Source: Saccoglossus kowalevskii (taxonomy: Eukaryota; Hemichordata; Enteropneusta; Harrimaniidae). Taken from it: 64,000 bases of DNA. Positions 1 through 64,000 of the stretch are shown here, in pieces (the first letter of the stretch is position 1; each line of letters starts with the position of its first letter). The position numbers and the translations under genes were made by a program. Under the pieces are notes generated by a model that saw nothing but the letters and a program-made list of their open reading frames with translations, was not told where the DNA came from and did no database searches. Location of the stretch: NCBI RefSeq assembly GCF_000003605.2, contig NW_003116453.1:843808-907807 (forward strand), written 5' to 3'.

Positions 1-1010
1 TCGTTGCTATTCATGAAACTAAGACTAAGACTGTGTTAACTGCGTTTTCATTCAGCTTCCAGTTATATCTTGTAATTTCCTTAGCTATTAACTAGAATTT
101 CTGAATTATTTAAATTGGAATTTCCGAAATTGGATATATACATCTACAGCAATAAAACATAAAGCAATGTAACAAAATACATTGTGTCCCTCTCAATATC
201 TTAGTCGTCCACACAATTTCAGACACAGCATGGAATCGATAGTTTGTAATGCCTTGGGGTAAAAACAGAGATAGCCACGTTTTTATTTCTCGTCACATCC
301 CCAATAATACAGTCTCACTCGTTCCGAAATGCTGAGAAGTGTTACATTAATGGGAGTTGGTAAACTCTGTCAATCAGAATTGAGTAGGCAGATATGGTAC
401 AATTAGATGATAAGGATTGCAGAAGCAATCTCAAAAAACAACTTTTCTCTATTCACATTTGTAATTCAGTTTCACATCGAATGATTGTACAATATTTATG
501 GATCTTCGTTATAAGTTGTTCACAAAGCATAACATTAAATGAAACCCTAGTATGAGGAGATTTAAATCAATACATACGCATACTTCGGTCACTAGATGAT
601 AAGCTTAGGAGTTGGAGGTAAACTTGATCCTGGGTAATATGTGACAATCTTAGTATGAATATTATCTTTATTGAATCTGTTTACAACTTTTTATTAATTG
701 ACAATTGCATTTAATCTTTTAATAGTTCTCACAATATATACATTCAATATCCGCATAATATATATACATTTATGTTTTTACAAATTATGTTCAATCATAA
801 TTGGTTGTTAATATGTTTTAATAGATTAAAACACACTTTCAGATTTGTCAAGTGGGAATGTAATGTCTATATTGATTTATAAAATATAGAATATCACGGC
901 GTGGGTGTCCTGTCATACAAAATATCACAAGCATAATAATGCATATTGCAGGGAATCTGTGTGTTTTTATGTGATATCGTGCATTTTATGGAACTGACCC
1001 TGTTATATAG

Positions 1011-1103
1011 TGTATTGCAGAGAAGCCATGCTGTGATAGTGTGTATTACAGGGAAACCATGCTGTGATATTGTGTATTGCAGAGAATCATGCCGTTATAT
1101 TGT
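1011..1103. repeat. Three tandem 31-bp repeats
   Basis: tgtattgcagagaagccatg + ctgtgatagtg and variants at 1011, 1042 and 1073; a diverged earlier unit is near 950. Confidence 0.85.
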
Positions 1104-1455
1104 TTATTCCACAAGGATACCTCAAAGTATGCACGAAGACAGTACAGCTGGAATATTGACCGACGCGCAACGGAGGTCGATGCACGGCGTACTGTCTGAG
1201 AGCATACTTTGAGGTGTCCTCGTAATAACCTTATTATTATTATACATCTTTTTCTTTCAATGATACACCATGGGAATGCCGAAATCCCAAATGTTTAGAA
1301 CACAATCAGCGAACTTCTTTGTGTGGAGTCAGGTCAAACTCTGGTGGCAGCCATGTCTGTTTTTATTATTACGGTTACACGCGTAATCATTCCATATTTG
1401 GTACGATGTAACTTATGGCGTTACGGCGACAGATGTATAATAATGTTTATTACAA
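1104..1455. mobile_element. Composite palindromic element, copy 1
   Basis: A palindrome (ggatacctcaaagtatgc ... gcatactttgaggtgtcc, 1104-1228) is followed by a block ending with inverted ttattattatacatct / agatgtataataat (1231-1455). The same two-part structure occurs inverted at 57008-57382, including the internal phrases catgggaatgccgaaatcc and gcgtaatcattccatat. Confidence 0.75.
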
Positions 1456-2543
1456 GAACACCCATACAGTTAATTACCTAAATTTACACCACAGTCATAC
1501 CACGTTCTTACCATTATGATCAGAGGAACGCCAAGAGACTTTATTAATACCGGGTCAAGCCACCGGTCTTCAGTGTTACGCGTGAATTGTCCCAATATGT
1601 GTATTTTTATCTTGATTTTAGGAACCAAATCCCATAAAAAAATTAAAAACACACGTAAAATCATCGAGAAAACTGTTATGCTCAGGCTTGCAAGACACTT
1701 TGATCAAAAGCGCAGAGTCAAACAAATATTAGCATAACATTTTAAGCTAAACAACAAAACTGGCAATATGGTACACCACACGTATCCAGCACTCGACAAG
1801 CATCTGATATTATACATCTGAACATATTATTATAAGCTACACCAGTACTGCATAAAACACAATATACATCGGAGAACTGCGAAACAGACCACGTTTCACT
1901 TCCAGTGAGAGTTACTAAATCTGCGAAACGTTTGATTTCCTCTAGTAAGCTTCTACATATGTCATCAGTTCTTTTATACTCAAACTATCTGTACCATCTG
2001 TAGATAACGTAGACCCCAAAAATGTCCGACATTATCAAAATTTAATGAAGAGTCGTCAAGTTATGCATGGGTAATAAGACCAATCTTTCAGGAGGCTACA
2101 AACACATTTCTCCAAGTTAAACACTGTGTCATGGGCGCCAGTATGTGTATGACAAGGTGATTGAGAACTGCGAGATAAGAACCCAGTCATCAGCAAAGAC
2201 ACAGCTGAGTTACATAGGTATTAGTTATAACACAACCAAGGTTAATACTGAGTTTGTTCCTTAAACAAAGCAGGACTGTCTGACTCTATTACATATAATG
2301 AACTTATTTTGCGTATTAACAAACAATATATTTTACACATGTTGTGTATTCGATATATGGGTACCGCGTCGAACAGGAAGCGACGAAATGACCATACACC
2401 GTCTTGTAATTTAATATTATCCATCCATTACGAGAAGCATTGTTGGCATGTTTTTGAGCGCGTAACCACGAAGATAGATGCGCATACTTTAGGACGCGTC
2501 TTCGTTATTGTCTGGAATATGCCAATTTGATGTGAGGATTACT

Positions 2544-2566
2544 GTTATATATATATATATATATCT
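2544..2566. repeat. (TA)n dinucleotide tract
   Basis: About ten TA units. Confidence 0.9.
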
Positions 2567-2830
2567 TAAACTAACGAATTTTTAATAATCGTGGAGTTAT
2601 GGCAACGTAGTGATTGGATTGGAATCTGTGTGTTATTTTTGCAATTTTGAAGGCGGACGGGTTCAAAGGATATCGCATGGTGTTGATCGAATATCGCAAA
2701 TACCGCAGGATATGATATCTCAGTTGTTGATGCATAGTACATATACATTTTAATAGCGCGATTTCCGATTTCCGATTTCGTTGTGTCAATATCTCATCCA
2801 TTGCAGGATGTTCAATGGTTTCTTAGTGAT

Positions 2831-3148
2831 CTAATCAATTATTGATTTGCAAACCATTACCGAAATATCGTCTGCACTGATAGACAATCGTTTTGTATTG
2901 GACCAAACATTATTTGACAATAAGTCGTATGACCACTTGCGAAATACGAAAATGGACGAATTTCCAGTTTCAACCAGTTTAATCAAAGGCGAAAAATTGT
3001 GAGTGACAAGAAGAAGAATGCCCGAGCCCCGGGCATGAACGGAATCACCCGTAGGTTCGGACAACACAATGAAGTTATTAACTAGTTCATCCAATGACTC
3101 ATGTAGGCAGTTATGACGACTATTTGTTGCTATGACAAATACAGTGCA
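2831..3148 (-). pseudogene. Uninterrupted ORF, possibly a retroelement fragment
   Basis: The minus frame is open for about 105 codons (from about 3148 to TGA/TAG at 2831) without an ATG start. It includes FIVLSEPTGDSVHARGSGIL, LLVTHNFSPLIKLVETGNSS and IFVFRKWSYD. The RGSGILLLV segment followed by a beta-like IFVF is reminiscent of LINE endonuclease sequences, but the match is weak. No splice sites were assigned. Confidence 0.2.
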
Positions 3149-6100
3149 TATTTAAATACGCATATATTATATTGCCGTTATAAGCCATGGTTAGATGCAA
3201 TGCGTAGTATGTTCTTTAATTAGTCACATGGGCAGTGCGGCGATTTAACTGATGACGTCACAATTGTAACAAGGTTGAGTACACCAATTGATGGTCGATC
3301 AACTCACTCGACACATTCACTCTCAGTTATATTACAATGTGTGTTTTAAGCCAAGAAAAGCGCCTCACCAAGTTAACGCAGTAACCGTGAAATATAGTAC
3401 GTAATGTGACGATGTATATAATAATGAAAAGTACATATGACCTTGGAAAATGAAGGTGGCCCGGGAACTAGTATTCGAGGCGATATAAATATGCCTGCTT
3501 CAAGTTAAACCCGTTGTCATATTTTGTTTAACTGTTGTCATGGCGACGACATCAGTATACATGTTGCCCCCCAATTGTGAAAGTAAATTCAACTGTGTAC
3601 GCCTTTATATAATATTTATCTGACGCGATAAGAAGATTGGCAAGTCTGTTCGCTAGATTGGACAGCATGAACGGCAGTCGACCAGCAGGCGCCTGTTGAA
3701 ACAAGCGACCTTCCCTTTATACTGAATATCAAACCAAATGTTCATTTCGTAAGTGTCCGGTTATCAAAATGAATCTATTTTGCAAGTAACATTAAGAGAG
3801 GGAGATTGACTGCAGACAAAAATAACAGTGTTAGTACTACCAATATTTGCAATGACACGAAGTATTTTATTAGTGTTTAACAGCTCTACTATGATATCCA
3901 GGTATCGCCCTAGTAATACGAGAAATGTCTGACTATACTAGAAATCGTTTGTAATGTCCAAACACTTAAACCCAACTATACACGGCAAGGTATTCGCGAA
4001 TGTTATGATAATGTCACCGTGATGGAAGCTTTTTAAATGCCATAAGGTTATGAAATTGAAGAAAGAATACACGTGTCATTGATTTGGAAAAAATGTTTCG
4101 TAGCATGGAGTCATCTGATTTTGAAAAAAAAATGCATGTCCATTGTCATTGTACATTGTGTCATTGTAAATCGGTCATCTCTTTAAATTATCTTTGATGA
4201 ATTTCACTACAAAAATATCGAATTAACAAAAAGCTACAATAAATACTCGTGGTAGAAGTCGAACACTTGAGAATTTTTGCTTTAACTATGTAGCTAATGA
4301 CTTCATACGTCATCGAGTACCATGATGTCAGTATTCGTACGTTACCAAAGCTGAAAAAAACTGTCCAAGGCCCGTGTCGGGACTACCCGTTCCTGTAAAA
4401 CTAGTGATACTGTTAGCGATTTTATCCATGAAATGTATTATAATTTATACAACATATCGCGGCAGTTCCATGTAAAAAGTTCCATGGTAACAATGCATTC
4501 CCGAATCCGTGCATATATTGATGACCCCATATGTGGCCGTAAAATAGTTTGTGATTCTCGTCCTAGAGACAATTTAAAAATGATGTGGTGACGAGGTGTT
4601 AATATTTTTTTTTTTTATTTAATACCATATTGTTTATTGTTATTGGTATTTACAATATAGTGACAAATAATTATTGATATGATTTATTGAGTAATGAATA
4701 AATGACGTGTGCGATCATGACGCGATGCAAAATCTTTCTGTTGTGTTGCCTTATATAGTCATAATGATCGCATAAGGAAAACAGTAATTGTGTTCAAGAA
4801 GGGCAATTATGTGAAATGAGACAGGAAATTATATGATGTCTTGAATAATCGTTCAATACACGGAGAATACGATTCCTGTAGTTGACTGCGTTTGAAAGCC
4901 GCAAAAATAACAAGATATATATTGGATAAAAACGAGTGCCGATTTCGCATATTCCTATATTATCTGATTTATTATACTCGTTGTGTAAAAATTATATATT
5001 GTTTCACTCCAAAGGTTCGGAACAAATCACGAAACACTCGTTCAATAAATGTAACACTGTGTCAGCCAGTCGTGGTATGTCTTTTAATACTAGTATCAGT
5101 ATCAGTGTTATTGACAAAAGCGGCCACGTGATCGAAATTCCGTGTTTTGACACACAGTTTCACTCCATACTCCGCTCGTTTTTCCCTTTTGAAATAATAA
5201 TGGCCATATCAAGAATTATCGTTCCTTCCCTTCCTTCTATTCCTTCCATGCGTTTTCATACAAGGAACCTCTCATTTTTCTAATCATAGGACGAATGTGT
5301 TGTACTCAAGCCAAAACAGGGACTAATATTATCTCTTGAGAAAGGCATAATGTAAAAGTACGGTAAAAATCATTCTTTTTATTCGTTTTGTTACGATATT
5401 GCACAGTACAATGACACACATAAATTCACATAGCATATACAACCGAGGACAACATAGCATGACCATTTTTCACTGGTTGAACATTAACTGCGATTGACGC
5501 CGTGCACAGATAATCGTAGACAGAGCGTACATGCGTCCCCAGTTTCACAACGTACATAACATGAACACGATGTTGTGGTTTTGGTTGTATTTCGATGCAA
5601 GTTTGACTTTTCAAAAAGCTGTGTGGGCGAGAGTGAACCTAGTCGGCATGATCACAGGGTTACTCGTTAAATATACATGTATCCATTCGATATTACACTA
5701 ATATAAGTCCACGTTTCTTTGAATATATCGAAATAATATGGTGACAAATGAAATACTATTATTTGAAAATGTTGCCTCTTAGCTACAATAAGCATGTACG
5801 TATAACTTTAATATTACATTGTTGTAACAATTTTACAACTTATAATACTTGCTAATGATTGAAAGTCAGCGTGGTATACAAATTGAAGTGACAGGGATTG
5901 TGGATCCAAAGAACAGATGCAATTACTTGCCTTGCATCGCCAGGGGCGAAGGGAGCCAGGAGAAGTCGTGGTTATTATGAAAATAAAATAAAAAGTATGT
6001 ACGAGAGCATGTTTGTGGCGTCAACGAAATATCCGCACAAATCTTGAATACTTTTCAGAGAGGCTAATAGATATACAATCAGTGGTTCCGTTACACGGTA

Positions 6101-6244
6101 GTTGCATGACGTTGTCAGATAGTTTAATGCCGCCCGTTGTGTTTGTATCCGATGGAATGAACTGATATTTACAGGTCGATAAGTTCTATATCCGAAAACG
6201 TGAAATGCGTTAAGAAGGTTATAATTACTAACTAAACTACGCAT
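3149..6244. other. No supported gene
   Basis: Only short chance frames. It may include the 3' UTR of the minus-strand terminal exon at 6245-6492. Confidence 0.55.
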
Positions 6245-6492
6245 TCAGCTGAGGTCACAATGAAATACACCCGCTGACGTCAGTGAAGCAATTACAATGC
6301 AGCCCATTGTGTCTGCGTTGAATGACGTGCTACGAGTTTTGAACATTGAAACACTAACATAAGCACGTAGTACACCTGACGTCACTGTCACGTGACTTTG
6401 AGAAGTTATATTTTTAGCATTTCTAGAATTTCTTTCGATGTTGGGCGTTTGATTGGTTCCGGTCGAGTGCAGAGCTCCACTACTTTGCGCAA
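6245..6492 (-). CDS. Candidate terminal exon, open in two frames
   Basis: After the strong acceptor attgtctctttcag, two frames stay open. Frame 1 is phase-continuous with the 8251-8345 exon (G+TT) and reads VAQSSGALHSTGTNQTPNIE and on for 82 codons to TGA at 6245. Frame 2, phase 0, reads LRKVVELCTRPEPIKRPTS then KEILEMLKI and stops after 28 codons (TAA near 6406-6408). Frame 2 resembles the end of a protein kinase C-lobe (C-x3-P-x3-RPT-x3-EIL), but no other kinase motif (HRD, DFG, APE) was found in the neighbourhood. Which frame is used is undecided. Confidence 0.4.
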
Positions 6493-7038
6493 CTGAAAGA
6501 GACAATAAAAGTAACAAAGTCACTATCGGATATTTAAATGAGCCAACCTGACGTCAACTCCCATGCTGCATTTGGATGTGATCAAATGTAATTGTAGTTC
6601 TATTGAGTAATATTCTACGCTTCACGTTTTAAGATTTTGCGTAGCTAGGTCTTTCACAAATATATTTACAATATATAATTTTTTTTTCTTTTTCAAAAAA
6701 TAAAAAATAATAATATAAATATACAGTTGAAAGTTAAAAATTGATCTGTTCACCATAATTAAATTGTCGCTGAGCGGTTAAATTGCATGATGGGTAATGT
6801 CATAGTACAGCAACTTGATCGGATTCACCAGTCACCTTTTGAACGCCATCATTTTTTCCCACCAAAATGTTGGTTCAACCGTTTGTCTATTTTTATCTTT
6901 GTCTTGATAATCATTTTGATAATTTTGGATCAAATGAACATTATTTCCTATTGATTACAAATCTTGAAAACAAATTTGAAAAAAACAACAATGATGTAGT
7001 AAATATCATTATATAATGACAATAATGGAGATTGGGAC

Positions 7039-7147
7039 TTAAAGCGGGAGGGTCGCCACCTGCGCACGCGCGGTAGACGCTTGTTTGTAAACAATGACAC
7101 GCTATGGCCATTTAACGCATGCGCAGGTGATGACTCCCCCGCATTAA
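7039..7147. mobile_element. TTAA-flanked MITE copy 1 (internally deleted)
   Basis: TTAAAGCGGGAGGGTCGCCA at one end and ...GTGATGACTCCCCCGCATTAA at the other: the same terminal inverted repeats as the copies at 7435, 17769 and 42886. It lacks about 55 bp of the interior. Confidence 0.85.
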
Positions 7148-7434
7148 GGCTTAACAATCTTATTGATTCATATTGTTTTTTTTACTAACTATTGTGCACG
7201 TCATTGTACGTCATTTACTAATCCGTGTCGTTTGTGATTCGACTCATAACACATAATTTGTCTTAGTGTAAATTATTTGTCGCATCTTTGTTACTCGCGC
7301 TGTCTTGGATTGTTCATTGCCACAGACTGTGTCACGATACCTTTTCGAGCATTAGGCGCTCCTCTTCTGTGTATTCTCTTTTCTTTCCCTCGGCTCCTTC
7401 GATACTCACAGTATCTGTAAACAAACGGAATATA

Positions 7435-7594
7435 TTAAAGCGGGGGAGTCGTCACCTGCACATGCGTCAGATGGACAAAGCGTGTCATTATTTACAAACA
7501 AACGTCTACTCAAGAGCTTTTGCGTTTTTAGCGTGTGTTGTTATCGTCGCTTGGGACTCCCGCGCGTGCGCAGGTGACGACCATCCCGCTTTAA
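7435..7594. mobile_element. TTAA-flanked MITE copy 2 (near full length)
   Basis: 160 bp. Ends TTAAAGCGGGGGAGTCGTCA and GTGACGACCATCCCGCTTTAA. The conserved interior includes GTTATCGTCGCTTGGGA. It has no coding capacity. Confidence 0.9.
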
Positions 7595-8250
7595 AGTTAC
7601 AGCACAACGAACTCAAATTCAAGCGCCGCAGCCGCGTTCGAAATTTGGCGTGAACAACGTTATTTTACACGTGATTGTATGTGGAAATGAACCCATATCG
7701 AACACGATGCGTAACAACGACGGTAGAGCTTTATTGTAAGGAACATCTTGTCGATACACGGAATAACTACATGAAATATGGAGAGCCAACTATCCACTAT
7801 TTAAAAAATAAAATAAAAAGACAAAGTTGTGTAGTTTTTAAAATCAAATTGTCGTTACTCAAAAAAATTCAGTCGGAAATTTCAACAAACCCAGTTGGTT
7901 TCCGCTAAAATTCCACACAAATCTTAGGCTTGGTGGTTTATTAAATAAAGCAATATATAAATATGCAAACGTGCAAAAAGTTGTTTTCTAAATAAGGTGG
8001 ATGCGGGGTGATACCAATTCACCTCATGGGGGTCACATGATGTGAGGTATCAACTGATCATCTCCCATAGTTATCATATCTCGCGATATCATGTGATGAG
8101 ACTATGACGTCAAAGAATTTGCTTAAAATTAGTATTGGTGGGGGTCACGTGAATAATGTACACATCTCACGAATATTTCTAGGAAATATAGCGTCATTGA
8201 ATCACGTGATTTCATCCCCACAAAAAAATTAAGTTTAAAAACAAGTTTAC

Positions 8251-8345
8251 CCTTGTCACTGTCCTGCTTGTCGCTTTCGTTGCTGTGTGCGCTTGAAATA
8301 CCACTAGACGCCTGTCGAAGTGCTTGCTTATGAGGCACGTCACTG
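8251..8345 (-). CDS. Candidate internal exon, Ser-rich
   Basis: Acceptor gacaattttgcag then 95 nt reading SDVPHKQALRQASSGISSAH then SNESDKQDSDK, ending AAGG|gtaaac. The first base completes the AG left over from the 8626-8801 block (AG+C, Ser), so the two exons join in frame. Low-complexity Ser/Asp/Lys content suggests a disordered region. No family recognised. Confidence 0.42.
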
Positions 8346-8625
8346 CTGCAAAATTGTCAAAAAAAACAACGTTAGAGGCTAAGAGAAAATGACGATCAAT
8401 TCGATAATGGATGTCTGTGCAATAACACGTACTGTAAATCGGGGTATAAAACCCGATGTTTCATAAACGATGTAATACTGTCACGGAGTTCGATTTAATT
8501 GTAATTCCTACTCAACCGAAACTTTTTTGTATATATAGTATCGCACACAAACTGGTGTTCGATAAGTGTTTTAATGCATTGAAGCTTATTGTGATTGCTC
8601 CACACAACCAGCAACCAACATGTAC

Positions 8626-8801
8626 CTTTTTGTATGTAGCGACGCAATGACGACATCCTGGAAATTACTGCCCTCTGCGCTGTCATTTTCCAGTTCTCTT
8701 ACACGAGCTTCCTGTTCGTCTTGGAGGTTAACTTCCTGTTGGTATACAGTGATCTTGTGTTGAGTGTGAAGGTCTACTGCATGAGTTCTGAATCTGTAGT
8801 T
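8626..8801 (-). CDS. Candidate internal exon, coiled-coil-like
   Basis: On the minus strand the block reads NYRFRTHAVDLHTQHKITVY, QQEVNLQDEQEARVRELEND, SAEGSNFQDVVIASLHTK and ends AAAAG|gtacat with two leftover bases (AG). The charged heptad-like part (QEVNLQDEQEARVRELEN) suggests a short coiled coil. The phase-0 acceptor available (tagtgtgag) lies in the first satellite monomer and is weak. An alternative acceptor (catgcag, 3' of it) would need phase 1, and an internal donor CGT|gtaaga is also possible. The family is not recognised. Confidence 0.4.
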
Positions 8802-11374
8802 CTCACACTACAAATAAACTCCCAGTAGACAAAAATGCATTTCTCACACTACAACTATACATTCCCCATCGTTAACAATGTACGGGACTCACATTACAAT
8901 AAAAAAAAAAACCCATAAACGACAATATACTTGATGCAATTAAACTCCCATAGACAATGTGTAGGTCTCACACTACAATTAAACACTCCAACGATAACAA
9001 TATACATGACTCACACTACAATCAAATTCCCATAGACGACAATATAAATGACTGACATTACAAATAAACTCCCCGTAGATGAGATGCGCATGTCTCACAC
9101 TACAATTAAATCCCCTATAGATAACATCATACAGGACTCACACTACAATCAAATTCCCCAAAGACGACAATGTACAGCACTGACATTACAAATAAACTCC
9201 CCGTAGATGAGATGCGCATATCTCACACTACAATAAAATTCCCCATAGATAACATCATACAGGACTCACACTACAATTAAATTCCCCATAGATAACATCA
9301 TACAGGACTCACACTACAATCAAATTCCCCAAAGACGACAATGTACAGCACTGACATTACAAATAAACTCCCCGTAGATGAGATGCGCATATCTCACACT
9401 ACAATACAATTCCCCATAGATGACATCATACAGGACTCACACTACAATCAAATTCCCCAAAGACGACAATGTACAGCACTGACATTACAAATAAACTCCC
9501 CGTAGATGAGATGCGCATATCTCACACTACAATAAAATTCCTCATAGATAACATCATACAGGACTCACACTACAATAAAATTCCCCATAGATAACATCAT
9601 ACAGGACTCACACTACAATTAAATTCCCCACAGATAACATCATACAGGACTCACACTACAATCAAATTCCCCAAAGACGACAATGTACAGCACTGACATT
9701 ACAAATAAACTCCCCGTAGATGAGATGCGCATATCTCACACTACAATAAAATTCCTCATAGATAACATCATACAGGACTCACACTACAATAAAATTCCCC
9801 ATAGATAACATCAGACAGGACTCACACTACAATTAAATTCCCCATAGATAACATCATACAGGACTCACACTACAATTAAATTCCCCATAGACGACAATGT
9901 ACAGGACTGACATTACAAATAAACTCCCCGTAGATGAGATGCGCATATCTCACACTACAATTAAATTCCCCATAGATAACATCATACAGGACTCACACTA
10001 CAATTAAATTCCCCATAGATAACATCATACAGGACTCAGACTACAATCAAATTCCCCAAAGACGACAATGTACAGCACTGACATTACAAATAAACTCCCC
10101 GTAGATGAGATGCGCATATCTCACACTACAATAAAATTCCCCATAGATAACATCATACAGGACTCACACTACAATTAAATTCCCCATAGATAACATCATA
10201 CAGGACTCACACTACAATCAAATTCCACAAAGACGACAATGTACAGCACTGACATTACAAATAAACTCCCTGTAGATGAGATGCGCATATCTCACACTAC
10301 AATAAAATTCCCCATAGATAACATCATACAGGACTCACACTACAATAAAATTCCCCATAGATAACATCATACAGGACTAACACTACAATTAAATTCCCCA
10401 TTGATAATATCATACAGGACTCACACTACAATCAAATTCCCCAAAGACGATAATGTACAGCACTGACATTACAAATAAACTCCCTGCAGATGAGATGCGC
10501 ATATCTCATACTACAATAAAATTCCCCATAGATAACATCATACAAGACTCACACTACAATTAAATTCCCCATAGATAACATCATACAGGACTCACACTAC
10601 AATTAAATTCCCCATAGATAACATCATACAGGACTCACACTACAATTAAATTCCCCATAGACGACAATGTACAGGACTGACATTACAAATAAACTCCCCG
10701 TAGATTAGATGCGCATATCTCACACTACAATTAAATTCCCCATTGATAACATCATACAGGACTCACACTACAATCAAATTCCCCAAAGACGACAATGTAC
10801 AGCACTGACATTACAAATAAACTCCCCGTAGATGAGATGCGCATATCTCACACTACAATTAAATTTCCCATAGATAACATCATACAGAACTCGCACTACA
10901 ATTAAATTCCCAATAGATAACATCATACAGGACTCTCACTACAATCAAATTCCCCAAAGACGACAATGTACAGCACTGACATTACAAATAAACTCCCCGT
11001 AGATGAGATGCGCATATCTCACACTACGATTAAATTCCCCATAGATAACATCATACAGGACTCGCACTACAATTAAATTCCCCATTGATAACATCATACA
11101 GGACTCACACTACAATCAAATTCCCCAAAGACGATAATGTACAGCACTGACATTACAAATAAACTCCCTGTAGATGAGATGCGCATATCTCACACTACAA
11201 TAAAATTCCCCATAGATAACATCATACAAGACTCACACTACAATTAAATTCCCCATAGATAACATCATACAGGACTCACACTACAATCAAATTCCCCAAA
11301 GACGACAATGTACAGGACTGACATTACAAATAAACTCCCCGTAGATTAGATGCGCATATCTCACACTACAATTA
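8800..11374. repeat. Satellite array of 42-43 bp monomers with higher-order structure
   Basis: About 60 monomers beginning ctcacactacaat or ctgacattacaaa. Three types recur: type 1 ending cccatagataacatcataca+gga (43 bp), type 2 ending ccaaagacgacaatgtacag+ca (43 bp) and type 3 ending ccgtagatgagatgcgcata+t (42 bp). They follow the order (type 1) x 1-4, type 2, type 3, giving a higher-order unit of variable length. Monomers at the 5' edge (8800-9100) are most diverged, as expected for array edges. The array resumes after the inserted transposon, at 11917-11990. Confidence 0.95.
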
Positions 11375-11916
11375 CAGCAAGTCTCAGATGTATTGGGGCA
11401 GCCAATTTGCAAACTCGCTAGCGAGTTGGCTAACTGCTTGGGTTTTGACTAAACGGTTGGCTTTCGAATCTCGCTGGCGCCGTTTTGTGACCGCGTCCAC
11501 TCTTGGCGAGTCTATATTGCATTAAGGGACATAGAATGTTTTTACGCAACTTCAGGATGGTACATGTCTGGATTCCCCTGAATGATTTGAGCCCGAAAAT
11601 GGCCACAGTCAGCTGGCGTGATAATATTATAAATGCGATTAATCCACCAATATTTGGTATATGACCTCATTCGTCGTTTTTGTGTGGACACGAAGAGCAT
11701 AGAACACTTTCCCTGGTATATTTCAAACCGTCGCTGATTAGCTCATAAAGTATGAGGATCGTCCCCTACTGTTACATAGATTCGTCTTAAGTTGGCGTGA
11801 CCGCAAGACGACGCCAGCGGGATTCGAAAGCCAACCGTTTAGTCAAAACCAAAGCAGTTAGCCAATTCGCTAGCGAGTTTGCAAATTGGCTGCCCCAATA
11901 CTTCTGAGACTTGCTG
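11375..11916. mobile_element. 542-bp fold-back DNA transposon with TA target duplication, inserted in the satellite
   Basis: The left end CAGCAAGTCTCAGA and right end TCTGAGACTTGCTG begin terminal inverted repeats of roughly 110 bp (both include GGGGCAGCCAATTTGCAAAC and GGTTGGCTTTCGAAT-type sequence). A TA dinucleotide flanks each end (11373-11374, 11917-11918). No ORF of transposase length is present, so it is non-autonomous. TA target use points to the Tc1/mariner superfamily. Confidence 0.88.
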
Positions 11917-12000
11917 TAAATTACACAATTAAACTCTCCTAGACAATGTACAGGTCTCATGCTACAATTAAACTCCCCATATAATGTAAACGCTTGTGAA
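11917..12000. repeat. Satellite remnant right of the inserted transposon
   Basis: Diverged monomers (acaattaaactctcctagac, ctacaattaaactccccat) continue the array after the transposon, showing that the insertion split it near its right edge. Confidence 0.8.
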
Positions 12001-12860
12001 GCAGGACCATTTTACGCCTAGTGTCGCTATAGAGGTGTGTATCAACAATTTTAATATTTTTTTAAAAGTTGTGTAATTTTTTTTTCAAACGATAATATTA
12101 TCACATGACTATGGTGTATGCACGTTGTTTACAGTTGTGGTGTTTCACGTGAAAGATCACTGAGTGATATGGTAGGTAAAGGTCACAATATTATCGTTGT
12201 ACGTAATCATTTTATGCGTGTTTCAACAGTTCGTAGAGTAAACCAGTCCGGGTAACAATAACAAATACTCGCATCGTGCAATGACAGTAACTCATAATAA
12301 TGCCGACTGAAAGTTCATTTTGAAAAAAAAATGGTAATATTTCTGTCGATTATCGAAAACCATTGCGGACGTAGCGACCCGTTTAACTACACCGATAAGG
12401 GCATTATTTGGAAAGGTGACCAAACAGAGTGCTCACTTCAAATGTGTCAGTCCGTTATTTTTAAACACATTTGTTGATTTTATGCATGAAATTCTACTCA
12501 AATCAGAAGCTTTATTATTTTGGTATCATATTCAATAAAACATTACGAAACTTCTCATTCCTCGCAGAAAGTTCTTCGAAACAAATGAGATCACATTCGA
12601 AAATAAATCCTACAATCAAATTTTGCCTAAGAAAGTCTTCAAATATTGGTACAATTTCGATGATTTAAAAATAGTTGTGTTTATGTGGGGTGAGTAGAAT
12701 TAACACATTGTACATTGTCGGAATTTTACTCTCACTTTTGTGGAAACAAATCTAGAACATAACTACCGAAGTACCGGCTTCTGTTCCGCAATATGTTCCG
12801 CATATTACTATGCCACCCAATTATCCTTTTGTATTGACTACCTGACTTCAACCGACGTAC

Positions 12861-13035
12861 CTGGGCATATACGTTGTAAGATGGATTATACGTCCGTCGC
12901 TTCATCTCAATCCCGTCTCTTTTTAAATGTTCGTTGCAAACATCTATGTCCACAAATATGTTATCCTGCTCAGCCATGGTAGCGACTAGAGTGTAGTAGT
13001 ATTCTGTATTCACGTGAAGAAGGCTTGTATTGAAC
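12861..13035 (-). CDS. Candidate first coding exon of a minus-strand gene
   Basis: Between the acceptor ttctcttatctacag and the donor GCCCAG|gtacgt, a 175-nt block carries ATG at 12977 in good context (gctaccATGG) and 39 codons: MAEQDNIFVDIDVCNEHLKR followed by DGIEMKRRTYNPSYNVYAQ, ending in phase 0. Both splice sites are strong and the composition is protein-like, but I do not recognise the family. The frame also stays open upstream of the acceptor, so the 5' limit is uncertain. Exon-like blocks on the same strand at 8.8, 8.3 and 6.5 kb may belong to the same gene. Confidence 0.45.
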
Positions 13036-14499
13036 CTGTAGATAAGAGAAAATGGATATATGTGGGACCCTAAAATACAAAATGTATTTTCTCCAGTACC
13101 TCTTGTGAGCGCGACAGTTTTCGTTTCCCCGAGATTTCTTTCTGGGCCTAGTTTTTGTTTATTATAGAATGTTTTTACGACTGGTCGCACGCTCGTCATA
13201 TATAATATTATCTCACCACTGAGTTTTTCCCCAACTTTTGTCACTGACGACCGGTCGTGGGGTTGTGGGATCTAGTAACGTTAACCGCTTTATTTTTTTC
13301 ACACACAGGTTTCATTTTTTGAGTATGTTTTTTCACATGGTTTATTGTAAAAATGCAAGACTATTTTGTCGATCACGGCATATATATTGACTAGTGTTAT
13401 ATCTCCATAGTAACTCGAAGGCTTAAAATGCAAATAATTCAATAAGTACTAGTAATCCTTATTTTTTTTCATCGCTGCACTGCTTTACATATAACACAAG
13501 TCATGAAACACCGATGTCGTGAAATCGATGCAATATATTACCCAGTTCTTACCTGAAAATGTAAAAAATATAGAACGTCTGAGGTGTATTAATATTAATT
13601 CTTACTAATTGCTTACTTTATTTTACTTAAAACCGGATATTTTCTAATGTTGATCAAGAACCTACGCATTGCCCAGTAAATGACTGGTTTCATAACTCTC
13701 TTCGTATATATGCGATTTCAATTGCCGTGGTTATCCGTATTAACGTCACGGACGTAAACCCAGTTTGATTAAAATCCGATGTAAATATAGGCTCAATTTT
13801 TTAGTTTTATATTGTAATAAAAAAACCCGAACAAATGGCAAGTAAAAAATAAACAAAAAATATGTAATAAATATATATAAAGGAAAAAAGATATATAATT
13901 TAAAAATAAATAAATGAATTGAGGATATACCTACATCGAATTTTAATCAGATTGAACCCAGGCCGAACCTGGAAGCAAAGTCGCCATATTGAGTGTCTTG
14001 CCACATCGCATGTACATATCAAAGACAGTATATAAATAAATATAAAGCGAAATAATGTACAAAATATCGAAGTCATCATAAATGGAATCTAAACAAACAC
14101 AAATTAGAACGGACTATGAGAAGAACTGGTTCAGGGCGACCGATAAATCCACATAATTAATTAATGACTCTATGTATTTGACGTTCCTGTTTTCCATCAG
14201 CGCATGACTGGGTGATTGTACAAGGATCCGAAGGATTGGGAATGTAATTAGTAAATTGTACTCTACGTATACATTTAGATTCCCTACGCACACACCGTTG
14301 GTTTATTAGTAAAACGGTATTTCAATTAAGGGTCCCTCACTTGAAACCGGGGGGGAGTGGGGGGCTTAACGGTAAAAAGATGATGACTATCGTTATGCAA
14401 TATCACACACGTGAATCATGTTAATTAACAAAACAATTCGAGTCAACGCAAGGTCGACCTTTCGAAATGATAAGGATCTTCGGACGGTAACCCACATCA

Positions 14500-14660
14500 T
14501 CACTGACGTCATATTAAGTCGCCGATTATTTTTTTAAAACAAGTAAAGGAAATGTATGCTTACCGTATTTTTAACCTGCGTTGTTTACGGCGTTTGCATC
14601 GATCATAAACTCCTTAGTGACGTAGTTCAAAATGGCGGATTATCAGGACTCGTTCGAAAA
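14500..14660 (-). promoter_or_regulatory. Possible promoter and 5' UTR exon with YY1-like and CRE motifs
   Basis: On the minus strand CCGCCATTTTGAA (14628-14640, the YY1 core) is followed by TACGTCAC and, about 70 bases on, a strong donor (aaaatacg|gtaagcat at 14563). A palindromic TGACGTCA (CRE) stands at 14505-14512. This could be the start of the minus-strand gene whose ATG exon is at 12861-13035. It is motif-based only. Confidence 0.3.
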
Positions 14661-17600
14661 AAAAAAAAAAAAAAAAAGCGACGTATCAGGTTTCAAACGA
14701 TGGTTAGCGTAAATTGCTCCCGGTTAATAAAACACACAACGGTGTTACAAGGCTGTTGGGTCGTAAATAGCATTACAGGAGAACGGGGGAATATCTAAAA
14801 ATTACAATATCAACATCGCAATATTGCATTGTGTTAGAGTGAGTGAGTGACCTTATTTTTTATTAATGCATTTTCATTTGAATAACAATGACACGCCGAA
14901 GGCATTATGTTAAATTGGTTTATGAAGAGAATCATTGAGACTGCGTATGAAATGCACAGTGCTGTGTGTTTCAGAGAGCGTGGTATTTTCAGCTGTAAAA
15001 GTGTAAAACACCGGGTGCTGAAAGTACTTATGGTGTAACGGCGTGACAATGTTTTCCATTCGGATAATGAGAATAAGAGGTCGATCTAAAATCACTGGGA
15101 TGGTTAGAATGTTTGTTTAAAAAATGCAAACTCGGCACCAATAAGAAAAATTATGCCAGGTATTGCAGAAAAAAATGTTTGCACATTAAAGAAAATTTAA
15201 ATGTATAGACAAGACACCGCAAAACAATTGCACAGGTCACACTCTTTCAGCCATCCCTATGATTTGAAATGTTTGACGTCTAAATACAATTTACTCAAGC
15301 TGAAAGTGGTCGCATCCCAATGAACTACGTATATGAACTGAGGGCGTTCATGGTCTGATCGAGTGTTTAATGCGGCAAATGTTTTATTTTATCAATTGCT
15401 GTTATTTGTGGAGAATTATATGCTATGACGAAAATAACACATGTAGAAAATCACAAATCTCATTTTGAATGAATATATGAATAGGCAAACGACCACTTTT
15501 ATGCGCATAGATTCCTGGTATGAAAGACAAATTCGTGATGACATCGATTGGACTAAAAGAGCCAATCTCCCTCTCTTTTTCAGCTGAAATTACGTTTTTG
15601 CTATTTTTGTCTTGCTTTCAAGGAACAAAATCAGGTTCAGTATGGACGATGCAAAAATCGTCAATAATAAATAATTATACTAAATAGCATTTCAGTGATG
15701 AAATCACGGTAAAGACCATAAATCTAGATCGTCCGATGGCTTCACAGAAAAAACTCACATGATAAATATTTAACGATTTAAAATTTCACAGAATAACAAA
15801 TAATTCCCTATTCGAGTTGGAACCTTGAACTTATCCGTAATGCATGTTGTCACAATGACCTAATCTGACACACGTGATTCCAAGTGAATATAAATAAAGA
15901 AACATGTCAGGATGTCAGGAAAAAATTTAATTTTAAACTTAATCTATAAGCAATTATTCTAAAAATAGATCATATGACACACCGTGTGTTTATTGATTTA
16001 CCGCGGTAATGTCTAGGTTGCAATTAGAACAATCGATTAAGCAACACAGCATGGAAGCGGAGTGTCACGCAGCACATTGTGATTCGAACCCACAATATCA
16101 TACATATAATTTTAGAATATTAACAGTTGATTAAAATTACATGGAGCCTTGGAAAGGGTGTTAATTAGTGATTGTTCAGCGGGTGGTACAATGTGATTAG
16201 TATGGTACTTCTTATATTTGACAACAACAACATGTGATTGTTATTACAATAGCCATGTGCATGCACGAAACAGTATAGTGTACGTAATTTGACGATGTAT
16301 AAATATGAAAAATACTTATGATGTACATATTGTGGCATTATGATAATTCATTCGAAATAGAATAGAAAAGATTCAATGATGCCGACATATTTTTGTAGAC
16401 GACAGTTGTCCGCACCGTTCTGTGAGCATTATTGTCGTCAACGAATTCGAAGGGCATATAGTAAAAAAGAACCGTTGTACAAAGCTTTCTTTGAAAACAC
16501 GTAGGTAATACATGATGTATGAATGTGCTGATGCCAACATTATGCCGTACATAACGGTGGTTCACCCCTGCCCAGGCTCGGACAAAAGTTAAATTCAAAA
16601 AGATAATAATAATAAAATAAAATAAAATAATATTTAAAAATTAAAATTAAATAAGCAGGAATAAATTCATTACATGGAGAATTTGTGTGTAGTGTCGATT
16701 TTTTCCTTTATTGGTTTTTAAATAAAGGAGGAAATTAACATAGCTCATAGCGCAGAATATGACGACTACCCGGATCGAGTGCGCTGTGAGATATCAACCA
16801 TTTTAACTACTTAAAGTATCCCACATCTCATGTATATGCCATAAACTCGCAAACATTTCGTGGTAAAGAGAACATATCATTGACACAAGCTAATTTAAGA
16901 ATGGTGATAGTAACCTGCAAAACGTCTAGCCAATAAGTTATGTCACACGTTCTGATGCATTATCTATTACGTTGTTAGAGTACCGTAATTTATTGTGATT
17001 TTGTAGTAACGGATATATTTCGAGAACAGATGAGTACAGACAATGAGATACCTCAGAATACAATTATAAACTTTTTACGAACACCCACACACTAGATTCG
17101 AATTACTTATGGCCAACTTGAAGGCAAGAGACAACGACCTCTTGGCCAAATTCAAGGCCAACAGAAACCGAAAACATACCACTGTTTCCTTGTTTGAGTC
17201 GGCAAAGAACAATATAGAAAAAATATGAAGAGAAATAAGAAAATCAGATATTTATCAATTCGACACAACAGGGCTTCATTATGTTTATTTTGTAGTCCTA
17301 TATGTAACTGAGCCAACAGTAAAAGTGTAATTAAGCCTTCAGCCTTGACTTTACCTGATATGTGAAAATATATAAGGGATTAACTGGTTTGCATAACACA
17401 TGGATGAACACGAATATAATTTGACCGACGCCTCATGTGGCTATAGGACAAGCTATCATGGTGACACGAGTAGATCAAGTTGGAGCGAATGAGATGAGAT
17501 GTGATGTGATGTTTTCTAATTACAGATGAAACCCATGTCCACTTCACATTCAAAAATATGAAGAATTGACTCAACTTCATTGCCAAGAGAACTTGACTTT

Positions 17601-17768
17601 CATCTGATTCGATGAAATTATTTAAACAATACTCTATTGTAAGTCGCCCTCAAGATTGGTGATTTGCAGTCATGAAGTGTTGGTTTAACGTTTACAGACA
17701 GGCAAAGACCACCCTCACTGTGTTTTATTATGGACTATCACTAAATATGCACAGATCGTATCCTTTTC
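14661..17768. other. No supported gene
   Basis: AT-rich, with a 21-base A tract near 14660 and a B-box-like GTTCGAATC on the minus strand near 16087. Nothing else was interpretable. Confidence 0.55.
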
Positions 17769-17931
17769 TTAAAGGGAGGAGTCGTCACCTGCGCATGCGT
17801 CAGATGGCCATAGCGTGTCATTGTTTACAAGCAAGCGTCTACCCATGAGCCTTTGCGTTTTAGTGTGTGTTGTTATCGTCGCTTGGGACTCAATTCCCGC
17901 GCGTGCGCAGGTGACGATCCTCCCGCTTTAA
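17769..17931. mobile_element. TTAA-flanked MITE copy 3
   Basis: 163 bp. Ends TTAAAGGGAGGAGTCGTCAC and GTGACGATCCTCCCGCTTTAA, with the same interior as copy 2 in the same orientation. Confidence 0.9.
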
Positions 17932-18106
17932 TCACTAAAGTGCAATGTGCATTTTGCATCAAGTACTGCACTTTCGTAATTCCAGCAACCATGGATTTGT
18001 GGCATTTATATTCAAATTTTATGAATATATTTCCACCACCTGAGATGGGTGCAATTAAAAGCCACGAAGGTGTGGTAGGGATACGTTGATTGTAGTACAT
18101 ACTAAC

Positions 18107-18433
18107 TGTTTTCCCAGAGGGCTCCCCTGCTTTGGAATTTAAAACTCGCATGTTCACTGTCTGTGGATATTTTTTCTTCATGTGGTCAGGCAAGTGAAAT
18201 TGTTCTGACAGGAACCTACTAGTGATGCTTTTGTCAGAAGGAATCAGAATACAGGAGTGAACCTGTGACAGGCCAAGTTATTGACGGTGGGATAATGCCC
18301 TCTGTAGGACATGTTGGGTGCAAAGTGTTCCCGGAAGTAGAAATTGTTTAACTCATTATCATTTTTGGTTAAGATCTTATAATCACTGCAAAATATCCCC
18401 TTCTCAGACAAGAGGGTAATGACTGCCCTGGAA
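18107..18433 (-). pseudogene. Exon-like block broken by a frameshift
   Basis: From the acceptor ctgccttgtccag the minus strand reads SSRAVITLLSEKGIFCSDYK and continues through NFYFREHFAPNMSYRGHYPT to NLACHRFTPV. It then must shift frame near 18250 to continue ILIPSDKSITSRFLSEQFHL, PDHMKKKYPQTVNMRVLNSK and AGEPSGKT, up to a gttagt donor. Both halves look like one protein and neither makes sense alone, so I read it as a decayed exon or an assembly indel. Family not recognised. Confidence 0.35.
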
Positions 18434-20220
18434 CTGGACAAGGCAGAACGCCACCATCAATCACACATAATAAACTATTGCACTGATTCTTATTAATAAC
18501 TATGTGCAAGGTTGCACGGTACACCAATTGCGTGATCCCACAATAAAAGTTATACCTAAAAGTTATAGGCGATTTACAGATTCACTTTTCAATGTTGATG
18601 TCCTCATCGAGGTTATACGACCACCATAAAACTAAAGTGCATTTTCATCAATTATATCATGTTCTTATATAACTTACGTATTCCTACTTGAATTGATAAT
18701 CTGAGAGCTTAAGCTGTGATATACATTTGCATCACATTTTTTTCCCACTTGGAGGATTACACATATATAGCAGTCTCCTCGTGCTCATTTGTTTAACGCG
18801 TTGTACAAGTAATTGTCTTGTTCTCATCATTATCTATGTCATGGATTTCATTTTTCAAATCACTTTTACTTTGTTTGTATGTGTCCATTTTGTCAATTAG
18901 ACCTGTACTCTCATTACATTTTTTCTGAATCACCAGGAATATATCCAATATTTATAATGTCATCTTTACTACAGAATTTTAATAAAGTAGATTTGATAGA
19001 CTACTAGTACTTTATATTTGTAAAGATTCGAAGAAAATTCTTAATAGATGTGTTCTTAATTCGTAACTGTAATTTATCATGCGGTATAATGGTATACAGG
19101 TTTGAAAAATCAAAAGCGTTAACTATGTTGCGAAATCTTGAGTTTATGTTTTATTGCAAAGTTAATGTTTTTGAGCACTTCTTCATCTCAGTTTCAGTGT
19201 TCCAATTTGACATAAAAATACATTGGCCAAGCAAGCAATTTTAACGGTTGCGACGCTAAAGATCGACTATTGAACGTACCAGAAGCTCCACATTAATATG
19301 TTGACCTTCAACGTGACCTGTATCACAAGCCGAACTAAAAACTATGACTGTTCGGTTCATACAGAAGCCGTAAAAATAGTGATGTCACTGATTTATTACG
19401 AGTCAGACACTGCTTCTACGCATGCGTATACTGAAACACCTTCAAAGTTTTAACACTGTGCAGCATTATTTATTACATCTAACTAGTAACCATGCCGACC
19501 ATCTTTGCCATCCACACTGCTCGACACATCGAAAGTGAAAAGACAACAAAGACGTCAAAAATTGAACAAATAACTCTAATAGTTAAGTATATCACGCAGA
19601 AAAGAACAAAATTATAAACTGTGAACAAAGTTTAAAAGAGACGTGTTACTCCTACCACGTGTGTATTGTATTGTACTGTACTGTATTCTTGATCGTGAGA
19701 TCGAATCCTGTGTTTTATGTTGTAATATTTGTCTGTCTGTTTGCATTTTAAAATGTATTGTACTGTATTGTAGTATATATAGTAACGTAACGTTATGCTC
19801 TATGGAAATTTCAATTGTATTAAGTTATATTGTATTTTGTATTCTAGATATACCTGCCAACATACCGTGACTCTTAGAAAATTTGTTTAAAAAAATAAAC
19901 TAATTTCATAACTATTGATTATTGTGAGTGAGTGAGTGAGTGAGTGAGTGAGTGAGTGAGTGAGTGAGTGAGTGAGTGAGTGAGTGAGTGAGTGAGTGAG
20001 TGAGTGAGTGAGTAAACACTGTGTTATGTATTTGCCAGTCGACGAAGTGTACTTGTTAACAACGACACCAGATGACGTATTCTTTGAAACAAGTGTACCG
20101 ATTACGAGTGAGTACATTTCACACGTCCCGTGCGTTAAAATCCACAATGAAATTTACTGACGAATATTGTGTTCAAACACATTATTTATAATCATAATAA
20201 TTTTACATATAGAATTATTG
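18434..20220. other. Intergenic, microsatellite only
   Basis: Contains degenerate tgtattgtac repeats (19662-19780) and the (GAGT)n array. It includes the likely 3' flank of the bursicon-like gene. Confidence 0.55.
19924..20014. repeat. (GAGT)n tetranucleotide microsatellite
   Basis: About 22 perfect gtga units. Confidence 0.97.
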
Positions 20221-21163
20221 TCAATGACAACGGCGCGCGGAACAGGCACATTCTCTGAGAATTCCGATGTGTTAGTACAGACCACTTCTACACGAACTTA
20301 ATGAAGCATNNNNNNNNNNNNNNNNNNNNNNNNNNNNNNNNNNNNNNNNNNNNNNNNNNNNNNNNNNNNNNNNNNNNNNNNNNNNNNNNNNNNNNNNNNN
20401 NNNNNNNNNNNNNNNNNNNNNNNNNNNNNNNNNNNNNNNNNNNNNNNNNNNNNNNNNNNNNNNNNNNNNNNNNNNNNNNNNNNNNNNNNNNNNNNNNNNN
20501 NNNNNGGCGCGCGGAACAGGCACATTCTCTGAGAATTCCGATGTGTTTAGTAACAGGACCACTTCTACAACGAACTTTAAATGGAAGCATGTCGAACGAA
20601 ACTTCCGTGGAGCATGAACAGAGTTGGTTGGTGTAGCTGTCTGTGTCCGTGTCATCGGAGGCAACAGGCAGTGAATAAGAGTTACAAGTACAGTAACAGC
20701 CGTACGCAGGAATCACCGCGGGCAAGCAACCATGAAAACGCACACCGAGTACTATCGGTCGTATCGTGCACGTGTTCGGATTTGTCAGTGTGCCTGAAGA
20801 ATTGCGACGACGTTCGCGTATTATTGGTGGCTTGACCGTGTCCGCATTAGGCGTGTCTCTACCGTCCCATGGACCCATTGGTTGCTGTCTGTCACTTGAA
20901 AACAGAGAAGGAGACGTATAGTCGTCAATTATGTCAAGTTCGTCCCATGTTATTTCTTCCTCGTTGAAGGAACTCCCATCAACAGGCACTTCGTATTGCC
21001 AACCTGGCTGCATGTCGTCAATTCTGTTTGAGAAATCTGACCATCCATGGCTATTTATGTCATTGATAGAACCACCGCGATCTGCGATGTAAGCATGCCC
21101 GCCTTTTCCAGCCACTAGTAAACTGAATACAAGCATCAGTGTTATTCGTCGGAGGTCCATTTT
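20221..21163 (-). CDS. Bursicon-like cystine-knot (CTCK) prohormone
   Basis: ATG at 21160 on the minus strand directly follows a splice acceptor (ctacacttccag|aaa), implying a 5' UTR intron. The frame reads a signal peptide (MDLRRITLMLVFSLLVAG), an acidic 90-residue region, RERRR at 115-119, NSS, then a cystine knot from Cys131: CTIRPIVLGVRFHGC, LPAVIPAYGCYCTCNSY, CSCS, VRC, ECACSARRCH. GCxPxxIPxYxC...CxSY matches bursicon alpha best; gremlin/DAN proteins share CNS(F/Y) but not the rest. Bursicon subunits are secreted dimeric hormones acting on LGR2-type receptors; that role is inferred here. The frame hits an assembly gap at 20505, but the duplicated flank at 20221-20309 gives the true end (RCH, stop at 20221-20223), for about 221 aa. 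The CC of the usual CMCC motif is CS here. Confidence 0.68.
20310..20505. other. Assembly gap (196 N), spurious
   Basis: A run of 196 N. The sequence left of it (20232-20309) repeats the sequence right of it (20506-20590) apart from single-base deletions, so the gap probably does not exist in the genome. Confidence 0.95.
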
Positions 21164-24100
21164 CTGGAAGTGTAGAAAAACATGAAAGGAATTACATCAT
21201 TAGTTACTACAATAACTACATCATTGTTCACTGTTAACCATCAATGCATATTGACACAATAAGACTGCAGCGGAATATCGTGTGAATATGTCACCGAGGG
21301 TAAAATATTGGCCGTTAAACTGCATCGACAACAGGACAAGATTTAACAGTTTATTTTATTATATTATTTTTTTTAATTAAAGGATTTTTTTTTAGTTTAT
21401 TTTGAAAAATGTCTGAAGTTCGTACTAACTTCAGAAATCTCTCTTTTGACAGCCAAGTGTCGTCGATTGTGATAATCTCATTTTAATATGAGCTACTTCG
21501 CAAATAAAATAAAATACGACTAAGCCTTTCATGTTGGTTTTATTTTGAGCAACTGTTCGGCTGAACAGATTGCACGGCTGGTTGCATGGCGAATGAAGTT
21601 AGTTATATTCAATAGCATTGATTTAAACGAAATCCCACGAGTCCCAGTTATCATTGAGAATAACCCAACAACTTCAATTATTGTGTCCATATCTTACATG
21701 CATAAACCCCGGGGACTGTGCAAATTGTGTATCAGGAGATACTAGTAATAATTGCACAGAGTCATTATTATTTATGGTGTAATTAGTAGTCATTCATATA
21801 CATTAATAGTACACCGTTATCCGCACTATTTCCTGACCACGTGGGTGTCGTTTTATCTTGGTTCTCTTCACTAACAGAATAAGTTGCACGTACACTCCAG
21901 GGAGATGACATGGACCACTGGCGATCAAGTAAACCCATTATTGTCGAATGCATATTCTTGGTGATATTAAGTACATGCAATTCACGAGCATATAAACACG
22001 CAACACGCGAGATCCGAACTCACGACCACGACAAAGCCCCTTGTCACTGTAAGTAGACGTCGCGCACCCGTCAGCCGCCACACTAACTCTCCCAAATAAT
22101 ATGACTCGAAATAGCGGGTACCTGCAGTGACTAGATGTAGTTGGACGAATATCTACATACATATAAAGCCGAATATTACTGGTCCGTATGACCTATCCAG
22201 TTTCCCTCTTGGAAACATGTGCATGTGCACCAGCGATGTCTGACATCTAGATGAAACTGCCATATGTACAGGCGAAATACGAACACATAATACGCGAGAT
22301 ATGAGCTGAACTATAATGTCCATAACGCTCTTTTCATGCAAATATATTTAAATTCAAGGTAAATTATCAAAGACGCCACAAAAAAGTACATACTAGTATA
22401 TTACCCGGAAAATCACTGTGTGATTAAATATAAAAAAGGATTTGCATTGTTTCAATGGAAATTGATAGACTATATTTGAGAACTGACATTAAGATTTCCT
22501 TATAGAGTCCCTTATATTAACTTCGTAATCCACATATAATTATATCAGTAAAATTAGGTGCCTACCCCCAATATTTGTTTTTTGACATGTGACCTTGTAT
22601 AGAAGTATGCAATCTATTTGCAAACTATGAAAAGATTCCAAGTACTTTCGTGAAACAGTATTCAGCAACCTTAATAAGTTAGCGTCACTGAGCAATTATC
22701 TGGCAACTCGGTTGAGTTGTCACATTGCACTATTATACGTAAACACCATGGCATGTGATCGTCAATCGTGCGTGGGTGAGTATCGAGTAAATGTTCAGAC
22801 GACATGCGAACATTAGCCATATGAATTATCGCCTACAGCACTTGTAGCTATTAAACGCTGACTTGAGAGGCGGAGTGGAAATGATGAGAGTAATGATTTG
22901 TATTTTAGTCTATAACAAACGTACCCAGGGAGAGTTTTGTCAACAGTGATATAACTTTACGCATAATCAACTAAATTGAATGACATTTCAATTGAAAAGT
23001 GAATAATATAATGAATCAGCCAATATGCTATTACGGGTATTTCGTATTCGATCGAGTTACTTCGATGATTTCAGTGATTATTGATTTCTTTTCTGTTTTC
23101 AAATATTCCCGTCTGCTTTTGTATATATACTGCTCGATACGTACGTGTTTTACTTTTTTTCGCTACAATCCGAGCAGGTTAGTTGGTAGCATGTTTGTTC
23201 CCAGTAGCAAAATAAGCGGTGAATGGCATGATCGCTTCGCAGGAAGGAGTTTGCATATTCGCTTCATATAGCAGCATGTTTTACTGAGCCGTAAAATCCT
23301 GCCCAACCGAACAAATAACGACCATAATAACGAACGTATAACAATACGGACGTGTTTCAAAGATCTAGGATCGACAAAGCATATTCGAAAAATTAACTTA
23401 GCTTAAATTAGCTAAAGAATAAATATGAAAAAAAAACTTTTCTTTGCGCGTGTTTAATAGAAATACTATAACATGTTTGTTATATCGATATGAAAGGATA
23501 TGCCCTATATGAGTACGGCGAAGATTTGAATAAAGAAATACAAAAGAAAAAAGAAAATACAATTGAGCTGGAGTATAGGCAACTTAAATGTGATAGACGC
23601 GGTATAGTTCAAAAATAATAATAGTATTCACGCGATTATTATGATTGGCCAATCAACACATTGTACGCGAAGTTACATATAGTGCGCTTGAATCGAAAAA
23701 CATATGGAAAACAATACTAATGTGTTTCCTGAACAAACTTAGTTAATAGAATGTACAGAGTAGACGATATTATTCAAAACACAGTTCAGGGAACGAAATA
23801 AAATAAATATTCTTCAGCAAAAGCAGCTAGTATTACCTTATATAATAAGCACAGTTACAGCGATCTTCCTATTTCATAACCGTCTGGAGATCTAGAGTAG
23901 ACTAACCAATTACTGACGAAGGCTTAGAAGTTACTGAGCCGCATCCGATGAGTGCCGCGTGTATCCCTCCTAGTAACCAATCGATTAATTTCTGCAAAAC
24001 AATATGTATATGGTCAGTTGGTGCGTTAAGTACTCTGAGTCTTCTCTCACAGTGGCACTGTGGAAATAAGCGCGTTTTACGTTGTTACTTTGCAACAATC

Positions 24101-25446
24101 GTTAACAATTGCGGTGTGTAGGTTTGACCCCAATAAATGACATTATCAATCGACGCCAATGGCCTATGTAGCCATACCGACTCTCAATAAAACTCACATA
24201 GAAACAATAGCCACATTTTGAATATTTATTATTATTGGTTGAATAATTTATTCGTAACATTGCTGATCCGGCGCGATAAATACGAACGATATTTTTTTAG
24301 GAAATAATTAACTCGCTCATTATAAAAATGACATGTGCGCAAAAAAAAAAAAAACAATTTAAACTTGTTGCTAGGCACGTAACACCCCAGAATTTATACA
24401 GAACAGTACAAAGTATTATTATTAGTAAAAATTGGTGCAATATAATAGCTAGATGTATTTGGATACTTACATGTACAGAACAGTATGAGGAGTGCATACG
24501 TGCACAACCACGTCAACTTGTTTTCACCGAAGAAGCCAATGCAATACAGAGCACAGCCGTAATAAAAGATTGGTTAGTTATACACTCTTAAATGTGTCAT
24601 ATTTCAGTGCGATAGGAAGTACTCACACAGTAGGTGAAGTGTAACGACGATGAAACGGGTCTTTATATCTACATGTATTCAATGTTTGACTCACCAGGGG
24701 GTTCAAAACACTTCACGAAGTAGACTCAATCCCACAATGGCGATTGAGTTTGAATATAAAACACTTGCTTTAAGGAAACCCCCCCAAGTGTGTCAATCGC
24801 GGAGCAAGTAAATGAATGCCGCATTTAATTTGACCCTAATGGCTGGTTTTTAAACGACATGCTGATTTTTAATGGAATGCTGTTAATTTGCTAGAACATT
24901 AAAAAATATTTTTCTCGGAACTTAAAACACAGCAAAATATTTTAAGAATTCACTCAATGAAAACTAAATTTTTGTTTGTGACTTAAAAAAGTAAAGCTAC
25001 ATATAGTTATTATTAATATAATGGAACATGTGTACGTATTCACAGAAGCATTTTATATATAGAATAAAAAAAGACAACCTCACGAACTTTCAATTTAACC
25101 AAAAAACAACTGCGAAGTATGACGAAACAAAGTGATCTAATATAAGTTTTTTTTAATCACTGGATTCGTCTACATTAGTTTTCATCAAATTGTATCGAAT
25201 TCTGAAAGTCACGTGGTTTCTTCCATTAACTCACACCGGCGTCCTGTGGAGTGAAGAATGGCACTCAGCTTAACACGAATAAGCAGTATACAACTCTGAA
25301 ATGATCGTATTTATTGCTATTACTTTTGACGGGCCTTCACGTTCATCTAAAGCACTTCACTAATTGTGTCAGTACATTTAAAACAACTATGTGAATATGC
25401 CTAATCGATCGAGTTGTCATGGAGTTTCACCAATATAGTAAGCATT
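21164..25446. other. No supported gene; upstream of the bursicon-like gene
   Basis: Should contain the 5' UTR exon and promoter of the minus-strand bursicon-like gene, but I could not place them. It includes the possible SINE fragment. Confidence 0.5.
21965..22100 (-). repeat. Possible tRNA-derived SINE fragment
   Basis: On the minus strand TGGCGGCTGACGGG (A-box-like) is followed about 60 nt later by GAGTTCGGATCTC (B-box-like). The spacing is too long for a functional tRNA gene, so a tRNA-derived SINE is the better reading. Only one copy was recognised. Confidence 0.3.
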
Positions 25447-25695
25447 TTATAAATGCCTTGTAGCCGAATTCTCCATAAAGTAGTTATTTCCCAAGATAGT
25501 AGACGGGGTTCGAAGCCATCCATGACAATCACAAACCATGACAGCCGAATCTGTTTGCATTGAGTGAAGCATGCTCATCAAACAGTCAGTTTGAATCATT
25601 GGGCCACCTGTTATGTTACGTGCAAGCCTGGCCAATATAATGTCACATGGCTCAGAGTATGTGGTTTCAGCAGTATGCTTTGAATCGTGATTCTC
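25447..25695 (-). CDS. Candidate 3'-terminal exon of an unidentified gene
   Basis: Acceptor attactgatgcag, then 82 sense codons to TAA at 25447: ENHDSKHTAETTYSEPCDII, LARLARNITGGPMIQTDCLM, SMLHSMQTDSAVMVCDCHGW, then LRTPSTILGNNYFMENSATR and HL. The composition is clearly protein-like, with four Cys, one NIT glycosylation sequon and no repeats. A minus-strand AATAAA-type signal (atttatt on plus, near 25305) lies about 140 bases downstream. I do not recognise the family and found no convincing upstream exon in phase. Confidence 0.35.
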   Translation of the reverse strand, partial: ENHDSKHTAETTYSEPCDIILARLARNITGGPMIQTDCLMSMLHSMQTDSAVMVCDCHGWLRTPSTILGNNYFMENSATRHL

Positions 25696-28600
25696 CTGCA
25701 TCAGTAATAATATTGCAATAATTTTAGATTTATTAAATAAAACTGTGTAATATAATTTAATTTTGTAAGAAGCATTATACGCACCGTATTATTGTAATCT
25801 GGTTGGTAATGAATTGTGGTTCATTGATTATTTAAGATTATTAAGATATTTTGGAATGATTGAAGGCATCTTTAAAATTATGTGTTTGTAACATAGTTTT
25901 GTTATTATATAAGTTATAATGAATAACTAATATGTATATGATTTTTATTTACTCGAGGTAAATTTAATGTCTAAAAGTAATATCTAATTTTGACGAGTCG
26001 CGTCGCGTCGCGTCGAGGTTCATGGGACACTTCATGATATTGCATACGCTCCATTTGAAACTAGCAATACGTATTTGTTGATTATGCTTCTAACGATTCG
26101 TATATCACTTAGACGATTTTGGAAATTGTTGAATTGGTCGGAAAATGAATAACGTCCATCCATGCTTCGATAAGTGGTTTGGATAGACTTGCTGCGCGAC
26201 TGGTGTCAGGGTAAATACAAAATTAGACGTAACGTTACAAATATGGTAAGGTAGTGCAGTAAAACTATTTTCATGAGTCGTCAAATATGGGGAGGGGGTC
26301 ATATTTTACTGTATGAAATGCACGTTCTATGTATGATAATGAATAATAAATATGTGTAAGAAAGTTTTGTAATATAGATACGCAATGTCCCGTTCTTTGC
26401 GGATCTTGCGTAATACGTGAAAGACGCGTACCGAACGTTTGATTTTGAACTTGAATTTCCTTCTTTTTTATAGTTCAGCGTCAAAATGCCGATCTTTCTG
26501 AGGAAAATACGGCGTTGAGACACAATTACTTTATTATAATTGACCATCTTCAAATGTTTATAGCGCATTATTAGACGTGAAAATACCTCCAAAATACATT
26601 TGTCAAATCTTACATTTCCTGATACCCATTAAATATTAATTACGTTTGATGTGAACAAACAAAATATTTATTGCTCGATTGTATTGCCATTGCCAAGTTC
26701 AATATAAAACAGGTCAAACATAAAAGAGAAAGAGTGCATTTTCAGTCCGATTTGTGTAGCTCTTTTATTTATCAATGTTATGTATGTTAACAATTCCTAA
26801 TCTAATATGGTCATTGGTAATCCGACTACTGATTTAGATATTTATGTTTATTCACTAGTATATTAATTAGATTTCTCAATGCGTGAATTCTTGTTTAAAA
26901 TTTGGAGTGGCAGCTTAAAATATACCCATAGTCCTTGCCTAATTTTCTTAAATGGATGAAAACTTAAGCTGACCCTGAACGTGCTAAATGCACTTCAGTT
27001 ATGGTAGATCACATTCGTTGATAACATCACGACAGATAATTTGTTCTAAGATACGAATTACTGACAAAGATATTTAGCAGTAGAGAAAAAAGGGAATTAT
27101 CAGGATTATAAATATAAATGAGGAAGTGCAACAGTTAAATTATGTCATTTAGATTTGATATGATAAGACGTAAAACACAGTACATTCTACTTTCAGAATT
27201 TAAGAATTAGACACTACGAATTGCTCTAATCATCACATGTACTTGTATTTAAGATATTGTGTTATACACTTTCAGCAAATTCTTTTTTTTTATCACATCA
27301 CATCACATAACTGAATATGTTTTGGTAATATTCAATACTCTTTTCCAACTATTATATGAGAACAATAATATTTCGACGAACAATAATGTCATGTACTATG
27401 ATAATTCAGATATAAGTTTGAAGTCAGAAATACTTAGTGCTATGAATTATGAGCGAACAAAAACAGATAATAGGCATAACCTCGTTTAGTTTCATCAGTG
27501 ATTTTCCAAATCCCTATAGATTTGAAAACAGATTTCATAGCAGATTTGACGATATGTCATATATCCACTCCTAAGAGTTTAGCCACGAAGCGGAAAAAAC
27601 ATTAAAAATGTAAAAGAGCTAAACACAAATTATTGAAGACATTATCGTAGAGATTCTATCAGATTAGTACGTCATTGAAGCAATTATTAGAGATTTAATC
27701 ACAATTGTATCCCATCATAAACTTGTATGTGTGTAATCTGTGTTTTCATCCGACGGATTTACGTCACCATATGCAATCGTTGGTGCTGCTAAAGTTGTTT
27801 GATGTGGTGTCGCAAATTGCGCACTGTTAATATTCGTATCATTAATACGACCGTTTAATGTCCTTAACGATGGTCGGGAGTATTGTCATTAAAACATTGG
27901 CCTATTGTTTTTTAATAGAATATGAACGTGGATAATCTCTAAAAACAAATATAAGTAAACGAGGAGATTCACAACCGAGAATTGGATATGCATATATATT
28001 AGGTTATTAGACTTTGTAATTATGTTATTATCCACAGAATAACAAACTTATAACTATGTCAAAGTGCATATAAGTGCATAGGAGAATATGACTGACTAAA
28101 TAAAAGGATTAATGGACAAAATGTTTCTGAATGGTCACAACTGTTGGCGGTTGCTCAGTTTTAAACATTGCGTTTTGCAATATGATCTACAAATAATAAT
28201 AAGTCTGAGACACACTTAAGTTTTGTTTAATACGTTGAGTATCCTTCGAAAGCACTGTGAGCAATTCAGTACTGTGGGACGAATAAACGACTAAAGACTT
28301 TTAACCCCGTTGAGAAATTAGCTGGTCAGCTTTCCGGAAAATATACTTTCATGGTCATATGCGAAACGTTATAGAAAATGTCTTTAAGCATTATTAATGT
28401 TATGGGTATTCACCCTGTCACTGTCTTAATGGGAATTGCAGTCATGATCAGTTGAACACAAATATACTTAAAAACACTTCCCTCAGTCCAGTTGGAATTG
28501 GATATCAAATTTCAGAACGATTTTCCAAGTTACAAATACGCTTGTAGGCTAACCGGAAAGGTCAAGCCATGTTTACGTAAAATAACCAACCAAACGTCAT

Positions 28601-30785
28601 TCTCCTACGTCATACGCATATCAGATGAGGTTGATATCACGTCATTTGCCGATCATGCCAGGCACGTCATTGCTTTTTCCCGCGTAATTTTCGATATTAT
28701 TATATAATTTAAAACCAGTAACGAAAAGCGGTGAAATAAATATAATGAAGAAGATCGGATAAAGATATTGTTTGTAAGAGCGTTATTGATCTCAGTGAGT
28801 TTAAAACTTTGGGCATGGCTTCAGCATGTTTATTGTTTTAGACTTCTATAGATGAATCATCACAACGAATTCAAGTTGCACTGATGGTTCATGGGAGTAT
28901 ACACTTTGGGTCCGCGTACATTGCACGCTATTTGGAGACAATTTTGTGACATACTGTGGTGCGCGTCAGCTTACAGCGGCGAGGCGTTGTGCAATGACCG
29001 TCAATATTTTGACCATAAGTATTATTGGGATCAGATGACAAAATACCGGAAGTACATTTACACAGTCACGCTTTTGAGGAATGCATTTGATAGTTAGTCA
29101 ATAACGTAATTTGTGTATATTTTGTGAAAGGTTGATATATTGCAATAAGGATGAAACATCCTAACAAAATTCCCATTCAAATACATGCTACATAACTTGT
29201 TTCATTATCTAAGTTGCCACTAGCAGTAAACGTATTTGTCATATAGTTAAACTGTTAATTTTCTTCATACTAATCTTCAATATTATTCATTTTAAATTGT
29301 CAGTATTGAAACAAACATATCGAAAATGAGGTATTCTTAAAGATGTAAAAGCTAATATATAACATGGAGAAAACGTCTGTTGTATAGCCACGGAAAAGAT
29401 TAAGTTATTATTACTTTATAGTAACAATCCGAAAGGTTTCGAGTTTACGTTGTACCGTTAGACAATGCAATGTTTATATTGCATCTTTCTACACAAGAGC
29501 GTATAGGGAAAGTGCTTGACACTTAAGTACAGGATAATGCGCCGAGTACGAGGACTCATCTGAGATATAAAGTCCTGTTCGAGATAAATTCCCGGGAGGA
29601 GGGGGACTTAATATCCAGTACTCCAGAAGAGTACGAAGGCTTTATCTTATTCAAAAGCCACCGATAAAACCATCTATAGATATATATTTTAGTACAATTC
29701 TCACACTTTTGAAACCATCTAGTGAATCCTGTCAACAATTCTCCACGGAATGTGAAATGGGATCATGCCAAATTGAATATGCTATAAAAGTCCGAGAACA
29801 GTTCGTATTAGAACAGAACAGTTCAACTTGGTCAGTGTGCTATGTACTTAATTTACTACAATTTATAAATTTACTACAATTTATAAAACAAAGAGATCTG
29901 TCGAGTGTATATAAATAAAGTGGGGTCTACAAGTACAACTCAGAGTTGGATGCTCCCCGAGAAAGTACAGATGAGTGACTTAGTTAATCAGGTTTTAACT
30001 TACGCCAATAACAATATTGTATTATTAAGACACCAGAAAAATCCAACAACATAAGTCACAGGCACGATGGATTGTTTTATTTATTTGAAGTGGTTATATA
30101 CATTTGAACATATGAATCGTGACTAACTGGTAGAACTAGTTTTTGAAAATGAAGTGTATGCTGCAATACGAAGACTGCAGGTATTGTTACGTTATCTGCA
30201 TGTTAACAATTTGAATGATAGCATCAAGTCATTAAATATATGGTAAACAGGAAATTACCCTGGGGTAGGATAATTAGAGATGATATGCACAGTAATAGCC
30301 CCGCCAACAAAAATGGCCCAGGCACACGTACTATGATTAGCTTTGTCTGCCAGACTTGTAGGTCACTTTGAGTGACTATTATTAGTTTGTATCAAAGTCA
30401 TTTTAGTAATATCAATCTCATTACAGTTTGAGTTTAATTGATCGATCTTTATTCATATGTCAGTTTATAAAATAGTTATCTTAATGCTGTATATGTGACA
30501 CAGTTAGTAAATGCCGTTAGGCATAAGTATGACATTTTGTTTTTTTATCGACCGTTTAATAAACGTTTGTTTCATGTTGGCATATTGACAATTGTATCCA
30601 GGTTTTCAACTTTTGTTTTCATAGCACATGCAGACACTTATTCCAACTCGTCACGTAACTCATCCAAGTCAACCCACGTTGGTACGAAGTTGTAGAAACT
30701 GATATGCGATAGGTTCAGTGCACACGTCACGAATACTTGGAAATCTGTTAGTGCACACGTCACTTAAACGGAAATTCATTTGTAC

Positions 30786-30830
30786 TTAGTTCTATCAGGG
30801 AGCTGTAATGAGACAGCTCCCTGGTTCTAT
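30786..30830. repeat. Perfect hairpin flanked by direct repeats
   Basis: CAGGGAGCTGT-aatgag-ACAGCTCCCTG forms an 11-bp stem with a 6-nt loop. GTTCTATCA occurs on both sides, overlapping the first C of the stem. It could be a tiny fold-back insertion with target duplication. Confidence 0.7.
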
Positions 30831-32505
30831 CAAATGACATCCTTTACTCTAACGATGACGTCATTAGCGCGAATGTGCTCTTTCTTATTACATACTTTTT
30901 CCAGTGACGTCATCGGCAACGACACACGACGCTTGTACCTTAATTTGAATATCGCGCTGACGTCAGGCGCGGGATGTGAGCACAACTTATGAATATTATG
31001 CATTGGCCATGCAATATGCAGCGGATAATGACGCGCATGTTCTGTGTCTCTGCGTATCTAGTCCAACCGTTAAATTGGCATACAGACTTGCCATGTCGAC
31101 ATATTATGTAATTAAGGCCACGTATTGCCGGAGTTTCATAACGAAAACCCTTTGGTCACATTGTATTCTTTAATTCTGTAGACCATTTTGTAGTTGATGA
31201 ATTAGTATTGACGATCAGATATTCGTCTTCGACGAGACATGTTTGAGACACATTGTTGAATAATTAATGTACAAGACGATGATTAATGCTGTATGAATGT
31301 TTTATTTTCTAAAAGTGAACATGTGATCGAGAAAGTAGGTCCCAGGATGAACAATGACCATTAAATCTTAGAGTTGCGTTGATCCGTTTGATGTGATACC
31401 GCTTGTTTAATTCACCCTTATGAGCAATTGATTAAAACTTAGTCCAGTCCTGGCTGATTGCGTTATCTCTAGCTTTGAGTATCAAGCCCAATGGCGCCTG
31501 CATCAGAGTAGTGGTAATCCCTTATATAGGAGCAAATCAAACCGATAATTACTTAGTACAGTAAACACGCACCGCTTGTAGCTAAGTTTCCTGTGATGAC
31601 GATAAATAAGAGAGGTTCTTTGATTCTATGTACTACTTAACCTCAAACCGGTGGGCACTCACTACTAAAAGCTCTGGCGTGGTCGAATTTTGTGTAAATG
31701 CAATATATCGTCGGGTATGTCGTATAAGACCTATATCGAACGCGAAACAACGCGGTGACCGCTGTCCTTAAACGCCTCGATATAGTGGGAAATCCACAAA
31801 TCTCTAACAATGCGGTTAAGTCCTCACCACTTCTAGTTTCATAGCGACACTCCATTGTTTGCGGAATATTAAAATGTATATATGTGTGATCATCGAAATT
31901 AATTTCTAAAAAATATAAACATATGTAATTTGTGCAGACAAGTTACATTTTTTGAAAATACGTGTCTTGTGTACGTCAGCCGATGAGGTGCGCCCTCATC
32001 TCTGGTGACGTCTGAAATTAGTTGTGTGTTTTAGTCATAAGCTGACAAATCTGACAACCTTTTCAGCAAATGCAGGTTTTCTTACGGTACAAGCGATGGT
32101 ACTGAAAAGTAGGTGTCGTGTTTCCCGGATATATTTATGTCTTAGTACTAAGAAGTGTTAAACAGTGTGATAACTGTCTACACTTGAAATACAAAACATG
32201 TTTGTTTGTCAAATTTGATATGACACGCGTGTATACAGAAAATGTAGCTTGATATATTTGCATAAACCTCCTTGCATTTTCGGACACTTTCATTTTAACC
32301 GAAAATGTTCTCTTTGGGGAGTAAGCAAAGCATTCCATTTAGATGAGCTGAAACGCCAAGGTTTCAGAATAAACATAGCACAACTCGACTTTATTTTGTC
32401 TGCATATATATTGTCACATTTTTTGTAAATATGTGGTTCAAAATCTCCCCTAAAAACTAATGTTGCTATTTACGATGCGATTTAACCAATAATTATTCAT
32501 TGATA

Positions 32506-32630
32506 ATAAAGCGCGAGAGTCGTCATTACAAGCGTCTACCCATGAGCCTTTGCGTTTTTAGGGTAATGTTGTTATCGTCGCTTGAGAATCAATTCCCGCG
32601 CATGCTCATGAGACGACCCAACCGATTTAA
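32506..32630. mobile_element. TTAA-flanked MITE copy 4 (5' internal deletion)
   Basis: ataaagcgcgagagtcgtca joins directly to tacaagcgtctacccatgag; the CACCTGCGCATGCG...TTGTTTAC part is missing. The right end is agacgacccaaccgatttaa. It is the most degraded copy at its ends. Confidence 0.8.
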
Positions 32631-35600
32631 GCAATCAAATATAACAGCATTATTTTCAAACGAACTTGTCTTCGTGAACCCTCCCCGTTGAAACTGTCAA
32701 TAGTATGCAAGCATGCCAGAAAACGAGGATCGTAGCTACTCGGGCGAATCGAGACGTTGAAGAGTGCAATCTTCAGTGCTAATGGAGGTTGAGTCATAGA
32801 TTTTAAATAACATGCTCGAGTTGATATTATACATAGAAAATACAATCTCAAGCTTAAAGTTAATCTATGTGAAATGCCGAACGTGGGGTTAATACCAGGG
32901 TTAATTATCACTTGAAATAACCGTATTCATGAAATAATAAGAGACATTTAGACGGGTTATAAGAGGTGATTATCTGGGGGTAAATACAGAAATCATTACC
33001 ACAGACAATATTATAACAACATGGTCTAGTAGGGTATGGGATTATTATAACCAAAAACTTTCAATTTACGTAAAACATGAAAGTATTTAGAACTAGAACT
33101 CACTTTTGCAAATATGAATACAACTACCACCAATATTGCGTAAGGGCCAACAATTGACGAGGAAAAAACATAATATTGTGGGAAATATGTGAAGACGAAC
33201 ATCATTTACCATTTATGGTTTCTTGTACTGCGGGGCATTCTTACTGTAAAACACTATAATTACAATGATTACCCGGGGTGATGACTCGTTAGATTCCAAA
33301 TAATCACGTGGGTATGTCGACTATGAATAAATTAGTCATGAGGGAATGCAAGAGTTTGTTTTAGTAGACGCCACTTAATTGGTAAGATAATTATATATTC
33401 AGTCAGCTACGAGGCAGTCAAACCGTCACATTGTGCAAGTTTAGTCACGTGCGTTTCAATAATTATTCAACTCTATATTTTACTATGAACAATATTGACT
33501 GGAACTGTTTATATTCTCGCCAGATCTCGTGAGATTTGTGTATGAGTTTCTTGATCATCCTATGAGGAGATTTGAAAATGTATGTTGTATTCTTTATGTT
33601 TTCATTGTTACTGAGAACAAAAAATAAGTGATCACCAGGCAACCTTTCAAAAACAAATATTCCGAAATATCTTGGAAAGTAATCAAAATGTACATATTTA
33701 CAGTGGTTTCTGTGGTGATTCAGATCTCAAAATTTCGTCAGGTGAGATGGAAAAGAAGAAAATAGCATTTATCATTATTGACATGAATCGTAATATTGTT
33801 AAAACATTTCTGAATTTTAATTTAGTGAATTTCGAGTACGATAATCTTGTCTCATTTTTTAAAATTGAAAGTTCTTACTCATGAAACATACCATATTGTA
33901 TTTCATTTTCACTTGGAATTTCAAATCGACGATGAAATGTTTGAAAGTAATATTAATAATTTTAACTACTGATTGTACTACATTACACACACTTAAACAT
34001 TATAAATATTCAAATTACCTACACTTTCTATTAGTCACATATTAATAACATATGCAGATCGTAATATGGAGATAGGCAAAGACAAATCTTTCTTAAATTA
34101 ATTTTGCTCGCCTAGATATGGTTACTTTAGAAAACAAAAATACGAGTCGTTAAACTAGTGACGTCATTAGCTCGTGATGACAATTTATAATTAGTATTAC
34201 ATGTGTAACGCGCATCTTTATTATTCAACTCTTTAACCTATCACGAAGCAATAGAGTCGTAAATTGTTGGGGGTGGGAGGTTATTTATGTCACGTGTAAT
34301 CCTTGCCACCAAGGATGAACACTCGCCAATGAATACTAAACTCTTTTCTTTTACTTTGAGATTTAACTAACGTATACAATACATCATTCGGTTTTCTGCT
34401 GTGTTATATATGTCATTAACACTGTCCAAACGTTTGAGAGAATGTGTCCGAGTTAGTACCACTGTTCTGCAAATTGAAAATATAAATATGATTGGGCCTA
34501 ACGGGTTACGAGTCCACTTAGAAATTCAGTTAATGTGAAAGATGTATTTAATATTCTTCGTTTATATAAATTTGCTCATTTTATTTCTTTATTATTAAAA
34601 TTCAGTTACTTGTAATCAAGACAACAGTGTGAGTCATTATGGTTGATTCAAGTGACGCCATGATTACGTCACTTGCCTCAATGTACGGGTTACTTCTATA
34701 TACCATACCTTAGCAAAATTGTTTTACTCTTCTGATTCTCACCAAAGCAACACAGTTGTCATGGTGAGCATCATCAAATATGCAGAGTTTCGCAACGATA
34801 TCCTAGTACTACCGTTTTATCTTCAGATGAGACCAATACACCGGCGCCGCACCCATAATAAAGCATGGGTTCGCATTGGTGAGAGGACTCGGTCAAGCGT
34901 TTTACTAAAAACCGACATTCGAATTCAGTGTGTGGTGAATATAATGGCGTTTGTCACGATTACAAAATCTCAATCAAAATTAGAACTGACGTAACCATAA
35001 CCATGCCATTCAGCGCGTAAAACAGATCAAATGTAGACAGCTGTGCAGACGACACCGACATTTTTAACCCAGCTGCGTCACTTCGCTGTGATTTATTTAT
35101 TGTCTCGAATGAACAATGCCACAGCAGTAATAAATACGGCTGCTGACGAATCTCAATCGAACCAGTAACGAGCGACATGAATTTTACTGGGCAATAAATG
35201 TGCATGAGTTGTTGACCACTCCGTCCAAATGTTATTTTAACTTGGTGTATGTTATAGTGAAACTAAAAATAAATTTCCCTGACATGCGTACAAAGCAATT
35301 CAGAACCATTACTTTGTCGACTCTAGGTGGCGCTGTTAACTAATTCTCACAGTGATGGTGTCCACATTGCTAAAGCACGAAACATCATTATTATACTAGT
35401 AGTTAGTCCAACACACCACCACTAATGTTACAGGAAAACAACCTGTAAGAATGAAAAATAATTGGAATCCTGGCGTTGCAGATTGTTTCCCTTTAATGCC
35501 AGAACTATACAGCTTACGTCGTGTCGGATACTTCATCGTATACTGTAAAACATGTTGAAAAAGCGACATAATATTTTAGCAAATTGTGGTAAAATGACGT

Positions 35601-38600
35601 AATAGCGAAATATAGACTTAGCGAATCTTTTTTTGTCTTTGTTGGTTTCCTATTTTCACAATAGTTGTCTGTCGCCTACCAAAACAAATGCGCAGTTGTC
35701 ACCTCCTTAAAAACAAAATAAAAACTGTCAAGTGTAATAAGGAAGCGCTCCAGATTATCACGTCTTCTGTGTTGATTACAAAGTGTGTGTGTGGAGAAAA
35801 ATACGTTGTTTGACCGCCATTTTGAATTTAAAATGAGTCACATAGCGACATCTTAAATTAGCGAATTGATTCTCTCGCTAAATTTGCTAAAAAGACATGC
35901 TCGCAAAAAAGACATGTTTTACAGTACTTTTGATCGGTGACATTCAATATGTTACTACAAGTGTGACGCCGTCACATACCTCGGGCTAGATACATGTGGT
36001 AAACTCGTGATATTTAAATTTACGTAGATTATGCGTAGATACATCTGCCAATTTAGTCTAGGACAGTGTTGCTTTTAACATGCTTTTACTAACATAACCA
36101 TGGGCGGCCCTTGTTTAAAAGGCGACTTTTAAAATACATCATTATAATTACGCTATCATATTCTTGCTAATGTCGTGCACAAATAATCATCGTCTGTGTA
36201 GTTTTAAATGTGTATTGAGTGGAAGGGGAGATCTGCAAAATCGCGTGCGTGATAAAAAAAACATGTCTGTTTTAAAAACAGCAAATGAAATGTTGCAGCT
36301 AGAAAATTATAAAATGCCATGCTTTGATAACAGGTTTAATTCGTTTTGCAGCGACAACCGCATTGTAATTACGATGCGAATATTCGTCTTACAATATTCA
36401 GCTAGCTACATTAAGGGATATAATACATTCTACAAATTGTATAGCTTAATTACGAATTAAATTAAATAATACAATCTAAATCTCAGAAGTCAAACTATTT
36501 GAAATATACCGAGGATCAATACATGGGGATGCAATTACCGGTATAACATTTAGTTTTTAACAATCTATCAGAATCCTGGAGGTGAATCATTTGCCAGGTG
36601 TCTTCGTACCATCATCGTCCTGAAAATGTGGTTAAAGGAATGTTTTTTCAAGGTTAGGACGTAGGTCCCGATATCCCCGATTAGGATACCAATTAACGCA
36701 AGACTCTGGACAGAATCATAGTTTTGGTTTGATGCAGGTTCAGTCGTGGTTTTGAGGCCTGATGGTACTAGGGACGCGTTTCTTTAGTCCATTCCAATGT
36801 TCGATCACGATCATGATTGGTGTTCATAATAGTCATGCTGCAATTGAAGATGGTGAAAAAAACGACAGATGGCCCTCGTACATAAACGAAGTAGCAAATA
36901 TTCAAATGTCTTAAAACGTATGCAATTGTTGCTAGCGGCATAAAAACATATATTTTCGAATAAAATATCTTCGGGTTTTCCACCGCGTTTGGTTGGTAGG
37001 CTTGAGGTACGTGCGGAAGTCGTTACCATTCGCTAAAGGCGTACACCAGGAAGATAGTTCAGTATATTTATTAAGCAGGTTTATTCTTAAAATACAGTAG
37101 ATCCGATCTACGACTTGTAACAGTCTTGCCTGTTAGTTTACAAGGTAATGAGGCTTCAGATCGTAATATGAGTCAGTAGCGACCTAACTTAGTCAGACAC
37201 ACGAACCTTCCGTCTAACACAGGTCAATTTTTGTGGTCGTAATTCCTTCGTTACATTATCTTTTGTCAAAATTTCAAAATTCGCCATCGTCACGCCATCA
37301 CCATTCTCCGAACATTGACTGAACATATGGAAACAATCTCTGACACAGGTGGATTTGTATATTCGAACATTCCTGTATTCTTAATGCGTGCATCTCTAGT
37401 GATATTCAAAAACAATAGAAAGACGAGCAGATCATTATGGCCACACTTAATCAGAAAACGTTTATTTTGTTTTCCAGTGAGCCATTCAGCTGAACGTTTC
37501 ACAGAAAGTGCCGTCAAGTGAAATTGTTATATAACTATAGCCCGTATAGAAGGCAACATCATCCCTAGTCATAACTTTTAACCTCTTCTTTGACAGCAGC
37601 CTTCTTCACAAAACATTGACACGTTTTGCAAATTATAGTGGTGCTATTCGCTTCCTTTTATTTTTAGCTAACGAAACACTTTTTTTTCTCAAACGTTCTA
37701 AACAATTTTTTTATTTCACTTTAGCATTTACGGCAATGATTAAAGGGACCCCTAAAAAAACTTATTGGAAGTGGGCGTTGGTGTACAAAATCCTGGCTCC
37801 TATAGCAAGTGAAAACCCTTAAATATAAACGAAGGGCGAGGATCCTTTCTTCGAAATAAATGATATTTTTTTTAATATTTTATAAATTTTCATTAAAAAA
37901 AAATAAATGCAGGCAAACGAACATTGACTTAACAACACGCAACACCTTCATGAAATGCACAGTAATTTGCATGGTTATGGGACGCAGATGCATTCTGAGT
38001 AATAGTCAAAGATGGATTCATACTGTGTCGTTATATAGTGAATACATGGTCAGATTTTAAAGGAAGAATAATTAGAGATGGCGTGTTGACGTCGCATTGT
38101 TTAGTGAGTTAAACGAGGCTGCAACACGCTTGTGGCTGCTACGTACATTTTAAAACCCTACCCTCGCTATCGTTACTGCGAATTTCGTGAAGGCAAACAT
38201 CCATAAAACCGATCATGCCTTCTTGAATTCACAGTTCAAACTACAGCGACTGTAAGAGTGATTACTACATCCCAGATATCGAAGAACTACTAGTAAATTG
38301 ACCATTTTCCGTTCACTGCGAGAATCACGCGTTATGTGTGAAATCGAACGTAAAAACAGAACAAACAAAGGTCATAGCGTCGTAGTGGCGTCAAACGTCG
38401 CGTGGGATTCGACAAACGCGAAAGTATTTTGGGGGCATTTCCATGCTTAATAATGTGCTGTACACATTTGATGATAGGCAATTTAGATTAAGTTAGGGTA
38501 TTCGGAAGCAATATTTCTCTGTCGAAGATCGGCCGGTCGATGTGAGCTACGAAATAAAGAAATTCGAGTTCAAAATCAAATCGTTCGATTTTTGCGGCAG

Positions 38601-39378
38601 ACGTTCGACGCGCGTCTTTCATGCATCTCGCGAGATCTCGCAATTGTACGGAAAATCACCTAATAGGCCAATGTTGAATTTATAAGCAAGCTAGTACCGG
38701 TATGAGAAACTGCCAAGCTTTGGTGTGACATGTCATGCTCATGTAAAAGATTATATAAGCAAACATACTTTGACATGTCTTTCGTAGAGCCAATTGTTCT
38801 GTAAGTGATTTGAACAACAAAACTCATAATTATTACTCGTGTAAAACGTGTTATTATGCGCATTAGGGGAGTTCTCAAATTGGCAAATTAAAAAAAAAAT
38901 CAAAATGTATTTCAAACCGCGTAAAAATACATTAGAAATCGATGTTCGCATCTAGACGAAATAGCCCTTTCAGGTTCATCCCCAGAAAACTTCATTTCAA
39001 CAATTTGAGAACACCCCTGAAATCATATAGATACCTTAACCCCCAAATGTATTTGCTGGTCGACTTCGATGATTTTTGCCGTATTATTTCAAATTAGAAA
39101 AGATGGAAGTGCCTGTAATTAATTTTCGTTTTTGAGAACAGTGGTAAATGTGAGTATGACAAAAGTCAAGAAAAGCAATGAGTAACTATTTTGTGGGCTA
39201 ATGTATCTTGGGGAGGTTTGGGATAAATTGAAGATTAAATATGCCATCGTCTTTGTTATTTTATTGTTGTAGGTTGATGTAATATACCGAAAATAGAAAA
39301 AAAAAATGGGGTCACCAGGCAATTTTTCGAGAAAATGCCAGATATGGTGATACTTTTCTATTATATGTATTACTTACT

Positions 39379-39545
39379 GTATATGTGCAGTAACATGCTC
39401 AGTAGTGCAAAATTTGAATTTTTTATCCCATAATGCTTTGTGTATATGTGCAGTAACATGCTCAGTAGTGCAAAATTTGAAATTCTATCCCATAATGCTT
39501 TGTGTATATGTGCAGTAACATGCTCGGTAGCGCAAAATTTTAATT
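39379..39545. repeat. Three tandem repeats of about 62-63 bp
   Basis: tatatgtgcagtaacatgct ... atcccataatgctttgtg occurs twice in full and a third time partially. An ORF of 99 codons crosses it on the minus strand; its repeat part is not convincing protein. Confidence 0.85.
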
Positions 39546-40140
39546 CGGAATAAACTGTTTCAAGATCGAATAGAGCACAGATGTTTCCCCCTTGTTTCCA
39601 GTTCACTAATACATCGATGACTTCAGGTAAGAGCCCTTCCGAAAGCATCGCGTACCACGCATCGACCAATCAGGAAATGATTAATTATTCATGCAGACGT
39701 GTCTGCAAGGTTCGGTGACTGTGCATATTTAATAAATGTCAAATTAAAGAGAAACATTACTCTTTATCTCTGTGTACTCGAATGAAACGATGTATGTATG
39801 CCGCACAGTTGGTCAGGTTGACTCGATGCTTGTGTACCTTACTTTAAATATAAACATAGTTGCGAAGTGTACTATCCTGAAAATTCATGAGAAGAAAAAA
39901 CTCATATAAGTATATTATTAAATCATGTATATAGTATATTAATATGACCCTTCATGAAAGCGCAGTTCTTGTTGTGTTCCATCTTCGCCACCCAAGGAAC
40001 GTTTGTTTCGAGCCACGCCTCCAAACTAATCCTTGGCAGATTGAACCACTACAGTTAATAGGCACCCTTAAAGACAAGGAGGGGAGTTGCGACAAAAATA
40101 CACAGTCAAACAGCTACCTTGTATCAATTTGAAAATACAG

Positions 40141-40260
40141 TTTTTCAGAGTTGACAGTTTCATAACTTTCATAACATGGTCGACATAAATATTCGTCACT
40201 TTGCCGACGAAGTATGCCACAAACAGCCTGCAACGTTGGCATAACAAATTGTGGGAATCT
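40141..40260 (-). CDS. Candidate exon with Cys pattern of a small zinc-binding module
   Basis: After the acceptor gcactttttcacccag the minus strand reads FPQFVMPTLQAVCGILRRQS then DEYLCRPCYESYETVNSEKL and YFQIDT, ending ACAAG|gtagct. VCG...LCRPC has the C-x(n)-CxxC look of a small zinc ribbon, but a partner Cys or His would have to come from another exon. The family is not identified and no neighbouring exon was found. Confidence 0.25.
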
Positions 40261-42037
40261 GGGTGAAAAAGTGCAGCGCCGGTTTTTGGGGTTTGGCAAA
40301 CAATATAAACACCCCCCCCCCCGCCTACACTCACGGTTAATTGAAACATTTTGAAGTACTAGTAACTGTGCTAGACGTCGCCATTTCCGACTTTTTGTTC
40401 TTTAGCTTACCGCGCAATGTTACACAACGTCTGTTTGGGCGCCTTTCCGACAGGCGCATCCAATCAAACTTGGCCATTTGTTTATCATAAATGCACGTCT
40501 ACCCATGCTGATTCCGCGCGGGTTGGCGGAGTCGGCAATAAGTCGGCGCCACCAACGTGAGACTTTATTGACTTGGGCTGTTTATTTCTGTGATAGATTA
40601 AATTCTTAATTACCGCGTTTCTAGTTTGTTTTTACTCTACGGAGGTATCATATGTATATAAATATACATACTTGTACTGTAGAAACTGAACAATTCGCCC
40701 TCTAGTGTTCATATGTTGTTGTGACTCAGGAATACGATTTTGGTGTTTTGGACGATAAGGGGCACTAACACCGACGTGTTGCGTTTTCACACTGCGAGTT
40801 GAGCCCGCCACATCGGCGGTTTTATGTAACAATTCATTAGCAATTAGATTTGTCAACAAGTCTTACTATGTACATGTATAGACTTTCAAACAACAACAGC
40901 AACGCGTTACTTATATCATGAACGCACGGTACAAATATGGATGGAACATATTACATGTGAGTCTGTGTCCCACAATGGCGAGTTCAAACTGTGAATATAG
41001 AAGTACAGATAATGACAATCTGATTGTTGGGATCATATTTAGAAACATAATTAAATCCTTGAATTCCCAGCCCCTGAATTCACTTGTATAGTTATTGAAA
41101 CGAACTCTTGGCGTCGGGTCGGTGTGAGAAACAAAATTGAAGAAATGAAATTGCAAACATGATATACATTTTTTAAAACAGTAATTCTTATGTGAAAACA
41201 CCCAAAAATTCGAAAATAACCTGACTAGCTTTAATTGTGGCGGGAAAATTAGACACAATTATTCGTCAGGGGAAGTGTTTCAATTATACTATGATTACGA
41301 AGTCCTTTGACTGGGTGTCAACTAATCTATATAGATTGTATGTTTGTTTTATCCTATTCGGAAATTATCAGTTAATAATACATTAATTTAAAATTCTTCC
41401 TAATAATGATCGAATTGTTCAGTGACATCATCGTGGTTGTAGTTCGCACTTAGGAAAATTGAGCTATGATACTCAATAAAAGAGACGAGTTTGCACAGCG
41501 CCCGCTGTCGTTCATAAGTTGAAAATGTATTTTTAAAACGCCGTAAAAATTACACTATATATTCGACCAATGACAACGAAAACAGCTGTCTCATCTAAAC
41601 TAATAATTTATTTATGGTTTTCCATATTTTTTCGAGATACCACCAATACGTAACGGTTAAAGGACGAATTCAATGTAATTCCATTATTTAGTACGTCGAT
41701 TTGTATGTACACTGACCATATGATAATTTAACGTATGTGTTTTGCTGTAATATTAAATTACATCGAAAATGACCAACTCTGACGAGTGACGTCACATACA
41801 AACCACATAATGACACATATAAATTACACCTGCTACTAACTAACAATTGTTGTAACGACGACATAAACACTGAAGCCATTAAGCGAGAACCATGCACAAT
41901 GGCGATCCCGGATTGCTAGAAAACATAGCGATTCTCCTTGGTTTTACTGAGGAGAATTGCCAGGGATAGGTCTCAGACATCGAGAGATATCGTCCCAGTA
42001 ACCCGTTTGGAAGTATTAGTCAAAACAAGCAATTGGA
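40261..42037. other. Upstream region of the SCO-spondin gene
   Basis: Contains a C14 tract (40306-40322), a CTCF-like box at 40696-40711 and, close to the start codon, an inverted repeat. No TATA box or transcription start could be assigned. Confidence 0.45.
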
Positions 42038-42132
42038 ATGAAGACGTGTTTTAGATTCAGCTTCAACTTATTCTTATTCATAACTATTCTCATTCTGTTT
42101 TCTGAATTCTGCATAGAGGTATCGTCAGGCAC
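42038..42132 (+). CDS. sspo: SCO-spondin exon 1: start codon and signal peptide
   Basis: ATG at 42038 opens a 31-codon exon reading [20 protein letters not shown] then FSEFC..., a short basic N-terminus followed by a strongly hydrophobic run, as in a signal peptide. It ends AC|gtaagt. The two leftover bases AC need one base from the next exon, and exon 2 (acceptor gacag at 42649) supplies G to make a Thr codon. This phase match supports choosing this ATG over the open frame directly upstream of exon 2, which has only a TTG or a non-secretory ATG. An 8-9 bp inverted repeat (ATTCTCCT/AGGAGAAT, 41932-41957) lies about 80 bases before the ATG, probably in the 5' UTR or promoter. Confidence 0.75.
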
Positions 42133-45100
42133 GTAAGTAGTTTTATGAATGTTTAAATTATTATAATTGTGTCTTGTTGTGATGCGACATACACCATTCA
42201 CGATTTGTCTGCTTAACATCAACATAATAAATATTTCGGGGACGGTAGACTTCGTAAATCAGCTCACAAATGCAAATCAGAAAACTGTTCTTTTAACCGG
42301 AGATTGTTCGCCGAAGACAGCATGTTTTTTTGACAAGATAAACTAAATTAATGAAAACTTTACGATTGTTTTACATTTATATACAACTTGTATAAAACAA
42401 TGCAATTTTCCCATATATCATATTGTCTTTCATAAAACAGATAGCTGTCAATACCGCAGTCATTTATTGTTTTATTTGATAACATACTTTTTATTGACCA
42501 TCAGAGAATCACAAATGGTATTTTATAAATTAGTGTAATTCAATTTTGTCTTATTTTTTGTTGATGGGAATTTACACGAATTTATTCATCAATATCGATT
42601 GTTCTCTAATACTACGCAAACAACTTCAATATGCTATGAATCATGACAGGGTCAGTGAGTCCCATTACTGCAACGTCACGTATAAAGAAAATGACACCAT
42701 TGTCATTCAAGAAGAGGAAACCAGGGAAGTGGAATGCTGGGAAATATCAGCTTATAACAAAGTGGGTTATCAACTGAATGTGGCTTTGATGTCTCCAGAG
42801 GACGCCCTACAAGCCATTTATTGCCCAATTATAAAGTATGTATCCATTACGATGTCAATTACTTCATAGAAAATATAATTATAGGTTAAAGCGTGAGGGT
42901 CGTCACCTGCGCACGCGCGGGAATTGAGTCCTAAGCGACGATAACAACACAGGCTAAAAAGGCAAAGGCTCATGGGTAGACGATTGCTGGTAAACAATGA
43001 CACGCTATGGCCATTCTGACGCATGCGCAGGTGACGACTCCCCCGCTTTAAGTAATTTTTACAGACCGCCCCCCCTCTNNNNNNNNNNNNNNNNNNNNNN
43101 NNNNNNNNNNNNNNNNNNNNNNNNNNNNATTTTTGTTTACATTCTTTATTGCCTTATTTGTTAATTTTTCTTTTGTAATAACTAATACACGTTTTTGCAT
43201 TGCAGACCAAGAACCACACGAACGATCGAACGTGAAAATGTGCGGAAAGAATGCTGTGATGGGTGGCATGGAAAATATTGCTCGCTGCGTAAGTCTTGTG
43301 ATCTATCATTGGACTGCCTTTCCAAAGGAAAATTCAATATTTTACGTAGAATCGAACCGATCAGACAGAGACACTGAAAATAATTTGTCTTCACTTATTT
43401 GATTGCAGCAATATGTGAACCTGGTTGTGAAAATGGAGGACGGTGCATCGGTCCTGATATCTGCCAGTGTTTGGACGGTTTCACAGGAGACCAATGTGAA
43501 ATAAATAAAGGTATCTGAGGTCGCCTTTTTTCATCTTTACATTTCGAGAGTATAGAAGCTGAGTGTGTATTGTTGTTATGTCATATTTGCCAAACTTTAA
43601 ACCTTGAATTTTGTTTTAATATAGAAGTCGCAATAAACACCTAGAGTGAATTACATAACAGTTAGCACATAGAAGGTGCTGAAATCACACGATGCATGGC
43701 ACGTAGCTAGTCTGACGAAGTCGCATGCGTTGCGCCCTCCGCGGTGCTCCAAACCCAAGCGAGGTCTGATGTCGTTCGGCTGGCAAGGGCCCACTCACGC
43801 CTACATGTCAGACTAGGCACGTAGCATATGGAATTTACGTTTGTCAAATACATTGTCAAATACAGCTCTCATATTCCATGTAGTATTGGTATGATAACAG
43901 TAAATCCCATCACAAAGTTTGACTAAAATTACGTTTTGTTTTCTAGCTTTGGAAAGTGAGGCTATGTCAGGTAAGGGTATATTTATATGCATGTATATAC
44001 CTTATGTAACACATGTTTGTTAGTTTTATGTGTACTACATGGCCAGTGGCACAACATAATAGCAAATAATAATAAAAAAAACTAGGTCACCAGAGTGGCT
44101 TGCATATCACCGCGCATGCTCTGAAGTTGCTTGCGTTACATAGCGCAATGACTATTCGATTGGAATCAATAATTTACATCACTTCTTGACTTTAAAATGC
44201 TGACAACCCGTTGACGTCGCCAATTATATAAATTTCTCTATCTGTGGTTGGTTAATATAGTATATTGGTAAATATGTTTTTCTAAGTGAATCATGATCAA
44301 AAACGGACACACAAACACATAATGATACTCATTTTCAATTGGCAGAAGCACTCATAACGTAAGCGTAACAACATAATTCGGTGTAAAGAAATATTAACAA
44401 CTGTTTAATGACGCTCTGGTTCTAATGTCATTTTGAAAATGCGAAATGTGTCAAGTTTATCAAGTGAAATTACATCGTAATACCATTCTGAGTAAGAAAC
44501 AAAAAAACATCTTAGACCTGGAAAACAGTGTACTAACACAAGCATCTATGTTAGAAAGTTGCTGTGACTCCCGTGCTTCATGCAGATTACAACAGAATAA
44601 TAATGACTTTATATCATGTGTTCAGGTGTGTTTAGCATGTACAGAAGACATCTTAATATTATACAGAATATTCTAACATTCATTTCGGTAACGATATGTA
44701 ACACAACGACAATACAAATACATACAGATGGATGGATTTCAACTTACTGCTATTACATAATATAATTATGCATAAATTTAAATGTCAATGAGGCAGTATC
44801 GATGATGCTGAAGCATGTTTACATGTCACAACGAATTATGTTTTATCACGATCTAAACGCATTTTAGTGACGCGCAAAAAGTATTTTGTTTAAACAAATA
44901 GCAGTGGAAATGCTCATGCGTTTTGAATTTCTGGAACGTACTATTAATTCAAAATGCATGCACATTTATGTAATGTTTTATCAAACGACTATGATTTTTA
45001 TGTGATGCAATAAGCAATTATTATCCAGACTTTATATCACCATCCAAATCAAAATAACAAAAAAAACAACTTATCACTAACACATTGACCACTCAGTACC

Positions 45101-48100
45101 AGTACAAACATCATTTATTCACTAACACATTGACCACTCGGTACCAGTACAAACATTATTTATTCACTAACACATTGACCACTCAGTACCAGTACAAACA
45201 TCATTTATTCATCTACAGAAACCAACAAGTATTTTCAATATAAAGAATTCGCTACTTGTTTGATCTATGGCCCCGACCACTACCGTACTTTCGATGGCCG
45301 GAAGTTTAACTTCGCCGGACGATGTGCCTATACTATGCTAGCGAGCATGGACGGTGGTTACAACATTATCATCGAAAACATGGAATGTGATCAAATTGAA
45401 ACGTGTAGAAAGGTATGTAATACACTGTTCAATAATCGCAATAACATCTGAATAACGAATGACTAAGTCATTTTACTTTATATGTGATTGATTATGTAAC
45501 TATCAGATTGGCTACTGTGGCTTAATTATTAACCATTTAAACACCTCGTATATTTCCTGCCATGATTGTGGTGCAACATCTTTGCTCATTTCTTTATGAT
45601 TATTTTTGTTAGTTTTGAATCAAATGTACATTATTTCCCATTGACTGCGTATTCATCAAAATGTGCGTAAAAGACAACTCATAATAGTTGATCTTGTGAA
45701 ACGTGACAAAGTTGACTTTGGCGTTGATATGAATAATTTGCAGAACACTAATTGTTCTAGTGATCTTCATAGTGAGGTTTCATTTATCACTCATTGCAAA
45801 TAACTTGAATGATCAACAATTTTAACATTGAAATATATATTATATTTATTTTAATAATTTATTCGTTTATTTATTTATTTATTTATTTTAATCTACTATA
45901 TCATAACTCTTTAGAAACTTACTATAAAACTTGGCGAAGACAAAATAGTTGCTATTGGAACACAAATTAGCGTAAACGACAAGTCACTCGCTGACACTGC
46001 GTTACCATATAAGACGCGAGGTGAGTATTAAATGACCTCTAGTTTCTTCTTGTCTATGTTGTTCTCACTTCATGTATTTCTAAAGGCAGCATGCGAGCCA
46101 ATTTTCAATTTCTTTGTATGGTTTTTACTCGTTTGTTTGCAGGTTGCTGTCAAGCAGGAGTTGGTAAAACTATAGTACACAGCTGGTGTTTCTGCAAAGC
46201 GATCCTGTCCATGTGGTCTTGTTTTGACCAATCACAAATCACATATGATTTTTTTTTAAATAATAAATTAGTGTTGTTGTTGTAAGTAGTGTAACTAACA
46301 CTTTCGATTTATATATAGCATATGTTTGATGTTTATTACAACGTGATCCAGCATAAAATATCCTTTTTTTTCAGAATGCAAATAACTAATTAGAATATAT
46401 TGTGGTTCCAGGTATCATTGTGAAAAGATTTGGTGATTACACGTTTCTGGAAAGCGGGCTTGGTGTACACGTGAAATGGGACGAGGGCAATACCGTGTAT
46501 ATTACCGTTGCAAATCAGTACGACTACTATGATAGCACACTGGGGCTTTGTGGTGTATTCAATAACGATCCAAATGGTAAGAAACGCTTTCCTTTTAAAC
46601 CAAGCTTTAGTAAATGAACATAATCGTTACAATAACTTTGATATATAGTCTGGCAAAGACAATTCAATAAGCAATGGACTTTTTACTCTATAGATGATTT
46701 TAAAACCAAGAATTCTGAAGTGACGTATTTCCCTGCTGTATTTGGAAATTCGTGGAAGGCGTTGGCTCCAGGAGAGGTGAGTGTCTAAAACCCTATAATA
46801 GTATATATGTGATTGAATACCAGTCATAACCATGTATATAACCTGGTGCGACCGACCACACTGTTCATAAAATAATTTATCAATTTCCATTACACTGTTT
46901 AAACTTTTCTACGCATACAGACTTGTTCAGATGTTGCCGATACATTACATCCGTGTCAGCTTCACCCAGAGAGACTAGACGAGGCGTTATTGAGATGCGA
47001 AGCAATGAGAAGAGGAACATTTGAGTACTGCAATGACGTGGTGAGTTTTAGTACAATATGGTGAAAGTAAACCTTATGATCACAGACATCACAAATCTAT
47101 AAAAAAAATGCATATTTAGAGCACCACATATAAAATTTACATTTGATACATTACGCGCATTGACCTTGTTCGACGTGCGCATGTCAGTGACATGGTGACA
47201 TTAATTACACGTAATGGGACGACCAGCCGCAAATAACGACTTCGGTTTCCGCTATTTTATAACCGTCCTGTATATAGGCCTTTCTCATTAGCATTCACAA
47301 TGACACTTCACCACGTGTCATTAAATTAGATTTCAATCATTAAATGCACTTTCATGTTATTGGGACGTATATATGCATATTTACATCCCCGATGTTAACT
47401 GCTTTTATTCAAATCAGCTAGACCCTGATGCGTACATTGACGACTGTCTGTACGATGTATGTGAATATGGATTGAATGAAGACTCACTAGAGGAAATTCT
47501 ATGTGAATCATTCACGCACTATGCACGGGAATGTGCAGATGATGGGATGAGCATGAAATGGCGAACTCCTGGATTCTGTGGTAAGAAATATACATAGTAT
47601 ATATACTACGATGACATCACGATCTTTCTATTTATATTCGATATGAAAGTTATCAACAACAAATCTATTTCTGGCAAGAATCGAGCTCATTCCGCGTCAT
47701 CTGGAATCTTTTTTTTTCTGTGATTGATGTACTTCGTGTTTTTTTTTTAATTGTTCAAAGCCATCAAATACCAATCATAAAACATTGTTTAGTTCTGCCA
47801 TATATATTGTTTAAATTTGATGTCTACATGGAGTAACATTTTCGGTATAAATCGGACCTCATTGGAGGTGGGAATCCCATGTCACGTGACTTTGGCCTTA
47901 GTTTAATGTAAATTGTGTTCGGATCGTTGCCCCATTTTCACTGACAATTATGTCATACATACCTAATTATAACTAACTTATCATACAATATATGGCATAC
48001 TATCGTTCATTCAGCAAACCAAACTATCTGATCTAAATATCTGACTTAAATCTACCAACAGAGAGGGAATGCCCCGGCGGACAGATATACACCGACTGTG

Positions 48101-49232
48101 CTACACTTTGTCCACGCACGTGTGCAACCGTCAATTATGACTTGGAGAAACACTGTTCAACTTATTGTGTTCCCGGATGTCAGTGTCCCGAAGGAAAGTA
48201 CCTAGATGATGGTATGTGTGTCTACCAAGCAATGTGTCCATGTGTACATAACAGGGAGAGGTATAACAACGGTTCTATCATTTCACAAAAGTGTAACACG
48301 TGGTAAGTTGTATATCGCGACTCGTCTTCGTCTCACCCCTGAGTTGACTGTCTAAAAATATTTCCTAAATTGTCTCAGAGTGCGCGTTGATTGTTGTGCA
48401 AATAAACGCATTTGACCCGCATGTGTTTACATTGATATATGATACTAGTATTGTACCCACGTTAAAGCGCGGTGGTCGTCGGGCAGCGCGTGTTCGAATT
48501 TCATGTAAACAAACAATGTATTTTACACGTGTTGTGTACGTCGCTGTGAGTCTCATATAGAACAGGACGCGGCGACGTCAACCGCCCTTTGAATGCACAC
48601 GGCCAAGGATATCCTTCTTTGATGGGCTAGATTATACCTCAGATGCGTTTTGCAGGTTCAAGATGTTGTTTATATGCACATTATATATGTTTCATTTATG
48701 TACATGATATGCATCTCTAAATAGTCTCAACAACCTGAAAAACCATCACAGGGTTCAATAAGCAATAATGTGTTTTTGTTGAGGTTCTATTGTTGAGACC
48801 TTGTTCAAATACAGTAGACAAAGCATTATGAAATAGTTCGAATCGAATCGAATCGAATCGAATAGAATAGAATAGAATAGAATAGAATAGAATAGAATAG
48901 AAAGAATAGAATAGAATAGAATAGAATAGAATAGAATAGAATACTCTGCATTGCACATATTCAAACTATGTAAGCTAACAAAACTTCAACCAGGACACCT
49001 TACTTACATATATACTTACATATATTACCCATCGTCTAGCACATGTCAAGGAGGTACGTGGTTTTGTACTCAGAACACATGTGATGCAACATGCTCTGTG
49101 TATGGAAATGGACATTACGTCACATTTGATAATCGTCACTACATGTTTCAAGGGATATGTCAATATACATTGGTTGAGGTTAGTATAATCATACAATGAT
49201 AACCGACAATACATAATTATAATAATAATAAC

Positions 49233-49314
<82 letters not shown>

Positions 49315-52300
49315 GTTTATTACGCAACTGTAATCTGCTGTGGATACAGTAAGGTAAAAAAAAACATATTCAAATAAAATAAAAATACTCTATTCAACAA
49401 AATGAAACATGTAAAGGAAGCAATTTCTGGTCACGTAATGTTACGCTACTGCTATGAATAGGCCACACATCCAAGTGTTGCATCACTTTGACTTTTCTAT
49501 ACAGAGAAGACGCCACGTTTAACATATCAACATTTTCCAACACATGCAAATCATGCCAAAATATTTTCATATAATTAATCACAGGTGTTGAGGGACTGTG
49601 AATTAATGAATGCATATTTTCCTCTCAGTGATCTCTGCCCTATATCTGCATACATCATCATCTTCTAACAATTTATTACTGAATACATGTATATCGGTAG
49701 GAATTTACAGATGATAACATCACAATCAAGGCAACAACAGAAGACTGTGGAAGCAGGGGGAGTGTTGCTTGTTTATCACAAGTTAGCATTACAATACATA
49801 GCACTACGGTATCTCTGAGTCGGGATGGCGAAGTTGTTATGAATGGATACAGAGTACACTTACCTTACCGAAATGAAGATGCCAGTGTAAAGCATGCTTC
49901 GTCTATCTTCACTGTGGTGGAGTCAACAGGTGTTACACTATTATGGGATAACCACATGCGTTTGTATATAAGGTTGTCACCAGCGTGGATAACCAAGGTG
50001 AATACTGGCAATGATATGATATGATATGATATGATATGATATGATATGATATGATATGATGTGATTGATTGATGTGATGTGATATGATATGATATGATAT
50101 GATATGATATGATATGATATGATATGATATGATATGATATGATATGATATGATATGATATGATATGATATGATATGATATGATATGATATGATATGATAT
50201 GATATGATATGATACGATTTCCAGTAATATCTTTTTGCACCACGTTCATTTGTTGGCAGCCGCAAAACAAACAATTACAGTAATACGACTTGTAAGTCGA
50301 ATATACATGTATTTCCTTTGAAACCCAGAAATTTATTCGTACCAAAGGCATGCAATCAAATCCAAACATCACAGTCTCGACCTTTATAATACAAGGCCGA
50401 TGTCTCAAGTGTGGAGTTATTTTGTATAACTCATGAATTTCACTTTCTGATTGAATGTCCACAACAGACAGAAGCAAAATCGAGGCTATTTCAATCAGCA
50501 CAAACCTCAAATCATCATTTCAATATGTTAGACAATGAATCAAAGTTTATATATATTATGGGCAAAATACATATAGAACTGGCAGTTTATATTAACGAAA
50601 GTGCCATTTTCTAAACCAGTGTTATCAGTATATTTATTTTTGTTTTGTTCTATGTTCTATTCAAAATGAACAATGTCAATAAAGTTACTATTATATTATA
50701 TAGGTAAGAGGTTTGTGTGGAACCTTCGACTTCAAGCAGTATAATGACTACCTAACCAGGGCTGGGGATGTCGAAGATAGTGTAACTGCATTTGCAAACA
50801 CGTTCAAGGTCGACCAGTCGTGTCGTGATATCGACGAAGAGTCTGAAATTGATATGTGTAATATTAACACCAATCTGGTTTCATATGCCTATGATTCGTG
50901 TAGTTTCATGAAATCCACTGCATTTGAGAAATGCCACGGGGCAGTTGCTGTGGAAGATTTCTTTGAGGATTGTCTGCAAGACGTTTGTGGCGCATATGAT
51001 CAAATCAGAGTGTTGTGTTCCATTATATCTGCATATGCCCGTGAATGCGCACTGGCTGGGATTATCGTGGACTGGAGAAATAGTGGTATCAATCAAATCA
51101 ATGAAACTTGTGGTAAGTTTCGATTATAAGAAGGAATTCTTTGATCTCGTTCTTGTTCCCATTTGATGCTCGTTTCTGTAAACTACATGCAATACGTCCA
51201 GAATATCTATGACGGCGGAAATATTTTCTTCGAGTTTTAACATAATATTGGTGTGTATCTTGTTAATTATGAATATTTACTGTATACTATATCACCAACT
51301 TATTGGTCTATTACTAAAAGCAAAGGAGTCGTCACCTGCGCATGCCTCAGATGGTCATATCGTATCATTGTTTACAAACAAGCGTCTACCCACGAGCCTT
51401 TGCGTTTTTAGCGTATGTTGTTATCGTCGCTTGGGATTCAATTCCCGCGCGTGCGCAGGTGACGACCCTCCCGATTAAAGTACCAACAATTATGAAATGC
51501 AGAAAGGCCAATCTGCTTCTTTTGGTATCTTTCTTCTCTTTGAAAAACATTGTTATGAATACGTCACTAATACATGCTAATATCCATGTAACTATCTGTG
51601 TATGTTGTACGAACCCACTGAACATATTTATTATAGGGTGTTTTTCTGTACAAATTCATCTACGAGTAGTTAGCAGAAAAAGTGGAAAATTGGAAGAAAA
51701 TGTCGATAACCAGTGTGTTGTGAGGGAGCAAGAAAACTATTTTTAACACTACAAAGAAAGCTTGATTAGAGCATCTCAAGTATAAATAAATTGTGATTTT
51801 AAAACAATGTTTTCATCATAACACACAATAACGTTAATATTTAACACAATATGTAACTTTCAGGACATAACTGCCACAGTGGTCGTGTATATGCTGAGTG
51901 TGCTTCTCCTTGTCGTCTGACGTGTCAAGACTTGGCCTATCAAAACAGTAGTGAATGCGATGATGCCGAGTGTGTATCTGGCTGTGTATGTGCCGATGGA
52001 TTCGTGCTGGACCATAGAGGGCGGTGTGTTAACCCTTTGAACTGTAGTTGTATAGACAAACACAGTGTGTACCACGTGGGAGATATCATTCAGAGAGGGT
52101 GTCAAACATGGTAAGAGTAAAATAGACACATAGTATTTCCTGTATTATGAACTTGAACTTGTTTTAATCATTAAAACCATTAATATTTATCTTAACATGG
52201 AATATGTTAAAATGAAAGCCAGTGTGTATTTCTTGAAACAATGTTTCTAAATCCCAAAACGACAAAATGTCAGTCAGTATACGATTGTTTCACCAGGTGT

Positions 52301-55300
52301 CACCTCGCAAAATAATGAGACATATGGACAATAATGAAAAGGTACTATTAAGATACAAATCTTCACCTTTACATATTCTTGCAAATATTTCGGTGGCTCA
52401 CAATTTCATTATATTGTTACGACATAATAAAATTAGTATAACTTGTTGATTGTTTTAGTTTATGGATAGGTTTTCTATATTAATAAATAATTTACAATAT
52501 AAGAGGTACTCGTACAAATTATTACTATAACTAACCTCTGAAGGGAATTTATAAAACAATAATAATACTGTATATTTTTTTATAACAAAAATTGCTTATA
52601 AAATCATGATGCCATGTTAGTCCATACCATGACACGCATTGCAGTAGTAACCTACCTATGTATGTTTATGTTTACAGTACGTGTAACCATGGTGTATGGG
52701 ATTGTGACGGCGATATGACAGACTGTACGAACCCAATCTGTCCTAATAACCAGGAATTCACGCTGTTTGCATCACCGTGTCCCATGACTTGTAACAGCAT
52801 TGACGACCATCAAGACTGTGGACTATCAACAGGTCCAGGATGTGACTGTCCTGGCGATCTTGTATTCGACGTACGTTGTCTTTTCATGTACAGAATACAA
52901 TAATAACATTTCTAAGAATCGTATAATCACGATTTTTAAGATGTTGAATCCCGCTAACTAGAGTTATCTACGAGAAATTGTGACTTTGCCCGAGGAGTCG
53001 ATTCCGTATTTAACTCCTGTAATGTAATACAAAAATTGTACATTTATGTGTTTTTTTAATATCATACACATATATATCAGCCATTTATCAATGCATACGA
53101 GTTGAGAAGGCCATGTAAATGAGTATGGCCACTCATCATAGTTTTAAAACATATCCAAATATAAAAAAAAAATCATTGTCAGTTTTCTGGGTGTTTTAAA
53201 TGACGGTTTCTGTGAAATATTCTAATGATAAAGTCAAATTATCTAAAAGTGAATGCATCTACGAATCGCTGCCAATGTAGTTGCGGATTTTATAATAATT
53301 TATTTGTAGGTTGAAGCATTATTTGACAAATTAATGAATACCGGAATGCGCATGCGTATTACTTATTTCGTATTTATTTATTCATTCATATGTAATAACT
53401 ACAGGGTGATTACTGTGTCGACAAGGCGGAGTGTCCATGCTATCACAATGGACATAGATACGAAAAGGGTTTCACTATACATAATGAGTGTAATCACTGG
53501 TAAGTTATATGTTTTAGTTTATAGTTTAAAACATTGTTATGTGGCTTGTCACATATAGTACCCCGTCACATGATCGAACTGACATCTGTGCCGAGGTAGT
53601 CAGGGATTCAAATGATATTACCAGGACACATAAGAACATGATTATGTATAGTCAATAACAAAATACACCCAAGGTAAGATTATCGATATTTACAAAGACG
53701 CAGATGATATCAAATTGCATATATTATAATCTGACGATTATATTTCTCATATTTCAGTATATGCCAAGGTAAACACTGGGGTTGTACAAGAATGCACTGC
53801 GAAGGTAAGGTATTTGCATATTAAATTTCGCTCATTGGAATTGCATTTAAAACTATATAATTTTTAAATTAAGAATAAGTGTTCGTGTATTGTGTTCCTG
53901 GATTGCTGCCCATACTAATACAAAAATAACGCAATGTGCGTCATTCCAGGTACCTGCTTAACTTACGGAGAGGATTATTATCACACGTTTGATGGAAGAT
54001 TCTACACATTTCCCGGGCCATGCAACTATATACTTGTGAGAGAAATGTCAGGGGCGTTCACAGTCTCCACGGAGAACGTGCCCTGTGGTGTGGATGCGGT
54101 CACGTGCACCAAATCTGTCGTCATACAAATCGGTGGCGAAGTGACCGTTCAGTTGGTGAGAGGAAGTGGAGTGACGTTAAATGGTGTAGCTGTGACGGTT
54201 CCAGTAGAATATGAGACTTTGCAAATCGTGAAAGCTGGCTTATTCGTTATTGTCAATACAAATATTGGTGTACGTGTGTTATGGGATGAAGGTAATAACA
54301 GTACATTTCTAGCGGCTAAGCGATTCTCTCGCATATGCGGATATAAGCAACGCAATGCGCTTTTGCCACGCTGCGGCCATTGCTGGACTATTCGCGTTTC
54401 AAGCCTCGCTTTCATATTGTTGGGACGTATCGGCGGCGAATCGTACGTATCGTATCATTCCTGGGCCCGAAAGCGAGGCTTAGAACGTAAATTAGTCGGC
54501 AACTAATTGCCACCGTTCGGTTGTGTAGTCGTCTTCAAATAGTATGTAGCAGGCAATGCCTGGCGAAAGAACACAGCCGAGTAGTTTATCGATTTACTAA
54601 AAATAGAACTGACATATTCATAGAACGTCGAAGTGCGTGAACAGCGGGAGTCGGGTTATTAGTTCACGCGCGAGTTGAGCGGAATTCAAGATGGCGCCAC
54701 CCGCGATGTTATCACACATTTACGCTTCAGCGCCAGAGGGCGCTGTTGATAGAAAAGGTGTATGGTGTACTCGTACTAGTATTTAACATACCTGATAAGA
54801 AATGTATAAATTGACACTAACCCACTTTCTTTGAAATAGTTGTGGTGATTCACACAAGCACGTATATTTACAGGTACTCGAGTGTATGTGAAGTTAGAGC
54901 CTGAATATATGGGTAAAGTAAGCGGCCTTTGTGGTAACTTTGATGGTAATGTAAAGAATGACTACATGGCACAATCCGGCATAGTGGAAAGCCTAAGTTA
55001 TGCCTTCGCTAATTCATGGAAGCTAAGCGAAGAATGCCCGGATGTATATAGCATGCTAAATCCGTGTCAGGTGAGTATAGCATTGAGTTGCATTGCCTTG
55101 CCTATCTGTACAATCAGCGGAGTTTATTCTTACTGTCCAATTTTGCTGTTGCAATCAGATAAGATATATTATTATGTAATTTAAAACTGGGTTTAATATG
55201 ACGAAATAAATAATCAACAATCAAAACATCGACACGCTCTTGTTACTCACCGTGCTGAATGCAACAACATTATTGTTGTTTTGAGAGAGCCAAATTCGAC

Positions 55301-58300
55301 GGCGGATTTATCCTATATTAAAAATATATATAATATAGATTAAGACAATATATTTTACACTTAGAAAATTGCTTTTTTATGTACTACAACATTTATGAAA
55401 AGTTGTTTTCTGAAAATACCCGTTTTTCCCTCAATATAAAATAATTGTCTCGTAGCAACAAAAACTATTTAGAACTCTTCAATTTTGAACAATAATATGT
55501 ATACGGCTTATTTATTTTTTGACAATAAACCGTAAAACAGACACATATTAGTTAATTATAATAATAATAATTATCAGTTTTGTGCTAGAACTATTTTGGA
55601 GACTAAGGAAAAGACTCTTCCAAACCGATCACTTGGCGTCGATTGATATCAGTACGCCTGAGTCCAAGTCAACCACTAAAGAGACAACTGCCATTTTGCA
55701 TAATGTCGACGTGATACCCTATTTCCCAGCATCGGGAATTGCCCAAAATAAAATGTATGAGTTGATGTTTTGTCATGGACTTGTTCAGGATTGAACGATA
55801 AAATACTTCCAAACACCTTTTCACATATGTTTTACGTATGCTAATTATATGCTAAGAATATTACATCACAACAATTTAAAACTGAATAATTCACAGCTAA
55901 ATGGTGTACATGTAGATTGGGGGGGGAGAGCTTTCATAAAGTATGATCATACAACACTTTGAATCGAAGTTACTGATTCAAATCATGTCACCATGCCATA
56001 CAACTGTTTGACGGTTCATTCTCTCGTCACATGTTTCAGTTAAAACCAGAAAGAAAGTCCTTGTCCCAGAAGAGTTGCTCCATAATGACCAATGTTGATG
56101 GGCCATTTGCTGCTTGTCACCACAGTGTGGATTGGAAGGTATACAGTAAGTGGTGCGAGTACGAATCATGCAAGTGAGTAATTCCGTAAAGCTGGTTATT
56201 GTTGTTCTGGTTTTTTGTTGTAGTTGTGGGTGATATATGTATGAATATAATTATTATAATAGTAACATACATCTCAGTTGCTTGTACATTTACTGAAGTA
56301 TGGTATTTTCAATAGTTGTATTGAAGACGAAGTCTGTGAATCTGTATGTACCTCCATAGCCGCGTATGCAGAGGAATGTAGTAACCATGGTGTATATATT
56401 AAATGGAGATCAGAAGATTTCTGTTGTAAGTAAAACTTCACCATGTACACGTAAATTATAGATACAATAGATGTGTGATATTGTTGTTCGATACGCTATG
56501 TTCATATACATATTTTATACGAAAAAAATAATTCAAACGAACTAATGAAATGCGTATGAGATTCTGGTACATACTAATATTTAATTACATAGGTTTTTAT
56601 TTAGGGTTGTCATTTATTTAATGGGACTAAACGTTTATAGTTTACATTAATATATTTAATCATATTTTCAAATTACCTATTTAAATGTCACACAAATATT
56701 GTAATATTCATCGCACGTCCAACTCTATAAAGTGATGAGATAAAACCGTATACTCAGTGAACACGACACCATACTTTACTTATGTTACTTCTTGTGTATT
56801 CGTACAGCTGTGACATGTGAGGCGAATATGGAGTACCGGTCTTGTGGTTCGGTGTGTCAAGTCACTTGTGGAACTATTGAGTATGAACCACCAGACTACT
56901 GTAGTACCTGTGTCGAGGGATGTTTCTGTCCAGACGGCATGTTGATGGATGGTAAGCAACAGATAACAGATTCCAAAATTTTACAAACAATATAGTACTC
57001 ATATATTATATTATTATACATCTGTCACCGTAACGCCACAAGTTACAACGTGCCGTAATTTTGCGGTATTTTACGGGTATTTTCATCCTACCATATAAGG
57101 AAATGCGAATTCCGAATATGGAATGATTACACGCGTAAGCGTAATAAAACAAACATGGCTGCCATCAGGGTTTGACCGGACTGATTCTGTTCTAAGCTTT
57201 TTGGATTTCGGCATTCCCATGATTTATCCTTGGAAGGAAAGATGTATAATAATAAGGTTATTACGAAAATACCTCAAAGTATGCACTCAGGCAGTACACC
57301 GCCGCATTGACCTCTGCTGCGCGTCGATCGATACTCCCGGTGTACTGTCTTCGTACATACTTTGAGGTATCCTCGTAATAATCTCATATTTTATGATTGT
57401 GATGGTTTCGGGTCTGCTATTGATCTATTATAACATTGTACTTCTCAGGTACGAATAAGATGTGCATATCCACACGAGACTGTCCATGTGAATATGATGA
57501 CATAGATTACCCAGCAGGCTCTTTCATTATCATAAACTGTAGGAATTGGTAGGATATATTGCTCGTTTTTCTCCCTCAGTACAATGCTTTTACCTTCCGA
57601 TATACTCAGCATTTTCGTCTTGTGATAAATATAAACAAATACGTCTGAAACATTTCAAATGTTTATTTTCAATGTTCATTTCAGCACCTGCCATAAGGGG
57701 AGTTTTGAATGCGTTGGTGATGCCTGTGTCAGTAAGTTAGTTGAATTATTTAAAATATATTGAATCAAGTGCTGTTGGTTATGTAGATATATAAATATAT
57801 ATATATATATCATATGAATAATACATGTTTGTCTGTCTTTATTTGCTTGTTGTGCTTCTATCCAGGTATTTGGTTTAATTTAGTGTGAATATTACATTGC
57901 CTAAATATCGCAACCAGAAAATAGATCCGTTTACCTCCTCCCCACTTAAATATTGTCTCTTCTCCCTATTGTCATAGTGGAAGAGGCTATATGCGGCCAT
58001 AACGAGTTCACCTGTGACAATGAGCGATGTGTTCCCACTGGATGGGTGTGCGAAGGGGAAGACGACTGTGGCGACGGATCAGATGAAACTGATTGTGGTG
58101 AGTTGTCATGATGAATTCAATGTTGTCAGTGTAGCCATAGTGAGTTCAGTGTTGCCGTGGTGAGTTCAGTGTTGTCATGGTGAGTTCAATATTGCCATAG
58201 TGAGTTCAGTGTTGCAGTGGTGAGCTCAGTGTTGCCGCGGTGAGCTCAGTGTTGCCGTGGTGAGTTCAGTGTTGCCGCCGTGAGTTCAGTGTTGCCATAG

Positions 58301-59034
58301 TGAGTTCAGTGTTGCAGTGGTGAGCTCAGTGTTGTCATGGTGAGTTCAGTATTGCCATAGTGAGTTCAGTGTTGCAGTGGTTAGCTCAGTGTTGCCGCGG
58401 TGAGCTCAGTGTTGCCGTGGTGAGTTCAGTGTTGCCGCGGTGAGTTCAGTGTTGCCATAGTGCGTTCAGTGTTGCAGTGATGAGCTCAGTGTTGCCGCGG
58501 TGAGCTCAGTGTTGCCGTGGCGAGTTCAGTGTTGCCGCGGTGAGTTCAGTGTTGTCATAGTGAGTTCAGTGTTACAGTGTTGAGCTCAGTGTTGCCGCGG
58601 TGAGCTCAGTGTTGCCGTGGTTAGTTCAGTGTTGTCATGGTGAGTTCAGTTTTGTCATAGTGAGCTCAGTGTTGTCATGGTGAGCTCAGTGTTGCCGTGG
58701 TTAGTTGAGTGTTGTCATGGTGAGTTCAGTTTTGTCATGGTGAGCTCAGTGTTGTCATGGTGAGCTCAGTGTTGCCGTTGTGAGTTCAGTGATGTCATGC
58801 TATTAGTAAAGATGTTATTAATTGTGAGTTCAGTAGATTAGAAGTTAGAAGTGTTTTAGTGTCTATAAAAATCATCAACATGATAACGACCAGCCGAAAT
58901 GCACCCCAAATTTACTGTTCACGGCAGTGACGTATTGTACAGTGTATTTTTATTTCCCAGAAAAATAAACAAACTTGGACAAACTGTTGCCAGACTGTGT
59001 GTGACGTCATACTACATTAAAATGATGTTACGAT

Positions 59035-59065
<31 letters not shown>

Positions 59066-62000
59066 CGTAGTTAACGTTTACATTGTTCTTAATATTCAAT
59101 TAGTTTATACATGCGATGCATACGAATATATATGTGAAAATGGCGACTGTATTCAGGATGACTTCCGGTGTGACGGAATACCAGACTGTACTGATAATAG
59201 TGATGAACACGGATGTCGTGAGTATTCTCAATTATGCTGTTATATATCAACATTTATAGTAAGCCATGTGTAAAGAATTTCATGAATGTTAATGAATAGA
59301 CATTATTCACAAATGTTGTCTACCGAGATCTCGTTAAAGGTGAGAAAGCCACGCGGCTTGCTTTGCCCCACCCTCGTCCCCGCTAATACTAATAGCGTTC
59401 CATTCTCTGCCGCCATGGCGTCCACTGCTCCGCCGACTTCTGTAACCGTGGTATTTAAAACAGCAAATAGAACACTATTTAGGAGGCAAAAACACGTTTC
59501 CTTCTCGCGATCAAAGAGATTTTAGCGGCCATTTGCGAATAAGGTTTATTTGAATATTTTGGGTGTGTTGATATTTGTACTTTCCTATTGATGCAGCTTT
59601 TCCGTCCTGTGCTGATAATGAGTTCAGCTGTAACAATGGAGCATGTATCGCATTAGACTTCCGATGTGACTCGCATCCTGACTGTGGTGATGGCGATTAC
59701 TCAGATGAAGATGACTGTCCCACACGTATGTATTTCAAATGTGGAAACCATATACGACAAAACTGATTATTTGTATTGTGTTGATGTATCATATTCGATA
59801 AACAGTCATGTGTGAAATGTAAAATTCACATAAGTGTTGATTAATTTATTTACTTGTCTTTGAAATGATGCGTTGTCATGTACGCAAACCGCGTGTACGA
59901 AGAGTGATTATTTTGGTTGGCACGATGTTATCGGTACACTAGGGCCTAGTGTCAAGCACGAAGTACAAATGATATTGTTTTTGGTTTTGTAAATTGCCGA
60001 TGTATGTCTTGAATATCAAAATAAGCGTTAAACCTAACTTTATTCTAATCGTGGCCACATAAATATTTGTATGTCGTCAAAACATAAATATAAATAATCT
60101 CAGCATTAAACATTTTTAGTCAATTATAGTTATTAATACATTATCAATTGACATATATAATGACACTTGTATATCAGTTACGTAACAAAATACATTTGTG
60201 ACATCTATAAGACGTATAGTTGTTTGTCAGTGAACTCAATCTAGAAGAGCTAATTTATACAATGAGGTGTTTGCGTCCTTTGTTTTCAGGGCCACCATGT
60301 TCTGTGCGTGAGTACCAGTGTCGGAGTGGTGTATGCATACCGATTCACCAGTACTGCGATGGGCGCGATAACTGTGGAGATATGACCGATGAACAAAACT
60401 GCAGTAAGAATAATAATTTTAATTCGTGCACATAATGTGTTCGTTTATATTGTAATCAAGTAACGTAATTAGCTTCCTATCACCGTCAAACAATGCAATG
60501 GCAAATTCAGCTTGCATGGTATTTCCTCTCGGACCATTGGATGTACTCTATCACCAGGTAATGTTATATAAATTGCCGCAAAGTTGAATATAATTCATAC
60601 CAAATCGTTCGTTATACATCACTTCTATTCCAGATTGTACTTGTGAAGGTAAATTCACTTGCCATGACTGTATTTGGTGCGTTGCCGAGGAACGCGTATG
60701 TGATGGAGAAGACGATTGTGTCGATGGCTCTGACGAAACCAACTGCCGTAAGTTAGTGAAGTATATTTCGGTTCGTATATCGTCTCTGTGATATACAGTT
60801 ATATTATTGCTGTGTACTTCAATTCAAAATAACCATATTACCATTACGTCATAGCTTGCAAAGATTTCACTTGTGATGATGGCGTATGTATCAGTGAATC
60901 GATGGTGTGTGATGGGGTACCGGACTGTTCACTGGAAGAAGATGAATACGCATGTAAGATCAGTGTTTGCTAATCGACCACAAATGAAATATGATTACAA
61001 TGATATATAAATAAGCATGTGATTAATATAATGTATTCATTCATCATACACATTAACAGGTTCGACTATAGTTCCACAAACAACATTACCTGAAATGACA
61101 TCAATCTTTCAAACAACTGCATACAGTAAGTATGGAAATTCTTCCTCAATCACGAAATTATGACAATAAATCTCAAAATTTCGAATTACAATAAATAAGA
61201 AGCATGTTGATTAATATAATGCATACATTTATTATAAACACCAACAGGTTCAACTACAGTTCCACAAACACCATTACCCCAAACGACCTCAGTTTTACCA
61301 ACAACATACAGTGAGTACGAACATTCAATCTGGGTTTCTGTATATTGCAACAATGAAGTATGTTACTGGTACATTATAATACGTTGTGTGTATTCAGTTC
61401 CCATTATAGACCGACACTTTCGCGTCATTTACGTAACAGCATGTATCGCTCTGGGTGAAAGGCATTTTTTTATTAATATAGTGTGGTTTTGTTGATGTGT
61501 ATTTTACCAGAGTATTAAACCTATCGAATCGTTTTTTTTATAGAAGTCATATTTGTATCTTTATTCAGTGCCGCCATGTTCTGTGCGTGAATACCGATGT
61601 CGGAGTGGTGTGTGTATACCAATTCACCAATACTGTGATAGACACGATAACTGTGGAGATATGACCGATGAACACAACTGCAGTAAGAATAACTATTTAT
61701 CGAATCAAAGAACTGTTTAATTTGCTTAGCACAGTTTATTGTCCCATAATACATTTGGTGAATGATTGTCTCCAATTACTCCCTCCCTACCTACAATATC
61801 ACAAGACACACAATGCAATGACACCGAGAGCTTCTATCAGAGATTCGCTCGGACCATTAGCTGAATCTATCGTCCTGCACCTTATTGCCAGGAACATATC
61901 GCACACATTGAGTCAAAATTGAAATTATTCACACCAATTATATACCTCATCATTTCCAGATTGCACTTGCGAAGGTAAATTCACTTGCAATGACTGTAGT

Positions 62001-63799
62001 TGGTGCGTTGCTGAGCAACGCGTATGTGATGGAGAAGACGATTGTGACGATGGTTCTGACGAAATCAACTGCCGTAAGTTAGTGTAGTATAGTGATCGTC
62101 AACTTGATTTATGAGATTGGTAATATTGCATATATCATTTTTGTAAAACACAGAAATATTATTGTGAGAATGAGTCTGAAATCATAATAACCATTCTAAT
62201 ATATTATCATTACGTCATAGCTTGCAAAGATTTCACTTGTGATGATGGCGTATGTATCAGTGAAACGATGGTGTGTGATGGGGTAGCGGACTGTTCACTG
62301 GAAGAAGATGAATACGCATGTAAGATTAGTTAGTGTTTGCTACTCACGAATGAAATATTATTACAATGATATATCAACAATAAATAAGAAGAATGGTGTT
62401 TAATATAATGTATTCATTCATCATACACACTAACAGGTTCGACTACAGTTCCACAAACAACATTACTCGAAATGACATCAGTTTTACCAACAACATACAG
62501 TGAGTATATAATAACATTATTTTTACAATCTCGCCATTATGCCTTTCAATTTCTAATCTGTATATTGTATCACGAAACGCCTACTCTCAATCTCGAAGTT
62601 GTAATTTTGATATTAAAAGTTAACATTTCGGGATTACCAGCAGTATGGCATAATGGGTGTCCGTGTGATAGAAAGTTGATAGTTTGTTACTGATTTATTA
62701 TAATACATTGTGTGTATTCAGTTTTCATTATAGACCGACATTTGCATGTCATTTACAGCAAGTCTCGCTCAGTATGAAATGCGTTTTTTGTTATTATTAT
62801 ATTGCGGTATTATTCAAGTTTACATGTATCAGAGCATTAAATCTATTGAATCAGTAACTGTTTTTTTCAGAAGTCATATTCGTATCTCTTTTTTCAGGTC
62901 CGCTATGTTCTGTGCGTGAGTACCAGTGTCGGAGTGGTGTGTGCATACCAATTCACCAATTCTGTGATGGACACGATAACTGTGGAGACATGACCGATGA
63001 ACACAACTGCAGTAAGAATAACTATTTATCGAATCAAAGAAATTTCCTTAGCACAGTTTATTGTTCCATAATATATTTGTTAATGGTTGTCTTCAATTAC
63101 TTCCTCCCTACCTACAATATCACAGGACACACAATGCAATGACCCCGTGAGCTTTCATCAGAGATCCTTTCAGACCATTAGCTGAATCTGTCGTCCTGTA
63201 CCATAGCACACACATTGAGTCAATCTTGAAATCATTCACATCAATTTATATACCTTATCATTTCCAGATTGTACTTGTGAAGATAAATTCACTTGCCATG
63301 ACTGTAGTTGGTGCGTTGCCGAGCAACGCGTATGTGATGGAGAAGACGATTGTGACGATGGTTCTGACGAAATCAACTGCCGTAAGTTAGTGTAGTATAG
63401 TGATCGTCAACTTGATTTATAAGATTGGTATTACTGCATAAATGATTTTTGTAAAACACAGAAATATTATTGTGAAAATGTGTTTGAAATCATAATAACA
63501 GTTACAATATATTACCATTACGTCATAGCTTGCAAAGATTTCACTTGTGATGATGGCGTATGTATCAGTGAATCGATGGTGTGTGATGGGGTATCGGACT
63601 GTACACTAGAAGAAGATGAATACGCATGTAAGAAGATCATGTTCGCTAATCGACCACAAAATAAATATTATTACAATTATATCAATATTAAATAACAAGA
63701 ATGGTGTTTAATATAATTCATTATACACACTAACAGGTTTGACTACAGTTCCACAAACAACACTACCTGAAATGACATCAGTTTTACCAACAACCTACA
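42038..63799 (+). CDS. sspo: SCO-spondin-type gene (5' complete, 3' runs off window)
   Basis: Forty-two GT-AG exons join without a phase conflict into 5662 nt (about 1887 aa): signal peptide, EMI, EGF-like, three vWD-C8-TIL assemblies with an extra TIL before the third (vWF-like D1-D2-D'-D3), then 12 LDLa domains and Thr/Pro linkers. In vertebrates this architecture (EMI, D domains, LDLa, then TSR/TIL arrays) is SCO-spondin, a giant secreted glycoprotein that polymerises into Reissner's fibre. What I see is the domain order, splice sites and cysteine patterns; the orthology is inferred from architecture. vWF and otogelin share the D assemblies but lack an LDLa array directly after D3, and gel-forming mucins lack LDLa. 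The TSR region is not in the window. Exons are small (24-409 nt) and introns carry many microsatellites and MITEs. No TATA box was assigned. Confidence 0.9.
42650..43288 (+). CDS. sspo: SCO-spondin exons 2-3: EMI domain
   Basis: Exons 42650-42835 and 43206-43288 encode an EMI domain. Visible hallmarks are a first Cys in [11 protein letters not shown], a Glu-rich stretch (EEETREVEC), YNKVGYQL, then YCPIIK across the intron, and the terminal [10 protein letters not shown] that closes EMI domains. The order and spacing closely resemble the N-terminal EMI of vertebrate SCO-spondin (WCE...EEE...C...Y...GWQL...CPIYK...CCPGW). Donors are aaa|gtatgt and ctgc|gtaagt; the acceptor of exon 3 is ttgcattgcag. 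The intron between them holds a TTAA-flanked MITE (42886-43051) and a 50-base assembly gap. Confidence 0.88.
42886..43051. mobile_element. TTAA-flanked MITE copy 5, inverted, in the SCO-spondin EMI intron
   Basis: 166 bp in the opposite orientation to copies 2 and 3. Ends TTAAAGCGTGAGGGTCGTCA and GTGACGACTCCCCCGCTTTAA. It lies 50 bases after the donor of exon 2. Confidence 0.9.
43079..43128. other. Assembly gap (50 N)
   Basis: Exactly 50 N in the intron between the two EMI exons, directly after a C-rich run (ccgccccccctct). The round size suggests a placeholder of unknown true length. Confidence 0.97.
43409..43510 (+). CDS. sspo: SCO-spondin exon 4: EGF-like domain
   Basis: A single 102-nt exon encodes [20 protein letters not shown] followed by [10 protein letters not shown]: six cysteines in the EGF order C-x3-C-x5-C-x5-C-x-C-x8-C, with the GFTGxxC ending typical of laminin/EGF type. 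Acceptor gattgcag, donor aaag|gtatct, both phase 1, so the module is symmetric. The EGF sits between EMI and the first vWD, a position where I do not recall an EGF in mammalian SCO-spondin. Confidence 0.85.
43698..43825. mobile_element. 108-bp MITE with 10-bp target-site duplication
   Basis: Perfect direct repeats GGCACGTAGC (43698-43707 and 43816-43825) flank a 108-bp body whose ends are TAGTCTGAC and GTCAGACTA. Target duplications of 9-11 bp are typical of the Mutator superfamily. It lies in the intron before the 24-nt microexon of SCO-spondin. Confidence 0.8.
43947..43970 (+). CDS. sspo: SCO-spondin exon 5: 24-nt symmetric microexon
   Basis: Between ttttctag and |gtaagg lie 24 nt that read ALESEAMS in frame, phase 1 at both ends. 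Including or skipping it leaves the frame intact. It is retained here because both splice signals are strong and the phase fits, but it cannot be confirmed without transcripts; it could be a cassette exon or a false positive. Confidence 0.5.
45075..45209. repeat. Three 45-bp tandem repeats before the vWD1 acceptor
   Basis: Units start cactaacacattgaccactc at 45075, 45120 and 45165 with only a few mismatches. The last unit ends 9 bases before the acceptor of exon 6 and may supply its branch point region (cactaac). Confidence 0.93.
45219..46776 (+). CDS. sspo: SCO-spondin exons 6-9: vWD domain 1
   Basis: Exons 45219-45412, 45915-46020, 46412-46576 and 46694-46776 encode a complete vWD. It starts [19 protein letters not shown] with AGRCAY (canonical HYxTFDGxxFxFxGxCxY), continues through the [11 protein letters not shown] loop, a beta-rich segment, VHVKWDEGN and the [12 protein letters not shown] turn, and ends with VFGNSWKAL. 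The CGLC oxidoreductase-like motif of vWF D1 is replaced by LGLC, so only the second Cys is kept. The introns are phase 0, 1, 1 and 0. The acceptor of the first exon is preceded by three 45-bp tandem repeats. Confidence 0.9.
46921..47580 (+). CDS. sspo: SCO-spondin exons 10-11: C8 domain 1
   Basis: Exons 46921-47040 and 47418-47580 encode a C8 (vWF type D-associated) domain: [13 protein letters not shown], a short helix, FEYCNDV, then the canonical [13 protein letters not shown] core and the ending [13 protein letters not shown] then WRTPGFC. Eight conserved cysteines can be matched. Splice phases are 0, 0 and 1. Together with the preceding vWD and following TIL it forms the D1 assembly. Confidence 0.9.
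48062..48302 (+). CDS. sspo: SCO-spondin exon 12: TIL domain 1
   Basis: One 241-nt exon carries a trypsin-inhibitor-like cysteine-rich domain: [19 protein letters not shown], then [15 protein letters not shown] and [13 protein letters not shown], followed by the start of a small C-rich E/vWC-like module ([13 protein letters not shown]) split by a phase-2 intron. The cysteine spacing is that of TIL modules after C8 in vWF, mucins and SCO-spondin. Confidence 0.9.
48462..48593. mobile_element. Possible related MITE subfamily in a SCO-spondin intron
   Basis: TTAAAGCGCGGTGGTCGTCG at the left and CGACGTCAACCGCCCTTTGAA at the right form imperfect inverted ends resembling the TTAAAGCGGG family, but the interior differs. 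Confidence 0.5.
48836..48943. repeat. Pentanucleotide microsatellite (AATCG)n to (AATAG)n
   Basis: Four to five AATCG units change abruptly to about 16 AATAG units with one AAAG slip at 48900. It lies in the intron before vWD2. Confidence 0.96.
49040..49997 (+). CDS. sspo: SCO-spondin exons 13-14: E-like module and vWD domain 2
   Basis: Exon 13 (49040-49178) completes the E-like module ([10 protein letters not shown]) and starts vWD2 with [19 protein letters not shown] and [10 protein letters not shown]. Exon 14 (49701-49997) continues [18 protein letters not shown] and runs to [17 protein letters not shown]. The acceptor is atcggtag at 49700, not the nearby tttacag; only the former keeps the phase-0 join to exon 13. 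An (AAT)n block lies in the intron, and a (GATAT)n microsatellite begins 13 nt after the exon 14 donor. Confidence 0.88.
49220..49313. repeat. (AAT)n trinucleotide microsatellite
   Basis: About 31 units of AAT with a single AAC interruption near the start, in the intron between SCO-spondin exons 13 and 14. Confidence 0.97.
50011..50215. repeat. (GATAT)n pentanucleotide microsatellite
   Basis: About 205 bp of atgatatgat repeats with one interrupted patch (gtgattgattgatgtgatgtg near 50060). It starts 13 nt after the donor of SCO-spondin exon 14. Confidence 0.97.
50704..51112 (+). CDS. sspo: SCO-spondin exon 15: end of vWD2 plus C8 domain 2
   Basis: The largest exon found (409 nt). It begins [20 protein letters not shown] (end of vWD2; the CGLC motif is again reduced to RGLC), passes [10 protein letters not shown], and continues without an intron through a complete C8: [43 protein letters not shown] and DWRNSG. 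It has the acceptor ttatatag and the donor tgtg|gtaag, phase 0 to 1. D1 and D3 have introns inside the same interval, so this assembly has a different exon structure. Confidence 0.9.
51314..51478. mobile_element. TTAA-flanked MITE copy 6, in a SCO-spondin intron
   Basis: Left end ctaaaagcaaaggagtcgtc (TTAA mutated), right end GTGACGACCCTCCCGATTAA, same interior as copies 2 and 3. It is in the intron between the C8-2 and TIL2 exons. Confidence 0.88.
51864..52110 (+). CDS. sspo: SCO-spondin exon 16: TIL domain 2
   Basis: A 247-nt exon with a TIL domain: [47 protein letters not shown], then [12 protein letters not shown] leading over a phase-2 intron into an E-like [10 protein letters not shown]. 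Acceptor taactttcag, donor catg|gtaaga. It closes the D2 assembly. Confidence 0.9.
52678..53804 (+). CDS. sspo: SCO-spondin exons 17-19: E-like and extra TIL (D' region)
   Basis: Exons 52678-52870, 53405-53499 and 53758-53804. Exon 17 reads [20 protein letters not shown] (E-like) and then opens a second consecutive TIL ([20 protein letters not shown] ... [12 protein letters not shown]). Exon 18 completes it ([19 protein letters not shown]), and exon 19 adds [15 protein letters not shown]. Two TIL-E units in a row before vWD3 reproduce the D' segment of vWF and SCO-spondin. Phases are 2/0, 0/2 and 2/1, all consistent. Confidence 0.88.
53950..55070 (+). CDS. sspo: SCO-spondin exons 20-21: vWD domain 3
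   Basis: Exon 20 (53950-54291) begins [20 protein letters not shown] then [10 protein letters not shown], has the [12 protein letters not shown] loop and ends GVRVLWDEG. Exon 21 (54874-55070) carries [30 protein letters not shown] and [13 protein letters not shown] to LNPCQ. The CGLC position reads SGLC, as in D1 and D2. The 582-base intron contains a GC-rich inverted repeat (AAGCCTCGCTTTC / GAAAGCGAGGCTT) and a GCGCCAGAGGGCGCT box. Confidence 0.92.
56040..56425 (+). CDS. sspo: SCO-spondin exons 22-23: C8 domain 3
   Basis: Exons 56040-56173 and 56316-56425 encode C8 of D3: [35 protein letters not shown], then across a phase-2 intron [20 protein letters not shown] and [13 protein letters not shown] with the final DFC. 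The C8 core YxxxCxYDxC is represented by [10 protein letters not shown]. Acceptor tgtttcag, donor tgcaa|gtgagt. Confidence 0.88.
56808..57731 (+). CDS. sspo: SCO-spondin exons 24-26: TIL domain and E-like module of D3
   Basis: Exon 24 (56808-56951) reads [20 protein letters not shown] and [17 protein letters not shown] (TIL). Exon 25 (57449-57548) adds [20 protein letters not shown]. Exon 26 (57685-57731) adds [16 protein letters not shown]. Phases 1/1, 1/2 and 2/1 fit. The intron after exon 24 contains a second copy of the composite repeat also seen at 1.1-1.46 kb. Exon 26 ends the D3 assembly and leads straight into LDLa. Confidence 0.88.
57008..57382. mobile_element. Composite palindromic element, copy 2 (inverted), in a SCO-spondin intron
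   Basis: Reverse-complement counterpart of 1104-1455: ttattatacatctgtcaccg ... agatgtataataataagg, then the palindrome acctcaaagtatgcactcag ... cgtacatactttgaggtatc. It sits between exons 24 and 25. Confidence 0.75.
57978..58097 (+). CDS. sspo: SCO-spondin exon 27: LDLa domain 1
   Basis: A 120-nt phase 1-1 exon: [20 protein letters not shown], then [16 protein letters not shown]. The six Cys and the acidic calcium-binding cluster (D-x3-D-x9-DE type) are intact. The donor TGTG|gtgagtt is directly followed by a 20-bp minisatellite whose units repeat that donor-like sequence. Confidence 0.93.
58098..58798. repeat. 20-bp minisatellite in intron, built of donor-like units
   Basis: About 35 copies of tgagttcagtgttgccatag and variants (gccgtgg, gtcatgg, gccgcgg). 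The array begins at the very first base of the intron after LDLa-1 (TGTG|gtgagttgtcatg). Confidence 0.93.
59038..59066. repeat. (AT)n dinucleotide tract before the LDLa-2 acceptor
   Basis: About 14 AT units, ending 38 bases before exon 28. Confidence 0.9.
59104..59217 (+). CDS. sspo: SCO-spondin exon 28: LDLa domain 2
   Basis: A 114-nt phase 1-1 exon: [20 protein letters not shown] then [16 protein letters not shown], a complete LDLa with calcium-binding acidic residues. The acceptor attcaattag is preceded by an (AT)n tract at 59039-59065. Confidence 0.92.
59597..59725 (+). CDS. sspo: SCO-spondin exon 29: LDLa domain 3
   Basis: A 129-nt phase 1-1 exon: [20 protein letters not shown] then [18 protein letters not shown]. 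It has two extra residues (DY) before the SDE acidic motif compared with the other LDLa domains. Acceptor gatgcag, donor cacac|gtatgt. Confidence 0.92.
60290..61310 (+). CDS. sspo: SCO-spondin exons 30-34: LDLa cassette, copy 1
   Basis: LDLa-A 60290-60403 ([19 protein letters not shown] then [16 protein letters not shown]), LDLa-B 60634-60747 ([19 protein letters not shown] then [16 protein letters not shown]), LDLa-C 60855-60953 ([17 protein letters not shown] then [15 protein letters not shown]; its last Cys codon is split T|GT over the intron), linker 61060-61125 ([19 protein letters not shown]) and linker 61248-61310 ([19 protein letters not shown]). All exons are phase 1-1. The Thr/Pro-rich linkers are likely O-glycosylated spacers. 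LDLa-C lacks the usual GSDE run, having SLEEDE instead. Confidence 0.92.
61569..62499 (+). CDS. sspo: SCO-spondin exons 35-38: LDLa cassette, copy 2
   Basis: LDLa-A 61569-61682, LDLa-B 61960-62073, LDLa-C 62221-62319 and one linker 62437-62499. Exon lengths are identical to copy 1 (114, 114, 99, 63). LDLa-A reads [16 protein letters not shown], with Arg in place of the Gly after CD. LDLa-B has [16 protein letters not shown]. LDLa-C has [15 protein letters not shown]. Only one linker exon is present, against two in copy 1. All phases remain 1-1. Confidence 0.92.
62898..63799 (+). CDS. sspo: SCO-spondin exons 39-42: LDLa cassette, copy 3
   Basis: LDLa-A 62898-63011, LDLa-B 63268-63381, LDLa-C 63529-63627 and linker 63737-63799, again 114, 114, 99 and 63 nt and all phase 1-1. 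LDLa-A has [12 protein letters not shown]. LDLa-C has [15 protein letters not shown]. The last donor is tac a|gtaag, so the reading frame continues past the window, either into a further cassette or into the remainder of the protein. Confidence 0.9.
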
Positions 63800-64000
63800 G
63801 TAAGTATGGACATTCTTTCAAAATTCCAACTTACATTCTCGAAGTCTTAATTTTGAGATTGAAATCCTTTTCTCTCTAAGTTGTGTTAACAAGGATTTAT
63901 GATAATAAAGCTGTTAACAGCATATCGAAATCTATTTCCGCGTACACCGTACGCATTGGCACTGTCCTACCATCGCTGTGTATTATCAACTATGATGAAC

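Follow-up and report, generated by a model that had tools for sequence, protein, structure and literature searches.

Exon structure of a SCO-spondin-type gene, its front part and its putative 3′ end

Gene model and exon structure

The window analysed is the whole stretch of 64,000 nt that corresponds to positions 843808-907807 of contig C999 (949,116 bases, in a genome of 572 Mb). Positions past its end are given in extended window coordinates, i.e., contig position minus 843807. The + strand carries, from 42038 to 63799, the front of a SCO-spondin-type animal gene that looks ordinary and intact. Its exons and encoded modules are as follows.

42038..42132, + strand: exon 1, with the start codon and a hydrophobic stretch resembling a signal peptide (translation; signal peptide by eye)
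42650..43288, + strand: exons 2-3, EMI-like module with 6 Cys (motif level; no Pfam EMI match)
43409..43510, + strand: exon 4, EGF-like domain (Pfam EGF_2)
43947..43970, + strand: exon 5, 24-nt linker exon (AG/GT flanks, phase 1-1)
45219..49085, + strand: exons 6-12 and start of exon 13, D1 assembly with VWD, C8, TIL and E-like parts (Pfam)
49086..52738, + strand: remainder of exon 13, exons 14-16 and first part of exon 17, D2 assembly (Pfam)
52739..53804, + strand: remainder of exon 17 and exons 18-19, D′ with TIL′ and E′ (a further TIL stretch in the D2-D′ piece)
53950..57731, + strand: exons 20-26, D3 assembly (Pfam; PDB matches)
57978..59725, + strand: exons 27-29, LDLa 1-3, one domain per exon, phase 1-1 (Pfam LDLa)
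60290..61310, + strand: exons 30-34, LDLa 4-6 and two Ser/Thr-rich linker exons, unit copy 1
61569..62499, + strand: exons 35-38, LDLa 7-9 and a Ser/Thr-rich linker, unit copy 2
62898..63799, + strand: exons 39-42, LDLa 10-12 and a Ser/Thr-rich linker, unit copy 3

The original prediction of 42 exons that join into 1887 codons was rebuilt from the sequence and holds, with consistent phases and zero stops. It should be noted that the predicted totals were known before the rebuild, in which every border was required to show AG/GT and a matching phase. The joined exons comprise 5662 nt, i.e., 1887 whole codons plus one base, and the remaining two frames of the same sequence contain 75 and 191 stops. 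All 41 introns inside the model are GT-AG, with lengths of 106 to 1248 nt, and a GT is also found directly after exon 42. The donor sites used match GTRAGT at a mean of 5.43 of 6 positions, as against 3.40 for the 1568 GT of the region, a background that includes the used sites. As a control, 300 length-matched draws from the gene's own introns display a mean of 121 stops and a minimum of 92. Thus the GT-AG borders, the phases, the lack of stops, the donor scores and the intron draws together show that the 42-exon model is not a chance construction. The least certain exon is exon 5, which is placed by its splice sites and phase.

Domain composition of the N-terminal and D regions

The region right behind the signal peptide has six cysteines and ends in a 10-residue terminal motif at the expected place, a combination that we take to be EMI-like. 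A profile match is lacking: Pfam EMI finds nothing in the joined protein, also at relaxed thresholds, and a genome-wide Pfam EMI search with E up to 10 finds six places, none of them on the contig of this gene. Exon 4 searched by itself gives EGF_2 at 24.3 bits, barely above the cut-off of 22.1. Of the two labels first given to this region, EGF is therefore supported by a profile and EMI is not.

Pfam searches of the D region were made as part of a run on four pieces of the joined protein. D1 displays VWD (1.6e-25), C8 (2.7e-18) and TIL (5.1e-10). D2 has VWD at 1.6e-35 and C8 at 1.6e-17, with TIL at 5.5e-15 for D2 together with D′, and D3 has VWD at 2.6e-37, C8 at 1.5e-16 and TIL at 1.3e-9. 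Each of the three D pieces thus has VWD, C8 and TIL, and a further TIL lies in the D2-D′ piece; this is the predicted D1-D2-D′-D3 order. A search of PDB with D3 yields 34 distinct sequences at E up to 0.001, among them FCGBP, MUC5AC, MUC2, VWF and MUC5B chains and a luciferase; none of the 34 is named SCO-spondin.

Tandem expansion of the LDLa region

Directly behind D3, Pfam detects LDLa in 12 stretches (5.5e-97), in agreement with the predicted number. The third unit copy ends 201 bases short of the end of the window, and twelve is therefore a lower bound. The LDLa array is a tandem expansion that continues up to the window's end. Its unit consists of three LDLa exons followed by a short Ser/Thr-rich exon, copy 1 having two such exons, and the second of its three LDLa carries 8 cysteines and not 6. 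Copies 2 and 3 are the closest, with 87% DNA identity over 1015 aligned bases; copies 1 and 2 show 74% over 962 aligned bases and copies 1 and 3 show 75%, all identities being taken from the longest aligned stretches. Every one of exons 27-42 has phase 1-1, so that a further unit would leave the frame intact.

Intron 27 contains a separate repeat (58126-58791), in which a 20-base sequence is present in 33 copies. The repeat unit includes a donor-like GTGAGT and lies right behind the true donor, which has the identical sequence.

Sequences downstream of the window

The contig continues for 41.3 kb past the window, with N at extended positions 64001-75462 and 85994-94011. The first N stretch begins exactly at the window's end, has a size of 11,462 N and may be either an assembly gap or withheld sequence. 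Beyond it are seven exons on the + strand (extended coordinates):

75699-75866, + strand: first 3′ exon
76205-76454, + strand: second 3′ exon
77461-77586, + strand: third 3′ exon
77712-77873, + strand: fourth 3′ exon
78593-78639, + strand: fifth 3′ exon
78750-79043, + strand: sixth 3′ exon
79636-79682, + strand: seventh 3′ exon

Reading the first of these exons in its TSR frame brings all seven into phase; a stop codon lies at 79682, and the domain order is TSR-TIL-TSR-VWC-like-cystine knot-stop. Pfam TSP_1 is found twice, at 46.0 and 36.0 bits (cut-off 21.6), and Cys_knot at 30.4 bits (cut-off 24), with DAN at 23.0 (cut-off 22) on the same knot. TIL reaches 29.4 bits (cut-off 24.5) when the exons are searched alone and is absent from the whole-piece scan; VWC is sub-threshold in Pfam. 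The original prediction had named a lack of downstream TSR domains as a refutation and had pointed to TSR, TIL and a C-terminal CTCK as the modules to look for beyond 64 kb; two TSP_1, a TIL, a Cys_knot and a stop are indeed there on the same strand.

The C-terminal knot has 11 Cys, which we take to be the number in the VWF knot, and the stop follows after one further short exon. Its matches in PDB are DAN/NBL1 and bursicon-type chains with weak E-values, and no VWF knot is among them.

Phase 1 is found at the end of the last LDLa-linker exon in view and is implied by the TSR frame of the first 3′ exon. From the common strand, the phase 1 on both sides and the combined domain order, we infer that the front and 3′ parts would form one gene across 11.5 kb of N. 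The same layout could come from two neighbours, a D1-D2-D′-D3-LDLa gene that ends in the N stretch and a TSR-CTCK gene that starts there: the join is hidden by the N at 64001-75462, just 437 bases (201 + 236) being visible between the two parts, and limpet pedal mucus has P-vulgata_3 and P-vulgata_6 as separate proteins (PMC7333891). Against two neighbours stand the common strand, the matching phase, a first 3′ exon that is internal, and the combined domain order, which is that of SCO-spondin; this arrangement is unlikely.

Other features of the window and contig

The sequence ACGCATGCGCAGGTGACGACTC is present as seven near-identical 22-mers with up to 3 mismatches (mean 0.00 in 100 shuffles), at these positions:

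7115-7136, 7446-7467, 17779-17800, 42897-43040 and 51326-51468: copies of ACGCATGCGCAGGTGACGACTC

Six of the seven copies form three inverted pairs, with partners ~120-330 bases apart. The repeats constitute a dispersed MITE-like element, of which two copies are in introns 2 and 15 of the SCO-spondin gene; intron 2 also has a 50-N run. By eye, a sequence that resembles the element is seen on the downstream locus L012, near 6660-6830 of that locus.

The - strand has one long ORF at 20510-21115, whose start resembles a signal peptide and whose end is a cystine knot; the ORF runs into a 196-N gap at 20310-20505. Pfam DAN scores 29.1 bits (cut-off 22), and matches to gremlin in PDB are weak, with E 0.2 and worse. 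Its sequence suggests a secreted ligand of DAN or bursicon type. With 41.0, its codon-usage score is by far the highest in 1-42 kb, the next being 13.7 for a frame antisense to it.

A tandem array of 2.4 kb at 8937-11346 displays periods of 128, 171 and 214, multiples of ~43 bases, and a strong GC skew. Another array, minisatellite-like by eye and with a unit of ~43 bases, GGTATGAGTAAGTGATTGGCCACATGGATGTATGTCCACTTA, takes up the whole of the contig's last 5.3 kb (L013, 1-5309). Beyond the second N stretch, L012 has on its + strand (7622-9262) an intronless ORF of 546 codons that is BTB-Kelch-like by eye. A search of the window against Rfam found 0 families.

Identity and copy number

D1-D2-D′-D3, then LDLa, then TSR, TIL and a knot is the order of SCO-spondin, and the predicted identity is upheld. 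The window most probably holds the 5′ and middle part of what is apparently the only SCO-spondin gene of the genome, a gene of ~37.6 kb at 42038-79682 (extended). The single-copy reading is based on searches in which the best candidates alone are scored. The knot used as query against its own genome gives one match at E up to 0.01, which is itself. D3 gives at least 99 matches at E up to 0.001, and the best three off the contig are exons that are 40-44% identical. A VWD cluster on contig C4504 (30 kb, 7703 N) has three GLCG motifs, and a motif scan of these 30 kb detected no LDLa, TSR or EMI-end motif.

VWF, MUC2, MUC5AC and MUC5B have the D1-D2-D′-D3 order in common with the protein described here, and VWF and gel-forming mucins end in a C-terminal cystine knot. 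A gel-forming mucin, VWF-like or FCGBP-like gene should be considered. The strong D3 matches are to mucin, VWF and FCGBP chains, short Ser/Thr-rich linkers are present, the N stretch could conceal a Ser/Thr region, and the genome has other VWD genes (at least 158 VWD matches at E up to 0.001). Against this, the visible parts contain no long Ser/Thr region and no Pfam VWA, but do contain twelve LDLa and two TSRs. The CGLC cysteine kept in 14 of 21 other motifs sampled from this genome is missing from D1 and D2, and the C4504 cluster, within its scanned 30 kb, is without LDLa and TSR. Such a gene is highly improbable here, and the SCO-spondin reading is retained below.

The encoded protein would be secreted, very cysteine-rich and multidomain. 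Its predicted layout is signal peptide, EMI-like module, EGF, D1-D2-D′-D3, LDLa with Ser/Thr spacers, an unseen middle, and TSR-TIL-TSR-VWC-like-CTCK. Ca2+ and lipoprotein-like or other ligands would be the binding partners of the LDLa array, and cells those of the TSRs. By analogy with published work on relatives, secretion by radial-glia-like epithelial cells may be expected.

Cysteine pattern of the D assemblies

The equivalents of CGLCG are LGLCG in D1, RGLCG in D2 and SGLCG in D3; the first Cys is missing in all three. By sequence comparison, VWF and MUC5B have CGLCG in D1, D2 and D3, and FCGBP has it in the first six VWD repeats. CGLC in D1 and D2, taken as a mark of VWF and gel-forming mucins, is thus lacking from the protein described here. 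The first Cys of CGLC would pair with an early-loop cysteine. FCGBP and the D2 of MUC5AC have this early-loop cysteine, and none is there in D1, D2 or D3 of the present gene.

As a control, GLCG motifs were tallied in 33 of 42 loci of the same genome, the nine left out being those with the EMI matches, the one with the knot, and the contig sequence that follows the window. The loci partly overlap; with duplicates counted once there are 22 distinct motifs, including the D3 motif of this gene. The other 21 are 14 CGLCG, six EGLCG and one EGMAG. In C4504, the only sampled VWD locus in which D1, D2 and D3 were assigned, motifs 1 and 2 are CGLCG and the third, D3-type motif is EGLCG. With six of the 21 sampled motifs reading EGLCG, this third one among them, a missing first Cys is not rare in the genome, and its loss in D3 is not special to this gene; within the sample, its loss in D1 and D2 is.

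VWD exon clusters are found on C4504, C2922, C3574, C2261, C3976 and C889, with motifs that are mostly CGLCG, and EGLCG in six. From these motifs, the animal's other VWD genes may have lost the first CGLC cysteine specifically in D3.

In VWF, dimers of D′D3 are joined by Cys1097-Cys1097′ and Cys1142-Cys1142′, and Cys1091-Cys1099 is an internal bond (PMC8847404). When Cys1097 or Cys1142 is replaced singly, D′D3 dimerisation still occurs (PMC8847404). The D3 of MUC5AC is described with two interchain bonds, located in C8-3 and in TIL3, respectively (PMC11933400). That the first Cys of CGLC makes the interchain link in D3 was considered and rejected, as interchain cysteines are in C8-3 and TIL3 (PMC11933400, PMC8847404).

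In the present gene, C8-3 of D3 aligns with that of VWF without gaps and keeps the equivalents of Cys1091, Cys1097 and Cys1101; Cys1099 is replaced by Ser, and the whole segment that holds Cys1142 is missing. The VWF set, i.e., interchain Cys1097 and Cys1142 with the internal Cys1091-Cys1099 pair, is accordingly incomplete in D3. VWF and MUC5AC have interchain cysteines in D3 (PMC8847404, PMC11933400), and the protein here differs in having no equivalents of Cys1099 and Cys1142. The D units contain 30, 30, 14 and 32 cysteines. An argument from these even counts was dropped, as two free cysteines also yield an even number.

With the first Cys of CGLC missing in D1, D2 and D3, and the equivalents of Cys1099 and Cys1142 missing in D3, head-to-head linkage of the VWF/mucin type looks unlikely from the sequence.

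A proposed mode of assembly

VWF is described as forming tail-to-tail dimers through its C-terminal knot and then linking head to head through D3 (PMC8847404). The protein described here would likewise form tail-to-tail dimers, by way of the 11 cysteines of its C-terminal knot. Higher assemblies would then be made through the EMI-like and D modules, and as the D3 head-to-head cysteines and the D1/D2 CGLC motif are missing, these contacts would be mostly non-covalent. Against this proposal, the equivalent of Cys1097 is kept, single replacement of Cys1097 or Cys1142 leaves VWF able to dimerise, and the nearest solved chains to the knot are of DAN or bursicon type.

A zebrafish SCO-spondin mutant with five extra EMI residues does not form Reissner's fibre, and mutation of an LDLa cysteine leads to progressive disassembly of the fibre (PMC8487547). 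Both mutants fit a structural role of the two modules. It is tentatively proposed, as a possibility that falls somewhat short of even, that this SCO-spondin lineage gave up VWF/mucin polymerisation and makes a fibre or gel by way of tail-to-tail dimers, EMI and non-covalent D contacts. In a literature search of limited coverage, no work that pairs SCO-spondin with CGLC was found.

Relation to known SCO-spondin genes

Chick SCO-spondin is described as having EMI, three vWF-D, 13 LDLrA, 12 TIL, 27 TSR, vWF-C, EGF, FA5/8C and CTCK (PMC8487547). By its description, chick SSPO (Q2PC93) has in common with the gene here an EMI-like module, three VWD, LDLa after D3, TSR/TIL, a VWC-like module and a C-terminal knot. 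It differs in several respects. The gene described here has an EGF directly behind the EMI-like module, at least 12 LDLa with nine of them in tandem triplets with Ser/Thr linkers, and two visible TSRs as against 27 in chick. The linkers between LDLa triplets do not appear in the descriptions of vertebrate SCO-spondin that were consulted. The FA5/8C and EGF pair that follows LDLa in chick SSPO would fall in the N stretch at 64001-75462.

Among invertebrates, a sea urchin SCO-spondin gene is reported with a conserved multidomain structure (PMC2705372, citing Meiniel et al. 2008), and citing descriptions have it shorter than that of vertebrates (PMC2705372, PMC7333891). SCO-spondin is said to lengthen from echinoderms to vertebrates (PMC7333891). 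An annelid SCO-spondin gene and SCO-spondin immunoreactivity in an enteropneust are mentioned in PMC5543218, echinoderm radial glia are described as secreting material bound by SCO-spondin antibodies (PMC10570448), and findings in PMC8261243 point to orthologues in echinoderms, hemichordates and possibly all bilaterians.

The weight that was claimed for this locus in the origin of Reissner's fibre was therefore overstated, with sea urchin and annelid genes already reported and findings that point to hemichordate orthologues. Invertebrate SCO-spondin genes (echinoderm, annelid) are already in print, and the advance is modest.

The limpet protein P-vulgata_3 is listed with vWFD x3, C8, TIL and LDLa x5, TSR and knot not being among its listed domains, and P-vulgata_6 with TSP1 x4 and a cystine knot (PMC7333891). 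P-vulgata_3 puts the same N-terminal half to adhesive or mucus use (PMC7333891), and a SCO-spondin-type gene could serve as an epithelial adhesive or mucus protein and not in neural secretion. The Ser/Thr-rich spacers, which would carry O-glycans, are in keeping with such a use; the TSR and cystine-knot parts, unlisted for the limpet protein, are present here, and on the whole the adhesive role is rather unlikely. It should be noted that this alternative concerns the use of the protein and not its family.

The analysis yields an exon map for both ends of a SCO-spondin gene that is apparently invertebrate. The gene shows an LDLa part that expands separately and few visible TSRs, and its cysteine pattern raises a testable question on the polymerisation of SCO-spondin. 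If the proposed mode of assembly is true, and if the cysteine losses are common to vertebrate SCO-spondin, the chemistry of Reissner's fibre would differ from the usual analogy with VWF.
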